The notes under the pieces were generated by a model that searched no databases, was not told the origin of the DNA, and was given only the letters and a program-made list of their open reading frames with translations. Positions 1-64,000 of a DNA stretch of 64,000 nt are shown in pieces; within the stretch, counting starts at the first letter, position 1, and the number at the start of each line of letters is the position of its first letter. Origin of the DNA: Sphingopyxis sp. PET50 (GTDB taxonomy: Bacteria; Pseudomonadota; Alphaproteobacteria; Sphingomonadales; Sphingomonadaceae); the NCBI RefSeq assembly GCF_025244705.1, contig NZ_CP104207.1, positions 434,001-498,000 of the forward strand. Direction: 5' to 3'. Position numbers and translations under genes: made by a program.

Positions 1-112
1 GCGTCCGAGAACGTCCGAAAAACGGGAGATTTCAGCCATTTTTTGTGCTATAGCCGTCCGGTCAAATCCGGGCGGATACGGCACCAATCAGGAACAAATA
101 GGGTATCCCGAA

Positions 113-148
113 GGGTATCGTTTTCGCCTTTTCGAAAAGGCGATACCC
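113..148. repeat. Palindromic hairpin just upstream of the left integrase
   Basis: A perfect 18-base palindrome, CGCCTTTTCGAAAAGGCG, lies at 125-142. It is overlapped by an outer dyad, GGGTATCG at 113-120 against CGATACCC at 141-148. The structure ends two bases before the integrase start codon, so in the mRNA it could hide the ribosome binding site. As DNA it could be a recombinase or excisionase arm site. A second GGGTAT copy begins at 101, 12 bases upstream of the one at 113. Confidence 0.6.
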
Positions 149-150
149 CT

Positions 151-1389
151 ATGAGCACCCTCTTTACCACGACCATTGCCAACGCGAAACCCCGCGAGCG
201 ACCTTACAAGATGTTCGATGGCGGCGGTTTGCACCTCTTCGTCAAGCCGAACGGCTCGAAGCTCTGGCGCCTGAACTACAGCTGGCTTGGCAAACAGAAG
301 ACGCAGTCGCTTGGACAATGGCCGGACCTCGGTCTCGCGGATGCAAGGGCGAAGCGTGACGAGGCACGGCGCCTGCTGGCGCTGGGGGTCGACCCGTCGC
401 ATCAGCGGAAGGTCGATCTCGCGAAAGCCCGCGTTGAAGAGGATAACAGCTTTAAATCGGTTGCGCTCGAATGGATCGGCAAGAATGAGCGTGAGGGCAT
501 GGCCGAGATCACGCTGAGCAAGATCCGTTGGCTGCTCGACAAGGCCTATCCGAAAATCGGTACGCGTCCGATCGCCAAGATCACCGCCCACGAGGTGCTC
601 GTCGTGCTCCGGTCGGTCGAGGCGACCGGACGCTATGAAAGCGCCCGGCGGATGCGCAGTGTCCTCGGTCGGGTGTTCCGCTACGCTGTCGCCACGACGC
701 GGGCCGAGCGTGATCCCACGAGTGATCTGCGCGGCGCTCTCACCGTGCCCAAGCCCAAGCATCTCGCGGCGATCACGACAGCGACCCGCGCCGGCGAACT
801 GATGCGCGCGATCGACGGCTATACCGGCCACGCGATCACCCTGTTCGGGCTTCGGCTGTCGGCACATTTGTTCGTTCGTCCAGGCGAACTGCGGCAGGCC
901 GAATGGAGCGAGTTCGACTTCGACCGGTCGGTCTGGAACATTCCCGCGGAGAAGATGAAGATGCGGCGCGCGCACCGGGTACCGCTCTCCACGCAGGTGG
1001 TCGGGATGTTCGAGCAGCTTTGGGACCTGACCGGCACCGGCCGCTACTGTTTTCCGTCCTTTCGGACCGACCGCCAGCCTATGTCGGAGAACACCGTGAA
1101 CGCCGCGCTACGCGCGCTCGGCTTCGGCCAGGAGGAGATGACCGCTCATGGCTTCCGCGCCATGGCGGCGACGCTGCTCAACGAGAGCGGGCGGTTCAAT
1201 CCCGACGCCATCGAGCGCCAACTTGCGCATATGGAGAATGATGGTGTGCGGCGTGCCTATACCCGCGGCGAATATTGGGATGAACGCGTCACGATGATGC
1301 AGTTCTGGTCGGACGAGCTCGACCGGCTACGCACCGGTGCCAAACTGCTCAAACCCAATTTTGGAGGGCGGCGAGCGGCGTCTGGCTGA
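151..1389 (+). CDS. DUF4102-family tyrosine site-specific integrase (left)
   Basis: This is a P4/phage-type tyrosine recombinase of about 412 residues that would integrate and excise the element. The N-terminal DUF4102 arm-binding domain shows the usual GGGLHLFVKPNGSKLW pattern. The catalytic C-terminal domain shows the first arginine in FVRPGELRQAEW, the H-x-x-R box in AHGFRAMAATLL and a late LAH followed by RRAYTRGEYW, which holds the likely tyrosine nucleophile. The frame is open from 43, but the ATG at 151 gives the conserved MSTLFTTT start directly after the palindrome. It is clearly related to the right-hand integrase. An 11-base inverted repeat (23-33 and 1422-1432) brackets the gene. 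Confidence 0.93.
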   Translation: MSTLFTTTIANAKPRERPYKMFDGGGLHLFVKPNGSKLWRLNYSWLGKQKTQSLGQWPDLGLADARAKRDEARRLLALGVDPSHQRKVDLAKARVEEDNSFKSVALEWIGKNEREGMAEITLSKIRWLLDKAYPKIGTRPIAKITAHEVLVVLRSVEATGRYESARRMRSVLGRVFRYAVATTRAERDPTSDLRGALTVPKPKHLAAITTATRAGELMRAIDGYTGHAITLFGLRLSAHLFVRPGELRQAEWSEFDFDRSVWNIPAEKMKMRRAHRVPLSTQVVGMFEQLWDLTGTGRYCFPSFRTDRQPMSENTVNAALRALGFGQEEMTAHGFRAMAATLLNESGRFNPDAIERQLAHMENDGVRRAYTRGEYWDERVTMMQFWSDELDRLRTGAKLLKPNFGGRRAASG

Positions 1390-1421
1390 CGGGCATCACT
1401 CGGGCCGTCTGCCGCTCAGCC

Positions 1422-1432
1422 GAAATCTCCCG
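1422..1432. repeat. 11-base inverted repeat bracketing the left integrase
   Basis: GAAATCTCCCG here is the exact reverse complement of CGGGAGATTTC at 23-33. The pair sits about 130 bases before and 33 bases after the integrase gene. It may be an integrase arm site or the mark of a cassette, but a match this short in GC-rich DNA could be chance. Confidence 0.4.
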
Positions 1433-1547
1433 ATAGGCAGATAGCGCTGTTAGGCGGGGGCGAATGCCGGTCCGAGCTTAAGCGGACCAACCCTGCAAGC
1501 TTCCGGAGCGGCGGCAGGTCACCGCTCCGTGTATCGGCGCCACGCGC

Positions 1548-2384
1548 TCAGGCCTCGACGAATGCCAGCAGGTCGGCATTGAGCACGTCGGCATTCACCG
1601 TGAGCATGCCGTGGGAGAAGCCCGGATAGACTTTGAGGGTCGCGTTCGGCAGGATTTCGGCCTGCAGCACACCCGCATTCTGGTAGGGTACGACCTGGTC
1701 GTCGTCGCCGTGCAATACGAGCGCCGGAACCGAGATCGCCTTGAGATCGTCGGTCTGGTCGGTTTCGGAGAAGGCCTTGATGCCTTCATAATGCGCCTTG
1801 GCGCTTCCCATTATGCCCTGGCGCCACCAATTGTCGATGACCGCTTCATCGACCTTCGCACCGGGGCGGTTGAAGCCGTAGAAGGGACCCGCTGCGACCT
1901 CGCGGAAGAAGCTGGCGCGATTGGCGGCAAGACCGGCACGGAAGCCGTCGAACACCTCGACCGGCAGTCCGCCGGGGTAGCGGTCGGTCTTCAGCATGAT
2001 CGGCGGCACCGCACTGACCAGCACCGCCTTGGCGACGCGGCCCTGCGGGATGCCGTGGCGGGCGACATAGGCCGCGACCTCGCCGCCGCCGGTGGAGTGG
2101 CCGATATGCACGGCGTTGCGGAGGTCGAGATGCTCGGCGACCGCTGCGGCGTCGGCGGCATAATGCGCCATGTCATGGCCTTCGCTCACCTGTTCCGACC
2201 GGCCGTGGCCGCGGCGATCGTGCGCGACGACGCGGTAGCCATTTGCAAGGAAGAAAAGCATCTGCGCGTCCCAATCGTCCGACGACAGCGGCCACCCATG
2301 ATGGAAGACGATCGGCTGGGCATCCTTCGGGCCCCAGTCCTTGTAGAAAATCTGCGTTCCGTCCTGCGTGCTCACAAAGCCCAT
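1548..2384 (-). CDS. Alpha/beta hydrolase, non-heme chloroperoxidase/arylesterase type
   Basis: The 278-residue protein has the full alpha/beta-hydrolase layout: HHGWPLSSDDW forms the oxyanion strand, GHSTGGGEVA carries the nucleophile serine at about residue 98, LVLHGDDDQVVP carries the acid, and GFSHGM near the C-terminus carries the catalytic histidine. Close relatives are called chloroperoxidase, bromoperoxidase or arylesterase, mostly cytoplasmic enzymes of uncertain natural substrate. There is no signal peptide. A good ribosome binding site (GAGAGGAAA) precedes the ATG. It is island cargo, with no link to conjugation visible. Confidence 0.9.
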   Translation of the reverse strand: MGFVSTQDGTQIFYKDWGPKDAQPIVFHHGWPLSSDDWDAQMLFFLANGYRVVAHDRRGHGRSEQVSEGHDMAHYAADAAAVAEHLDLRNAVHIGHSTGGGEVAAYVARHGIPQGRVAKAVLVSAVPPIMLKTDRYPGGLPVEVFDGFRAGLAANRASFFREVAAGPFYGFNRPGAKVDEAVIDNWWRQGIMGSAKAHYEGIKAFSETDQTDDLKAISVPALVLHGDDDQVVPYQNAGVLQAEILPNATLKVYPGFSHGMLTVNADVLNADLLAFVEA

Positions 2385-2774
2385 GATTTATTTCCTCTCA
2401 TGCAAGGGTGTTGTCGGTTCGATTTCGTTTCAATGGGCCACGACGGGCCCGACATCGGTCATTGCTCGACGGTGTCGCGCGGGCGACCCGATCGTTCTTC
2501 GACAAAATGGACCGGCGCACCCGGCAGGGGTCATCAGGTCGGGGCGCCGATCCAGTTTTGCGTCGGCTCGAGGCAGGGAGGGGGAGCCGACATCGCCACC
2601 GCGGGAGAAAGAGGGTAGCGATGCGGGAGCTTTTCGCATCAACTGCCATGACGCGAAAGCGAGCTTGCGATAGCGGCATGTTAGCGTCCTTTCGCCGGTT
2701 GACCGATCGAACAGGACGATATCGGCCTGCACCGGATTCGGCAAAGAAGGAGTTGCGGGCGTTCCCAGACCCGA
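2385..2774. other. Intergenic, 390 bases, no gene recognised
   Basis: All open frames here are short, arginine- and proline-rich, and look like shadows of GC-rich DNA. The segment should carry the promoter of the alpha/beta hydrolase at its left end, but I see no convincing -35/-10 pair, repeat or RNA gene. Confidence 0.5.
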
Positions 2775-3191
2775 TCACGGTTCCGCAGCCTGTTCGCCTG
2801 CTCCGACTTGCCGTTTGGCGGTTTCCGTGTCGATGAACTGAAGCTGATGCACGATTTGCCCGTCGCGCCAGGTGCAAATCGACGCGAAGGATGTTTCGAA
2901 GGGCAGGCCGGACAAGGTGCCGGTAATGCGGGCGACCGAACAACTCTTGTCGCCTTCGGCATTGGTGAAGAACTCGATATAGGGGTCGGAATGGACGACC
3001 GCGTCCGGACAGGCGGCGCAGAGTGCGCGGGCCTTCTCGACATGGTCGCGCTTCCCGTGACTGGAGGCCTCGCCTGCCGTCTGGACCTCGAGATCGTCGG
3101 CGAGGAAAGAGGCATATCGCTCCCATTGTCGGCCATTCCAGGCCGCGTCGATCGCGTGCATATTTTCCAGAGCAGTGCTCGACAGGACCAT
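2775..3191 (-). CDS. SnoaL-like / NTF2-fold protein
   Basis: The protein is 138 residues. Its pattern ENMHAIDAAWNGRQWERYASFLADDLEV, then a polar middle and CTWRDGQIVHQLQFIDT, matches SnoaL/NTF2-like cone-barrel proteins, which act as small isomerases, hydrolases or ligand-binding domains. The frame stays open upstream to 3437, but the added residues are arginine-rich. The ATG at 3191 starts the conserved fold, so I chose it. The substrate cannot be read from the sequence. Confidence 0.75.
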   Translation of the reverse strand: MVLSSTALENMHAIDAAWNGRQWERYASFLADDLEVQTAGEASSHGKRDHVEKARALCAACPDAVVHSDPYIEFFTNAEGDKSCSVARITGTLSGLPFETSFASICTWRDGQIVHQLQFIDTETAKRQVGAGEQAAEP

Positions 3192-3557
3192 GGCAATTCC
3201 GGTTATGAGGCTTTGCTGCGACGATGAGGTGCAACGCCTTCGTCGAACTCCCCGCGCAGGACTGAAGGACGCGGGAGATCCTGGCCAGTGACGACGGCGC
3301 GGTAACATGTGACTTGATATTGGGCAGCCGGCGTCTCGCGAACGGGCTCTAGCCGACCGGCGTTGGTTCATCGACCAAGGCGCAATGGGCGCGATCCGGG
3401 CGGGAGAGGAGGAGCTTACGCCGCGCGATCGGCCCATTGCTTCCGCTCGGCAGGACCGGCGGCGGCGCCACTCTGGGCTATCGGCGGCGAGGGCGGCAGA
3501 GTCGCCGGGATAGTGGTCCGTTAGTCGATCGGCGAAGACGTCAGGTATATGACGATG
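3192..3557. other. Intergenic, 366 bases, no gene recognised
   Basis: This lies between the end of the minus-strand TPR gene and the start of the minus-strand NTF2-like gene. Only low-complexity arginine-rich frames are present. I see no terminator, promoter or RNA that I can support. Confidence 0.45.
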
Positions 3558-4794
3558 TCAGAGCGCCGCCCGCCCCGGTCTCGGCGCGAGAATCTGTCTC
3601 CGGGTCTCGGCGATTGCGGTCGACCAGGCACGAGCTCCTTGCCGCATTGCCATCGCGGCCGCCTTGTCGAGGCTCTCGATGACGATAGCGCTCGAGGCGC
3701 CGGAGAGATGCTCCACGATTGCATGCTGACGAAGCAATTCCGCGGTGCACCATGTCTCGTGGTTCGTGTCCGAAGCACGATAGGCATCCAGCAATGCGCC
3801 CGCTTCGCGTAGACGACCAAGTCGGGCAAGCACGGTCGCGAGTACGCCGGTGAACCACGGAACAAACTGGCCGAAATTGCTGATGTTGCAAAGGTTGATT
3901 CCCCGGCGAAGAAGGTCTTCGGCAAGGCCCAGATTACGATGGCGGGCAAGACCGATGCCTTCCATACCGCGCGCGACGCCAAGATGACTGTCGAGCGAGA
4001 TCGGTCTCCGCGAGACTTGCGAGTTCCGCCAGCGACACGCTTGCGGCCGCCTCTTCCTGCCGCGTCAGCAGGCGAGCCGCCTGACGCCACATCAACGTCT
4101 CGCACAGTGGCAGAACGCGACCCGTGGCGCGCGCGTAGAGCACCGCCTCCTCGGGCGAGCCCCATGTGCAGTACGGATTCCGGTCGTGCAACAGCGTGAT
4201 GCGCCGATCGAGCGCCGCCGGCACATGCGGGTTCGTCGCAATCGCCTTGTCGAGCAGCGCTTCGGCGTCGGGCGTACCGTCCCTGAAGGCGTGGAGCGCG
4301 AGCCAGTAGCGTATCTCGGTCCGTGGTTCCTTGCGGCAGCTGCGGGTGATCCTGCGCGAGGCCGCCCAATGTCCTTCGGCCGCCTCCCACGCCATGAGCA
4401 GGATCCGCGTATTGTTGCGGTCGTCATTGTCCATTCGCAAGGCCCGGCGGGCATGGATCAGCGCCTCTTTCCGGTTCGACCGATGGCAATCATACCAGAG
4501 TAGCCGGGCGAGATGGTTCAGGGCGCGCACATGCGCGTCGCGATCATAGGCGGCAATCGTCTCCGGGTCAGCATGTCCGGTCCCGCCGGCCATCGCGGCC
4601 CCGATCCGGACCGCCTCGCGCAGCAGCGCCGCGGCCTCGGCCGGGACCGTGCAGGTTGCGGCCAGCACCACATAGGCGTCGATGGCATCGGGATGGTCGG
4701 CGAGGATCGCGCGCGCAAGGGGCGCGGCGCTCTCCGGCTCATCGGAGTCGAGGCGATCCCACGCCTCGTTCACCGCCATCTCATAGTCGATCAA
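3558..4794 (-). CDS. TPR-repeat protein (frameshifted as sequenced)
   Basis: Two minus-strand frames overlap at 3934-3965 and join into one protein of 411 residues if the A at 3994 is removed (plus strand GTCGAGC back to GTCGGC). The first part has helical TPR-like pairs (ESAAPLARAILADHPDAIDAYVVLAA, then EALIHARRALRMDNDD). The last 130 residues resemble the C-terminal TPR region of large ATPase/winged-helix regulators: LGRLREAGALL, then ETWCTAELLR and QGARAW. The start is TTG at 4794, eight bases after GGAG, or ATG at 4779. It could be a free TPR adaptor or the remnant of a larger regulator. No enzyme domain is visible. Confidence 0.6.
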
Positions 4795-5277
4795 TGACCT
4801 GTCTCCATCGCGCCGGTGGCCCCGCGCCGGTCCGGCCGGGGCATGTCCTCGTCCGATATGTCTTGCGGCGTGACGCGTCGAGAGTCGGGGGTGAAAAATA
4901 GTCCGGAGCGACCAGGTGCGCCGCGGCACCAGGGTGCGGCCGGGCTCTACGCCTCCCGCGGGCGCGAGGCGCCGGGCCGCTGTGCGTCCCGGCCTTCGGT
5001 CACGATCCCTGGCGCCGGCCTTGCGGCCGTACGTTGCCCGCGCGTGCCGCGCGGCGGTTCGTTGTCGGGCCTTCCCGCCGTCGTGGCGGTGGGCGGCGCG
5101 CCCTTCTGGGCGCGGCCCGGCGCCGTGCAAGCCGGCCCTTCGGGCCCGGCTTCTCCTCTTCGTTCCGGTCCTCCGGATGCGCGCCGCCTCCTGGCCGCGC
5201 CCGGCAGGTCGCAACTCGCCGCCCACCCCCACTCCGGGGAGGCCCATGGGGTTTTCGGGCGTGTGAGGAGGACAGCC
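4795..5277. other. Structured, gene-free leader upstream of the ardC-like gene
   Basis: The 483 bases contain no credible ORF but many GC-rich dyads. The clearest are a 7-bp stem with a TTCT loop at 5097-5114 and an imperfect stem with a TTCG loop at 5129-5152, followed by a pyrimidine run. A ribosome binding site (GAGGAG) ends the segment. It divides leftward cargo from the rightward maintenance block, so it should hold divergent promoters. Confidence 0.5.
5097..5152 (+). terminator. Tandem tetraloop hairpins, possible attenuator/terminator
   Basis: CGCGCCC-TTCT-GGGCGCG at 5097-5114 is followed after 14 bases by AAGCCGGCCC-TTCG-GGCCCGGCTT with one bulged C (5129-5152) and then CTCCTCTT. Two strong hairpins with stable tetraloops in a 5' leader suggest attenuation or termination before ardC. 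There is no clean T-run, so intrinsic termination is uncertain. Confidence 0.4.
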
Positions 5278-6234
5278 ATGCGCCAGACCGGCAAGCGCCG
5301 CGCAGCCCGCGAGGGCAGGGGGGAGCCCCGCGCCGATCTCTATGAAGAGGTCACCCGCCGCATCATTTCCGAGCTCGAAGCAGGGCGCTTCCCTTGGGTG
5401 CAGCCTTGGGGACGCGGCGAAGGCGAGGGCGCTGTCGCGCCCGGGCTGCCGCGCAATGCGCTGACCGGCCGTCCCTACAGCGGCGTCAATATTCTCATCC
5501 TCTGGGGCGCGGTGATCGACCACGGCTGGCCGTCGCAAACATGGCTCACCTTCCGGCAGGCGCTTGCAGCGGGCGGCAGCGTTCGCAAGGGCGAGCGCGG
5601 CACCGCCGTCGTCTACGCCGACAGCTTCACCCCCGAGGCCGAGAAGGAACGCGCGCGCGAGGCGGGCGAGGACGCCAAGGCCATTCCCTTCCTCAAGCGC
5701 TTCACCCTGTTCAACGTCGCACAGTGCGAGGGGCTTGGCGAAGGTCTCGCGGCCGACCCCGCGCCGCTTCCAGAACGCGAGATCGTGCCGCTCGCCGAGG
5801 CGGTCATCGCCGCATCGGGGGTCGATTTCCGGATCGGCGGCGACAAGGCATTTTATGTGCCCGCGCACGACTTCGTGGGGGTGCCGCCGCAACCCGCCTT
5901 CTTCGAGCAGATCAACTATTACCGCACCGCCCTGCACGAACTGACCCACGCGACCGGCCATGTCTCGCGGCTCGACCGCAAACTCATGAACGGCCTCGGC
6001 GGCAAACATTATGCGCGCGAGGAACTCGTCGCCGAAATGGGCAGCGCCTTCCTGTGCGCCGCGCTCGGCATCGTGCCGACCGTCCGCCACGCCGACTATC
6101 TCGCGCATTGGCTCGAGCTTCTGAACGAGGATAGCCGCGCGATCTTCCGCGCCGCGAGCCACGCGAGCAAGGCCGCCGACTGGATATTGGCTCGCCATGC
6201 GGATGCGTACAACGAGGGGAGGGTAGCGGCATGA
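5278..6234 (+). CDS. ardC: ArdC-like anti-restriction zincin protein (DUF1738)
   Basis: The 318-residue protein has the two-part ArdC layout. An N-terminal ssDNA-binding domain (LYEEVTRRIISELEAG, then PWGRG and GRPYSGVNILILW) is followed by an M78-like zinc metallopeptidase domain. That domain has HELTH at about residue 220 and a downstream EELVAEMGSAFL glutamate. Family members bind incoming single-stranded DNA and protect a transferred element from host restriction. The start is the ATG after GAGGAG. The stop overlaps the next start by four bases (ATGA), so it is co-translated with the DUF2958 gene. Confidence 0.88.
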   Translation: MRQTGKRRAAREGRGEPRADLYEEVTRRIISELEAGRFPWVQPWGRGEGEGAVAPGLPRNALTGRPYSGVNILILWGAVIDHGWPSQTWLTFRQALAAGGSVRKGERGTAVVYADSFTPEAEKERAREAGEDAKAIPFLKRFTLFNVAQCEGLGEGLAADPAPLPEREIVPLAEAVIAASGVDFRIGGDKAFYVPAHDFVGVPPQPAFFEQINYYRTALHELTHATGHVSRLDRKLMNGLGGKHYAREELVAEMGSAFLCAALGIVPTVRHADYLAHWLELLNEDSRAIFRAASHASKAADWILARHADAYNEGRVAA

Positions 6235-6638
6235 TCCTGCTCCCGCCCGAGCTTCGCGCGGCGCTCCGCGCCAATGCCGCCGCGCATCGGCGCGCCGTCG
6301 AAAGCGGCAAAGCCGAACCCGACCCACTGCCCGTCGTCAAATATTTCTCGCCGATCGGCGCGGCGACGTGGATCGCGACCGAGCTCGACGCTGACGGCGA
6401 CACGCTCTTCGGGCTCGCCGATCTCGGTTTCGGCTGCCCCGAACTCGGCGTCTTTTCGCTCCGCGAAATTGCGGGCGTCCGGCTTCCCTTCGGCCTTGCC
6501 ATTGAGCGCGACGAACATTTCATGCCGCTGCGTCCGCTGTCGGTCTGGGCCGACACCGCGCGGCGTCTCGGTTCGATCATCGTCGCCGAAAGCGAACTGC
6601 GCCGCAGCGCCAACGAGCTTCCGCCTTCGGGTGGATGA
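6231..6638 (+). CDS. DUF2958 domain protein
   Basis: This is a 135-residue single-domain protein, opening MILLPPELRAAL and carrying DPLPVVKYFSPIGAATWIATEL and LFGLADLGFGCPELG, the recognised pattern of DUF2958. Its function is unknown. It is a constant companion of ArdC and ParB-like genes on alphaproteobacterial plasmids and conjugative elements, which suggests a role in establishment. Its start overlaps the ardC stop. Confidence 0.85.
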   Translation: MILLPPELRAALRANAAAHRRAVESGKAEPDPLPVVKYFSPIGAATWIATELDADGDTLFGLADLGFGCPELGVFSLREIAGVRLPFGLAIERDEHFMPLRPLSVWADTARRLGSIIVAESELRRSANELPPSGG

Positions 6639-6729
6639 CGCGCGGCGCGTTCCGCCGCAATCGAAGCCGGTCCGCCCAAATCGCGAAATCCCGACGGACC
6701 GGCACCTTCCCGTAAGAAAGGTGACGACA

Positions 6730-8550
6730 ATGAAACTCGACTTTATCGACCTTGGCAAGCTGTCGATCAGCAAGGCCAATATGCGCTACGCGAAGAAGGC
6801 GCCCGACGTGGCGGACATCCTTCCAACCGTTCGCAAGCGCGGCGTGCTCATGCCGTTGCTCGTTCGTCCCAATGGCGGTCCCGATACCTTCGAGATCGTC
6901 GCGGGCGCGCGGCGCTTTACCGCCGCGCAGATCGTCGCGGCGGACTGCGCCGCGAGCGGCGGCGAGGTCAATCCCTTGCCGTGCGCCATTCTTGAAGCCG
7001 GTGACGATGCCGACGCCATCGAGGCGTCGCTGATCGAGAATATCGCGCGGCTCGCACCCGACGAGGTGACGCGCTGGGAAACCTTTACCCGCCTCGTCAA
7101 GGAAGGCCGCGAGATCAAGGATATTTCGGCGACCTTCGGCATTCCCGAGCAGGGCGTGAAGCGCATCCTCGCGCTCGGCAATCTTCTGCCGCGCATCCGC
7201 GATCTCTACCGCAAGGAGGAGATCAACGCGGCGACCGTCCGGCATCTGACCTTGGCGAGCAAGAACCAGCAAAAGGCGTGGCTCGTCCTTCACGACGATC
7301 CCGATGCCTATTGTCCGACCGGCCATCAACTCAAGGAATGGCTGTTCGGCGGCGCATCGATCAAGGTCGAACATGCGCTGTTCGACGTCGAGGCGAGCGG
7401 CCTCGCGATCATCGCCGACCTGTTCGGCGAGGACCGCTATTTCGCCGATGCCGATGCCTTCTGGAAAGAGCAGGATGCGGCCATCGCGGCGCGGCGCGAG
7501 GATTATCTCGACGAGGGGTGGAGCGACGTGGTGATTGTTCCGGCGGGTGAATATTTTCCCCGCTACGAGTTCGCCAAGGCACCCAAACGCAAGGGCGGGC
7601 GCATCTATATCGATGTGCGCGAGAATGGCGAAATCACCTTCTACGAAGGCTATGTGACAGCTAAGGAAGCGAAAAGGCTCGAACGCGGCGAGGTGATCGA
7701 TACCGGCCCCAAGGCGCCGCGCCCCGAAGTCACCAGCACGATGCAGACCTATATCGACCTCCATCGTCATGCCGCCGTTCGCGCCGCGCTCACCGGCCAT
7801 CCAAAGGTCGCGCTGCGTCTGATGGTCGCGCATGCCATCACCGGATCGCATTTGTGGAAGGTGCAGCCCGAACCGCAGACCTGCCGCAACGAGGCGGTTC
7901 GCGAGTCGGTCGAAACCTGCAAGGGCGAGACGGAATTCGATATGAAGCGCCGCGCCGTATTGGACCTTCTCGGCTTTTCCGCCGAGGAGCCGACCGTGAC
8001 CGGCGGCAATGGCGAAGGCTATGGTCTTGCGGGAGTGTTCCTGCGCTTGCTCGACCTTCCCGACCGTGCGGTGATGGAGGTGATCGCCATTGTCATCGGC
8101 GAAACCCTGGCATCGGGCAGCGCGGCGGTCGAGGCCGTGGGTATCGAGGTCGGCGTTGACATTGCCAAATACTGGCAAGCCGATGATGCCTTTTTCGAGT
8201 GCCTGCGCGACAAGGATGTACTGACCTGCATAGTCGCCGAGGTCGCGGGCGAAGGCGTCGCGACGGCCAACTCGTTGGAGAAGACCAAGACCTTGAAGCA
8301 GATCGTCCGCGATCATCTCGACGGTGCGAACGGGCGCACCAAGGTCGAGAATTGGGTGCCGAAATGGATGGTCTTCCCACCGTCCGCCTACACCGCGCGC
8401 GGCGGCATCGGCACAGTCGCGGCCCATGCCCATGTGCAGGCCGCGCGGGCCGATCACGACCCCGAACCCAGCGGTCCCGGCGCGGTGGTCGCGCTTCCGG
8501 CACCCGCCAAAGTCGAGCCGAAACCGGAGCCTGAACGCGAAGCTGCGTGA
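6730..8550 (+). CDS. parB: ParB/RepB/Spo0J-family partition-like protein
   Basis: The protein is 606 residues. Residues 5-110 form the ParB N-terminal CTP-binding domain (RKRGVLMPLLVRP, then GARRFTAAQ, then EASLIENIARLAPDEVTRWETF). A helix-turn-helix follows (ISATFGIPEQGVKRILALGNLLP), then a long C-terminal region typical of the plasmid-type ParB found on sphingomonad elements. The frame is open from 6274, but the ATG at 6730 follows an AAAGGTG ribosome site and starts the domain. There is no parA beside it. It may act in nucleoid-independent maintenance or in regulation. Confidence 0.85.
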   Translation: MKLDFIDLGKLSISKANMRYAKKAPDVADILPTVRKRGVLMPLLVRPNGGPDTFEIVAGARRFTAAQIVAADCAASGGEVNPLPCAILEAGDDADAIEASLIENIARLAPDEVTRWETFTRLVKEGREIKDISATFGIPEQGVKRILALGNLLPRIRDLYRKEEINAATVRHLTLASKNQQKAWLVLHDDPDAYCPTGHQLKEWLFGGASIKVEHALFDVEASGLAIIADLFGEDRYFADADAFWKEQDAAIAARREDYLDEGWSDVVIVPAGEYFPRYEFAKAPKRKGGRIYIDVRENGEITFYEGYVTAKEAKRLERGEVIDTGPKAPRPEVTSTMQTYIDLHRHAAVRAALTGHPKVALRLMVAHAITGSHLWKVQPEPQTCRNEAVRESVETCKGETEFDMKRRAVLDLLGFSAEEPTVTGGNGEGYGLAGVFLRLLDLPDRAVMEVIAIVIGETLASGSAAVEAVGIEVGVDIAKYWQADDAFFECLRDKDVLTCIVAEVAGEGVATANSLEKTKTLKQIVRDHLDGANGRTKVENWVPKWMVFPPSAYTARGGIGTVAAHAHVQAARADHDPEPSGPGAVVALPAPAKVEPKPEPEREAA

Positions 8551-8557
8551 CCTTTGA

Positions 8558-8584
8558 GCAGGCGGCGGCTCTGCCGCCGCCTGC
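8558..8584 (+). terminator. Strong GC hairpin after parB
   Basis: GCAGGCGGCGGC and its exact complement GCCGCCGCCTGC enclose a TCT loop, starting seven bases after the parB stop. A 12-bp stem right behind a stop codon fits a transcription end, though no T-run follows. A second, weaker GCCGCCCG/CGGGCGGC dyad lies about 20 bases downstream. Confidence 0.55.
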
Positions 8585-8906
8585 CTTCCCGACTATCGTG
8601 CCGCCCGCCGCTTTCGCGGTTCGGGCGGCGCTTTTATGCACGTTCCATCCTTCCGACAGGCTGCGGGCCACGCCCCGAAATCCCGAAGGTGCCGGGCTGT
8701 AACCGGGGGCGGGGAAGAGGCTGTCTGCTCGGATAGGCCAAGCATCCGGCGACGGACGGGCCGCGTCAAGGACGACGGGGCCCCACCATTTTGCTGCGCA
8801 AAATCGTGACCCCCATCGCCGCTGGCGCGGCCGCTTCGCGGTCCCTGACCCGGCCCGCCCGCCGCCGGGCGAGACACCTGTCTTTCACAAGATCAGGAGA
8901 CGGACG
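8585..8906. other. Gene-free region with dyads; candidate oriT
   Basis: No ORF is credible here. Notable is ATTTTGC-TGC-GCAAAAT at 8788-8804, a perfect AT-rich stem in GC-rich DNA, followed by further GC dyads. It lies 600 bases upstream of the relaxase gene. An origin of transfer is expected near that gene and usually carries such a stem beside the nick, but I cannot identify a nick site. Confidence 0.35.
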
Positions 8907-9068
8907 ATGAGCATCGAACAGCAAATCGAGGAACTGCGTGCGGAGCTTTCATGGTGCGACGACGCGGCCGAACGGCGCCAGATCGAGGCCGAGTTGCGCG
9001 CCGCCGAGAAGCAATGGCGGCGCGGCAATCGGGCCGGGCGCGGTGGTCGAGAGGCGCGACCGGCCTAA
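8907..9068 (+). CDS. Small coiled-coil protein, 53 residues
   Basis: An ATG twelve bases after the start of an AGGAGA ribosome site opens a 53-codon frame: a charged amphipathic helix (IEQQIEELRAELSW, then AERRQIEAELRAAEKQW) and a basic glycine/arginine tail. The strong ribosome site and the heptad pattern argue for a real gene. The function is unknown. The basic tail could contact DNA. It lies alone between parB and the relaxase. Confidence 0.6.
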   Translation: MSIEQQIEELRAELSWCDDAAERRQIEAELRAAEKQWRRGNRAGRGGREARPA

Positions 9069-9401
9069 GCTGCCGCGCCATTGTTCCAGCGCGACAAGGG
9101 GAGCGGTGCCAACGGGCGCCGCTTCCCTTTCTACGTGCGAGAGGGGGGTGGCGGGGGAACGCGAACGGACGGGCGAGGGGGTTGCGGCGTAAGGCAAGAT
9201 AGAGAAGCTACGGCACCCCTGGTTGCCGTAAGCGATTGTCTGCACATCCTTTTTATGGGTGGAAAAACAGTGCCCCTTGGCTCCCAGCAGTGCCGGTGCG
9301 CCCGAAAGTGGCGGAATTCAGCGGCGTTTGGCGGCACCGATTTTCAATGGGCGAGCAGGCGCGCATGATCGCCGCTTCCTCCCTCCCGCGAGCCTTGGTG
9401 C
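9069..9401. other. Gene-free region upstream of the relaxase
   Basis: Short frames on both strands look like shadows. The middle (9230-9290) is less GC-rich than its surroundings and may carry the relaxase promoter or part of the origin of transfer. I could not define either. Confidence 0.35.
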
Positions 9402-11388
9402 ATGTCCGACGACGATGATTTCGAACCTGAACCGGGGCGCCTTCGGAGCCGGGACAGGCACCCGCGGCCGCGCAAGTTCTTGCACCGGGTTCTGGCCGCC
9501 GCGAACCTTGCCCGCGGCGGTGCCTCCGTGCGTTCGCGCCGGAGCGGCTTTACCGGCAGCCGGATCGGACGCGGCGCCGGCGTCGGACGCGTCCTGTCGG
9601 CGCGCGATCGCTTTGCGGCGTTCCGGCAGCGCCGCGTGATCGTCAAGGCGCGGCTTATATCGTTCAAGGGCAGGGGTTTCGACGGTGCGAAGGCGCATCT
9701 TCGTTACGTCGAGCGCGACGGCACGACGCGCGAGGGCGGGCGCGGCCAGCTCTATGGCGCCGACAGCGACAAGATCGATCGCAGCGCCTGGCTCGAACGG
9801 GCGCAGACCGATAGCCACCAGTTCCGCTTCATCGTCAGCCCCGAGGATGGCGCGGACTATGACGCTCTCAAACCGCTAACCCGGCGGCTCATGGCGCGCA
9901 TGGAAGAGGATCTCGGCACCCCGCTCGATTGGGTGGCGGTCGATCATTATAATACGGGCCATCCGCACACGCATATCGTCGTGCGCGGCAAGGACGGGCG
10001 CGGCAACGATCTGATCATCGCACGCGACTATATCAGCCACGGTCTGCGCGAGCGCGCGTGCGAACTGGTCGATCTCGATCTTGGCCCGCGCACCGACAAT
10101 GCGATTGAACAGCGTCTTCGTGCCGAGGTCGGGCAGGAACGGCTGACCAGCATCGACCGGGCATTGATCCGCGAGGCCGACGAGAACATCCTTGTGAGCA
10201 CCCGTGCGCGCGGCGCGTTCGACCAGACCATCCGCATGGGGCGGCTGAAGACGCTCGAACGGCTCGGGCTCGCGGCGCAGGTCGGTGCGTCGCATTGGCG
10301 CCTCGCGCCGGACCTCGCCGATACGCTGCGGCGCATGGGTGAGCGCGGCGACATCATCCGCACCATGCAGCGCACCTATGCGGCACGGGGCGATACGCCG
10401 AGCGCTGGTCGATCAGGCCATATACGATCCGGCGGTCGCCGATGCGCATGCGCTGGTCGGTCGTGTCGTCCATCGCGGCCTCTCCGACGAGATTGCCGAT
10501 CGTCATTATGTCATCGTCGAAGCGACCGATGGTCGCTCGCATTATGTCGACATCGGCAAGGGGGAGAATGTAGAGAGCCACGTGCCCGGTGCCATCGTCC
10601 GGATCGCGCCCGTCGAAACCGGCATCCGCACTTCGGATCGCACGATTGCCGAAGTCGCCGCGGCCAATGAGGGACGCTATTCGATCGACGCGCATCTTCG
10701 TCACGATGCGAGCGCGACCGAAGCCTTCGCCGAAACGCATGTCCGGAGGCTGGAAGCCATGCGCCGACTGACCCGCAACGTCGAACGCGATCCCGATGGA
10801 AGCTGGATCATAGCGCCCGATCATCTCGATCGCGCCGCCGCCTATGAGAACGCCCGCGCGAAAGACCGGCCCGTTTCCGTTGAAACGCTGTCGCCGCTGC
10901 CGCTCGAAAAGCTCGTCGATGCCGACGCCGCGACCTGGCTCGACCGAGAGCTTATTGCATCTCTTCCCGAGCCACTGCGCGATACTGGCTTCGGGCATGA
11001 CGTGCGCGAGGCGCAGGCACGGCGGCGGCAATGGCTGGTGGCCGAGGGATTGGCCGAGGAAAGGGCAGGGCAATTCTCTTATCGGAGCGGCATGATTTCC
11101 ACGCTTCAGCGGCGCGAGCTGTTGCGGGTCGCAAGCGGTCTCTCGGGCGAGTTGGGATTGCCGTTCACGGAGGCGAAGGCCGGAGAGCGGATCGACGGCA
11201 TGTACCGACGACCGGTCGACACGATGAGTGGGCGCTACGCGCTGGTCGAAAGGTCGCGCGACTTCACGCTTGTCCCCTGGCGTCCGGTGCTCGATCGTCA
11301 TGTCGGCAAATCAGTGTCGGGCATCATGCGCGACGGCTGGATCAGTTGGGCGCTTGGGCGCCAGCGCGGTGGGCCGAGTATTTCCTGA
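9402..11388 (+). CDS. VirD2-like relaxase with DUF3363 (frameshifted as sequenced)
   Basis: The relaxase would nick the transfer origin and lead the strand into the recipient. Residues 80-200 hold the relaxase fold, with the histidine metal triad in DHYNTGHPHTHIVVRG. The DUF3363 region (VGRVVHRGLSDEIADRHYVIVEATDGRSHYV) follows, and the C-terminal WRPVLDRHVGKSVSGIMR is typical. The frame breaks at 10,401, where GCCGGC reads GCCGAGC. Removing that A gives one protein of 661 residues. The coupling protein TraG and the Trb genes lie directly downstream. Confidence 0.88.
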
Positions 11389-11447
11389 CCCGGTCGCTAA
11401 CCGCCCGATCGATTCGAACACAAGATGTCAGAAAGCGGCCCCGGAGG

Positions 11448-11754
11448 TCAGCTGTTCGAGTTCGGACTTGGACCGCCCATCGTCCGGGGCGCGGAGCCGG
11501 ATCGATAGTTCGCGATTTGCGACGCCTGGCGCTCGTCAATATTCCCGAGCACCTTGCCTGCGCCAGCAAACTTGATGGCATGCAAGTCACGGAGGCACTC
11601 GGCGACCTGCGTCCAGAATTCGGCTTCGCAATATTCGCCGAGCCCGGCGGAGTGCTTGCGCCTTTTGCGTGATGAACTCGGGCGCATGGTCGCCATGCCG
11701 CAGTTCCGCGGCCATTACCTGGCCCCAAAGGTCCTGATCGGCCTTTGCTCCCAT
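11448..11754 (-). CDS. DUF6961-like small protein (frameshifted as sequenced)
   Basis: On the minus strand an ATG at 11,754 with a GGAG ribosome site opens a frame reading ADQDLWGQVMAAELRHGDHAPEFI. After removal of the A at 11,641 (plus strand GCCGAGC back to GCCGGC) it continues RRAGEYCEAEFWTQVAECL, for 101 residues. The layout (charged N-terminus, then EYxxxxFWxxV) resembles small DUF6961-type proteins of sphingomonad genomes. The function is unknown. It is transcribed against the transfer genes from its own promoter and could be a regulator. Confidence 0.6.
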
Positions 11755-12078
11755 AGTTGCGACTCCGGTTATGTTTGACAGATCATAACATAGAGCGCGC
11801 GAGCGTCAAAAACTGCTCGTCTGCAAGGAGGGAGCACCCTGTTCGGGTGGATGACCTCGCCTGTGTTCATTCAGATTATGTCCGCGACCCTGTGTGCTTT
11901 TTAGCATTCCATGGCCCGAACGGGCGGGCAGCCGCCAGAGCCATTGTAGCTGGCGACTAACAAGGACGCGTCCAGGCGCTTCGTGGCGCTTCGAGGGTGT
12001 GATTTTCTCAAATCGCCTTTTGGTCGATTTCTCGAGCCCTGAACCGGGGCGATTTTCCGTCCCCGGGCGGAGCTCATC
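11755..12078. other. Intergenic region upstream of traG
   Basis: It holds the minus-strand promoter above, two adjacent GGCGCTTCG copies near 11,975-11,992, and an AAATCGCC/GGCGATTT inverted repeat (12,010-12,017 and 12,048-12,055) just before the traG start. The latter is well placed to be an operator for the transfer operon. No gene is seen on the plus strand. Confidence 0.45.
11782..11809 (-). promoter_or_regulatory. Sigma-70-like promoter with overlapping dyad
   Basis: Read on the minus strand, TTGACG (11,804-11,809) and TATGAT (11,782-11,787) are separated by 16 bases and lie about 30 bases before the ATG at 11,754. A TATGTT/AACATA inverted repeat surrounds the -10 element, which suggests control by a repressor. 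Confidence 0.6.
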
Positions 12079-14100
12079 ATGACGCCGACCAAATTGCTCA
12101 TTGGCCAGATTTTGCTCGTGTTCGCGATCGTCGTTGCAGGCGTCTGGGCAGCCACGCAATGGTGTGCGGCGATGCTCGGCTACCAAGCCGAGCTCGGCGT
12201 GGCATGGTTCCGGATTGGTGAGCTTCCAATCTACCGCCCGTGGGCGATCTTCTGGTGGTGGTATTCGTTCGAGGCCTATGCGCCGCACGTCTTCGACAAG
12301 GCGGGGACGCTTGCCGGCGCGAGCGGTTTTCTCGGCTGCGCCGCGGCGATCGGCGGCTCGCTCTGGCGTGCGCGCCAGTCGCGGCACGTTACGACCTATG
12401 GCTCGGCGCGCTGGGCGACACCTCGCGAGATGGACGGCGCCGGCCTGTTTCATGACGCAGGGGTGTTCCTCGGGCGCCAGGGCAGACGCTATCTGCGTCA
12501 CGATGGTCCTGAACATGTCATGGCCTTCGCGCCGACCCGCTCGGGCAAGGGCGTGGGCCTCGTCGTCCCGACGCTCTTGAGCTGGACCGGCTCGGCGGTC
12601 ATTCACGACATCAAGGGCGAGAATTGGCAGCTCACCGCCGGGTGGCGTGCGCGCTTCAGCCACGCGCTGCTGTTCAACCCGACCGACCCCGCGTCAGCCA
12701 GGTATAATCCCCTCCTCGAAGTGCGCCGCGGCGCGCACGAGGTCCGCGACGTCCAGAATATCGCGGACATCCTCGTCGATCCCGAAGGCGCGCTCGAACG
12801 GCGCAATCACTGGGAGAAGACGTCGCACTCGCTGCTCGTCGGCGCGATCCTCCACATCCTCTATGCCGAGGAAGAAAAGACGCTCGCGCGCGTCGCCTCG
12901 TTCCTGTCCGATCCGCAGCGTCCGTTCGTCGCCACGCTCCGGCGCATGATGTCGACCAATCATCTCGGCACCAAGGATGCGCCGCAGGTTCATGCCGTTG
13001 TCGCATCGGCGGCGCGCGAGGTGCTGAACAAGAGCGAGAATGAACGCAGCGGCGTGCTCTCGACCGCGATGTCGTTCCTCGGCCTCTATCGCGATCCGAC
13101 CGTCGCCGCGGTCACATCGCGCTGCGACTGGCGCATCGCCGATCTCGTCGAAGCGGAGCATCCGGTTTCGCTCTATCTGGTCATTCCGCCGTCCGACATC
13201 TCGCGCACTAAGCCGCTGATCCGTCTCGTGCTCAACCAGATCGGGCGCCGCCTGACCGAAAAGCTCGATGCCGATCCGGCCAGGGGACGCAAGCACCAAC
13301 TCCTGATGATGCTCGACGAGTTTCCGGCGCTCGGGCGGCTCGACTTCTTCGAGACGAGCCTGGCTTTCATGGCGGGTTACGGCGTGCGTGCTTTCCTGAT
13401 CGCGCAATCGCTGAACCAGATCGAGAAAGCCTATGGCGAGCACAATGCGATCCTCGACAACTGCCATGTCCGCGTCGCTTTCGCGACGAACGACGAGCGG
13501 ACGGCCCGCCGCATCTCCGATGCGCTCGGCGTCGCGACCGAACAGCGCGCGATGCGCAACTATGCCGGGCACCGGCTCGCGCCGTGGCTCGCGCATGTCA
13601 TGGTCAGCCGGCAGGAAACCGCACGCCCGCTGCTGACGCAAGGCGAGGTGATGCAGCTTCCGCCCGCCGACGAGCTGGTGCTCGTCTCGGGCATGGCGCC
13701 GATCCGTGCGAAGAAGCTGCGCTATTTCGAGGACGGCAATTTCCGCGGTCGTGTGATCGCGCCGCCAACCCTCTCCGCCGAGAAATATCCCGATCGGCCG
13801 CGCCCACGTGCCGACGACTGGAGCGGGACGACCAGCGCGGTCGATATCCGCCTCGGCGCGGAACGGAAGACAGATGCTGCCGCCCGTGATGATGGCGGTC
13901 TCGAGCAGCAGCGGCATCCCGGCATCGAGGAAGCATCCGTCAAGGCAGAGCTGGCGAAACAGCTCGAACTGCCCGATCTCGAACGCGACGATTCCGATCC
14001 CGCCGGTGACAAGCGCGTGATGGATCAGGTGCGTGCGTCGATGGTGCGTGGGCACGCGATGAACCAGTCGCAGTCGCAAGACCTGCTGCCGGGGCTCTGA
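12079..14100 (+). CDS. traG: TraG/VirD4-type coupling protein ATPase
   Basis: This 673-residue inner-membrane ATPase would hand the relaxase-DNA complex to the mating channel. Two transmembrane segments occupy residues 5-30 and about 75-95. Walker A is APTRSGKGVG at about 151-160. Later come MMLDEFPALGRLDFF (Walker B) and the AFLIAQSLNQI motif characteristic of TraG. The start is the ATG right after the intergenic dyads. The stop is three bases before the ribbon-helix-helix gene, so it heads the long transfer operon. Confidence 0.95.
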   Translation: MTPTKLLIGQILLVFAIVVAGVWAATQWCAAMLGYQAELGVAWFRIGELPIYRPWAIFWWWYSFEAYAPHVFDKAGTLAGASGFLGCAAAIGGSLWRARQSRHVTTYGSARWATPREMDGAGLFHDAGVFLGRQGRRYLRHDGPEHVMAFAPTRSGKGVGLVVPTLLSWTGSAVIHDIKGENWQLTAGWRARFSHALLFNPTDPASARYNPLLEVRRGAHEVRDVQNIADILVDPEGALERRNHWEKTSHSLLVGAILHILYAEEEKTLARVASFLSDPQRPFVATLRRMMSTNHLGTKDAPQVHAVVASAAREVLNKSENERSGVLSTAMSFLGLYRDPTVAAVTSRCDWRIADLVEAEHPVSLYLVIPPSDISRTKPLIRLVLNQIGRRLTEKLDADPARGRKHQLLMMLDEFPALGRLDFFETSLAFMAGYGVRAFLIAQSLNQIEKAYGEHNAILDNCHVRVAFATNDERTARRISDALGVATEQRAMRNYAGHRLAPWLAHVMVSRQETARPLLTQGEVMQLPPADELVLVSGMAPIRAKKLRYFEDGNFRGRVIAPPTLSAEKYPDRPRPRADDWSGTTSAVDIRLGAERKTDAAARDDGGLEQQRHPGIEEASVKAELAKQLELPDLERDDSDPAGDKRVMDQVRASMVRGHAMNQSQSQDLLPGL

Positions 14101-14103
14101 GCG

Positions 14104-14506
14104 ATGAAGGTTCGGCAGAATCTCTATATCGATCGCGAACTCAGCGACGCGCTCGACGCGCTGGTCGTTCGGCGCGGCGGCAACAAGTCCCACATGGTCA
14201 ACGATGCTCTCAAGAGCTGGCTGGCTCGGCGGGCGACCAAGGAGGTCGACGATCTTCTCAAGGTCCGTCTCGACCGTATCTCGCGCGAGGTCGCGGCGGG
14301 CTAGGCGCGACATCGAGGTGGCGCTCGAGGCATTGGCACTGTTCGTGCGCTATCAACTTACCGTCACTGCGCCGCTTCCCGAAGCCGATGCAGCCGCGCT
14401 CGCGACGGGCAACCAGCGGTTCGAGCGTTTCATCGCGCAGCTCGGCCGCCAGATTGCCGGCGGCAAGCGGACGCTCGGCGCGAATGATCCCGAGGTGCGG
14501 CCATGA
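14104..14506 (+). CDS. CopG-type ribbon-helix-helix protein (frameshifted as sequenced)
   Basis: MKVRQNLYIDRELSDALDALVVRRGG starts a ribbon-helix-helix DNA-binding domain. The frame stops at 14,304 because of an extra T at 14,302 (GGGCTAGG for GGGCAGG). With it removed, the protein runs on (RRDIEVALEALALFVRYQLTV) to 133 residues and its stop overlaps the trbB start by ATGA, as in intact homologous operons. It probably regulates the transfer operon or helps relaxosome assembly. Confidence 0.8.
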
Positions 14507-15526
14507 GCGAGATGCTGATCGACGCCAATAACTCGCTCGGCCGACGTCGCGCGATGCTGCGCACGGCGATGGGGCCGGCGATCGCGGCGGCGCTGTCGGA
14601 TCCCGCGACCCAGGAGATCATGGTCAATCCCGACGGCATCCTGCGCCTCGACCGGCTCGGCGAAGGGCGGATCGATACCGGAACGCGCTACGATCCGGCG
14701 CAGGTCGAACGCATTATCCGCCTGGTCGCGAGCCATGCCCGGACCGAGGTCCACGCGGCATCGCCGATCGTGTCGGCGGAACTTCCGCCACATGGGGAAG
14801 GGGCAGGGGAACGGTTCGAGGGCGTGCTGCCGCCGGTTAGCCTCGCGCCCTGTTTCTCGATCCGGAAGCCCGCATCGAAGATCCATACGCTGCTCGACTA
14901 TGTGAAGGACGGCATCATGTCGGCGGATACCGCGCGGCAATTGTCGATGGCGGTGGTCGAGCGGAAGAATATCCTCGTCGCCGAGCGGCACCTCGTCGGG
15001 CAAGACGACGCTCGCCAACGCGCTGCTCGCCGAAATGGGGCATCTCGACGAGCGCGTCATCCTGATCGAGGATACGCGCGAATTGCAGTGCGCCGCGAGC
15101 GATGTCGTCGCGCTGCGCACGCGCCCGACCGGCGCCGCCGGTGCAGGCGGGGTCACCATGGCCGATCTCGTCCGGTCGACCCTCCGGCTTCGCCCCGACC
15201 GCATCATCGTCGGCGAGGTCCGGGGCAGGGAAGCCCTCGATATGCTCAAGGCCTGGAACACCGGGCACCCCGGCGGCATCGCGACGGTCCATGCGAACAG
15301 CGCCGTCGCCGCGCTCTACCGGCTCGAACAACTCGTGCAGGAAAGCGTCGTCACGGTGCCGCGGCGACTGATCGCCGAGGCGATCGACATGGTGGTGTTC
15401 ATTTCCGGGCGCGGACTGGCGCGCCGTGTCGATGCCATCGGGCGTGTCGCCGGCCTCGACGCGCAGGGAAATTATGCCGTCTGCGGCCTCACCCCCAATC
15501 CAGCCCGTCTTTCCGATGGAGAATGA
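14503..15526 (+). CDS. trbB: TrbB/VirB11-type secretion ATPase (frameshifted as sequenced)
   Basis: This is the hexameric traffic ATPase of the mating channel. The N-terminal domain reads QEIMVNPDGILRLDRLGEG and ends in FSIRKPASKIHTL. The frame breaks exactly in Walker A: an A at 14,984 turns GCCGGCGGC into GCCGAGCGGC. Without it the loop reads GGTSSGKTTLANALL. After it come VILIEDTRELQC (Asp box), RLRPDRIIVGEVRG (Walker B) and GHPGGIATVHANSA (His box). The repaired length is 340 residues, normal for TrbB. Confidence 0.93.
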
Positions 15527-15527
15527 C

Positions 15528-15863
15528 ATGCACCTGTCCCGTACCTCCCGATTTCACAAGATCGCCTCCATCACGGCCGCGGCTGCGCTCGGCGTCGCCA
15601 TCGCCGCGACGGCACAGGCCGCCGGCTCGGGCATGCCGTGGGAGGAACCGCTCCAGAAGGTGCTCGAATCGGTCCAGGGTCCGGTCGCGAAGATCATCGG
15701 TGTGATCATCATCATCACGACCGGGCTGACGATGGCGTTCGGTGAGACGGCAGGCGGCTTCCGGCGGCTGATCCAGGTCATCTTCGGGCTGTCGATCGCC
15801 TTCACTGCGAGTTCCTTCTTCCTGTCCTTCTTCTCGTTCGGCGGTGGGGCGCTGATCATATGA
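15528..15863 (+). CDS. trbC: TrbC/VirB2-type pilin
   Basis: This is a 111-residue pilin precursor: a signal peptide ending near AATAQAAGSG, then two hydrophobic helices (VAKIIGVIIIITTGLTMAF and VIFGLSIAFTASSFFLSFF), the standard VirB2/TrbC form. I prefer the ATG at 15,528, six bases after GGAG. The in-frame ATG at 15,516 would add MEND only. The stop overlaps the trbD start. Confidence 0.9.
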   Translation: MHLSRTSRFHKIASITAAAALGVAIAATAQAAGSGMPWEEPLQKVLESVQGPVAKIIGVIIIITTGLTMAFGETAGGFRRLIQVIFGLSIAFTASSFFLSFFSFGGGALII

Positions 15864-16132
15864 CTGGCGCGACACAACAGATCGACGGCTTCGAGGCGCC
15901 GATGCACCGTGCGCTTGTCGAACCGATCCTGATCGGCGGCGCGCCGCGCGCGATCGCGATCGCCAACGGCACCCTCGCGGCCGCGATCGGCCTCGGTCTT
16001 CAGCAATGGATCGCGGGGCTCGCCCTGTGGGCGTTCGGGCATACGCTCGCCGTGTTCGCGGCCAAGCGCGACCCGGACTTCGCAGCCGTTCTCGCGCGTC
16101 ACCTTCGCCAGAAGGGATATCTCTCATGCTGA
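15860..16132 (+). CDS. trbD: TrbD/VirB3-type channel protein
   Basis: This 90-residue inner-membrane protein has the VirB3 pattern: a polar N-terminus with PMHRALVEPILIGGAPR, a double hydrophobic stretch from IAIANGTLAA to LWAFGHTLAVFAAKR, and a basic tail. VirB3 proteins dock the VirB4 ATPase to the membrane channel, and here trbE follows with overlapping codons. Confidence 0.9.
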   Translation: MTGATQQIDGFEAPMHRALVEPILIGGAPRAIAIANGTLAAAIGLGLQQWIAGLALWAFGHTLAVFAAKRDPDFAAVLARHLRQKGYLSC

Positions 16133-18606
16133 ACTTGCGCGAATATCGCAGCCGGGCCGACCGGCTCGCCGATCATCTGCCCTGGGCGGCGCTGGTCGCG
16201 CCCGGCGTGGTCCTCAACAAGGACGGCAGTTTTCAGCGCACGCTTGCCTTTCGCGGGCCCGACCTCGAATCGGCGACCGATGCAGAACTGATCGCTGCGT
16301 GCGCGCGCGCCAACAATGTCCTCAAGCGTTTCGGTTCGGGCTGGGCCTTGCACTTCGAGGCCGAACGGCGCGAGGCGCTGGGTTATCCGGACGGCCCGTT
16401 TCCCGAAGCGGTATCGCGGCTGGTCGACGAGGAGCGGCGCGCGGGCTTCGAGAGCGCGGGCAGGCATTTCGAGAGCCTTTATTATCTGACGCTCACTTTC
16501 CTGCCGCCGCCCGATCAGGCCGATACGGCGGGCCGTGTGCTCGTCGAGCGTAGCGACAATATAAAGGGTCGCGATTGGCGGCAGGCGCTCGAAGCCTTCA
16601 TCGCTGAGACCGAACGCGCGCTCGATCTCTTTTCGGGTTTCATGCCCGAGGTTCGCGCGCTGGGCGATGCAGAGACGCTGAGCTTCCTGCACGGCACGAT
16701 CTCCGAGCGCTCGCATCCCGTCGCGGTGCCGGACACGCCGATGTATCTCGACGGGCTGCTCGCCGATACGCCACTGACCGGCGGGCTCGAGCCGATGCTG
16801 GGTGGTATGCATCTCCGCACCCTCACCATCCTCGGCTTCCCGAACGCGAGCCAGCCCGGAATCCTCGACGCGCTCAATCATGAGGATTTCGGCTATCGCT
16901 GGGTCACGCGATTCATCGCGCTGGACAAGCAGGAGGCAACCAAGGCGCTCACCAAACTCAGGCGCCAGTGGTTCAACAAGCGGAAGTCGATCACCGCGCT
17001 GTTGCGCGAGGTCATCTACAACCAGCCCGCTCAACTCCTCGACAGCGACGCCGACAACAAGGTGGTCGATGCCGATCTCGCGTTACAAGCGCTCGGCGGC
17101 GATCATGTCGCCTTCGGTCATCTGACGACGACGATCACCGTTGCGGATGAAGATCGCGCCCGCGTCGAGGAAAAGGTCCGCAGGGTCGAGCGGATCGTGA
17201 ACGGGCTCGGCTTCACCTGTATCCGCGAGGGCGTAAACGCGGTCGAAGCCTGGCTGTCGAGCCTGCCGGGGCAGGTTTACGCGAACGTCCGTCAGCCCCT
17301 CGTCCACACGCTGAATCTCGCGCACCTGATGCCGCTGTCGTCGGTGTGGGCGGGCCCGGCGCGCGATACGTATCTCGACGGGCCGCCATTGCTCTATGCC
17401 GAGACCAGCGCTTCGACCCCGTTTCGTTTGTCGACCCATGTCGGCGATGTCGGGCACATGATGATTGTCGGCCCGACCGGAGCCGGCAAGTCTGTCCTGC
17501 TCGCGTTGCTGGCATTGCAGTTCCGTCGCTATCCGGGCTCCCAAGTCACTATCTTCGACAAGGGTTTCTCGGCGCGCGCCGCAGTGTTGGCGATGGGCGG
17601 CGCGCATCACGCGCTTGGACTCGGCGGCGAGGAGGGAGACGGCAAGGCGATCGCCTTTCAGCCGCTCCGCCATATCGACCGCCCCGACGAACGAGCATGG
17701 GCCGCCGAATGGATATGTGCGCTGTTCGCACACGAAAAGCTGCTGGTCACGCCCGAGGTCAAAGAGTCCGTCTGGTCGGCATTGACCAGCCTCGCGACGG
17801 CCCCGGTCGAGGAACGCACGCTCACCGGCCTGTCGTTGCTGCTCCAGTCCGCGCCGCTTCGTGTCGCACTTGCGCCCTATACGCTTGAAGGTCCGTTCGG
17901 GCGGCTGCTCGATGCGGCGGAAGATGATCTCGCTGTCGCCGATGTGCAATGCTTCGAGACCGAGGCGCTGATGGGCCAGTCGGGCGTCGTTGCGCCCGTG
18001 CTCACCTATTTGTTTCACCGGCTCGAGGAACGCTTCACCGGGCAGCCGACGCTGCTCATCCTCGACGAAGCCTGGGTTTTCCTCGACCATCCGCTGTTCG
18101 CCGCGCGCATTCGCGAATGGCTGAAGGTGCTCAGGAAGCGCAACGTCGCGGTGGTGTTCGCGACGCAATCGCTCGCCGACATCGCCGACAGCGCCATTGC
18201 GCCCGCGATCATTGAGAGCTGTCCGCAGCGCATATTGCTGCCGAACGACCGCGCGATCGAGCCGCAGTCGCGCGCGGCCTATGAACGCTTCGGCCTCAAT
18301 GCGCGGCAGATCGAACTGGTCAGCCGGGCGACACCCAAGCGGCAATATTATCTGCAATCGGCGCGCGGCAACCGGCTGTTCGAACTCGGGCTGGGCCCGA
18401 TCGCGCTCGCGCTCTGCGGCGCCTCCGATCCCGACACGCAGAAGCGGATCGACGCGATCCTGTCGCACATCGACCCGCTCGGCGTCGGATGGCGCGATCC
18501 ACTCGAGTTCGCGCGGCGCTTTCTCGCCGGATCTGGCCTTGAATGGGCAGCCGACCTGCTTGTCCGCATTCCCCATCCCTCAACCCCCGAAGGAGAAAGA
18601 CCGTGA
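16126..18606 (+). CDS. trbE: TrbE/VirB4-type conjugation ATPase
   Basis: This is the largest transfer ATPase, 826 residues, energising pilus assembly and transport. Walker A is MIVGPTGAGKSVLLALL at about residue 446. Walker B is LLILDEAWVFLDH at about 643, followed by LRKRNVAVVFATQSLADI. The CagE/TrbE N-terminal domain covers residues 170-400. The frame is open further upstream, but the ATG at 16,126 gives the conserved MLNLREYRSRADRLAD start and overlaps the trbD stop. The gene is intact. Confidence 0.95.
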   Translation: MLNLREYRSRADRLADHLPWAALVAPGVVLNKDGSFQRTLAFRGPDLESATDAELIAACARANNVLKRFGSGWALHFEAERREALGYPDGPFPEAVSRLVDEERRAGFESAGRHFESLYYLTLTFLPPPDQADTAGRVLVERSDNIKGRDWRQALEAFIAETERALDLFSGFMPEVRALGDAETLSFLHGTISERSHPVAVPDTPMYLDGLLADTPLTGGLEPMLGGMHLRTLTILGFPNASQPGILDALNHEDFGYRWVTRFIALDKQEATKALTKLRRQWFNKRKSITALLREVIYNQPAQLLDSDADNKVVDADLALQALGGDHVAFGHLTTTITVADEDRARVEEKVRRVERIVNGLGFTCIREGVNAVEAWLSSLPGQVYANVRQPLVHTLNLAHLMPLSSVWAGPARDTYLDGPPLLYAETSASTPFRLSTHVGDVGHMMIVGPTGAGKSVLLALLALQFRRYPGSQVTIFDKGFSARAAVLAMGGAHHALGLGGEEGDGKAIAFQPLRHIDRPDERAWAAEWICALFAHEKLLVTPEVKESVWSALTSLATAPVEERTLTGLSLLLQSAPLRVALAPYTLEGPFGRLLDAAEDDLAVADVQCFETEALMGQSGVVAPVLTYLFHRLEERFTGQPTLLILDEAWVFLDHPLFAARIREWLKVLRKRNVAVVFATQSLADIADSAIAPAIIESCPQRILLPNDRAIEPQSRAAYERFGLNARQIELVSRATPKRQYYLQSARGNRLFELGLGPIALALCGASDPDTQKRIDAILSHIDPLGVGWRDPLEFARRFLAGSGLEWAADLLVRIPHPSTPEGERP

Positions 18607-19328
18607 AGAATGATGTGATGGCCGCATTGCTTGGAGCCGCCGCGCTCGGCGCCAGCTTGGCGATGGCGGTGCCGCCTGCCCATGCGATGCCGGTATTCGA
18701 CAGCGCCAACTATTCGCAGAACCTGCTCACCGCGGCGCGCACGTTGCGACAGATCAACCAGCAGATCCAGTCGCTTCAGAACGAGGCGCGGATGATCGAG
18801 GGTATGGAGAAGAATCTCAGCCGGATCGACTTCCCCGAACTCGACCGGCTCCGCGAGAAGCTCGGCGCCATCGATCGGCTGATGGGGCAGGCGCAGGGGG
18901 TCGACTTCCGTGTCGGTCAGCTCGACGAACGCTATCGCCAGATCTTTCCTTCCGATTTCGACCGGCTTCTGAAGCGCGATCAGCGCGTTGCCGCCGCGAA
19001 GCAGCGGCTCGACACCGAGATGGCGGCGTTTCGCCAGACCATGGGCGTCCAGAGCCAGATCGTCGAAAATGTCCGCGACGATGCGCAGGCGCTCAGCCAG
19101 ATCGTCGCCAAGAGCCAGGGTGCCGAAGGCTCATTGCAGGTCGGGCAGGCCACCAACCAGCTTCTCGCGCTCACTGCGAAGCAGCAGTTTCAGATCCAGA
19201 ACCTGATGGCGGCACAGTTCCGCAGCCAATCGCTCGAAGCCGCGCGGCGCGGACAGAGCGCGCGCGAAGCGCGCGAACGAACGAAGCGCTTCCTCGGCGA
19301 CGGCAAGGCCTACACGCCGCACCCATGA
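18603..19328 (+). CDS. trbJ: TrbJ/VirB5-type mating-pair protein
   Basis: The 241-residue exported protein has a signal peptide (ALLGAAALGASLAMAVPPAHA) and long helices (LLTAARTLRQINQQIQSLQNEARMIEGM, then QIVAKSQGAEGSLQVGQATNQLLAL) as in TrbJ and VirB5, the minor pilus-tip adhesin. The GTG start at 18,603 overlaps the trbE stop. A short G/C-run dyad (19,329-19,352) follows before trbL and may tune downstream expression. Confidence 0.9.
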   Translation: MKNDVMAALLGAAALGASLAMAVPPAHAMPVFDSANYSQNLLTAARTLRQINQQIQSLQNEARMIEGMEKNLSRIDFPELDRLREKLGAIDRLMGQAQGVDFRVGQLDERYRQIFPSDFDRLLKRDQRVAAAKQRLDTEMAAFRQTMGVQSQIVENVRDDAQALSQIVAKSQGAEGSLQVGQATNQLLALTAKQQFQIQNLMAAQFRSQSLEAARRGQSAREARERTKRFLGDGKAYTPHP

Positions 19329-19453
19329 GCTGGGGGGAGGGCGGCTTCCCCCCCGTCCAAAGCCGCCCTTCCTTCGTCGCGGGCGTCGCAAGGCACCCCT
19401 CCAAGCTCGGCCCATGACGCCCGCGACATCATTCGCTTTTGCAGGAATCCGAC

Positions 19454-20755
19454 ATGGATGATCTCAATGTCATCGACATGTTTCTTGAAGCCTTCATCCG
19501 CTACATCGACAGCGGATTCGGGCTTCTCGGTCCCGACGTCGGATTCCTCACCACGATCCTGATCGGCATCGACATCACGCTTGCCGGCCTGTTCTGGGCG
19601 CTCGGCGGCGAAGACGATGTCATCGCCAAATTCCTCAAGAAGATCCTCTATGTCGGCGTGTTCGCCCTGATCCTGAACAGTTTCTCGACGCTGTCCGAGA
19701 TCGTCTTCAATAGCTTCGCCGGTCTCGGCCTGACCGCTGGCGGCAGCGCGATCACCGCCGACGATTTGCTGAAACCGGGGCGCCTGGCAGGAACTGGATT
19801 CGAAGCGGCCTGGCCGCTTCTCGAGCAGGCGAAGGATCTCGTCGGTCCCATCGATTTCTTCGACAATTTCGTCGAGATCGCGGTGCTGGTGATCGCGTGG
19901 ATCGTCGTGATCGCGGCCTTCTTCATCATGGCGATCCAGCTTTTTATCACGATCCTCGAATTCAAGCTGACGAGCCTCGCGGGCTTCGTGCTCGTGCCCT
20001 TCGCGCTCTGGAACCGCACCGCCTTTCTCGCCGAACGCGTGCTCGGCAATGTCGTTAGCTCGGGCATCAAGGTCATGGTGCTCACCGTGATCGTCGGCAT
20101 CGGGTCGAACTATTTCGCGGACTTCACCAGCGCGATCACCGACGAGATGTCGATCGAGCAGGCCGTGTCGCTCATGCTCGCGAGCCTCGTGATCTTCGGG
20201 CTCGCTATCTTCGGACCCGGAATCGCTTCGGGTCTCGTTTCTGGCGGACCGCAACTCGGCGCGGGGTCGGCGATGGCCACGACCGCGCTCGCGGCGGGCG
20301 GCATCGCCATGGGCGGTGCCGGTGCTGTCGCGGCCGCGCGCGGCGTCGCGGGGGCGGGTCTCGGCGCGATCCGCGCGGGCACGTCGATGGGATCGGCCGC
20401 GACGACCGCCTACAAGCTCGGACAGGAAACATCGGGCTCCGCCACCATCCGCGCCGGTCTTGGCGGCATGGCGACCGCGGCAAAAGGCACTGCCGCCAAT
20501 CGGATGCGCGGGAGCCTCGATCTCGGCGCGGCTGCCGACCGTGGCCAGCAAGCGGCCTGGGCCGCGGGCAGTACATCGGCGGGGTCTGCGACCGCTGCGA
20601 ACGGCGCCGCGAGGCAGGAATCCATGCCCGCCTGGGCGCAAAAACTCCAGTCCACGCAGGCGTCGCGCCACCGCCGCCAGATGGCGATCAACACCGTCCA
20701 GGGTGGCGACCGCGGCGGCGGCAGTATCACTCCAGACATCAGGGAAAGGGACTAG
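19454..20755 (+). CDS. trbL: TrbL/VirB6-type polytopic channel protein
   Basis: The protein is 433 residues, with five or more membrane segments in residues 20-260 (FLTTILIGIDITLAGLFWAL, then AVLVIAWIVVIAAFFIMAI and SLMLASLVIFGLAIFGP). A long alanine/glycine-rich C-terminal region follows and ends in a polar tail, the TrbL/VirB6 layout. It forms the inner-membrane passage. The ATG at 19,454 is chosen because AGGAA lies seven bases before it. Confidence 0.9.
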   Translation: MDDLNVIDMFLEAFIRYIDSGFGLLGPDVGFLTTILIGIDITLAGLFWALGGEDDVIAKFLKKILYVGVFALILNSFSTLSEIVFNSFAGLGLTAGGSAITADDLLKPGRLAGTGFEAAWPLLEQAKDLVGPIDFFDNFVEIAVLVIAWIVVIAAFFIMAIQLFITILEFKLTSLAGFVLVPFALWNRTAFLAERVLGNVVSSGIKVMVLTVIVGIGSNYFADFTSAITDEMSIEQAVSLMLASLVIFGLAIFGPGIASGLVSGGPQLGAGSAMATTALAAGGIAMGGAGAVAAARGVAGAGLGAIRAGTSMGSAATTAYKLGQETSGSATIRAGLGGMATAAKGTAANRMRGSLDLGAAADRGQQAAWAAGSTSAGSATAANGAARQESMPAWAQKLQSTQASRHRRQMAINTVQGGDRGGGSITPDIRERD

Positions 20756-20758
20756 ATC

Positions 20759-21595
20759 ATGCGATTCAAGCGTGCCGTCGAGCGCTATGGGAGAACGCCC
20801 GAACCGGAGACGCCTTATCAGCGCGCCGGGCAGCTATGGGACGGACGGATCGGGTCCGCCCGCGTTCAGGCGAGGAATTGGCGCATGATGGCGTTCGGCG
20901 GGCTGTTCCTGACCACCGGCCTGTCGGCTGCGCTGGTGTGGCAGTCGCTGCAAAGCCGCGTCGTCCCCTATGTGGTCGAGGTCGACCGCCTCGGCGAAGC
21001 GCGCAGCGTCGCGCCCGCGGTGACCGACTATCGGCCGACCGACCCGCAGATTTCCTGGCACCTCGGACGCTTCATCGCGAACATCCGAGCGCGCTCGCTC
21101 GATCCGGTGCTGATGCGCGAGAACTGGCTGTCGGCCTATGATTTCGCGACCGAGCGCGCTTCGCTGTTCCTCGGCGAATATGCCCGCGCCGCCGATCCGT
21201 TCGCCGAGGTCGGCCGCAAGACGGTGTCGGTGCAGGTGACCAGCGTTGTGCGCGCGTCCGACAACAGCTTCCAAGTCAAATGGACCGAGAGCGCATATGA
21301 GCGCGGGAGCCTCACCAGCACATCGCGATGGACCGCGATGCTGACGGTAAAAATCCAGCCGCCCCGTTCGGCCGAGGTGCTGAGGAAGAATCCGCTCGGC
21401 CTCTATGTCGACGCGATCGACTGGAGCCGCGAACTGGAGCCGTCCTCCGAACGGGCCATGCCCAGAGAATTTCCGTTGCCGTCGGATTTGCTCCCGGAAG
21501 CGCCGCTGCATCGCGACCTCCCGCTCGGGTCGCCGCTTGATCCAGGGCTTGCCGAGCCCGCAACTCCCTCGAGTCCCGAAAGGAACGCCCAATGA
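20759..21595 (+). CDS. trbF: TrbF/VirB8-type assembly protein
   Basis: The protein is 278 residues, with one membrane anchor at about residues 45-62 (MMAFGGLFLTTGLSAALVW) and then a periplasmic VirB8 domain: VVPYVVEVDRLGEA, ISWHLGRFIANIRARSLDP and FQVKWTESAYERG. VirB8 proteins nucleate assembly of the channel. A proline-rich tail ends it, and the stop overlaps the trbG start. Confidence 0.92.
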   Translation: MRFKRAVERYGRTPEPETPYQRAGQLWDGRIGSARVQARNWRMMAFGGLFLTTGLSAALVWQSLQSRVVPYVVEVDRLGEARSVAPAVTDYRPTDPQISWHLGRFIANIRARSLDPVLMRENWLSAYDFATERASLFLGEYARAADPFAEVGRKTVSVQVTSVVRASDNSFQVKWTESAYERGSLTSTSRWTAMLTVKIQPPRSAEVLRKNPLGLYVDAIDWSRELEPSSERAMPREFPLPSDLLPEAPLHRDLPLGSPLDPGLAEPATPSSPERNAQ

Positions 21596-22411
21596 TCCGT
21601 GCCGTCCTCTTGTCGGCGAGCTGCTTCGCGCTCGCCATTCCCGCCGCCGCGCAGACAGCCGCGCGCGTCGATGCCGCCAACAGAGCGGCGCTGCGTGAAC
21701 CGACGAGAGCGGGCTATATCAGTGCCGTTCAAGTTTACCCGTGGTCGGAAGGCACGCTCTATCGCCTCTACGCCGCGCCCGAACGCGTGACCGATATCGC
21801 GCTGCAGCCTGGCGAGACGATCACCTCGGTCGCGGCAGGCGATACGGTGCGCTGGACGGTCGGCGACACGAGCAGCGGGAGCGGGCAGGGCAAACGGACG
21901 CATATTTTGGTGAAGCCCTTTTCCGCCGGGCTGCGCACCAATTTGCTCATCACGACCGATCGGCGCGTCTATCACATCGAACTCGAAAGCCGGTTGAGCG
22001 GCGCAATGGCGGCACTTTCCTGGACCTATCCGCAGGACGAGCTGATCGCTCTGCGCCATGACCGGGAGGCTGCCGAGGCGGCAATGCCAGTGGCTTCGGG
22101 CCTTGCCGTCGCAAATCTCAATTTCAACTACGCGATCTCGGGCGACAAGCCGGCATGGCGACCACTGCGCGCGTTCGATGATGGCCGAGCAAACCTTCAT
22201 CGAGTTTTCGCCGAGCATCGCCGTCGGTGAAGCGCCGCCGTTGTTCGTCATCGGCGAGGAGGGTGAGGCACAGCTCGTCAACTACCGTGTCGCGGGGCGT
22301 TACTATGTCGTCGATCGCCTGTTCGGTGCGGCTGAACTGCGCCTTGGCGGCAAAAAGCAGAAGGTCGTGCGGATCGAGACGGCGCAGCCGAAGCGGGGGA
22401 AGGGCAAATGA
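21592..22411 (+). CDS. trbG: TrbG/VirB9-type outer-membrane core protein (frameshifted as sequenced)
   Basis: A signal peptide (LLSASCFALAIPAAAQT) is followed by the VirB9 beta-rich fold: VYPWSEGTLYRLYAAPERVTD, ALQPGETITSVAAGDTVRW and LLITTDRRVYHIELES. The frame breaks at 22,188 (GGCCGAGC for GGCCGGC). Repaired, it continues QTFIEFSPSIAVGEAPPLFV and VNYRVAGRYYVVDRLFGAAELR to a normal 272 residues. The start overlaps trbF and the end overlaps trbI. Confidence 0.92.
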
Positions 22412-23632
22412 CCGATCCTGCCGTTTCCCCCGCCAGCGCCGCGCCTGACCAAGGCCGATCCGGAAACGCTGGTCCTGCGCGCGGCGCCCGGTCGCGTCAC
22501 TCGCTTCCGCCGCGGAGCGGTCATCGCCATTGCCGCCGCCGGATCGACCGCGATTGTCGGCGTCGCATGGCTCGCGCTGAAACCGGCAAGCATCGGCATC
22601 GTCGCGCCCGCCGATGACAAGCCGCATGGCGCGAAGGCGGCGCCCGATGCGCTTGCGGGCGCGCCGACCAGCTATGGCGACGTGCCGCCGCTCGGTGCTC
22701 CGCTTCCCGGAGATTTGGGGCGTCCGATCCTCAATCATCAACGCGGGCCGGAAATGCTGCCGGAAGATGAGGGCGACGAAGCCGCGCGGCGTGCGGCCCA
22801 GGAGGCGGAGACCGAGCGCCAGCGGGTCGCGGCCGAACAGCGTGCAGCGCGGGAATCCGGGGTGATGCTGCAAATCGCCGGCAACCGGGCTTCCGCCAGC
22901 CCTGTTGCGGTCCCGGCAGTGCGGGACTCCGAATTGCCGCCGATCGCGCAGACCGAGGAAGCGACCGACCCCACTGGACAGCAGCGGAAGAACGCGATGG
23001 TGGGGCGCGCCAATGAGACCGCCGATGTGAGCCCGCACAGGCTGGTCGCGCCTATCTCGCGCTGGACCTTACAGGCCGGGAGCGTCATTGCGGCCAGTCT
23101 CATCACCGGGCTTAATTCGGACCTTCCGGGACTGGTAACGGCGCAGGTCACGGAAAATGTCTATGACAGCGTGACCGGGCGAAGCCTGCTCATTCCCCAT
23201 GGCTCGCGGTTGATCGGCAGTTACGATAGCGTCGTCGCCTTCGGCCAGAGCCGTGCGCTCGTCGTATGGCAGCGGATTATCCTGCCCGACGGGTCGTCGG
23301 TCCGCATCGACAATGTTCCTGCCACCGACACACAGGGCTATGCGGGCCTTTCCGACAAGATCGATCGGCACACATGGCAGCTCTTGAAGGGCGTCGCGCT
23401 GTCGACACTGCTCGGCGTCGGCACCGAATTGAGTTTCGGCAGCACCGAAAGCGATCTCGTTCGCGCTATTCGCGAGTCCGCGCAGCAGGGCGGTGCGCGT
23501 GCAGGCGACCAACTTGTCGCGCGAGGCCTTGATATCCAGCCGACCGTGCGCGTCCGTCCGGGCTGGCCGCTTCGGGTCATCGTCCACAGGGATATTGTCG
23601 TCGGGCGGGCTTGGGGAGGCGCGCGTGGCTGA
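22408..23632 (+). CDS. trbI: TrbI/VirB10-type energy-transducing channel protein (frameshifted as sequenced)
   Basis: The ATG at 22,408 overlaps the trbG stop, but the frame is lost near 22,442 (GCCGCGC where GCCGGC or GCCCGC would restore it). Repaired, it reads LTKADPETLVLRAAPGRVT, one membrane anchor (AVIAIAAAGSTAIVGVAWLAL), a charged linker and the VirB10 barrel domain (LQAGSVIAASLITGLNSDLPG, then GSRLIGSYDSVVAFGQSR and LLKGVALSTLLGVGTELSF). The total is 407 residues. It spans both membranes and senses the ATPases. Confidence 0.92.
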
Positions 23633-23855
23633 TCTCAAATTGCCGAAGCTGCCCGACCGCGCCCCGACCAAGCTCACCATTAGCGTGATGCCCGACCTTC
23701 ACTGTGCGTTGCTCGATTATGCAGCCGTCTATGCGGATGCCTATGGTGAACAGGCCCATGTATCTGACCTCATCCCCTACATGCTCTCGGCGTTTCTCGA
23801 CAATGATCGCTCATTTCAGCGGTTGCGCCGCGAACGGAGCGGAAAGGGGGGATGA
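23625..23855 (+). CDS. DUF2274 family protein
   Basis: This 76-residue protein (ADLKLPKLPDRAPTKLTISV, then LLDYAAVYADAYGEQAHVSDLI, then MLSAFLDNDRSFQRLRRER) belongs to the small DUF2274 group almost always found after trbI in proteobacterial conjugative elements. Its shape, a strand followed by two helices, recalls ribbon-helix-helix proteins. Start GTG at 23,625, six bases after GGGGAGG, overlapping the trbI end. Its role in transfer is unproven. Confidence 0.8.
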   Translation: MADLKLPKLPDRAPTKLTISVMPDLHCALLDYAAVYADAYGEQAHVSDLIPYMLSAFLDNDRSFQRLRRERSGKGG

Positions 23856-24529
23856 TGATAGCCTATGCCTCCCGTACCGGCACTCGCCGCAACCTCGATG
23901 CCCTGCGCCGCGCCGGATGGAGGCTGATGGTGTCGGCACGCGGTGCCTTGCGGACGGAGGGCTTCCGCTATGCTCTCGACAACGGAGCGTGGACCTCGTT
24001 CCAGCGCGGCGAGCCATTCGACGAAGCTGCGTTCGAGCGAGCGGTTGCCCTGCTCGGTGCCGATGCGGATTGGATCGCCGTGCCCGATATCGTCATGGGC
24101 GGCATGGCATCGCTGAAGTTTTCGCGAATGTGGCTCGCCCGGCTCCGCAATCGTCGAAGCCTTTCCAGTGCGACCTTCATGATAGCTGTCCAGAACGGGA
24201 TCGCGCCAGGGCATATCCGCGACCTGACTGGCCCGCGCGTCGGGATCTTCGTCGGTGGCGATACCGAATGGAAGCTGGCGACGATGACGGGATGGGCAAG
24301 GCTCGCACACGCACGCGGCGCAATATGCCATGTCGGCCGGGTCAACAGCGCGCGGCGTATCCGGCTTTGCGCGGCGGCGGGCGTCGACAGCTTCGACGGA
24401 TCGGGCGTGTCACGATTTGCCGCAGCGCTACCGCCACTCGATCTTGCGAGGCGGCAGGCCGATGTAGAAGGCTGGCTCTTGCGAGATGAAACCGCAATGA
24501 GTCCCTCCTCCTCGGGGATGCCGAAATGA
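23852..24529 (+). CDS. TGT/DpdA-like TIM-barrel protein
   Basis: The 225-residue protein has YALDNGAWTSFQRGEPFDEAAF, WIAVPDIVMGGMASLKFS, FMIAVQNGIAP, GIFVGGDTEWKLATMTGWA and HVGRVNSARRIRLCAAAGVDSFDGSG in order. The acidic VPDIV and DSFDGS loops and the GGDTEWK strand recall the queuine tRNA-ribosyltransferase fold as used by phage DpdA-type enzymes, which put 7-deazaguanines into DNA. I infer this from the pattern only. No preQ0 pathway genes are in the window. Start and stop overlap both neighbours, so it belongs to the transfer operon. Confidence 0.45.
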   Translation: MMIAYASRTGTRRNLDALRRAGWRLMVSARGALRTEGFRYALDNGAWTSFQRGEPFDEAAFERAVALLGADADWIAVPDIVMGGMASLKFSRMWLARLRNRRSLSSATFMIAVQNGIAPGHIRDLTGPRVGIFVGGDTEWKLATMTGWARLAHARGAICHVGRVNSARRIRLCAAAGVDSFDGSGVSRFAAALPPLDLARRQADVEGWLLRDETAMSPSSSGMPK

Positions 24530-24765
24530 GGCGAGGGATCAGTCTCGAGGAGCGCGAGCGGATCGCGGCAGAGGCGCTGGCTGCGCAAGGCGCACTGCCG
24601 ACCGAACCGCTCAGCGTGCGCGTTGCTGATGCCGTGAAACTCACCGGCATTCCGCGCACGGCCCTTTATGAGCTGATCGGGGCGGGCACGATCGATACCG
24701 TAAAGATCGGCCGATCGACCTTCATTCTCTACGCGAGCCTGAAGCGCCTTTTCCAGAAATACTGA
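24526..24765 (+). CDS. Excisionase-like helix-turn-helix protein
   Basis: This is a 79-residue protein with a MerR/Xis-type winged helix: SVRVADAVKLTGIPRTALYELIGAGTIDTVKIGRSTFILYASLKRLF. Such proteins direct integrases to excise. It ends 21 bases from the convergently transcribed right integrase and overlaps the preceding stop, so its expression would be coupled to the transfer operon, a sensible logic for excision before transfer. Confidence 0.8.
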   Translation: MRRGISLEERERIAAEALAAQGALPTEPLSVRVADAVKLTGIPRTALYELIGAGTIDTVKIGRSTFILYASLKRLFQKY

Positions 24766-24786
24766 GCTGCGAACACCGTCGCGCCA

Positions 24787-26022
24787 TTATTCCGGGCTGC
24801 AGGTCGATCTTCCGCCACGAAAATCGACGTGGATCACGTTTCCGGCGCTTCGCAGTTCGTCGAGATGATCTGACCACCATTGCGCCATCCGCACACGCTC
24901 GGCCCAATGGCTGGCTCGATTATAGGCCGCGCGAACAGGATCGGGATCGCAGTGCGCGAGTGCGCGTTCGATCGCGTCGGGATGCCACAAGCCAGATTCG
25001 TTGAGCAACGTGCTCGCCATCGCACGAAAGCCGTGCGCGGTCATTTCGTCGCCGTCGTACCCGAGCTGCCGCAGCGCGTTGTTGAGATTATTTTCGCAGA
25101 TCGGCTGTCGCCAATTGTGCAGGGCGGGGAAGAGATAGTGGCTTGGATTATTGAGCGTACCGAGCTCACGAAGCAGTGCGAGGCTCTGGGACGACAGCGG
25201 CACGGCATGGGACCGGCGCATTTTCGTCCTTGCCGCGGGAATGGTCCACACGGCGTCGTCGAAATCGATGTCACTCCATTTCGCCGCCCGTAGTTCGCCC
25301 GGGCGCAAGAAAACATGCGGGGCGAGCTGAAGCGCGATCCGCGTTTCGGGGCGACCCGTATAGCTTTGGATGGCGCGAAGCAGCTCGCCAACATGTCGCG
25401 GGTCGAGGATCGCGGCGCGGTGCGTTACTTTCGGAACGATCAATGCACCGCGAAGAACCTCGGCATGGTTATGTTCGGCCCGGAGAGTCGCGATCGCGTA
25501 TCGAAAGATGCGTCCAGCGAATCCGCGGGTGCGAACGGCGGTTTCGTGATGACCACGGCGTTCGATCAGCTTGAGCGCGATGAGCAGATCGTGCGGCGAT
25601 ACACCGCCGATCGGCATCGAACCGATGTGCGGATCGAGCAGATCCCGAAACCAGCGCAGCTTGGCAAGCGTGGCGGGGGCTTTGCCTTCGGCTTTCATCT
25701 TGTCGATATATTCATCGGCAATGGCGCGGAAGGTCGCCGTGGAGGCGACCATGGTCACGAGCTTGTTCCGTTTGGCGACAGCCGGATCAATTCCTCCCGC
25801 GAGCTGGTCGCGGGCGTCGTGGCATTTCGCGCGGGCGGTGCGCAATCCGACTTGCGGAAACTTCCCGAGCGAGAGCCTTCGCTCGCGGCCGTACAGGCGG
25901 TATCTGAAGCGCCAAAGGCGCGAGCCATTGGGTTGGATCAGCAGGAAGAGCCCGTTGCCGTCGTAGATCTTGTAGGGTTTCGAGCGTGGGCGGAGCGACC
26001 GAATCTGCCGGAGGGTCAACAT
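24787..26022 (-). CDS. DUF4102-family tyrosine integrase (right, tRNA-Thr)
   Basis: The 411-residue P4-type integrase has an N-terminal DUF4102 domain (PYKIYDGNGLFLLIQPNGSR), the catalytic arginine in FLRPGELRAAKW, H-x-x-R in AHGFRAMASTLL, then LAHCDPDPVRAAYNRASHW with the likely tyrosine. It reads away from the tRNA-Thr gene, 125 bases from that gene's 3' end, the classic place for an integrase that uses a tRNA 3' end as attachment site. It is the best candidate for the recombinase of the conjugative element. Confidence 0.94.
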   Translation of the reverse strand: MLTLRQIRSLRPRSKPYKIYDGNGLFLLIQPNGSRLWRFRYRLYGRERRLSLGKFPQVGLRTARAKCHDARDQLAGGIDPAVAKRNKLVTMVASTATFRAIADEYIDKMKAEGKAPATLAKLRWFRDLLDPHIGSMPIGGVSPHDLLIALKLIERRGHHETAVRTRGFAGRIFRYAIATLRAEHNHAEVLRGALIVPKVTHRAAILDPRHVGELLRAIQSYTGRPETRIALQLAPHVFLRPGELRAAKWSDIDFDDAVWTIPAARTKMRRSHAVPLSSQSLALLRELGTLNNPSHYLFPALHNWRQPICENNLNNALRQLGYDGDEMTAHGFRAMASTLLNESGLWHPDAIERALAHCDPDPVRAAYNRASHWAERVRMAQWWSDHLDELRSAGNVIHVDFRGGRSTCSPE

Positions 26023-26146
26023 GGACGTTACCTCAAGTGTCAGTTGATGGTCGTCCGATGCTGCGCGCCTATGCGCGCGAGAGCAACAATGCTGCGGCCT
26101 GGCACCGCGAACGCGCCAAAAAAGCGTTTTATTTCAATGCGTTGGA

Positions 26147-26222
26147 TGGTGCCGCTTACAGGACTCGAACCTGTGACCCCATCATTACGAATGATGTGCT
26201 CTACCAACTGAGCTAAAGCGGC
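26147..26222 (-). tRNA. tRNA-Thr (CGU anticodon)
   Basis: The minus strand folds into a full cloverleaf. The 7-bp acceptor stem is GCCGCTT/AAGCGGC, the D arm carries AGCTCAGTTGGTAGAGC, the anticodon arm is CATCA-TTCGTAA-TGATG with anticodon CGT, and the T arm is ACAGG-TTCGAGT-CCTGT. Discriminator A and an encoded CCA end it. Its 3' end is the presumed attachment site of the element to its left. Confidence 0.97.
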
Positions 26223-26409
26223 AACGAGGGGCGCCACTAGCAGCGAGACCGGATGTTGACAAGCGCCCTCTGGCATTTGTTCTTGGCTCTTGGGCGATGA
26301 CCGTTTTGCCGGTCCGGTAAATTTCTGCGGCTGGTGACAGGGGATTTCGGCGGGCCGACGTCTATGATCCAATATCGCCTTGCCGCCTATCTGATTGGAG
26401 CCGGTCCCG

Positions 26410-27663
26410 ATGACGCAATCCTTTACGCGCGAAGAGTTCTACGACCTCGTCTGGTCGAAGCCGATGACGCACCTGGCGAAGGAGTTTCGGCTTTCCGACG
26501 TCGCGCTCCACAAAATTTGCAAGAAGCATGATATTCCCAAGCCCCCGCTCGGCTGGTGGGCGAAAAAGCAGGCCGGAAAACCGGTGAAGCAGACGCCGTT
26601 ACCACTCGCCGCAGAGGGCAAGGAGACCAGGATCAGCATCACCGCCGGCGAATTGCGCGGGGAACCGGAGCTTATGGCCGTCGCGCGCGAAGAGGCCCGG
26701 ATCGCGGCGTCCAGCATCGACAGCGAAGCGGATGTGCCGTCCCATCCGATCATCGAGCGGACAGCCGCGAAGTTGCGGAAGGCGAAGCCCGCTGCCGGTT
26801 CTATTCTGGTGTCGGTAGAAGGTGCCGGAGTCGTTCGCACGCTGATCGGTTCCGAGTCCGTGGATCGCTTCGAGCAGGTGCTGAACCGTATCGTCGCCGC
26901 TGCGGCGACGCTCGGAATCAAATTCGAGCGCGGCGAAAAGGGCGCGGTCTTCATATGCGATGGGGAGGCGATCGGCTTTTCGGTTTCGGAACTCACGCGA
27001 CGCGAGAAGCATGTGCTTACCGAGAAGGAGCAGGCGGAGTACGCCGCATGGAAGAGCAAGCGGGACCGCTATTGGGCTCGGCGAAGCACGCCGCGGGGTT
27101 GGGATGACGACGATGATGTTGATCTATTTCCACCGCGCTTTCCCGAATGGGACTATCATCCTACCGGCCAGCTCTCGTTCGAGCTCGATCAACAGCATTT
27201 CTGGAATGCGAGCCCGCGCAAATCTTTTCGTGACGCCAAGGTTCAACGTCTCGAGTTGATCGCAGGCGATATCGCGGTCGGGATTGCCGTCTATGCCGCG
27301 GCGATGAAAGCAGACCGCGTTCGCCGGGAAGAAGATGCGCGGCAACGCGAGGAGGAGAGGCGACAGCGCGAGCGGGCCGAGCGTGCAGAGCATGTCGAAA
27401 AACGCCGCTATGAAGCACTCGACAATATTCTCGATGAACTCGCTGCGCTCGAACGCCTGCGCAGCCTGGTCGGCGGCTTGCGTTCCGAACTCGCTTCGAC
27501 AGCGGAAGGACGGGCCGAGGCGTTCCTTGCCTTCGCGGAGAAGCGCCTGGCGAGCCGCGAGGCAGCATTCTCGGCGGATGGGCTACAGCGGCGCTTCGAA
27601 AAGAACAGGCTCTTCGGTGACGATGACGATCATGATTTTCGCCCGTCCCGATACTATTTTTGA
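26410..27663 (+). CDS. Conserved hypothetical protein with HTH-like N-terminus
   Basis: The 417-residue protein begins FTREEFYDLVWSKPMTHLAKEFRLSDVALHKICKKHDIPKPPLGWWAKK, which looks like a helix-turn-helix of the kind found in phage-borne proteins. A mixed middle with RRSTPRGWDDDDDVD follows. The C-terminal third is a highly charged coiled coil rich in E and R (REEDARQREEERRQRER). I do not know its function. The start ATG follows the tRNA region; an in-frame TTG lies at 26,395. It lies outside the presumed element, between the tRNA and a second integration scar. Confidence 0.7.
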   Translation: MTQSFTREEFYDLVWSKPMTHLAKEFRLSDVALHKICKKHDIPKPPLGWWAKKQAGKPVKQTPLPLAAEGKETRISITAGELRGEPELMAVAREEARIAASSIDSEADVPSHPIIERTAAKLRKAKPAAGSILVSVEGAGVVRTLIGSESVDRFEQVLNRIVAAAATLGIKFERGEKGAVFICDGEAIGFSVSELTRREKHVLTEKEQAEYAAWKSKRDRYWARRSTPRGWDDDDDVDLFPPRFPEWDYHPTGQLSFELDQQHFWNASPRKSFRDAKVQRLELIAGDIAVGIAVYAAAMKADRVRREEDARQREEERRQRERAERAEHVEKRRYEALDNILDELAALERLRSLVGGLRSELASTAEGRAEAFLAFAEKRLASREAAFSADGLQRRFEKNRLFGDDDDHDFRPSRYYF

Positions 27664-27940
27664 CGCGGCTTGCGCCCGGGTGGGTCGACGTCCGTGCCCG
27701 GCCGAATCAGGCGGGCTTTTGATGCAAGGGCAGTCATTCGGGACTCGAACCACTGCACTGAATTTTATCTAGGGTATTGAACTGGGTATTAGTCATTTTA
27801 ATTCGGAGAAAACTTCATAATAATCAATGTATTAGAGATAATATTTGAGTCCTCTTCTGCCATTCACCGTCCGGTGACGTCCATGGACGTTCGGGAATGT
27901 CCAGAAATTCTAGGTTTTTCAGAACTTTGTTCAGTTAAAC
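27664..27940. other. AT-rich gene-free scar with integrase-type direct repeats
   Basis: This is the lowest-GC stretch of the window. GGGTAT occurs at 27,772 and 27,784, the same 12-base period as at 101 and 113 upstream of the left integrase, and GACGTTCGGGAATGTCC near 27,886 resembles bases 1-16. No integrase follows; the IS3 element begins instead. I read it as the remains of an attachment region whose integrase was lost. Confidence 0.5.
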
Positions 27941-28014
27941 TGTCCGTCGTCAGAACATTTGGCACAACTCGCGGCGTAAATTAGCGGAGTGCGGGCCTCG
28001 TCCTGGGGTTGATA

Positions 28015-28995
28015 TTAAGCGGCGATCTTGCGGTGCAGCAAGCGCCGATGTTCGATGGTCTTCCGTTTGATCCTTTCGCGCTGTTTGACGATGGCATCGG
28101 CCCTGCCGAAGTAGGCGTCGGCGGGCGTCACGTTGTTCAGGCTCTCGTGGTAACGTCGGTGGTTATAATGCTCGACGAACGCTTCGATCTGAGCCTCAAG
28201 GTCACCGGGCAGGAAGTAATTTTCGAGCAGGATGCGATTCTTGAGGGTCTGATGCCAGCGCTCGATCTTGCCCTGAGTCTGGGGATGCATCGGAGCGCCG
28301 CGCACATGGCTCATCTTCCGGGCCTCGATATATTCCGCCAGTTCACCCGCGATGTAGCTCGGGCCATTATCCGACAGCAGCCGAGGCTTGTGCAGCACCG
28401 TTGCGCTGTCGCAACCCGAGGCCTCGAGCGCGAGGTCCAGCGTGTCGGTGACATCCTCGGCCCGCATGTTGGTGCACAGCTTCCAGGCGATGATGTAGCG
28501 TGAGAAGTCGTCGAGCACGGTCGACAGGTACATCCAGCCCCACCCGATGATCTTGAAGTAGGTGAAGTCGGTCTGCCACATTTCGTTCACCCGCGTGGTC
28601 TTGGTGTGGAACTGATCGGCGGCCTTGATCACGATATAGGCCGGGCTGGTGATCAGATCATGGGCCTTCAACAGACGGTAAACCGTGGCTTCCGACACGA
28701 AGTAGCGCTTCTCGTCGGTGAAGCGCACCGCCAGTTCGCGCGGTGACAGTTCGCTGTAATCCAGCGCCATCTCGACGATCTGCTGCTGGATATCGTCGCC
28801 GATGCGGTTCCACACCCGGCTCGGCGCCGATGGTCGATCTTCCAGCGCCTCCGGCCCGCCTTCGACGAAGCGATCATACCAGCGGTAGAAGGTCCGGCGA
28901 GGGATGCCCAGCTGGTCCAGCGTGCGCTTGGCGGGCAGGTGCGACTGCTCGACGATCCGGATGATCTCGAGCTTCTCGGATGCCGGATACCTCAT
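28015..28995 (-). CDS. IS3-family transposase OrfB (DDE integrase)
   Basis: The 326-residue transposase has an N-terminal helix-turn-helix (SEKLEIIRIVEQSHLPAKRTLDQLGIPRRTFYRWY) and an rve catalytic core with the DDE triad: D in WQTDFTYF, D in LLSDNGPSY, E in QGKIERWHQ. The ATG at 28,995 overlaps the OrfA stop. It could start independently or be made as an OrfAB fusion by frameshifting. Confidence 0.93.
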   Translation of the reverse strand: MRYPASEKLEIIRIVEQSHLPAKRTLDQLGIPRRTFYRWYDRFVEGGPEALEDRPSAPSRVWNRIGDDIQQQIVEMALDYSELSPRELAVRFTDEKRYFVSEATVYRLLKAHDLITSPAYIVIKAADQFHTKTTRVNEMWQTDFTYFKIIGWGWMYLSTVLDDFSRYIIAWKLCTNMRAEDVTDTLDLALEASGCDSATVLHKPRLLSDNGPSYIAGELAEYIEARKMSHVRGAPMHPQTQGKIERWHQTLKNRILLENYFLPGDLEAQIEAFVEHYNHRRYHESLNNVTPADAYFGRADAIVKQRERIKRKTIEHRRLLHRKIAA

Positions 28996-29378
28996 TCGTC
29001 GTCGCCCCCATCCGCGATCATGCTTTTTTTGAGCAGGCGGTTTTCCAAGGTCAGGTCGGCAACGCATTCCTTCAGGGCTCGGGCCTCGCGGCGTAGGTCA
29101 TGCACTTCGCCGGTGGTCGCAGCGCGGGCGGTGTCTCCGGCGAGGCGCCGCTTGTCGGCCTCCATGAACTCCTTCGACCAGGTGTAATACAGGCTCTGGG
29201 CGATCCCTTCCTTGCGGCACAGCTCGGCAATGCTGTCCTCGCCGCGCAAGCCTTCCAGCACGATCCGGATCTTGTCTTCGGCCGAGAAGTGCCGACGCGT
29301 CGCACGCCGGATGTCCTTCACCACCCGCTCCGCGGGAGCCTTGGGCGGCGATTTTTTTAAGGAGGATTTGGGCTTCAT
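28992..29378 (-). CDS. IS3-family OrfA (DNA-binding subunit)
   Basis: This is a 128-residue protein with the transposase_8 helix-turn-helix (RRHFSAEDKIRIVLEGLRGEDSIAELCRKEGIAQSLYYTW) and a C-terminal leucine-zipper-like helix (LTLENRLLKKSMI), the usual OrfA that recognises the terminal repeats. Its start region lies inside a long inverted repeat. An A7 run sits at codons 8-10. Confidence 0.93.
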   Translation of the reverse strand: MKPKSSLKKSPPKAPAERVVKDIRRATRRHFSAEDKIRIVLEGLRGEDSIAELCRKEGIAQSLYYTWSKEFMEADKRRLAGDTARAATTGEVHDLRREARALKECVADLTLENRLLKKSMIADGGDDE

Positions 29379-29420
29379 CTTCGTTCCTTCGTCACTACGA
29401 CGAAGCCCAAATCCTCCTTA
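29358..29420 (-). promoter_or_regulatory. 19-bp inverted repeat around the OrfA start
   Basis: TAAGGAGGATTTGGGCTTC at 29,358-29,376 and its perfect complement at 29,402-29,420 enclose 25 bases. In the OrfA mRNA the 3' arm begins at the last base of the start codon and covers codons 2-7, while the ribosome site is in the loop. The stem should limit translation, and more so in read-through transcripts from outside. Confidence 0.7.
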
Positions 29421-29489
29421 AATCACAACCTCAAATCTGTGCCATTGGCGCTGACGGCGGACAGCATAGCCCCGCCTGTCTTTTGAAGT

Positions 29490-29510
29490 CCGGATCCCAA
29501 ACCGATCCGG
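29490..29510. terminator. Small hairpin between the IS and the esterase gene
   Basis: CCGGATC and GATCCGG form a perfect 7-bp stem over a 7-base loop, 91 bases past the end of the minus-strand esterase gene. There is no T-run on either strand, so this is a weak terminator candidate. Confidence 0.35.
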
Positions 29511-29600
29511 CTGTCCCCGCCATCGCGGGAAATCGGGCCTGCCTGCGCCGCGCGCACAATTATCGGGCCCTTCGTCGATGACTTTTGCCGCGGCGCCATC

Positions 29601-31224
29601 TCATCGCGGCCATCGGCAGCGATAGCTGTCCGCGATGTCGGGATTGCCCTTGCCGTTCCACTCGGCGACCTTCGGATAGGCGCAGAGCAGGCCGCTGCGC
29701 GTTACCTGGGCGGCGCGGCGGTCCATCGGGCCGATACGGAAATTGCTCGCCGACACGCCCACAATCTGTTCGGGCGCGCGGCCGCGTTCGATCCAGGCCT
29801 CGAGCGCGGCGCCGATATCCTCCTCGGGCGTCGCCCAGGGCGGCGGTGGCGCGCCCTGGCCGAAGCTGTTGATGCCCGACCCGGCATTGCAATGCTGCAT
29901 GCCGGGTACCATAAACAGCCGCATCGCCTTGTCGGCCTTGCGCCCCATGGCGGCGCGAACGCGGTCGAAATATTCGATGCTCATCTGCGGCGGAATCGCG
30001 GCGTCCCCCCAGCCGTGGTAGAGGATCAACTTGCCGCCGCGCCCGAAGAAGGCGGACAGGTCGGCGCTGTCGGCGTTGAGGATCGACCCGACACGCTGGT
30101 CGAGCAACGGGCCGTCACGGCCGAAGTCGAAATTCGCGAAGCTGGCGTCGGGCAGGCCCGCGAAGAAGCGCGGAATGCCGAGGCCGAAAACGCCGGCACC
30201 GGTCATCATCGGGTCGGTCGAGGATATCCACGGCGCCCAGCCGCCGGGCAGCGCCTCGACCCCCGCCGGGGCATAGCCGATGCGCGGCCCGCGGCTGAGC
30301 GGGGGCCCCCGCAGGATGTCGTCGAGCGCTGCGACCTGCTCGCCCGACAGGCAGGCGTCGCTGTCGGCGCCGGTGCACAGCAGCGGGCGGCTGTCGAACC
30401 GGCAGGCGCGCGGATCGCGCACCAGCCCGTCCTTCTGCCCGTCGAGCGCGTCGCACTGGGCGAGCACCGCGGACTGGATCGCGGGCAGCTTTGCCGAGCG
30501 GGATATTGGAACCCGGCGTCCGCGTCAGACTGAGCCCGTTCCAGATGAAGATCTGCGACAGGCGGGTGAAATCCCAGGCCGGGGCGCCGGCGATGATGCC
30601 GTCGTAATCCGCGGGGTAGCGCTGTGCCGCCATCAGCGCCTGGCGTCCGCCGTTCGAGCAGGAACTGAAGACCGAGTAGCGCGGGCCTTTGCCATAATAG
30701 GCCGCGATGAGCGCCTTTGCGTTGACGGCGGTCAGATGGATGGCGCGGTGACCATAGTCGATCTGCGCCTCGATGTTGCCGACGGCCCATGGCGCGGTGA
30801 AGCCGCCCGGCGAATGGCCCGTGTCGGTACTCGCGACCGCATAACCGCGCGCCGTCCCTTCGACGAGCCCGCCGCGATAGTTGATGTCGCCCGCGAAGCC
30901 GCCGTTGCCGACGCCGTGGAACTTGCCGTTCCAGCCCTCGGCCGGAAGCCAGGTTTCGAAGACGATGTTCGATCGCGGCGTGGGCCTGATCGTTCCGGTC
31001 ACGCGGCAATGGGTGGGCAGGGTGATGCCCGCGCCGTCGATGTCGGCATCCTTGCCCGTATAGGGGTAGGCCGGAACGAAGACGGCCGAGGCGATCACCG
31101 TATCCGGGAGCGCCAGTCCGGCGAGCGATGTGCAGCGCTGTTCGGGCGAAGGGGCCATTGCTGCGATGGCAGGCGAGGCGATCGCCGCCGCGCCAAGGAC
31201 CATTGCCGGATGAAATCGCCTCAT
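29601..31224 (-). CDS. Tannase/feruloyl esterase family protein 1 (frameshifted as sequenced)
   Basis: This exported esterase would cleave phenolic esters such as feruloyl or galloyl groups from plant glycosides. It has a signal peptide (LGAAAIASPAIAA), WLPAEGWNGKFHGVGNGGFAG, the nucleophile in SSCSNGGRQALM, GGKLILYHGWGDAAIPP and the histidine in GMQHCN, which together form the family's CS-D-HC pattern. The frame breaks at 30,497 (plus strand GCCGAGC for GCCGGC). Repaired it reads IPPAKLPAIQSAVLAQCDALDG and totals 540 residues. A paralogue lies at 62,729. Confidence 0.9.
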
Positions 31225-31269
31225 GGCTTTTGGTTCTTTCTGTCGGAAAGGGTGGCTTGGGCGCCTTGG

Positions 31270-33940
31270 CTAGAAGGTCTTGCGGATGCCGAACTGGAAC
31301 AAGCGGCCCAGCGTCGATCCGTTGAGCTGGCTGAAATTGGTGCGCGCCGTATTCACATAGGGCGGGCCAACGTCGAACAGATTGTCGACGTTGAGCATCA
31401 GCTGCGTCCCCGCCAGCACGCCCTGTGCGGGCAGATCCCAGGAAAAGCGCAGATCGACCGTCCGGAAGGCGCCGACCCGCGTCTGGTTGACGAGGCCCTG
31501 GATCGGAAAGCCGCCGCGATAATTATAGACGATGCGGCCGGTGAAGCCGTCGATCTTGCCGCCGAGCGTCGCGACGAAGAAGAGGCGGCCGGTGCCGTTC
31601 TTGAGCGTGTCGGTGAAGGGGCCATTGGCGCCGCCGGTCGAGAAATCGCGCTTCAGCACATAATTGCCCGCGACATCGGCCATCAGCGTCACGTTGCCGA
31701 CGGGGCGGGTGTAGTTGAGGTGGAAGTCGATCCCCTCGGTCTTGAGCGCGCCGAAATTGTTGAGCCGCGCGTCGGCGAGCAGATAGGGCGAGGTGCCGAC
31801 ATAAAGGAGTCCGATATCCGGCACCCCGACGAGCTGCATTCCCGCGGTCGCCGCGCGCGCCTGATCGAGCGTCGGGTTGATCGTGTAGAAGGAAGCGAAA
31901 TTGGGATCGGTGAACAGCGTCGCGGCCGAGATCAGCCCGATCGCATCCTTGAAATCCACCTTGTAATAGGTCGCGCTGACGAGCAGCCCCGGCGCCGCGT
32001 CGGGCCGCCAGTCGAAGCCCGCCGAAAAGGTCGTCGCGGTTTCCGGGTTCAGATTCGGATTGCCGCCGGCGAGGATGATCGTCGGGCGAAACAGGTCGGT
32101 GACCGGGCTGTCGGCGCGGCGGAAGGGGCTGATCGGCAGAATCTGCGCCTGCTGCCCGAGGCCGCTCGTCGATTCGAGCCCCGGCGCGTGGAACGAGGTG
32201 CCGTAATTGCCGCGGATCGTCAGATCCTCGAACGGCTTCCAGGTGACGCCGATCTTGGGATTGGTGGTGCTGCCGACGTCGCTGTAATCGTCGTAGCGTA
32301 CCGACCCCGACAAGGTCAGGCTGCGCAGCCCCGGCACGCCGTTGGCGGAGCCGAATATCGGCACGACCAGTTCGCCGAACAGCGACTTCACGTCGCGCGC
32401 CGAATAGGCGCGGGTGACGCCGGGCGCCGAAACGGGCGTGCCGCGCGGGCCGGGGATCAGCGTCTGCTTCAGATTGTTGTAATGATATTCGGCGCCCACC
32501 GCGAGGCGGACGTCGCCGCCGCCGATCGCGAACAGTGGTCCTTCGGCGACGAGGCGCCCTTCGACCAGTTCCTGCACGCCGGTGTCGTGATTTTCGAAAT
32601 CGTCGATCGCGGCGAGCACGGCGGGGTTGCTCGCGCCCGGGTCATAGGGATTGAGCGCGGTTGCGAGCGTCGTGCCCGCGAGGGCGGCGGTGACGGCGGC
32701 GGCGTTGACCAGATCCTCGTGGATTTCGCTGTGGCTGCGGCCGAAATTGCCGAGCGTGCGGAGCTGCCAGCCGCCGCCGACATCGACGTTCAGCCCGGCG
32801 GTGATTCCCGCCGACTGGAAATTCTGCCGGGTGATGTTGCTGGGTCCAAAGACGTCGGCAAAGGAGAAGGCAACGTTATGTGAAGTCTCCGCGCCGATCG
32901 GATCGAAATATGGGTTGGCGGCGGTGATCGTGCCGCTGGTCGAGGATTGCGCCGTGCGCACGGTCGTCTTGCGGCCCGACCAATAGGCCGTGGCATTGAA
33001 TTCGATGCCGGGCGTCAGTTCCTGCACGAAGGACGCAAAGACGCTATGCCGCTCCTCGCGCGGATAAACGTCGATCTGCTTCGGTTCGTCGCAGCGGTTG
33101 ACTGTGCCGGCGACGCGGCCGGGCAACGCATAGGTGGTCGTGCCGATCAGGATATTGCCCGGCGCACAGGCGGTGCTGCGCAGGTCCGACCCGCCCTGGT
33201 CGAGATGGTTGCTCGTCATGTAATCGCGATCGGCGCCCGAGAGGTTGCTGTGCCAGGCATAGGCATAGGCAAGGTAGAGCGAGCCGGTGCCCCAGTCCTT
33301 GCCGCGCGATGATGTCGCCGTCGGCCTGGTTATAGTCGTCGGCGAAGCCATAACGCGCGCTCGCTTCGATGCCGTTGAAGCGGCGGCGGGTGATGAAGTT
33401 GATCACGCCGCCGATCGCGTCGGAGCCATAGATGGAGGAGCCGCCGTCGGGGATGACGTCGACGCGCTCGATCGCCACCGGCGGAATGACCGTGGGATCG
33501 GCGGTCGAGGACAAGATGCCCTGGCCGACCAGGCGCCGCCCGTCGACCAGCATCAGCGTGTTCTGCCCACCGGTCGCGCCGAGGTTTCGCAGGTTGGGGA
33601 AGAATACCGGGCTGCCGCGGTCCTGGTTCGCGCGCGGCACGCTGCCAAAATAGCTGAGCTGCGGGATATTGGCGAGCAGGTCGGTCGAGGAGGAGACACC
33701 GCTTTCGACAATTTCGGCCCGATCGACACCGATCACATTGGTGCCGGTGGGCGCGATGCCGCGGATCAGCGTACCGGTGACGACGATCGTCTCATCCTGC
33801 CCTTCATTGTCCGATTGCATAGCCGCTTCTTCGCGCGACTCGGACGAAGTGTCCTGCGCGCGGACCGCCGCGGGCAGCAGCAGGGCGGCCAGCGCCGCCA
33901 TGCTGGAAACGGACGATTTCAGATTGAATTTCTTAGGCAT
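31270..33940 (-). CDS. TonB-dependent receptor 1 (frameshifted as sequenced)
   Basis: This is an outer-membrane active transporter of 889 residues after repair: a signal peptide ending PAAVRAQ, a TonB box-like ETIVVTG, a plug domain (ERVDVIPDGGSSIYGSDAIGGVINFIT) and a beta-barrel ending in GRLFQFGIRKTF with terminal phenylalanine. The frame breaks at 33,305 (GCCGCGC for GCCGGC). It closely resembles receptor 2 at 54,462. Sphingomonads use such receptors in place of porins for sugars and glycosides. Its divergent position beside the GH5 gene suggests glycoside import. Confidence 0.93.
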
Positions 33941-34062
33941 TTTATCCTCCCTCCGACGCCTTCCGATGGATGACGCTGTTTCTGATTTGGCTATGGACGT
34001 GTTCGACCTATGCCGTTATTAACCGATTGCATAATGAAAATCGCGAACCAAGGGAAGAGCGA
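33941..34062. promoter_or_regulatory. Divergent promoter region with dyad
   Basis: This 122-base gap separates the divergent TonB receptor 1 and GH5 genes, so both promoters must be here. It contains CGATT and AATCG arms in a 20-base dyad (34,024-34,043), a possible operator. I cannot assign -35/-10 elements with confidence. Confidence 0.5.
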
Positions 34063-36044
34063 ATGCGCAGGCGGATGATCGACGTGGCCAAGGGGCGGTT
34101 CGTGGATACCCACGGGCGCGAGGTCGTACTGCGCGGCGTCAACCTGGGCGGCGACTGCAAGCTGCCCTTTCCCGACGGCGGCACCCATGTCCCGACCGAC
34201 TTTTCGGATCATCGCAGCGTCAGCTTTGTTGGCTAAGCCCTTTCCGCTGGGCGAGGCGGACGCCCATCTTGCGCGCATCGCCCGCTGGGGTTTCAACTGC
34301 CTACGCCTGCTCGTCACATGGGAAGCGATCGAACATGAGGGGCCGGGCCGGTACGATGCCGCCTATCTCGACTATGTCGCAGCGGTCGCACGGCGTGCCG
34401 AGGCGCATGGCTTCGTCCTGTTCATCGACATGCACCAGGATGTGTGGAGCCGGATGACCGGCGGCGACGGGGCGCCGGGCTGGGTTTTCGGGAAGCTGGG
34501 CCTCGACTTCACGCGCTTCGACGCGGCGGGCGCGGCGAACGTCATGCAATATCGCTATGATCCCGCCGGCGCCGAGGCGCGGCAGGAGGACGCCTATCCG
34601 ATGATGAGCTGGGCGCGCAACTATCGCCTGCCCGCGAACGGCCTGATCTGGACCGCCTTTTTCGCGGGGGCGCTGCTCACCCCCGAATGGCGGATCGACG
34701 GCGAGAATGTGCAGCATTATCTGCAGCGCCACTATCTGGGGGCGATGGCGGCGCTCGCCGAACGATTGACCGGCAATCCGGCGGTGATCGGCTTCGATAC
34801 GCTCAATGAGCCGAGCCCCGGCTGGATCGGCCAGGCGATGAGCGCGCCGCAACTCGCCGCGACGCGCGAAGCGCCGATCCCGGTCCGTGCCGGGCCGTGC
34901 TGGACCCCCTTCGCCGCGTTGCAGGCCGCAAGCGGCCGGGCCGTGACGCTGCCGGTGCTGGCGCCGGGCGCGGACGGCGCGATGGAAATCGCCGGTGAGG
35001 AGGTCGCCAACCCCGGCGGCGTGTCGATCTGGGTTCCCGGCGCCGCAGACCCCTATGCGGTAGCGGGAGCCTGGACGGGGGCGGGTGAGGAGGCGCGCGT
35101 CCTCGATGAGGATTTCTTCCGCATTGTGGACGGGCGCGCGATCGACCCCGATACCGACCTGCTGCTCCCCTTTTTTCAGCGGATAGCCGACACTTTGCGC
35201 GCGATCGATCCCGACTGGCTGCTGTTTGCCGAGGTCAATCCTTATCAGCTTGGGCATGGGCGCGGTTTTCCCGCCGATATGCCCGAGCGCTGCGTCAATG
35301 CGAGCCATTGGTACGACGTCGGCATATTGTGGAAGAAACGTTTCGATGCCGAGGCGGGTCCGGCGGCCCTCCGCGCACGCTATATCGACGAGATCGGCGC
35401 CTTGTTCGATGCCGCCGACCCGGCGCGCGCGATGCCGCGCCTGATGGGCGAGTTCGGCATCCCCTTCGACCTGGATGAGGGGCGCGCCTATGCGCGCTGG
35501 GCGGCGGGGCGGCGTGACGAAGCCATATGGGCGCCGCATGTCGCGGCCTTGACCGCGATGTACGACGCGCTCGACGCGCTCGGCATCTCGTCGACCCAGT
35601 GGAACTATACGGCCAGCAACCGCAATGACCTGCGCATCGGCGACGGCTGGAACCAGGAGGATCTGTCGATCTTCTCGCCCGACCAGGTGGCGGACGGCGG
35701 CGACGGCGCGCGGGCGTTGAAGGGATTTGCGCGCCCCTATGTCCGCCGCGCGCAGGGGCGGATCGCCGCGATGCGCTTCGACGCGGAAACCGGCCTGTTC
35801 GAGGCCCGGATCGACGTCGATCCGGCGATCGCCGCGCCGAGCGAAATCGTGGTGCCCGAAGCGCATTTTCCCGATGACATTGCGGTGACCATCGACCCGC
35901 GCGGCGCGCTGGACCTTCGATCGCGAAAGCCGGCTGCTGCAGATCGAGGCAACCGTGCCGGGGGTGATCGCGGTCGGTGTCCGGCCTGCCGCGGGGCAGA
36001 GCGCGGTGCCGCACGAGGCCGAATATCAACGGCTTCCGCGCTGA
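34063..36044 (+). CDS. GH5 endoglycoceramidase-like glycosidase (frameshifted as sequenced)
   Basis: FVDTHGREVVLRGVNLGGDCKLPFP, then LLVTWEAIEHEG, FVLFIDMHQDVWSRM, FDTLNEPSPGW (acid/base glutamate) and MGEFGIPFDLDEG (nucleophile glutamate) follow the GH5 endoglycoceramidase/steryl-glucosidase plan. No signal peptide is seen, so it is probably cytoplasmic or poorly secreted. Two indels, an extra T at 34,234 (creating a stop) and an extra A next to GCCGGC near 35,927, must be removed to give 659 residues. Start ATG 34,063 follows AGGGAAGAG. The substrate is perhaps a glycolipid or a flavonoid diglycoside. Confidence 0.8.
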
Positions 36045-36106
36045 ACCGGACTCGACAAGTTCATTATGCAGGCGGATAGCTAAAGCGGATGGAAGAGGAG
36101 AGGGTC

Positions 36107-37635
36107 GTGAAAAATGCGATAGGCTGGTTGATGCTCGGTCTGGCCGAGCGTGGCGGCGCCCGTGGCGATGGCGCAGGACGCAGTACGCATCTCGATCGAC
36201 AGTGGCGAACTGGCGGGAGTCCGGACCGGCGATGTCGTCGCCTACAAGGGCGTTCCCTATGCCGCGCCTGCCACGGGCGAGGGCCGATGGCGCGCGCCGG
36301 CGCCGACCGCCAAATGGCGGGGGGTGCGCTCCGCCGCCGACTATGGCGCCGATTGCGTCCACAGCCGCCGCGATTGGGAGGCCGACCGCGAAGGCGCGCC
36401 GATGAGCGAGGACTGCCTGTTCCTGAATGTCTGGGCGCCCGCGAAACCGGTGAGCGGCGGGGCGCCCGTGCTGTTCTGGATTCACGGCGGCAGCAACACC
36501 GCCGGATCGGGGGCGCAGCGCGCTTATGACGGCGCGAAGCTTGCGGCGCGCGGCGCGGTGGTGGTGACCTTCAACTACCGGCTCGGGCGTTTCGGCTTCT
36601 TCGCGCATCCGGCGCTGACCGCCGAGGCAGGGGACGCGCCGACAGGCAATTGGGGACTGATGGATCAACTCGCCGCGCTGCAATGGGTCAAGCGCAACAT
36701 CGGCGCGTTCGGTGGCGATCCGGGCAATGTGACGATCTTCGGCGAATCGGCGGGCGGCGGCGCGGTGAACCAGATGATGGTGATCCCCGCGGCGCGCGGT
36801 CTGTTCCACAAGGCGATCGCGCAATCGGGCGGCGGACGCGATGACGGCGTGCCGCTGGCCGAAGCCGAGGCCAGGGGCGTGGCCTTTGCGAAGGGCGCGG
36901 GTATCGAGGACAACGATCTCGCCGCGCTCCGCGCCATCCCGGCCGATGTCGTGCGCGGCAATATGACCCTGCTCAATCCCGAGGCCGCGACCTATTCCGG
37001 CCCGATGGTCGACGGGCGGCTTGTGCAGGGCCGGGTCGACACCGCGTTCGTCGAGGGCTGGCAGGCGCAGGTTCCCTATATGGCGGGTGCGAACAGTCAC
37101 GAGATCGGCTTCATCCCCGAAGCGATGCAGGGGATGTTCACCCTGGCACTGGGCGCTCAGCTCGGCGCGGCGCAGGCGGAGGCGAAAGCCGCCTATGCCT
37201 CGCCCGAGGATTATGAGCGTAACCTGGCGGGCGATGCGATCTTCGTCGAACCGGCGCGTTTCCTCGCCGGGCTGGCGGCGCCGAATATCAGCTATCTCTA
37301 TCATTTCGACTATGTGCCGGCTGGCGAAGCGCGCGACCGACAAAGGCGCGCCGCACGGCGCCGACGTCTATTTCGTCTTCGGGAATCTGGAGGATCTGAA
37401 GGTCCCCGCGTCCGACGAGGACCGGGCGATGGCGAAGCTGATCGGCGACTATTGGGTTGCTTTCGCGCGCAGCGGCGATCCGAACGGCGCGGGCCGCCCC
37501 GCCTGGCCGCGCTTCCGGCCCGAGGGCGAGCGGCTGCGGCTCGGCGCGGACGCCACCAAGGCGGAGAGCGCCAGTTCGGGGGCGCTCGACGTGCTCGCGC
37601 GCGTCGGCGATGCGAAGCGCGGCTCGAAGCGCTGA
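36107..37635 (+). CDS. Type-B carboxylesterase 1 (frameshifted as sequenced)
   Basis: An exported carboxylesterase of 508 residues after repair, with KGVPYAAP, MSEDCLFLNVW, PVLFWIHGGSNTAG (oxyanion hole) and GDPGNVTIFGESAGGGAVN (nucleophile serine). I take GTG at 36,107 after AGAGGAGAGGG as start, giving a signal peptide that ends PVAMAQ once the A at 36,147 (GCCGAGC) is removed. A second extra base, T at 37,322 after GCCGGC, shifts the C-terminus. The unusual GGSN in place of GGGF near the oxyanion hole differs from paralogue 2. Confidence 0.88.
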
Positions 37636-37651
37636 AGCGGAGGGAAGGCGG

Positions 37652-38707
37652 ATGAGAGTGTCGATCAAGGCGGCCTGCGCCGCGATGCTGCTGCTGCCCT
37701 CTGCCGCGCCGGCGCAGCAGGCCCCTGCCGAAGACGAACCGCGCTTCACCGTGCCGGACAGCGTCTCGCCCGAGGCCAGAGCGATCCTCGCTCCGGCGCT
37801 TGCCGCGCAGCGTCAGGCGCGCCCGCAGCGCGTGAACCTCGGCACCGATCTCTTGAGCATCCGCGCGATGGCCGAACAGGGCGCCGCAGAGCGGATGGCG
37901 GCGGTGGCGGACCGCTATCGCGTCGTTGCGACGCCGGCGACGCTCGACGGCGTGCCGGTGCTGCGGGTGGTGCCCAGGGATGCGGCGCGGGGCAAGCGCC
38001 TGCTGATCTATGTCCATGGCGGCGGATGGGCGACGGGTTCGGCGCGGTCGAGCTTTCGCACCGCGGCGATCTTCGCCGATGCGACGAAGCTGGAGGTGGT
38101 GTCGGTCGACTATGGTCTGGCTCCCGAGCAGGACTTTCGCGGCGTGACCGGACAGGTCGCGGCGGTCTATCGCGCGTTGCTCGCCGCGGGGCACGATGCA
38201 TCGCGGATCGGCCTGTTCGGCGACAGTGCCGGGGGCAACATCATCCTGGGTACGACCCTGCGACTGCGTGACGAGGGGCAACCGCTCCCGGCCGCGCTCG
38301 TCGGCCTGTCGCCCTGCACCGATCTGGGCGCGGAGGGCGATACGCGGCGCACGCTCGCCGACGCCGATCCGGTACTCGACGTCCCGGAGACGCTGGAGGC
38401 GATGCGGCTTGCCTATGCGGGCGAGGATGCGGCGGCGGGGATGCTCCATCCCTGGGCGTCGCCGGTTCGCGGCGACTATCGCAAGCCCTTTCCGCCGACG
38501 CTGATCCAGGGCGGAACGCGCGAGCTTCTGCTCAGCGATTTCGTGAGGCAATATCAGGTGATGCGCGGGGCGGGGCGCGAGGCGATGCTCGACCTTTACG
38601 AGGGGATGCCGCATGTCTTCATGAGCTATCTCGCCGACACGCCCGAAGGGCGACAGGCGATCGCCACCGCGCGCGATTTCCTGCTCGCCCGGCTCGCGGC
38701 GGACTGA
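37652..38707 (+). CDS. HSL-family alpha/beta hydrolase
   Basis: The 351-residue exported esterase has a signal peptide (ACAAMLLLPSAAPAQQ), the hormone-sensitive-lipase oxyanion motif YVHGGGWATG, the nucleophile in LFGDSAGGNIILG, an acid in GGTRELLLSD and the histidine in MPHVFM. Such enzymes remove acetyl or short acyl groups. It is intact, follows the carboxylesterase by 16 bases and precedes GH3 by four, so it is part of the first-arm operon. Confidence 0.9.
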   Translation: MRVSIKAACAAMLLLPSAAPAQQAPAEDEPRFTVPDSVSPEARAILAPALAAQRQARPQRVNLGTDLLSIRAMAEQGAAERMAAVADRYRVVATPATLDGVPVLRVVPRDAARGKRLLIYVHGGGWATGSARSSFRTAAIFADATKLEVVSVDYGLAPEQDFRGVTGQVAAVYRALLAAGHDASRIGLFGDSAGGNIILGTTLRLRDEGQPLPAALVGLSPCTDLGAEGDTRRTLADADPVLDVPETLEAMRLAYAGEDAAAGMLHPWASPVRGDYRKPFPPTLIQGGTRELLLSDFVRQYQVMRGAGREAMLDLYEGMPHVFMSYLADTPEGRQAIATARDFLLARLAAD

Positions 38708-38711
38708 GCCG

Positions 38712-40852
38712 ATGGCGATCGACAGGCTGGAGCATCTGCTCGCCCGGATGACGGTCGACGAAAAGGTCGGCCAGCTCTCCCTCTATTCGGCCGATGTCCA
38801 GTGGACCGGCGATCCGGTGAATCCCGGGATCAGCTTCGACGCGCCCGAAAAGCGGATCGACGACATTCGGGCGGGGCGGGTCACCGGGGTCTTCAACCTG
38901 CCGGGCGAGGCGCATGTACGGCGATTGCAGCGCATCGCGGTCGAGGAATCGCGGCTCGGCATTCCGCTGCTGTTCGGGGCCGACGTGATCCACGGCTTTC
39001 GTACCGCCTTTCCGGTGCCGCTTGCCGAGGCGGCAAGCTTCGAGCCCGACCTGTCGCGACGAACCGCCGAGGCATCGGCGGCCGAGGCCGCGGCGGAGGG
39101 CATCCACTGGACCTTTGCCCCGGGTGCCGATGTCTGCCGCGACGCGCGCTGGGGCAGGGCGATCGAAAGCCATGGCGAAGACCCGTTCCTCGCCGCCTCC
39201 TTCGCCGCGGCGCGCGTGCGCGGCTTCCAGGGCGATCTGTCCGACCGCCGGCATGTGATGGCGACGGTCAAGCATTTCGCCGCATATGGCGCGGCCGAGG
39301 CGGGGCTCGATTACAATACGGCGGAGCTGTCGCCGACGACGCTCGCCGAGGTGTATCTGCCGCCCTATCGCGCCGCGCTGGCGGCGGGAGCGGGGGCGGT
39401 GATGACCGCGTTCAACGATATCGACGGGGTGCCGTGCAGCGCCAACGCGAAGCTGCTGACCGGCCTGCTGCGCGATCAATGGGGGTTCGAGGGCTTCACC
39501 GTTTCCGATTTCAATTCGGATCGCGAGGTGATCGCCCACGGGCTCGCCGAGACCCCGCGCGAAGCGGCGCGGCTCTGCTTCCTCGCCGGGCTCGACATGT
39601 GCATGGGCAGCGGCCTTTACGCCGACCATCTTGCGGAGCTTGTCAGCGTGGGCGACGTGCTGCGGCGGCGGCGCTCGACGCGGCCGTTATGCGCGTGCTG
39701 AAGGCGAAGGACGCGCTGGGACTGTTCGACGAACCCTATCGCGGGATCGGTGAGGCGGCGGATCGCTCGGCAGCGCGGGCGCTGGCGCGCGATGCGGCAA
39801 CGCGCTGCCCGGTGCTGCTGCGGAACGAAGGCGGCCTCCTGCCGCTGAAGCGTGGCACCAAGATCGCGCTGATCGGGCCGTTCGGCGACGACAAGGCGCA
39901 TCTGAACGGTGCATGGGCGCTGTTCAGCGACGGGCGGGATTCGGAAAGCCTTGCCGAAGGGCTGACGGACGCCATCGACGCGGACCTGCTGCGCGTCGAG
40001 GCGGGATCGGAGATCGAAGGGCCGATTCGCGGCGGCTTCGCGGCCGCCGAGCGCGCGGCGCTGTGGGCCGATGTCGTGGTGCTTGCGCTTGGCGAGGGGC
40101 AGCATATGTCGGCGGAATCGCGTTCGCGAACCGATCCGGCGGTTCCCGCGGTGCAGATGGAACTCGCGCGGGCGATGCGGCGAACGGGCAAGCCGCTGGT
40201 GACCCTGTTGCGCACCGGACGTCCGTTGGTGATTCCCGAACTCGCCGGTTTGTCGGATGCGCTGCTCGTGACCTGGTTCCTCGGCGCCGCGACGGGAAGC
40301 GCGGTTGCCGATCTCCTGCTCGGCCGCGCCGCGCCGAGCGGGCGATTGCCGATGAGCTTTCCGCGCCACGTCGGGCAGCTTCCGATCTATTATGCGCGCA
40401 AGCCGACCGGCAGGCCACCGGGCGACGTGCCGGGTCCCTTCACCGCGCGCTATATCGACGCGGCGCCGGGCCCGCTTTTCCCCTTTGGCTTCGGGCTCGG
40501 ATATGGCCGGGCGGATTATGGCGCGGTGCGGCTCGACAGCGCGGTTCTGCCCTGGGACGGCGAGATCAGGGCGTCGTGCATCCTGTGCGAAACGCGCGGG
40601 GTCGCGGTCGAGGATACGGCGCAACTCTACATTCGCGACATCGCCTCGATGCCCGTGCGGCCCGGGCGCGAGCTCAAGGGATTTCGCAAGCTTGCGGTTC
40701 CGGCAGGCGGCATGGCGAAGGTCGATTTCGGCATCACGCGCTCGCTGTTGGCGCGGGCCGACGGCACGGTCGAACCCGGCGCGTTCGATCTTTGGATCGC
40801 GCCGCATGCCGAGGCCGGCGAGCCGGTGCGTTTCGTGCTGGAGGCACCGTGA
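38712..40852 (+). CDS. GH3 beta-glucosidase (frameshifted as sequenced)
   Basis: A GH3 glycosidase of 713 residues after repair: LLARMTVDEKVGQLSLYS, LLFGADVIHGFRTAFPVPLAEAASF, WGRAIESHGEDPFLAA, VKHFAAYGAAEAGLDYN, and GFTVSDFNS with the nucleophile aspartate. The C-terminal domain (GLLPLKRGTKIALIGPFG) and fibronectin-like end follow. One base is missing at about 39,660, where GCTGC stands for a likely GCCGGC. No signal peptide is visible, so it would act on imported glucosides, for example after rhamnose has been removed. Confidence 0.92.
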
Positions 40853-42206
40853 TGGAAACCCGGCTCGGCTGGAGACGCACGATCGCCTTTGGTTCGGGCG
40901 ACTTCGCCTTCAACCTTTACTGGCAGAGCCTCTCGCTCTTTCTGCTCTTCTATTATACCGAGGCGGTCGGGCTTTCGCCGCAGCGGCGGCGGGTCTGCTC
41001 TATATGACCGCGTCGATCTGGGACGGGATCGTCGATCCGCTGATCGGCGTGGCGGCCGACCGGACGCGGACCCGCTGGGGGCGCTATCGCCCGTGGCTGC
41101 TGCTGGGCGCGGTGCCGCTTGCGCTCGGCTTTTGCCTTCTCTACTGGCCGCCGCCCTTTGAGGGAGCGACGCTTGTCGCGGTGGTGATGGCGGCGCACTT
41201 CCTTTTTCGCAGCCTCTATGCGGCGGTGAACGTCCCCTATGTCGCGCTGACGGCACAGATTACGCGCAGCGGCGCCGATCGCGCGAATATCGCGGGGGCG
41301 CGCCTGGTGTTCAGCACTTGCGCCGGCGTGATCGTCGCGCTCGCGACGCCGCGCATCGCAACCTGGGTGACGGGCAGCCCCGACGGCGCGCGGGGCTATT
41401 TCGCCGCCGCCGCCGTCTTCGCGCTGCTTGCGACGCCGATCCTCTTCTTCGTCTTTTTGACGACGCGCGAAGGCGCGGGCGCCGCCGCCGCGCACCGCCC
41501 GGCGTCGTGGGCGGAACGCCGCGCGGTGCTGTGCAACCGCGCCTTCTGGACCGTGGTGCTGGCGGGGACGCTGTTCGTCGCCTGCTACACCGCCTTCGCC
41601 AAATCGCTGCTCTATTACTTCAAATATGTGCTCGAGGCGCCGGACGCCGGGCCGACCGCGCTGGCGCTCGCCGGGGCGAGCGGGCTGGTCGCGGTGCCGG
41701 CGTGGATGTTCGCCGCGCGCTTCGCCGCCAAGCGGACGATCTGGCTGATCGGCTGCGGCCTGTTCGGCGCGGGGTTGGTGCTTTTCGGTCTGCTGCGCTT
41801 CGACGCGGTGTGGCAGATGAATATCTTCGTCGTCGCGATGCAGGCGGCCTTTCTCGGCATCGTCTTCGCCTATTGGGGGATGCTGCCCGACACGGTCGAA
41901 TATGGCGAGTGGCGTACCGGGCTGCGCAGCGAGGGTCTGCTCTTCGGACTCGCGCTGCTGTTCCAGAAGGTGGCGCTGGGCGTCGGGGCGGGGCTGTTCG
42001 GCGTGGCACTGGGTAGCGTCGGTTTCGTCGCCAACCGGCATCAGAGCGCCGCGACGATCGAGGGCATCCGCACGATCATGGTGCTGATCCCGCTCGCCGG
42101 CGTCGGCCTGTCGGCGGCGCTCATCTTTCTCAACCCGCTCCGGCGCGGCGTCCACGACCGCATCGTCGCCGAGATCGCTGCCCGCCGCGAAGGAGAAACG
42201 ATATGA
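40852..42206 (+). CDS. GPH-type (MelB-like) sugar symporter (frameshifted as sequenced)
   Basis: A 12-helix inner-membrane cation-sugar symporter of 451 residues after repair: FGSGDFAFNLYWQSLSLFLLFYYTEAVGL, SIWDGIVDPLIGVAADRTRTRWGRYRPWLL, YWGMLPDTVEYGEW. These are the loop motifs of the melibiose/glycoside-pentoside-hexuronide family. One G is missing after 40,980 (GCCGC for GCCGGC). Its start overlaps the GH3 stop and its stop overlaps the GH106 start, so it probably imports the glycoside that the cytoplasmic GH3 cleaves. Confidence 0.9.
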
Positions 42207-45200
42207 GCATCCGCACCTTCGCGATCGCCCTCGTCCTTCCCCTGATGCTGGCGTCGGCCGCGGCGCAGCCGTCCGATCCGGTGCGCGAAGGATTCGAAGA
42301 ACCGCCGCACGAGGCGCGACCGTGGCTGTGGTGGCACTGGATGGACGGCAACGTCACCTCCGAGGGCATCGACCGCGATCTTGCCTGGTTCGAGCAGATC
42401 GGGATCGGTGGCTTCCAATTGTTCGACGTCGCGCAGCCAGGCGTGCCGCAACTGGTCGACCGGCGGTTGATCTATATGCACCCCGACTGGCAGGCCGCGT
42501 TCCACCGAGCGATCGCCGGAGCGGCGGCGCGCGGCATCGAGGCGGGCATCGCTTCCTCCCCCGGCTGGAGCGAGACCGGCGGCCCGTGGGTCGCGCCCGA
42601 GGACGCGATGAAGAAGCTGGTGTGGGGCGAGACGCTGATCGAAGGCGGTCGACGCTTCACCGGCCGCCTCGCGCCGCCGCCGGGGGTGCCCGGCCCGTTC
42701 CAGGATATCGCCCGGAACGACGAGGCGAAGGCCACCGCCTTCTATCGCGACGTCGCCCTGCTCGCCTGGCGTGTGCCCGCCGACGCCGTGCCTTTGCCCG
42801 AGGCGCGGGTCAGCGCGAGCGGCGGGACGCTCGACGCCGCGTTGCTCACCGGCCCGGCGCTCGAGCGCGCGCCGGGCGTCGTGCTGCCGCTCGCTGCCGC
42901 ATCCCCGCAATGGATCCGCTTCGACTATGACCGGCCGCAGACGATCCGCTCGGTGGTGGTCGGGCTGACGCGGCCCGGGCCGTTCGATGTCGCGCCGCTG
43001 GCGACGCTGGAAGCGAGCGACGACGGCGCGCATTTCCGGCCCGTCCGCGACCTGCCGTTATCGGCCTTTCACCAGGGCACGATTTCCTTTCCGGCGGTAA
43101 CGGCGCGCAGCTTTCGCGTGGTCTTCCGGCCATGCGGCGGGGATGGGCAATCTGTGGCGCCGCGTGCTCAACCTCCGTGCGCCGGGGATCGCCAACACGC
43201 GCTATGACAGTCCGCCGCCGGTGCAGGATGTGCGGCTGCAACGCCTGATGCTGTTGCCCGACGCGCGGGTGACGCGTTTCGAGGAAAAGGCGGGTTTTGC
43301 CGCCGCCCCCGATTATTATGCGCTTGCGACGCCTGAGGCTGGTGCGGGATCGACGATTCCGCTTTCGGAAGTCGTAGACCTCACCGCGCGGCTGAAGCCG
43401 GACGGGATGCTCGACTGGACCCCGCCGCCGGGCCGATGGCAGGTGCTGCGCCTCGGCTACTCGCTGACCGGCGCGGTCAACGCCCCCGCGCCCGCCGAAG
43501 CGACGGGCTATGAGGTCGACAAGCTCGATGCAGGGGCGGTCGCCGCCTATATGGGGCGCTATCTCGACACCTATCGCGCCGCGTTGCCGCCCGACCTGGT
43601 CGGCGCGCGCGGGGTCACCACCATTCTCAACGACAGCATCGAGGTCGGCAGCCAGAACTGGACCCCGGCGATGATCGCCGCGTTCAAGGCGCGCCGTGGC
43701 TATGATCCGACGCCATGGCTTCCCGCGCTGACCGGCCGGATCGTCGGCAGCGCCGAGGCGAGCGACCGCTTCCTGTGGGATTATCGTGCGACGATCGCCG
43801 ACCTGCTCGCCGCGAACCATTATGGACAGGTCGCGGCCAGCGCGCGCGCCGCGGGCCTCCGCATTCGGGCCGAAGCGCTCGAGGATCACCGCCCGGCACT
43901 GGGCGACGACATGGCGATGCGTTCGCACGCCGACGAGCCCGCGGGCGCGATCTGGGCGCCGAACGAGACCAGCGGCTTCGAGGCGACGTCGATTGCCGAC
44001 CTCAAGGGCGCGGCGTCGGTCGCGCATCTTTACGGCCGCGATCCGGTCGCCGCCGAGGCGTTCACCTCCGCACTCGCGCCGTGGACGGGCTCGCCGCGCC
44101 GGCTGAAGCGCGTCGCCGACACCGCCTTCGCGCTGGGCGTTACGCGCCTGATGCTGCACAGCACGGTGCACCAGCCGGTCGAGGGCAAGCTGCCCGGGCT
44201 GACGCTCGGCATCTTCGGCCAATATTTCAATCGCAACGAAACCTGGGCGGGGCAGGCGCGCGCCTGGACCGACTATCTCGCACGGTCGCAATATCTGCTC
44301 CGCCAGGGGCGTTATGTCGCCGACATCGCCTATTTTTACGGCGAGGAAGCGCCGCTGACCGGGCTCTATGGCGAGCATGAGGTTGCCGACATACCCCCCG
44401 GCCACGCTTTCGACTTCGTCAACGCCGACGCGCTGCTCGACCTGTTGCAGGTTCGCGACGGGCGGCTGGTTACGCCTTCGGGGATGGAATATCGCGTGCT
44501 CCAGCTCGGCGGGACGTCGTCGCGCATGACACTGAAAATATTACGCAAGATCGCTGCATTGGCCGATGCCGGCGCGGTGGTGATCGGCGCGCGGCCCGTT
44601 GCCTCGCCCAGCCTCGCTGACGATCCCGCCGAATATGAGCGGCTGACTGCGCGGCTATGGGGCGGGGGCAGGATATGGGACATGCCGGCCGCCGAGGCGC
44701 TGGCGCGCGCGGGTATCGCGCCCGACTGGCGGGTCGCCGGCGATACCGTGCCGCTGCGCGTGCTCCATCGCGTCTCCGGCGAGCGCGACATCTATTTCCT
44801 CGCCAGCGGCGCACGCGGGGCCGTGCGGACCGAAATATCGTTCCGGGTGGCTGGGCGCGTTCCCGAATTGTGGGATGCCGACAGCGGCGCGGTGACGACG
44901 CTGCCCCATCGCGTGGAGGAGGGGCGGACCATTGTGCCCCTGGCCTTCGACCCCGACGGTGCGGCCTTCGTCGTCTTCGGCGAGGGCGAGGGGGCGGCGG
45001 CCACGGCGGCCGCCCCGCGCGAAGAACTGCTGCGCGACCTGTCGAAGGGCTGGATGCTCCGCTTTCAGGCGGAACGCGGCGGTCCCGAAGCCGCGATCGC
45101 CGCCGATGCCGGATCGTGGAGCGACAGCGCCGATCCGCGTATCCGCTATTTCTCCGGCACCGGCACCTACAGCCGCGAGATCGCCCTGGCACGCCGCGAC

Positions 45201-45602
45201 CTCGGCACAGGGCGCCTGCTCCTCGATCTCGGAGAGGTCGGCGAACTGGCCGATGTCGTCGTCAATGGCCGGTCGCTTCGTACGCTGTGGAAGCCGCCCT
45301 ATCGGCTCGACATCACCGACGCGCTGGTTCCCGGCGCCAACCGGATCGAGCTTCGTGTCACCAACCTGTGGGTCAACCGGCTGATCGGCGATGCCCAGCC
45401 GGGGGCGGAGAAGCGAACCTTTACCACCACGGTCGGCTATCGTGCCGATGCGCCGCTGATGCCGTCGGGCCTGATCGGTCCGGTGCGGCTGGTGCAGCCG
45501 GCAATAGGGGCATTCGCTATTCAGATGCATAATGACTTGATGTCCCGTCGATCTGCGGGCACCGGGGATGTTCGGGCCACAGCAACGGGACATCGACCTT
45601 GA
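42203..45602 (+). CDS. GH106 alpha-L-rhamnosidase (frameshifted as sequenced)
   Basis: A large exported alpha-L-rhamnosidase of 1,132 residues after repair. The signal peptide ends ASAAAQP. The GH106 hallmark RPWLWWHWMDGNVTSEGIDRDLAWFEQIGIGG is at about residues 37-68, with GIASSPGWSETGGPWV after it and WDYRATIADLLAANHY mid-protein. A C-terminal beta-sandwich (TLWKPPYRLDITDALVPGANRIELRVTNLW) ends it. The break is at 43,132 (GCCATGC for GCCGGC). GH106 enzymes release L-rhamnose from pectic side chains and flavonoid rhamnosides. Confidence 0.93.
45539..45594. promoter_or_regulatory. Candidate operator before the TetR gene
   Basis: GATGTCCCGT (45,539-45,548) and its exact complement ACGGGACATC (45,585-45,594) flank 36 bases at the very end of the GH106 gene, directly before the TetR start. 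It could be a pair of half-sites for autoregulation. Confidence 0.4.
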
Positions 45603-46207
45603 ACATGCGCGCGCGGCAGAAGGAAGCCACCAAGGCGAATATATTGGAAGCGGCGCTGCACGAATTTTCGACGCATGGCTTCGAGGGCACCTCGACGCGC
45701 GCCATCGCGGACCTGGCGGGCGTCCACCATGCGCTGATCAAATATCATTTCCAGAACAAGGAAACGCTGTGGCGCGAGGCGGTGACCTTTCTGTTCGAAC
45801 GCCAGCTCGGCGAGATCGCCCATTCGCCGAAGCTGGAGGATTATGAGGACAAGAAGGACTATGCGCGCGACATGCTGCGCCAGCGTGTCCATTATTGGGC
45901 GCAGCATCCCGAACATGCGCGGCTGATGGTGCAGGAAAGCTGCCGCGACACCGAACGGTTCCGCTGGATGGTCGACACCTTCATCGTCCGCACCAGCCGC
46001 TCGTCGGGCGCTTTCGTCCAGTGGCTGCAGGACGAGGGGCTGGTGCCGCCCGCGTCGCTGCCGGCGCTCGTCTATATCCTCGTCGGCGGCGCGCAGCTTT
46101 TCTATACGCTGGCACCCGAGGTGCAGCGCGTCTGGGGCGTCGATCCAACCAACAAGGCCGCGATCGACGCCCATATCGACGCGCTGGTGCGGCTGGTGAT
46201 CCGCTGA
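45599..46207 (+). CDS. TetR-family transcriptional regulator
   Basis: The regulator is about 200 residues. The N-terminal TetR helix-turn-helix is complete: ANILEAALHEFSTHGFEGTSTRAIADLAGVHHALIKYHFQNKETLW. The C-terminal ligand domain (RLMVQESCRDTERFRWMVDTF, YILVGGAQLFYTLAPEVQRV) resembles AcrR/CecR-like proteins. The start is either TTG at 45,599, overlapping the GH106 stop, or ATG at 45,605. It ends four bases from the convergent rhaT and probably represses the first-arm glycoside operon. Confidence 0.9.
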   Translation: MNMRARQKEATKANILEAALHEFSTHGFEGTSTRAIADLAGVHHALIKYHFQNKETLWREAVTFLFERQLGEIAHSPKLEDYEDKKDYARDMLRQRVHYWAQHPEHARLMVQESCRDTERFRWMVDTFIVRTSRSSGAFVQWLQDEGLVPPASLPALVYILVGGAQLFYTLAPEVQRVWGVDPTNKAAIDAHIDALVRLVIR

Positions 46208-46211
46208 CCCG

Positions 46212-47273
46212 TCAGCCCTGCGCGTTGCCGTAGCCGATCACCACGGTCGACAGCATCAGCACGCCGATCCCGAACCAGACGAGCGTGCGCGTCCGCGAGC
46301 TTGCGGGCGCCCACTCGCGCAGCGCGAAGCCCCACAGGGTCGAAAAGAGGATGATGCTCGCCATGTGCAGCGTCCAGCTGGAGAAGCCGAAGCGCCCCAT
46401 CTGGCTTTCGCCCATCGTGTAGAAGAAGAACTGGAAATACCAGAGCGTCCCGCCGAGCGCCGCGAGCGCATAATTTCTCGCGAGCGGCGGACGTTCGCTC
46501 GTGCCGCGTACCGGCGCGCCGACGAATTCGCGCGCGCTGCGGTTGCGGGCGATCAGGATCGCGCACCAGACGAGGTTGGTGGTGAGCCCGCCGAGCAGCA
46601 CGACGCACAGCACCGGCAGCCCCTGCCACAGCGGATCGGTTCCGGCGCGCAGCGTCAGGTCGCGGATCGGCTGGCCCGCATCGAGGCCCCAGGCGAAGCA
46701 GCCCGACATGATGCCCGAGAAGACCGCGATGGCGAGCCCCTTGCGCAGGTCGAACTCGCCGGCGTCGGGCGCCGCGTCCGCGCCGCCCATCTCGCGTTCC
46801 TTGCGGCGGCCCGCCTGCGCGACGAGGATGATGCCGGCAAGCGTGATCGCGATGCCGATGAAGACGATCCGCCCGGCGTCGGTCGCGGCAAGCTCACCCA
46901 GCGTGCCGCGAAAGACCGGCGGCCCCATCGTCCCGATCACCGTGGTCAGCCCCAGCGCCACCGCCATGCCGAGCGACAGGCCGAGATAGCGCATGGTGAG
47001 GCCGAAGGTCAGCCCGCCGAGTCCCCACATAGCGCCCCAGAACCAGCACCAGAACCAGATGTCGCCGGGTGTTGCCGCGAGCACGCCCGGCAGGTCGTGT
47101 GTCTGGATTCCGGCGAGCAGCCAGGGCGCGAACAGCCAGGAGAAGATGCCGCCGGTGATCCAGAAGATTTCCCACGACCAGCCGCGGATACGCTTGTAGG
47201 GCACGTAGAAGCTGGCAGAGGACAGCCCGCCCAGCCAGTGAAAGAACACGCCGAGCAGCGGGTTCGCGTCCAT
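46212..47273 (-). CDS. rhaT: L-rhamnose/proton symporter RhaT
   Basis: The 353-residue membrane protein has ten hydrophobic segments and the RhaT signature start NPLLGVFFHWLGGLSSASFYVPYKRIRGWSWEIFW, then GLTMRYLGLSLGMAVALG and a late FFYTMGESQMGRFGFSSWTLHMA. It imports free L-rhamnose across the inner membrane. It is last in the minus-strand operon kinase-lactate dehydrogenase-rhaT, with a strong GGAGGAGAGG ribosome site. Confidence 0.95.
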   Translation of the reverse strand: MDANPLLGVFFHWLGGLSSASFYVPYKRIRGWSWEIFWITGGIFSWLFAPWLLAGIQTHDLPGVLAATPGDIWFWCWFWGAMWGLGGLTFGLTMRYLGLSLGMAVALGLTTVIGTMGPPVFRGTLGELAATDAGRIVFIGIAITLAGIILVAQAGRRKEREMGGADAAPDAGEFDLRKGLAIAVFSGIMSGCFAWGLDAGQPIRDLTLRAGTDPLWQGLPVLCVVLLGGLTTNLVWCAILIARNRSAREFVGAPVRGTSERPPLARNYALAALGGTLWYFQFFFYTMGESQMGRFGFSSWTLHMASIILFSTLWGFALREWAPASSRTRTLVWFGIGVLMLSTVVIGYGNAQG

Positions 47274-47300
47274 AATCCTCTCCTCCCCTTGTGACGATGG

Positions 47301-48443
47301 TCAGGCGGCCAGCGACTCCGGTCCGATGGCGCCGATGTGCGTCTTGCCGGTGAGCGCCATGGCGACGCGCATCTCCGCTTCGATCAATTCCAGCACATGG
47401 CGGACGCCGCCTTCGCCCGCCGCCGCGAGCGCGAACGCCCAGGCGCGGCCGAGCAGCACGCCCCGGGCGCCGAGCGCGAGCATCCGCACGACGTCGAGCC
47501 CCGACCGCACGCCGCCGTCGGCGAGAACGGTCAGCCGGTCGCCGACCGCGTCGGCGATCGCCGGCAAGGCGCGCGCGACCGAGGGCACGCCGTCGAGCTG
47601 GCGGCCGCCGTGGTTGGAGACGACGAGGCCGTCGACCCCGGCGGCGGCGGCGGCGCGCGCGTCCTCGGCGTCCAATATGCCCTTGACGACGATCGGACCG
47701 CTCCAATGCGCGCGGATGAAATCGAGGTCGCGCCAGCTCGTGCCGGGGTCGAAATTATGCTTCATCCAGCCGAGGAAATCCTCGAGCCCCGACTTCGGGC
47801 CGAGCAGCGGCGCGACATTGCCGAGCTGGTGCGGCCGGCCGTTCACCCCGACGTCCCACGCCCAGCGCGGGCGCCGCACCGCCTGGTCGGCGCGGCGCAG
47901 CTTTCCGCCGAGGCCCGGCGCCCCCGCGAGGCCCGAGCGATAGTCGCGATAGCGCGCGCCGGGCAACGGCATGTCCACGGTGAAGACCAGCACCGGACAG
48001 CGATGCGCACGCGCCTGTTCGAGCAGCGCGCGCATGAAGCCGCGGTCGCGCACCATATAGAGCTGGAACCAGAAGGGCGTATCGCAGCCGCGCGCGACCT
48101 CGGCGAGCGAACAGGCCGACACGGTCGACAGGGTGAAGGGAATACCGGCGGCGGCGGCGGCGCGCGCCGCCTGCACCTCACCGCGCCGCGCCGCCATGCC
48201 GGCAAGCCCGATGGGACCGAGCGCGATGGGCATCGCGAGCTGCTGGCCGAACAATTCGGTCGTCAGGTCGATCGCCGACACATCGTTCAGCACCCGCTGG
48301 CGCAGCGCGATCGCCTGAAGGTCGGCGATATTCGCGCGCAGCGTGGTTTCGGCGTAGGAGCCGCCGTCGAAATAATCGAACAGGAAGCGCGGCAGGCGCC
48401 GGCGCGCGGCCTTGCGATAGTCGGCGATCGACGCGGGCTTCAT
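47301..48443 (-). CDS. lldD: FMN-dependent alpha-hydroxy-acid (L-lactate) dehydrogenase
   Basis: A 380-residue FMN TIM barrel: the N-terminal [36 protein letters not shown]-like [45 protein letters not shown] with the catalytic SNHGGRQ, and [28 protein letters not shown]. It oxidises L-lactate to pyruvate. Here it would finish rhamnose catabolism, where the aldolase-dehydrogenase fusion makes L-lactate. The ATG at 48,443 overlaps the kinase stop by four bases; the longer open frame upstream belongs to the kinase region. Confidence 0.93.
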
Positions 48444-49858
48444 GCCGCTTCCTCCATATGCTCCGCCTCGCGTCGCCACTGGTCGCGGTAAGGTGCAAGA
48501 TCGAGACCGAGCGGCGCGACCCGTTCGAGGGGCTCGGCGGGCGGCAGCGCGGCTCCCAGCAGGCGAAGCGCGCCATAGGAGACGTCGTTGTGCGCCTTGC
48601 CCACGTAGACCGCGACATCGGGCCGCAGCGTCGCGAGCGCGCGGACGAAGACCTGGCTTTCGGCGAAGCGCCCCTCGATCAGCAGGCGCTCCTTCGTCCC
48701 GATCAGGTCGAGCGCGGTGTCGGCGACCAGCGCCGCATAGAGCGATACGGCCGCGCGCCGCGCCGCAGGGTCGCCGGGCATCGCGACCCAGCGGCCGCGG
48801 CCATGCGGGAAGGGGCCGAAGCCGGGGGCGAAGCTTGGCAGGACCATGGCGCCGCTTTCGATCGCCTGCGGCAGCGCGGCAAGCAGTGCGGACTGGTCGG
48901 GCCGGATGTCGATGCGCCGCGTGTCGAGCCCGATCAGCGTCTCGATCTCGCGCCCGCCCATGAAGCGCGCCGAAGGGACCGGCTTGCCGAAAGCATCGAC
49001 ATTGATCAGGCAGTCGCGCGCCGGGTCGAGCGCGCCGGTCTCGACCGAAGCCGCGTCCCGGGGCGAGCGCATCGCGACGAACCAGGTGCCGGTCGACAGC
49101 ACGGTCGATTCATGGCCGGCAATCTCGGCAAAGCCGCGCGCGGCGAGCAGCGCGGCGTTCGAATCGTGAAGGCCGCAATAGATCGCGGTGTCGGCGGGCA
49201 GGCCGGTGCGTGCGACCCAGGCGGGCGTCAGCGTACCGAGAATATCGTCCGCGCGGTGGAGCGGTGCGAGCCAGCTGGCCCAGCCCTGCCGCTCGGCGAG
49301 CGCCGACGGCCAGCCGGCGAGCGGGTTCCAGAGGTCGGTGTGACAGCCGAGGCTGGTCGCTTCCGACGCCGCGACGCCCGACAGCAGCCAGCCCCAATAT
49401 TGTGCCCAGGGCAATATCCGGGTGCCTTCGCGCAGGGTGGGGTCGATGGCTTCGAGCCGGTACAATTGCGCCCCAAGATTGAGCCCATCGGGGAGGGCGG
49501 GCGATCCCGTTTCGGTAAAGGGGCCGCGCTCCGCGTCGTACGGCGCGCGCAGCATCGTCGGCATCGGCTCTTCATAATCGAGGGGCGGGCAGGCGAGGCG
49601 GTCGCCGCGAATGATCGCGGCCGCGGCGCCGTGCCCGACCGGCACGATTGCACCGACGTCGGCTAGCCTGGCGAGGTCGCGGAGCGTCTCGGCCACCCAC
49701 GTTTCGATTCCCGCGGCATCGAGCGCGATATAGTGGCCCGCTTCCACCCGTGCATTGGCGCGCATCCGCCGTTCGATCAGTGTGCCTCCGGGCGACCAGA
49801 GGCTGAGCTTCGCCAGCGTCTTTCCGACGTCGAGGACGATGGTAGCGCGGCCCGTCAT
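48440..49858 (-). CDS. rhaB: FGGY-family rhamnulokinase
   Basis: The 472-residue sugar kinase has [14 protein letters not shown] (phosphate-1 loop), [27 protein letters not shown] and [15 protein letters not shown] (FGGY ATPase domain). By position it phosphorylates L-rhamnulose to rhamnulose-1-phosphate. The sequence is of the divergent type found in alphaproteobacteria and not close to E. coli RhaB, so specificity is inferred from the operon. It is first in the minus-strand operon, divergent from the aldolase operon. Confidence 0.88.
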
Positions 49859-49885
49859 GCTCTCCCTCTTTGCTTCTTTGCGACC

Positions 49886-49910
49886 GAATTTGATCGAACT
49901 TTATCGAAAC
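49886..49910. promoter_or_regulatory. Candidate DeoR-type operator in the divergent rha promoter
   Basis: Within the 114-base divergent gap, TTTGATCGAAC and TTTATCGAAAC lie head to tail with an 11-base period (49,889-49,910), just inside GAATTTGATC (49,886-49,895). The ten-base GAATTTGATC recurs at 54,305 upstream of TonB receptor 2. The TCGAA-containing repeats resemble DeoR/GlpR-type sites, and a DeoR regulator is encoded in the operon. Confidence 0.5.
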
Positions 49911-49972
49911 TGATTGCAACATGCCAGCGATTTCGATACAAGCCGCCCGACAACGAAACAACGGATAACCGC

Positions 49973-52087
49973 ATGTCCGAGCTATTGGATGCCTCACCCA
50001 AATCCCAGGCCGCTGCGCTTCGCTTCGCCGTGCCGCCGAATCGCTGGTCGGATGCGGAGGCGGCAGGAAAGACGCCCGAGGACTTGCTGCTCTATCGCTC
50101 GAATCTTTTGGGTTCGGACCTGACCGTGACCAATTTCGGCGGCGGCAACACTTCGGCCAAGCTCGACGCGCGCGATCCGCTCACCGGGGATGCAGTGCGC
50201 GTGCTGTGGGTGAAAGGATCGGGCGGCGACATCGGGTCGATGCGGCTCGACGGTTTTTCGACGCTCTATCTCGACAAGCTGCTGGGGCTCGAAACCCTCT
50301 ATCGCGGCCTCGCGCACGAGGATGAAATGGTCGGCTATCTGCCGCACTGCACCTTTGCGCTCAACCCGCGCGCGGCGTCGATCGACACGCCGCTCCATGC
50401 CTATCTGCCCTTCGACCATGTCGACCACGTCCATCCCGACGCGATCATCGCGCTTGCGGCGTCGAGCGAGGGCGAGGCCGCGACGCGGGCGATCTGGGGC
50501 GGCGCGGTCGGATGGCTGCCGTGGCAGCGGCCAGGCTTCGATCTGGGGTTGAAGCTGCGCGATTTCGTTGCGGCGAATCCCGGGCTGCGCGGCGTGATGC
50601 TGGCGGGGCACGGCATTATCTGCTGGGGCGACACGGCGCAGGCCTGCTATGCCAACACGATCGACCTGATTGCCGATGCCGCCGACTATCTGAACCGGAA
50701 ACTGGCCGGGGGGCCCGCGTTCGGCGGGGAGGTCGCACCGCCGCGATCCCCTGCCGAACGCGCGTCGGCGGCAGGGGTATTGATGCCGCTGCTGCGCGGA
50801 CTGATGGGCGGATGGCGCGTCGGCCATTTCGCCGACGATGCCGAGACGCTGGAGTTCGTCGGCGGCCGCGATTTCGAACGGCTCGCCGCGATCGGCACCT
50901 CGTGCCCCGATCATTTCCTGCGTACCAAGATCGCGCCGCTGGTGCTCGACCCGGCGCGGATCGGCGAGGCCGCGTGGCTGGGCGAACGCATCGAGGCCTA
51001 TCGCCGCGACTATGCCGCCTATTATCAGCGCTGCGCCCGGTCCGATTCACCCGCGATGCGCGACGCCAATCCGGTCGTCGTGCTGGTGCCCGGCATCGGC
51101 CGCATGACCTTTGCCGCCGACAAGGCGACGGCGCGGCTGGCGGGCGAATTCTATGCCAATGCGATCAATGTGATGCGCGGGGCGGAGGCGATCGGTTCCT
51201 ATGTCGGGCTCGACGAGCAGGAAGCGTTCGACATCGAATATTGGCTGCTCGAGGAGGCGAAGCTGCAACGCATGCCCAGGCCGAAGCCGCTCGCCGGGCG
51301 CATCGCGCTCGTCACCGGCGGCGCGGGCGGGATCGGCGCGGCGACCGCCGAGCGGCTGGCGGCGGACGATGCCTGCGTGATGCTGGTCGACCGCGACGCC
51401 GACGCGCTGGCCGCGGCGGCGCGGCAGCTCGAAGGCCGCTTCGGCCGCGACAAGGTCCGCGCCGCGCTGTGCGACGTCACCGACGAGGCGCAGGTCGCCG
51501 CCGCCTTCGCCGAATGCGCGCGCGAGTTCGGCGGGCTCGACATCCTCGTCGCCAATGCCGGCATCGCCTCTTCGGCGCCGATCGAGGATACCAGCCTCGA
51601 TTTGTGGCAGCGCAATTATGACGTGCTCGCACAAGGTTATTTCCTGACCGCGCGCGCCGCCTTTCCGCTGATGAAGGCGCAGGGCGGCGGTTCGATCGTC
51701 TTCATCGGGTCGAAGAACGGCATCGCGGCGGCGACCAACGCCGCGGCCTATGCCTCGGCCAAGGCGGCGTCGCTGCATCTCGCGCGCTGCCTCGCGCTCG
51801 AAGGCGCGCCGCATGGCATCCGCGTCAACACGGTCAACCCCGACGCGGTGATCAAGGGATCGCGCATCTGGGACGGCGACTGGCGCCGCGAGCGCGCGGG
51901 CGCGCACGGCATCGACGCGGGGAGCGAGCTGGAGGCGCATTATCGCAACCGCTCGCTGCTGAAGCGCGACGTGCTGCCCGAGGATGTCGCCGAAGCCGTC
52001 TATTTCCTTGCGAGCGATATGGCGGCAAAGTCGACCGGCAACATGATCAACGTCGATGCGGGCAACGCCCAGGCCTTTACGCGATAA
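49973..52087 (+). CDS. rhaEW: Bifunctional rhamnulose-1-phosphate aldolase / L-lactaldehyde dehydrogenase
   Basis: This 704-residue fusion has two parts. Residues 1-430 are a class II aldolase, with the zinc histidines in PLHAYLPFDHVDHVHPDAI and in AGHGIICWGD. Residues 440-704 are a short-chain dehydrogenase with the cofactor loop TGGAGGIGAATAERL, NAGIASSAPIED and the YASAK catalytic pair. The known fusion splits rhamnulose-1-phosphate to DHAP and L-lactaldehyde and oxidises the latter to L-lactate. The ATG at 49,973 is chosen. The downstream lactate dehydrogenase partner is in the divergent operon. Confidence 0.93.
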   Translation: MSELLDASPKSQAAALRFAVPPNRWSDAEAAGKTPEDLLLYRSNLLGSDLTVTNFGGGNTSAKLDARDPLTGDAVRVLWVKGSGGDIGSMRLDGFSTLYLDKLLGLETLYRGLAHEDEMVGYLPHCTFALNPRAASIDTPLHAYLPFDHVDHVHPDAIIALAASSEGEAATRAIWGGAVGWLPWQRPGFDLGLKLRDFVAANPGLRGVMLAGHGIICWGDTAQACYANTIDLIADAADYLNRKLAGGPAFGGEVAPPRSPAERASAAGVLMPLLRGLMGGWRVGHFADDAETLEFVGGRDFERLAAIGTSCPDHFLRTKIAPLVLDPARIGEAAWLGERIEAYRRDYAAYYQRCARSDSPAMRDANPVVVLVPGIGRMTFAADKATARLAGEFYANAINVMRGAEAIGSYVGLDEQEAFDIEYWLLEEAKLQRMPRPKPLAGRIALVTGGAGGIGAATAERLAADDACVMLVDRDADALAAAARQLEGRFGRDKVRAALCDVTDEAQVAAAFAECAREFGGLDILVANAGIASSAPIEDTSLDLWQRNYDVLAQGYFLTARAAFPLMKAQGGGSIVFIGSKNGIAAATNAAAYASAKAASLHLARCLALEGAPHGIRVNTVNPDAVIKGSRIWDGDWRRERAGAHGIDAGSELEAHYRNRSLLKRDVLPEDVAEAVYFLASDMAAKSTGNMINVDAGNAQAFTR

Positions 52088-52106
52088 ACGAAGATGGGAG
52101 ACGGAT

Positions 52107-53402
52107 ATGGCGACCGATTCGCCTGTGGCGCGGGATATCGTCGAACGCCTGAACGCCGGGCTTTCCGACGCACTCGACGATGATTTTGACAGCCTCGGCC
52201 GCCAGCTTCACCGGCGCGGGATCGACATCGAGGCGGTGACGTCGAAGGTCGCGGGCTTTTCGGTCGCGGTGCCGAGCTGGGGCGCCGGGCGCGGCGGCAC
52301 GCGCTTCGCCAAATTCCCGATTCCCGGCGAGCCGACCAACATCCACGAGAAGCTGGAGGATTGCGCGGTCATCCAGCAGCTCTGCCGCATGACGCCGCGC
52401 GTCAGCCCGCATTTCCCTTGGGACCGGGTGAGCGACTATCGCGCGCTGCGCGAGGAGGCGGCGGCGCTGGGCCTCGGCTTCGACGCGGTAAACAGCAACA
52501 CTTTCCAGGACCAGCCGGGGCAGGCGGCGAGCTATGCCACCGGCTCGCTCTCCTCGACCCGCGCGGAGGTGCGCGAACAGGCGATCGCGCACAATATCGA
52601 ATGCATCGGGATCGGGGCCCAACTGGGCGTGACCGACCTGACCGTGTGGGTCGGCGACGGCACCAATTTTCCGGGACAGCAGGATCTCGGCCGCTCGCTC
52701 GACCGCTATATCGACGCGGCGTCGGCGGTCTATGCGGCGCTGCCGGACGGCTGGCGGATGCTGATCGAGCATAAGCTCTACGAGCCCGCCTTCTATTCGA
52801 CCGTCATTTCCGACTGGGGCAGTTCGATCCTCGTCGCGCAGGAACTGGGCGACAAGGCGAAGTGCCTCGTCGATCTCGGCCACCACGCGCCCAATGTGAA
52901 TATCGAGCAGATCGTCGCGCGGCTGCACCGCTTCGGCAAGCTCGGCGGCTTTCATTTCAACGACAGCAAATATGGCGACGACGACCTCGATTCGGGCTCG
53001 ATCAATCCGCACCAGCTGTTCCTGGTGTTCAACGAGCTGGTCGAGGCGGAGATGAACCCGCGCGGCGGTTTCCGCCCTGCCTATATGATCGACCAGTCGC
53101 ACAATGTCACCGATCCGATCGAAAGCATGCTGTCGTCGGCCGAGGCGATCGCCGGTGCCTATGCGAAGGCGCTGCTCGTCGACCGCGAGGAATTGCTCGC
53201 GGCGCAGGAAGCGAACGACACGATGATGGCGTTCCAGGCGCTGCGGAAGGCGTACCGCACCGATGTGACGCCGATCCTCGCGAAAGCGCGGGCCGGGGCG
53301 GGCGGGGCGATCGACCCGATCGCCGCCTATCGCGCCAGCGGCTGGCGCGCGCGCAAGGCGCGGGAGCGCCAGGCGGCGGGCACCGCGGCGGGCATCGTCT
53401 AA
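52107..53402 (+). CDS. rhaI: L-rhamnose isomerase, Pseudomonas type
   Basis: The 431-residue TIM-barrel isomerase converts L-rhamnose to L-rhamnulose. Metal ligands are visible in MLIEHKLYEPAFYSTV (Glu), CLVDLGHHAPNVNIEQI (Asp, His) and GGFHFNDSKYGDDDLD (His, Asp, Asp). The sequence matches the P. stutzeri/Rhizobium RhaI type, not E. coli RhaA. Start ATG 52,107 follows GGGAG, 20 bases after the aldolase stop. Confidence 0.95.
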   Translation: MATDSPVARDIVERLNAGLSDALDDDFDSLGRQLHRRGIDIEAVTSKVAGFSVAVPSWGAGRGGTRFAKFPIPGEPTNIHEKLEDCAVIQQLCRMTPRVSPHFPWDRVSDYRALREEAAALGLGFDAVNSNTFQDQPGQAASYATGSLSSTRAEVREQAIAHNIECIGIGAQLGVTDLTVWVGDGTNFPGQQDLGRSLDRYIDAASAVYAALPDGWRMLIEHKLYEPAFYSTVISDWGSSILVAQELGDKAKCLVDLGHHAPNVNIEQIVARLHRFGKLGGFHFNDSKYGDDDLDSGSINPHQLFLVFNELVEAEMNPRGGFRPAYMIDQSHNVTDPIESMLSSAEAIAGAYAKALLVDREELLAAQEANDTMMAFQALRKAYRTDVTPILAKARAGAGGAIDPIAAYRASGWRARKARERQAAGTAAGIV

Positions 53403-53460
53403 TCATTTCGTTGCAACCCGGCGCAGCTCCCGTCAAATAGGCGCATAGACAGGGGCCGAC

Positions 53461-54246
53461 ATGCACGCAGCCGAACGCGAAAAGATGATCCTCGACAGCC
53501 TGGGCGAGCGCGGTTTCGTGTCGTTCCGCGACCTGGAGGCGCGGGTGGCGGCATCGCCGGCGACGATCCGCCGCGACCTTGACCGGCTGGAGGAGGCGGG
53601 GCTGATCACGCGCATCCGCGGCGGTGCAAAACGCGCCGACCCGGCTCCGCCCGCCGCGGTTGTCGCGCAGGAGGGGCTGTCGGGCGTGCCGTTCCACGAG
53701 AATATAGGCCGCAACCGCGCCGCGAAGGAAGCGATCGGCCGCGCCGCCGCCCGATTGTGCATTCCCGGTGAGGGCGTGATGATCGACGGCGGATCGACGA
53801 CGTTGCAGATGTGCCCGCACCTCGACGGGCTCGGGCTGCAGGTGCTCACCAACTCGCTGCACATCGTCAGCGCGCTGCTGCCGCAGCCGACGACGCGCAT
53901 CCTTGTACCGTCGGGGCAGGTGTTCCGCGAGCAGAATATCGTGCTGTCGGCGGCGGGCGACGATGGCATGCCGCGCTTTCACGCGCCGAAGCTGTTCATG
54001 GGCGCGGCGTCGATGGGGCCTGCCGGGCTGATGCAGGCCGACGTCATCCTGGTCGCCGCCGAACGGCGCCTGATCGAGCGGGCGGACGAGATCATCGTGC
54101 TGGTCGACAGCTCGAAATTCTCCGGCCCCTCGGGCAATGTCGTCTGCGCGCTCGACGAGATCGACGTTGTCGTCACCGACGCCGGCATTGATCCGCGCTA
54201 CCGGCTGATGATGGAAGCCGCCGGCATCCGCATCATCATCGCCTGA
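53461..54246 (+). CDS. DeoR/GlpR-family regulator of rhamnose catabolism
   Basis: The 261-residue repressor has a DeoR helix-turn-helix (FVSFRDLEARVAASPATIRRDLDRLEEAGLITRIRGGAK) and a DeoRC sugar-phosphate domain with IDGGSTTLQM, VLTNSLHIVSALL and VLVDSSKFSG. DeoRC domains bind phosphorylated sugars, so rhamnulose-1-phosphate is a logical effector. It lies 58 bases after rhaI in the same direction and should act on the divergent promoter at 49,859-49,972. Confidence 0.92.
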   Translation: MHAAEREKMILDSLGERGFVSFRDLEARVAASPATIRRDLDRLEEAGLITRIRGGAKRADPAPPAAVVAQEGLSGVPFHENIGRNRAAKEAIGRAAARLCIPGEGVMIDGGSTTLQMCPHLDGLGLQVLTNSLHIVSALLPQPTTRILVPSGQVFREQNIVLSAAGDDGMPRFHAPKLFMGAASMGPAGLMQADVILVAAERRLIERADEIIVLVDSSKFSGPSGNVVCALDEIDVVVTDAGIDPRYRLMMEAAGIRIIIA

Positions 54247-54304
54247 CGGCCCCTTTTCGGGAATTCCACCCTCTGTGCGGCCGTTCTTGTGTCGCGTGAT
54301 GATT

Positions 54305-54344
54305 GAATTTGATCATTGACGTGATCATTAAAGACAAATATTGA
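54305..54344 (+). promoter_or_regulatory. Promoter and repeat operator of TonB receptor 2
   Basis: TTGACG (54,316-54,321) and TATTGA (54,339-54,344) are spaced by 17 bases. TGATCATT occurs twice with a 12-base period (54,310-54,317 and 54,322-54,329), covering the -35 region. The upstream GAATTTGATC equals the sequence in the rha divergent promoter. This suggests shared repression by the DeoR protein. Confidence 0.55.
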
Positions 54345-54461
54345 GCAATGATGCAAAAGCGCTCGAAAGAAGCGCGCGTATTGGAGGGTTGCCGACGGAA
54401 CATCCGCCCGCCTTCCAGCCAAAGAGATTTCCGCCAGCGATGCGGGGCAGGGAGGAATGCG

Positions 54462-57124
54462 ATGAAGGTGATGACTGCAGCGGGTTCGGTTTTTCTTGCG
54501 CGGCGCGATATCCGGTGCCGCGGCGCTTCAGCGCTGGCATGCGCGGCGGCACTCATGGCGGCGAGCGTCGCCCATGCCCAGGATGCCGACGCCGATGCCT
54601 CGGGCAGCGAATCGGAAGATGCCGCGATCGTCGTCACCGGTACGCTGCTGCGCGGCGTTGCGCCGGTCGGCACCAATGTCATCGGCGTGACCGAGGAAGA
54701 GGTGATCGCCACCGGCGCCGCCTCGGCCAACGACCTGCTCGCCTCGATTCCGCAGGTCGGCAATTTCGGGACAATCCCGGCGGGTGTCGGCAATTTCGGC
54801 AATCCGATCGTGCGCCCCAATATCCGCAATCTCGGCGCCAGCGGGGGGTCGACCACGCTCGTGCTGATGAACGGCCATCGCATGGTCGGCGCGGGCATCC
54901 TGCAGACCAGCTTCGATCCTTCGGTCATCCCGCCCGACGTGATCAAGCGCGTCGACGTCATCCCTGACGGCGGCTCCTCCATCTATGGTTCCGACGCGAT
55001 CGGCGGCGTGATCAACTTCATCACCCGCGACCGCTACGACGGCATCGGCGTCAACGCGCGCTACGGCTTTGCCAAGGACTATCAGACGGTCGACGCCAGC
55101 ATCATAGCGGGCAAGGACTGGGGTTCGGGCTCGGTCTTCATCTCCTATGCCTATGCCTGGCACGACGATCTGATCGGGCTCGACCGCGATTATGCGACCG
55201 CCGACCAAGCCGCACGCGGCGGCGGCGATTTCCGCAGCACCGCCTGTTCGCTCGCGAACATCACCGTCGGCACGACGACCTATGCACTGCCCGGCCGCGC
55301 GCCGGGGACGCTCAACCGCTGCGACCAGACCGATTATGCCGCCATCTATCCGCGCGAGGAGCGGCACAGCGTCTTCTGCCGGCCTGACCCAGGAACTCAG
55401 CGACAGCGTCTATTTCAATCTTTCGGCCTATTGGTCGAAGCGCGACACGGTGCATCGCACGGCGCAGAGCAGCCAGAGCGGGACGATCACCGCGCTCAAT
55501 CCCTTCTTTCAGCCGATCGGAGCCGAGACGTCGCACAATGTCGCTTTTGCCTTCGACGATGTGTTCGGCCCGGCCAATGTCAGCCCGTCGAGCTTCACCT
55601 CGTACGGCGTCACCCCCAGCTTCGAATTCGAGCTGGGCGGCGGCTGGCAATTGCGCGCGCTCGCCAATTTCGGGCGCAGCGAAAATGAATCGACCGAAGA
55701 TTCGATCAACGCCACCGCAGTGACGCTGGCGCTCGCCGGAACGACGGCAGCGACCGCGCTCAATCCCTATAATCTGTCGGCCACTTCGCCGGCGGTGCTC
55801 GCGGCGATCAACGATTTCGTCAACTATGGCGAGGCGACGCAGGAACTGGCCGAAGGGCGGTTCGTGCTCGACGGGCCGCTCTTCGCGATGCCGGGCGGTG
55901 ACGTCCGTCTCGCGGTCGGCGCCGAATATCACTACGAGAATATCGAGTCCTTCACCGGCAGCGGCCCGCAAAATGCCATCACGGGCATGAATGCGTATAC
56001 CTCGCGCACGGTGAAGTCGCTGTTCGGCGAGGTGCTGGTGCCGATCTTCGGGTCGGACAATGCGACGCCGGGTTTCTACAGCCTCGAGTTGTCGGGCTCG
56101 ATCCGCTACGATGATTACAACGATGTCGGGAGCACGACCAATCCGAAGATCGGCGTGACCTGGAAGCCGTTCGAGGCGCTGACCATCCGCGGCAATTACG
56201 GCACGTCCTTCCATGCGCCGAGCCTTGCCGACCTAGGCAATTCGGTCGATTCGCGCGTGCAGGTGCTGCCGTTCAGTCCGTTCCGCGCGCCCGACAGCTC
56301 GCCCTTCGACGCGCTGCGCCCGACGCTGGTGATCGCCGGCGGCAACGCCAATCTGAAGCCCGAGACGGCGGATACCTGGTCGCTCGGCTTCGATCTCAAG
56401 CCCGCGGCGATCGAGGGGCTCGTCGCCAGCGCGACCTATTTCAACGTGAAGTTCAAGAATGCGATCGCCGTACCGCCGGTGACGTCGCCCGTGCTCTTCT
56501 CGAACCCCGCCTATTCGAGTTTCTATATCCTGAACCCGACGCTTGCGCAGGCGCAGGCGGCGGCGGGCGATCTGCGCATCGACGGCGTCCCGAACCTTGC
56601 GACGCTTTATGCGATCAGTTCGCCCTATGTGCTCTTCTTCGCACAACGCGCCAACTTGGGCGCGGTGAATGTCGACGGCATCGACTTCAATCTCGCCTAT
56701 AGCCAAGCCGACGGGCTTCGGTTCGCTGAACGCTGCCTTTGCGGGCACCTATTTGCTGAACCGCGAAACGCAGGTCGTTCAGGGTGAACCCTTCAGCGAC
56801 GACCTCAAGAACGGCGTCGGCCGCTTCTTCTTCACCGCATCGCTCGGCGGCACGCTCGGCGACTTCACGGCGCGCGCGACGCTCAATCATCGCGGCGGCT
56901 ATCCGCTGCTTGGCGTACCGCCGCAGACGCGCGTGTCCGCCTTCAACACGGTGGATCTCTTCTTCAGCTATAATCTGGACGATCTGCTGCCGAACACGCT
57001 GCTGACGCTCAACATCGACAATGTGCTGGACGAAGATCCGCCCTTCCTGAACAATGCCGCCGGCTATACCAATGGCAGCACGCTGGGCCGTCTGATATCC
57101 TTCGGTATTCGCACCAAATTCTGA
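54462..57124 (+). CDS. TonB-dependent receptor 2 (frameshifted as sequenced)
   Basis: An outer-membrane receptor of 886 residues after repair, a clear paralogue of receptor 1: IVVTGTLLRGVAPVGTNVIGV, RVDVIPDGGSSIYGSDAIGGVINFIT and a C-terminus GRLISFGIRTKF. The signal peptide ends MAASVAHAQ. The ATG at 54,462 follows AGGGAGG. Two extra bases, T at 55,377 beside GCCGGC and C near 56,703, break the frame. It leads the second-arm operon and shares an upstream motif with the rhamnose core. Confidence 0.93.
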
Positions 57125-57134
57125 CGAGGAGGAT

Positions 57135-60100
57135 GTGTTGTTGCCGACCGGAAGCTTGCGGGGCCTGATCCTGGGCGCGCTGGCGGCGGTCGGCATCGCG
57201 CTCGCCTCCGCCGCCACGGCGCAGGGCGAACCGTCGGCGCTCCGCACCGAATATGCAGAGGCGCCGCTCGGGCTCGACGTCGCCGCGCCGCGCTTCGCCT
57301 GGCGGTCGCCGGTCGCGCAGCAAACCGCCTATCGGATTCGCGTCGCGACCTCGGCGGAAGCTCTCGAACGCGCGCCGCTGTGGGACAGCGGGCGGGTCGA
57401 ATCGGATGCGAATGTGCAGATCGCCTATGCCGGTCCGGCGCTCGCTGCGCGCCAGCGCTATTGGTGGCAGGTGCAGGTGTGGGATGCCGATGGCCGGGCG
57501 AGCGGCTGGAGCGCGCCCGGCTGGTGGGAAATGGGGCTGCTCGCGCCGTCCGACTGGCAAGCGCGGTGGATCGGCGGGCCGCAGCGGCGCGACCATGACT
57601 GGAGCGACCTGACGCTCGATGTCGATCTGACGCTGACCGGCAAGGCGGTGGACATATTGTTCCGCGCGCTGCCGCACGGCAAAAGCTATGGCGACGCCTA
57701 TGTCTGGACGCTCGCCGAGGACGGGAACGGGCCCGAGCTGATCCAGTCGGTGCGCCGCTACCCTGGCGGCGCCAGTTCGGCGGTCAAGACCGAGCGGCTG
57801 GGTCAGGTGAAGCTTCCGGAAACGATCAGGGGACGGCGGATCCGGCTAACGATCCGGGCCGAGGGCGCGCGGATCGTGACCAGTTTCGACGGGACGGTGG
57901 TCGCGACGATCGAGGATGCGGCGCATTCGCACGGCACGATCGGCTTTGCCTAGCAAGGAAGCTGAATCGGCGATCGTGCATGGCGTGCGCGTTTCGGGAA
58001 GCGGCAGCGCAGCCGTGACGGTCGATTTCGCGGGCGGCGACAATCCCTTCACCGGCGGCGATGTGACCGGGGCGGGGCTGGTGGTCGCGAGCGGCGTGCG
58101 CGGCGTCGACCTGGTGCTGCCGATCGAAAGTCCCGCGCCGCTGGTGCGCCGCGCCTTTCGCGTGACGAAGCCGATCGCGAGCGCGCGCCTCTATGTCGCG
58201 GGGGCGGGGATGCCGCGGCTGTCGATCAACGGACAGGCCGTGGGCTCGCCGCTCGGCGCCGGTTTCACGGCCTATGACAAGCGGGTGCTGACTTACACCC
58301 ATGACGTGACCGCGCTGCTGCGGCGGGGCGAGAATGTCGCCGACGCCGAACTGGGGCGCGGCTGGTACGGGCTGACCGATCCCAATGAATGGTATTTCCA
58401 CGCCGCGCCCTGGCACGGCGAACCGGCGCTGAAAGCGCAGCTCGAAATCGCCTATGCCGATGGCACGCGCGAGACGGTCGCGACCGACGGCAGCTGGCGG
58501 ACGGTGTCGGGTCCGACGCTGAACGATTCGGTGCATCGCGGCGAGCGTTTCGACGCGCGCCGCGTTCCGGCGGGCTGGGACGTGCCGGGTTTCCGCGACC
58601 GCAAATGGCAGGCAGCGACGCTGGTCGCCGGACCCGCTCGGCCGCCTCGTCGCCGCCAATTCGGAAACGATCGAACCGGTCGATTCGATCGCTCCGGTCG
58701 CGGTGGCGGAGGCGGCGCCGGGCATCCATGTCTTTGACTTCGGGCGCATCGTCGCTGGCTGGCCGGTGCTGACGGTCGCGGGCGCGGCGGGCACGACGGT
58801 GTCGATGGTCGCGGGCGAGCGCATCGCCGACGACGGCCGGGTGGTTCCCGCCGCCGGCCTGATCGACGCGCAGTTGCAGACCGATCGCTATACGCTGGCG
58901 GGGAGGGGCGAGGAGCGATGGGAACCGCGCTTCGGCTATCGCGGCTTTCGCTATGTCGAGGTGCAGGGCTTTCCCGGCACGCCGCCCGAAGGCGCGCTGA
59001 CCGCGCGCATCGTCCATTCGGCGGTCGCGCGCACCGGCCGCTTTGCGAGCAGCAATCCGTTGCTGGACCGGATCGACGCGGCCGCGACCGCGACGATCCT
59101 GAACAATCTGCACGGCTTCGTCACCGACACGCCGACCTATGAAAAGAACGGCTGGACCGGCGACGCGCAGGCGTCCGCGGGGGCGGCGGCGCGCAGCCTC
59201 GACATCGCGCGCGTCTGGACGAAATGGCTCGGCGATTTCCGCGATGCTCAGTCCGACAAGGGTGAACTGCCCGAAATCGCGCCGACGACCCCCTATTATG
59301 GCTATGAGGACAGCCCCGGTTGGAACGTCATCTGGGGACCCACGACGCCATGGGACGTCGCGGCGATGATCCTGCCGTGGGAACTTTATACCACCTATGG
59401 GGACACGCGCGTGCTGGCCGACAATCAGGACATGCAGCGGCGGCTGGTCGACTATACCGCGACCTTCATCAAGGCGCCCGGCTACCAGCGGGCGGCGGGC
59501 CTGTCCGAATGGGCAGCCGTCGGCGGGATGGATTTCACCAATGCGCGCGGGGGCGGCATCGACGCGGTGACGACCGCCTATTTCTTCCATCAGGCGAACC
59601 TGCTCGCGAAATCCTCCGCCATCGTCGGCAAGGCCGAGGATGCAGCGCGCTATGCCAGGCTCGCGGAGGACATCCGCACGGCCTATAACGCGCGCTACTG
59701 GGACGCCGCGAACGGCTGGTATCGCACCGTCGATGCAAAGGGGGCCGCCGGGCCGCCGACACAGGTGCAGAATGTCCTGCCGCTCGCCTTCGGCATGGCG
59801 CCGAAGGGGGCGGAGCAGGGAGTCGCCGACGCGATCGCGCGCGATGTAGACCGCCAGGGGCTGCGCACCGGGGTGTTTGGTACGCGCTATCTGCTCGAAA
59901 TATTGAGCGATTACGGCCATGCCGACATCGCCTATCGCGTCGCGACGCGCACCGACGAGCCGGGCTGGGGGTGGTGGATCGCCAACGGCCATTCGACCAT
60001 GTTCGAGACGTGGAGCCTGAACAGCCGCTCGCGCGATCATCATTATTTCGCCTCGATCGCCGACTGGCTGCGTCAGCGGGTCGCGGGCCTGCGCCCCGGC

Positions 60101-60397
60101 GCGCCGGGATACAAGGTCGTGCTTGTCAAGCCCGCGATTCCGGACGGGCTGGCGAACGCCGAGGCGGCGATGGACACGATCCACGGCCGCGCCTTTTCGG
60201 GATGGACGGTCGCGGACGGCCGAGCTGACGCTGACCGCCGAGGTTCCGCCGAACACGCGCGGCGAAATCTGGGTGCCCGAGGCTTTCGGGGCGGTGACCG
60301 CCCCGTCGGCGCCGAGGCGGTGCGGCGGGAGGCGGGCCATGCCGTCTATCGCACCGGTCCCGGCACGTTCATTTTCACCACCGGAGGGACCCCATGA
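57135..60397 (+). CDS. GH78 alpha-L-rhamnosidase (frameshifted as sequenced)
   Basis: An exported GH78 rhamnosidase of 1,086 residues after repair. The signal peptide ends SAATAQG. N-terminal beta-sandwich domains contain RYWWQVQVWDADGRASGWS. The (alpha/alpha)6 barrel has FVTDTPTYEKNGWTGDAQ, the family's acid-residue region, then WGPTTPWDVAAMILPWELYTTYGD and a late GWGWWIANGHSTMFETW. Breaks are at 57,951 (GCCTAGC), 58,632 (GCCGGAC) and 60,223 (GCCGAGC), plus a missing base near 60,303. The start is GTG 57,135 or TTG 57,138/57,141 after GAGGAGG. Confidence 0.93.
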
Positions 60398-61866
60398 TCC
60401 GCAGCATCGCTCTGTTCGCCGCGCTCTGCGCGATGGCCGTCCCCGCCGCCGCACAGCAGGTGGCGACGGACAGCGGGCCGGTGGCGGGCGCGACAGCCGA
60501 TGGCATTATGTCCTTCAAGGGCGTGCCCTATGCCGCGGCGCCGGTCGGCGAGGGCCGCTGGCGCCCGCCCGCGCCCGCCGCGCCCTGGACCGCGCCGCGC
60601 GACGCCGCCGCCTATGGCGCCGACTGCATGCAAAATCCGCTGCCGGGCGCGAAGGCGGGCGAGCGGCCGATGAGCGAGGACTGCCTGTTCCTCAACGTCT
60701 GGACGCCGCGCGCCGAGAAAGGCGCAAAGCTGCCGGTCATGGTCTGGATCCACGGCGGCGGCTTCGTCGGGGGATCGGCGTCGCTGCCCGAAACCGACGG
60801 GGCGGCGTTGGCGCGGCGCGATGTCGTCGTGGTCGGCTTCAATTATCGGCTCGGGCGTTTCGGCTTCTTCGCGCATCCTGCCCTGGAGGGCGGCGGCAAC
60901 TGGGGGTTGATGGATCAGATCGCCGCGCTCCAATGGGTCCGGCGCAATATCGCGGCCTTCGGCGGCGATCCGGCCAATGTCACCATCTTCGGCGAAAGCG
61001 CGGGTGGCGAATCGGTAATTCGTCTGATGACTTCGCCCGAAGCGAAGGGGTTGTTCGCGCGCGCGATCGTCGCCTCGGGCGGCGGCCGCGACCGCTGGCC
61101 CGCGCTTGCCGAGGCGCAGGCCAAAGGACAGGCGTTCGCCGCCGGCGTCAAGGCCGCCGACGCGGCGGCGCTGCGTGCGCTGCCGGCCGACACGGTGCTG
61201 GGCGGGATCACGCTCTTCAGCAAGGAAGATGACCGCTATTCGGGGCCGATCACTGACGGTGCGGTCGTGCCGGGGCACGCCGACGCGATCTTCGCGGCGG
61301 GCGGGCAGCCGAAGATCCCGCTCATCGTCGGCAGCAACGACGACGAACTAGGTTTCGTGCCCGGCGCCTTCCGGGGCATGGTGAACAAGCCCGCGCTCGA
61401 AGGGCTCGGTGCGGGGGGCGAGGCCGTCATGGCGGCTTATGGTGACGAGGAGGAAGCGAACCGGCGTGTCGGCGGCGACATCATCTTTGCCGAACCCGCG
61501 CTGGCCTTTGGCCTGATGCAGACGCGCGCGGGTGCGCCAGCCTATCTCTATCGCTTCGGCTATGTCGCCGAGGCGCAGCGCAAACCGGACGTGGGCGCGG
61601 TCCATGCGTCCGACGTCGCCTTCCAGTTCGGCAATCTGCCGCCCGACGCGAGCGCGGCCGACCGCGCTGCCGCCAGGGCGATCGGCGATTACTGGACCAA
61701 TTTCGCCAGGACCGGCGACCCGAACGGAAACAGCCTGGCGCGATGGTCGCGTCTCGACGCGGGCGCGCCGCAGCTTCTGTCGATCGGTGTCGCGGCGACG
61801 GCCATGGAATCCGCCGCGAGCCCGGCGCTCTCGGCGATCGCAGCAGCGCGCGAGGCGAGAAAGTGA
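60394..61866 (+). CDS. Type-B carboxylesterase 2
   Basis: An intact 490-residue exported carboxylesterase: signal peptide AALCAMAVPAAAQQ, KGVPYAAAPVGEGRW, MSEDCLFLNVW, VMVWIHGGGFVGGS (oxyanion hole), and GDPANVTIFGESAGGESV with the nucleophile. It is the paralogue of the enzyme at 36,107 and starts within the end of the GH78 gene (four-base overlap), so it is translated with it. It probably strips acyl groups that block the rhamnosidase. Confidence 0.92.
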   Translation: MIRSIALFAALCAMAVPAAAQQVATDSGPVAGATADGIMSFKGVPYAAAPVGEGRWRPPAPAAPWTAPRDAAAYGADCMQNPLPGAKAGERPMSEDCLFLNVWTPRAEKGAKLPVMVWIHGGGFVGGSASLPETDGAALARRDVVVVGFNYRLGRFGFFAHPALEGGGNWGLMDQIAALQWVRRNIAAFGGDPANVTIFGESAGGESVIRLMTSPEAKGLFARAIVASGGGRDRWPALAEAQAKGQAFAAGVKAADAAALRALPADTVLGGITLFSKEDDRYSGPITDGAVVPGHADAIFAAGGQPKIPLIVGSNDDELGFVPGAFRGMVNKPALEGLGAGGEAVMAAYGDEEEANRRVGGDIIFAEPALAFGLMQTRAGAPAYLYRFGYVAEAQRKPDVGAVHASDVAFQFGNLPPDASAADRAAARAIGDYWTNFARTGDPNGNSLARWSRLDAGAPQLLSIGVAATAMESAASPALSAIAAAREARK

Positions 61867-61877
61867 AGGATATGATC

Positions 61878-62732
61878 ATGCGTCTCTCCATTCTGGCCGC
61901 CGGTGCGCTCGCATTGGCCGCGATCCCCGCCTGCGCGTGGGAGGTGATCCGCCTGTCGTCCGACCCGGTCCCGGCGACGTCGGCCGAAGTGACCGAAACC
62001 GGCCCCTTCGGCACGATCGTGCGCAATGTGTCGGATGCGACGCTGACCGCCTATCTGCCCGAGGAAGGCAAGGCGAACGGCACCGCGGTGATCGTCGCGC
62101 CGGGCGGCGCCTTTCACATGCTGTCGATCGACAATGAAGGCGCGGCGGTCGCGAAATGGCTGAACAGCCAAGGGGTGACCGCCTTCGTGCTCAAATATCG
62201 CCTGATCGAGACCGGCGCCGATTTCCCGCTCAGCCTGATGCGCTATCTGAACGATCTTCCCGGCCTGCGCGCCGCGGTCGAGCCGCTGCGCCCGCTCGCG
62301 ACGGCGGACGGCGAGGAAGCGGTCGCCTGGGTGCGTGCCAATGCCGCGCGCTATGGGGTGAAGCCCGACCGCGTCGGCCTGATGGGCTTTTCGGCGGGCG
62401 GTGCGGTCACGGTGTGGACGCTGCTCGCCGACAAGCCCGAGAGCCGCCCCGATTTCGCCATCGCCATCTATCCGGGCCTGCTGCCCGATACGATCGCGGC
62501 GCCGAAGGATGCCCCGCCGCTGTTCGTTGCGGTCGCCGACGACGACAAGCTCGCGCATGGCGACAGCCTCCGGCTGGCCGAGGCGTGGACCGGCGCCGCC
62601 AAGTCCGCGAAGCTCGTCACCTATTCCGCGGGCGGCCACGGCTTCGGCATGGCGAAAAGCGGCAAGCCGAGCGATGCTTGGCCGGACGATATGGCCGGGT
62701 GGATGCGAAGCCAGGGACTGCTCGGCCAATGA
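61878..62732 (+). CDS. Alpha/beta hydrolase, acetyl-xylan-esterase-like
   Basis: The 284-residue exported hydrolase has a signal peptide (LAAGALALAAIPACA), VIVAPGGAFHMLSIDNEG, the nucleophile in GLMGFSAGGAVTVW, PPLFVAVADDDKLAHG (acid) and SAGGHGFGM (histidine), a pattern of BD-FAE/AXE1-like carbohydrate esterases. I take the ATG at 61,878, seven bases after GAAGGA. The ATG at 61,872 is too close to that site. It overlaps the following esterase by four bases. Confidence 0.88.
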   Translation: MRLSILAAGALALAAIPACAWEVIRLSSDPVPATSAEVTETGPFGTIVRNVSDATLTAYLPEEGKANGTAVIVAPGGAFHMLSIDNEGAAVAKWLNSQGVTAFVLKYRLIETGADFPLSLMRYLNDLPGLRAAVEPLRPLATADGEEAVAWVRANAARYGVKPDRVGLMGFSAGGAVTVWTLLADKPESRPDFAIAIYPGLLPDTIAAPKDAPPLFVAVADDDKLAHGDSLRLAEAWTGAAKSAKLVTYSAGGHGFGMAKSGKPSDAWPDDMAGWMRSQGLLGQ

Positions 62733-64000
62733 GGGCGGTATCCTTCCTCCTGCTCGCCGGCACCATGTCGCTTGCCGCCTGCGCAACCGGCGAAACGGCA
62801 TCCGCTCCCGCGGTCCCGGCGGTGCAAAAGGTCGATAGCTGCGAAGCGCTGGCCGGTCTGGGGCTGGCGTATGGCAAGGTCGATGCCGCGACCCCGCTTT
62901 CCAGCGGGGCGGTCGTCAACCTGCAGGCGGGGCAACCGGGCCTGCCTGCGCCCGCCGCCTTCTGTCGCGTGCAGGCGACGCTGACGCCGGTGCCGGGATC
63001 GTCGATCAAGGTCGAAGTGTGGCTGCCCGAGCGCAGCGGCTGGAACGGCAAGCTGATGGGCGCGGGCAACGGCGGTTTCGGCGCGAACATGCTGCTGCCC
63101 TCCCTGCTGATGCGCGGTGCGGTGCAAAAGGGTTATGCGGCGGTCGGTACCGACATGGGGCATGTCGGCGAGAGCGACGTCGATGCAAGCTGGGCGTTGA
63201 ACGCGCCCGAGAAGGTGCGCGATTATGGCTGGCGCGCCAATCATGCCGGCGCCGAGACCGCGAAAGAGGTGATCGCGGCCTATTATGAGGCGCCGCTCGC
63301 CGCGAGCTATTTCCACGGCTGTTCGGACGGCGGGCGCCAGGCGCTGACGTTCGCGCAGCGCTATCCCGCCGACTATGACGCGATCGTCGCGGGCGCGCCG
63401 GCGATCCCCTGGACGCGCATGGCAAGCGCCTTTGCCACCAATGCGATCGCGGCCGGCAAGCCCGGCGGCGACCTCTCGCCGGCGAAACTCAAACTGTTGC
63501 AGACCGCCTCGCTCGGGGAGTGCGACGCGCTCGACGGCGTCACCGACGGCGTGATCGAGGACCCGCGCGTCTGCCGCTTCGACCCGGCGAAGCTTGCATG
63601 CCGGGGGAGGGCGGCGCCGACTGCCTGACGCCGGCCGAGGTCGCGACCGCGACGCACTTCTACGAAGGACCCAAGACCGCCGACGGCAAATCCTTCTACC
63701 CCGGTTTCGCGCCGGGTGCCGAGGCTGAGGCGGGCACCTGGAGCCAGTGGCTGACGGGCGCCAATTCGCAACATGCGAAATTCTCGACGCAATTCTTCCG
63801 CTATTTCGTGCATGGGAAGGCCGACTGGCAGCTATCGGATTTCGACCTCGCGCGCGACTATCCGCTCGCAAAGGAGCGCGTCGGCGGCGATCTCGATGCC
63901 GATGGCGTGGCGCTCGCCCCCTTCTTCAAGCGCGGCGGTAAGCTGCTGCTCTATCACGGCTGGAACGATGCCGCGATCCCGCCGGGCAGCACGATCGCCT
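62729..64000 (+). CDS. Tannase/feruloyl esterase family lipoprotein 2, cut by window end
   Basis: The paralogue of the enzyme at 29,601. It starts RAVSFLLLAGTMSLAACATG, with a lipobox (LAAC), so it may be membrane-anchored. It has WLPERSGWNGKLMGAGNGGFG, HGCSDGGRQALTFAQRYPADYD with the nucleophile, and GGKLLLYHGWNDAAIPPGS at the window edge. A base is missing after 63,604 (GCCGGGGG for a likely GCCGGCGGG), which creates an early stop. The C-terminal HC histidine lies beyond base 64,000. Confidence 0.9.

Follow-up and report, generated by a model that had tools for sequence, protein, structure and literature searches.

The broken genes in the window, a 64-kb stretch of the Sphingopyxis sp. PET50 genome, almost certainly reflect mistakes in the published sequence, and most of these errors were probably caused by the bacterium's own marking of GCCGGC. 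We consider it very likely that most of the indels are consensus errors, left by a basecaller that misread GCCGGC methylated by an NaeI-type system. The C5 cytosine methyltransferase of this system would mark GCCGGC on both strands, because the NaeI-like endonuclease would otherwise cut the chromosome. A long-read basecaller untrained on the mark, most likely a nanopore one, would misread a share of the sites alike in most reads, and the errors would stay in a consensus not polished with accurate short reads. The typical misreading would be an extra base inside the site, giving GCCGAGC or GCTCGGC, or, with a substitution, GCCTAGC or GCTAGGC, while an extra base directly beside GCCGGC would be the alternative form.

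A frame-break model blind to motifs was applied to 864 kb of the PET50 genome, and a site was taken as supported when posterior mass of at least 0.8 lay within 40 bases. The junction filter removed 67 of the 334 calls and left 267 breaks, or 309 per Mb; because four sites of the initial annotation (14302, 39660, 40980 and 63604, flagged as possible gene junctions) are among the calls removed, the counts are conservative. Per 200 kb, four control genomes of unspecified platform gave 6, 5, 8, and 7 breaks (25 to 40 per Mb), of which 0, 1, 0, and 1, respectively, were near GCCGGC-type words, and the last two of these controls bear NaeI. The PET50 assembly has a completeness of 87.04 despite being one contig, compared with 99 to 100% for the 12 other listed single-contig genomes of the genus.

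In the window, the initial annotation had counted at least 23 frame breaks but gave 22 positions; its 22 words are all present where it placed them, and 18 of the 22 sites are supported by the motif-blind scan. The other four, 11641 (0.00, noncoding by the model), 34234 (0.05), 36147 (0.27), and 57951 (0.08), are weakly supported, and the calls nearest to 22188 and 35927 have 90% credible intervals (22142 to 22172 and 35894 to 35917, respectively) that do not include these sites. The intact GCCGGC copies that it cited do exist, at 790, 9576, and 12313, that is, 1 to 3 bases from the positions it gave. Its view that the breaks lie mostly at GCCGGC-like words holds in the window, where 14 of the 17 nonjunction intervals contain GCCGGC, GCCNNGC, or GCNNGGC (for a comparable set of words, chance would give 27.1 of 108 insertion intervals), and a single Pfam family runs on in another frame at 10401, 22188, 30497, 37322, 43132, and 63604. 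GCCGAGC is mostly an ordinary word: 4 of its 30 window copies lie no more than 10 bases from a strong break. The claim that all A insertions take the plus-sense form did not survive: the opposite-strand form GCTCGGC occurs at the break at 27076 and, ambiguously, at 58636, and the two orientations are equal genome-wide (32 versus 35; same-segment concordance, P = 0.18), so the pattern is a small-sample effect.

Table. Frame breaks and related sites in the 64-kb window, with posterior support and protein family matches
Feature	Position	Strand	Posterior	Sequence and family context
Break, GTCGAGC	3990..4003	-	1.00	Interval without GCCGGC-like word; no Pfam match on either side
Break at GCCGAGC, relaxase/DUF3363 gene	10397..10406	+	1.01	DUF3363 2-52, then 57-373 in other frame
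Possible break, junction-like	14301..14304	+	0.82	Downstream piece without Pfam match
Break at GCCGAGC, T2SSE-family (TrbB-like) gene	14979..15000	+	1.00	Downstream T2SSE profile starts at 153/370
Break between intact GCCGGC (22149) and GCCGAGC (22184), CagX/TrbG gene	22142..22190	+	0.99	CagX 2-126, then 138-196
Break near GCCGCGC, trbI start	22424..22454	+	1.04 within 40 bases	TrbI domain whole in one piece
Break at GCCGAGC, tannase-family gene	30488..30500	-	1.00	Tannase 1-165, then 182-489
Break at GCCGCGC, TonB-dependent receptor	33301..33310	-	1.00	Plug and barrel in two frames
Break beside GCCGGC (35929), GH5 gene	35894..35934	+	1.00	GH5_C cut at 57/87
Break beside intact GCCGGC, carboxylesterase	37313..37325	+	1.00	COesterase 5-322, then 428-500
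Break, missing-base type, junction-like, GH3 gene	39660..39670	+	1.00	GH3 N-terminal 1-300/316, C-terminal domain in other frame
Break, missing-base type, junction-like, MFS_2 transporter	40970..40991	+	1.00	MFS_2 starts at profile position 32
Break at GCCATGC, GH106 rhamnosidase	43124..43135	+	1.00	GH106 2-173, then 169-739
Break beside intact GCCGGC, TonB-dependent receptor	55377..55384	+	1.00	Plug and barrel in two frames
Second break, GCCAAGC, in receptor of 55377 break	56699..56718	+	1.00	Barrel profile ends at 334/436
GCCTAGC, alpha-L-rhamnosidase region	57948..57954	+	0.08	Flanked by Rha78A_N and Bac_rhamnosid_N in two frames
Break at GCCGGAC or GCTCGGC, rhamnosidase	58624..58642	+	1.00	Bac_rhamnosid_N 1-151/172, then Bac_rhamnosid 4-102 in other frame
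Break at GCCGAGC, rhamnosidase	60212..60225	+	1.00	C-terminal domain cut at 43/78
Break, junction-like, tannase-family gene	63588..63607	+	1.00	Tannase 3-216, then 233-384

The enrichment of errors at a methyltransferase word holds genome-wide for GCCGGC in the 864-kb sample. With intact words and one-base variants pooled, GCCGGC ranks first of 2080 6-mers (170 of 267 breaks, with 63.4 expected) and explains the breaks better than any other single 6-mer, as expected under the systematic error at a modified GCCGGC that the initial annotation proposed. A GCCGGC-type word lies within 20 bases of 133 of the 267 breaks, compared with 8.8% of random positions. Across the 217 insertion intervals, 39 intact copies of GCCGGC were counted (5.7 expected), ahead of CGGCCG (21), GCGCGC (15), GGCGCC (12), GCCAGC (4), and CCCGGG (0).

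Several observations count against the methylation reading. When insertions alone were tested with one-base variants, GCCAGC (126) stood above GCCGGC (121), and when the variant test was restricted to deletions, GCCGGC fell outside the top eight. GCCAGC was rejected as the true word because it is rare intact in the insertion intervals and because all 12 relatives in which the rpoC break place was located read Ala-Gly there. GCCGGC is also mostly read intact, with just 5.5% of its coding sites at a break. A different cause may lie behind the 68 of the 267 breaks that lack any GCCGGC-like word. CGAGATC is enriched among the residual breaks (10 versus 1.1 expected), with about 7.9 breaks at its 230 coding occurrences in one orientation, and may be another modified word, the target of a different methyltransferase of this genome. 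In favor of the methylation reading, by contrast, GCCTAGC and its complement occur 314 times, the highest count among 80 genomes of the genus, and CTAG-containing words are enriched at breaks; we give CTAG words little weight because a TAG stop may itself attract the called position. Also against this reading, GCCGGC showed no clear depletion relative to the relatives, and it and its reversed word vary widely across the 80 genomes.

NaeI is a restriction enzyme that cuts GCCGGC. At 2.47 Mb, the PET50 genome carries three open genes for an m5C methyltransferase, an NaeI-family endonuclease, and Vsr. The endonuclease matches PF09126 with 186.1 bits (cutoff, 25), had no match in NCBIfam, and is identical to NaeI at the residues aligned with E70, D86, D95, and K97 (numbered from chain positions), which we take to be the catalytic residues. 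Its similarity to NaeI (PDB 1ev7; E value, 3.2e-28) extends over NaeI residues 33 to 283. The methyltransferase is an open 318-aa frame (PF00145, 243 bits) whose stop is overlapped by the endonuclease start. It is the genome's only PF00145 m5C methyltransferase, adjoins an NaeI homologue, and fits the NaeI/NgoMIV-type enzyme that the initial annotation had predicted. The NaeI family is present in 1 of the 80 genomes of the genus; among 80 NaeI loci fetched elsewhere, a related methyltransferase lies in the flank of 79 and a Vsr relative in 14. The endonuclease family and the error word together suggest that the PET50 system recognizes and protects GCCGGC, and the methyltransferase is presumably active with this specificity.

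Essential genes bear directly on whether the indels are real, since a living cell cannot tolerate broken rpoB or rpoC. In both genes, the reading frame shifts precisely at GCCGAGC. All 16 relatives carry rpoC as one open frame, and where the break place was located (12 of 16) the codons are GCC or GCG followed by GGC in every case; dnaE, likewise examined as an essential gene, was unbroken, which counts against the methylation-error reading. Recent mutation at GCCGGC, for example, driven by the restriction-modification system, could have broken many genes, and both the recurrence of the same word in unrelated genes and the presence of a system for GCCGGC in this strain would fit. However, deamination of m5C yields substitutions rather than indels, and because rpoB and rpoC break at GCCGAGC, rpoC is whole in the relatives, and the two NaeI-bearing controls lack such breaks, we regard real mutation as very unlikely, in line with the initial annotation. 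Programmed frameshifting at GCCGGC-like sites would likewise explain a recurring word, but the breaks include both inserted and missing types in many word forms, just 5.7% of coding GCCGAGC words are at a break, and rpoC is unbroken in the relatives, which leaves this explanation with hardly any probability.

The breaks might also reflect a generic low-quality long-read consensus whose errors follow G+C-rich or homopolymer context, the NaeI system being coincidental. The quarter of breaks without a GCCGGC-like word and the high scores of GCCAGC and CCGGCG are what such a consensus could give, but it accounts poorly for the lead of intact GCCGGC in the insertion intervals and for the finding of the very enzyme that the error word predicted, from a family so rare in the genus; we judge it improbable.

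Methylation-linked consensus error is a known kind of error (PMC6591954), and GCCGGC in PET50 is a new case of it. About 70% of nanopore consensus errors in Klebsiella lie in Dcm (CCWGG) motifs (PMC6591954), and about 75% of erroneous indels in Neisseria lie at or adjoining methylated positions (PMC12506013), whereas the modification errors in Listeria are mismatches, not indels (PMC10687267), which counts against the methylation reading here. The PET50 errors resemble these cases in being concentrated at the word of a resident methyltransferase and in persisting into the consensus; they differ in the word, GCCGGC, in being mostly single-base insertions, and in that methylation in PET50 is deduced from the genes. 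The PET50 locus, in turn, resembles that of the type IIE endonuclease NaeI (PDB 1ev7 and 1iaw) in its homologous endonuclease and overlapping m5C methyltransferase gene; unlike NaeI, the PET50 sequence is distant, has a valine at the position aligned with NaeI Leu43, and is followed by a Vsr gene. A literature search on GCCGGC, NaeI, or NgoMIV with nanopore, in a collection with few subscription journals, found no report of errors at GCCGGC, and the matches listed included no direct precedent for deriving methyltransferase specificity from assembly errors.

Extrapolated from the sample, false frame breaks in PET50 would number about a thousand and would pass for pseudogenes, and its gene content would be understated. 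Because the error word correctly predicted an NaeI-type system, errors in an assembly can be used as evidence of what a methyltransferase recognizes. We tentatively raise the broader possibility, which we think doubtful as yet, that the indels left in public assemblies without polishing record methylation in a form that can be read; if so, scanning all long-read-only genomes could assign specificities to many uncharacterized methyltransferases. In PET50, scanning a single assembly for breaks without regard to motifs gave the likely recognition word of a restriction-modification system, and the genes of this system then turned up two megabases away.

The genome carrying the window is a single contig of 3,796,965 bases (G+C 66-67%) with a completeness estimate of 87%; the window spans its positions 434001-498000. 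Frame breaks were located blind to any motif with a seven-state codon-composition hidden Markov model trained on the sequence itself, which allowed frame shifts at a rate of 1 in 10,000 for each base in each direction and gave the posterior of a shift for each base; a shift was excluded as junction-like where it might simply mark one gene overlapping the next. Across 864 kb, made up of the window and 40 stretches of 20 kb, the model called 334 shifts, 267 of them not junction-like, or 309 per Mb. For 2080 distinct 6-mers, we compared the shift intervals holding the word or a one-base variant with length-matched random coding intervals. The enrichment of indels at GCCGGC proposed by the initial annotation was verified, as this word ranked first (170/267 vs 63.4 expected, z 15.3), followed by GCCAGC (163/267 vs 67.9, z 13.4), which scores next to it because GCCGAGC is one base from each. 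Among insertion variants alone GCCAGC was slightly ahead (126 vs 121), while 39 of the 217 insertion intervals contained intact GCCGGC, vs 5.7 expected, and 4 contained intact GCCAGC. In the 50 deletion-type breaks, GCCGGC variants fell outside the top eight words and intact GCCGGC was enriched (8 vs 1.5 expected).

The insertion intervals contained GCTCGGC (35), GCCGAGC (32), GCGCGGC (20), GCCGCGC (17), GCCGGCC (11), GCCTAGC (10), GCCAAGC (7), GCTAGGC (4) and rarer forms. A single strand form had been claimed for the A insertions, which did not hold genome-wide, where the two orientations are equal (32 and 35) and do not cluster. Of the coding GCCTAGC words in the sample, about half coincide with a break vs about 6% for GCCGAGC, which is therefore usually an ordinary word; GCCTAGC and its complement reach 314 copies in the genome, more than in any other of the 80 genomes compared within the genus. 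Relative to its reversed word, GCCGGC has an unremarkable frequency for the genus. There were 68 of the 267 breaks without a GCCGGC-like word, and CGAGATC or its complement occurs in 10 of these 68 intervals vs 1.1 expected, so that CGAGATC is perhaps a second modified word.

Within the window, the model placed 25 shift sites, 17 of them not junction-like, and 14 of these 17 have a GCCGGC-like word in the interval. For all 22 indels listed by the initial annotation the claimed word is present at the stated coordinate, and 18 have a posterior mass of at least 0.8 within 40 bases; 11641, 34234, 36147 and 57951 fall below. The pieces flanking the breaks given in the table were also scanned separately with Pfam.

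Frame breaks and other features of the window and genome
Feature	Position	Observation
Breaks within one family	window 10401, 22188, 30497, 37322, 43132, 63604	same Pfam family resumes in another frame
Breaks between domains	window 33305, 39660, 55377, 57951, 58632	neighbouring Pfam domains of one protein kind split over two frames
Breaks with early end	window 35927, 56703, 60223	Pfam domain ends early; opposite piece without match
Breaks with late start	window 14984, 40980	Pfam domain starts late; opposite piece without match
Break	window 3994	no Pfam match in either flanking piece
Break	window 22442	Pfam domain whole within one piece
rpoB	genome 677,053-677,069	frame change near gene end; GCCGAGC at 677,064
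rpoC	genome ~679,218	frame change, 683 and 824 codons; GCCGAGC starts 679,217
Adjacent genes for m5C methyltransferase, NaeI homologue and Vsr	locus L029:1501-3764, genome ~2.4697-2.4720 Mb	outside window
PF00145 methyltransferase	genome 2,469,712-2,470,617	open 318-aa ORF
N6/N4-type methyltransferase	loci L032 and L033, genome ~1.9004-1.9011 Mb	profile 2-121 and 125-220 in adjoining pieces
Conjugation genes	window 9528-24765	relaxase/DUF3363, T2SSE, CagX, TrbI
Plasmid-like stretch	window 15500-23500	44% matches Sphingomonas paeninsulae plasmid, 77% identity, trb genes
Gene cluster	window 29601-64000	tannase-family, GH3, GH5, GH106, GH78-type rhamnosidase, carboxylesterase, MFS and TonB-receptor genes

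Essential genes bear on whether such breaks exist in the cell. All 16 relatives keep rpoC in one frame (1427-1532 codons), and in the 12 of them in which a peptide pattern could locate the break site, the codons are GCC or GCG, then GGC. No break was found in dnaE. Since disruption of rpoB and rpoC should be lethal, these two breaks must be absent from the organism. The frame breaks are mainly an assembly artefact. The initial annotation diagnosed this correctly, and the enzyme it predicted, a methyltransferase of NaeI/NgoMIV type, has independent genomic support: the only PF00145 cytosine-5 methyltransferase of the genome, containing the PCPPF and ENV motifs, has its stop overlapped by a 297-aa NaeI homologue (PF09126; PDB 1ev7, E 3.2e-28) that keeps the residues aligned with E70, D86, D95 and K97 of NaeI. 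A 135-aa Vsr mismatch endonuclease comes after it; this family repairs the product of m5C deamination. NaeI recognizes GCCGGC and, when working, requires these sites to be protected, therefore modification would follow if the endonuclease is active, as we infer. The NaeI site as printed in a review (PMC4081073) looks like a misprint.

Within the genus, only this one of 80 genomes matches PF09126. A scan of genome contigs gave 126 NaeI relatives; among the best 80 of the 126, 79 have a methyltransferase relative in the flank, 14 of these also Vsr, and the remaining locus is cut off near a contig end. Viewed as biology, the finding is ordinary. The genome also encodes a CcrM-like methyltransferase, another of N6/N4 type with 507 aa, and the N6/N4-type one at ~1.900 Mb, whose split probably stems from an error of this kind too; one of these three may account for part of the breaks that lack a GCCGGC-like word.

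The likeliest explanation is that m5C in GCCGGC on both strands would change the nanopore signal, most reads would then be misread in the same way, and the errors would stay in a consensus without short-read polishing. PMC6591954 places ~70% of consensus errors in Dcm motifs with the ONT basecallers of its time, and according to PMC12506013, 74.76% of the false indels in Neisseria assemblies fall on a methylated position or one base away. GCCGGC is listed for Aeromonas hydrophila NEB724 in the RIMS-seq report (PMC8565308), so the word is known to carry m5C in another organism. In the window's genome, 133/267 breaks lie near GCCGGC-type words vs 8.8% of random positions. The same scan over 200 kb each found 6 and 5 breaks in two relatives (G007 and G016) and, over 200,000 bases each, 8 and 7 in the NaeI-bearing Sphingomonas echinoides ATCC 14820 (10,551 bases N) and Sphingomonas baiyangensis (5,000 N), and in each pair the first genome had none and the second had 1 of its breaks close to a GCCGGC-type word; a NaeI gene alone is not accompanied by such indels. 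Showing that a restriction system can be named from the error words of a public assembly has some methodological value.

The model also called non-junction breaks at window 23590, 27077 and 60301, which the initial annotation did not list; of these, 23590 has TrbI on one side and DUF2274 on the other and may simply mark where one gene meets the next. The gene cluster in the second half of the window looks like one for plant-glycoside use.
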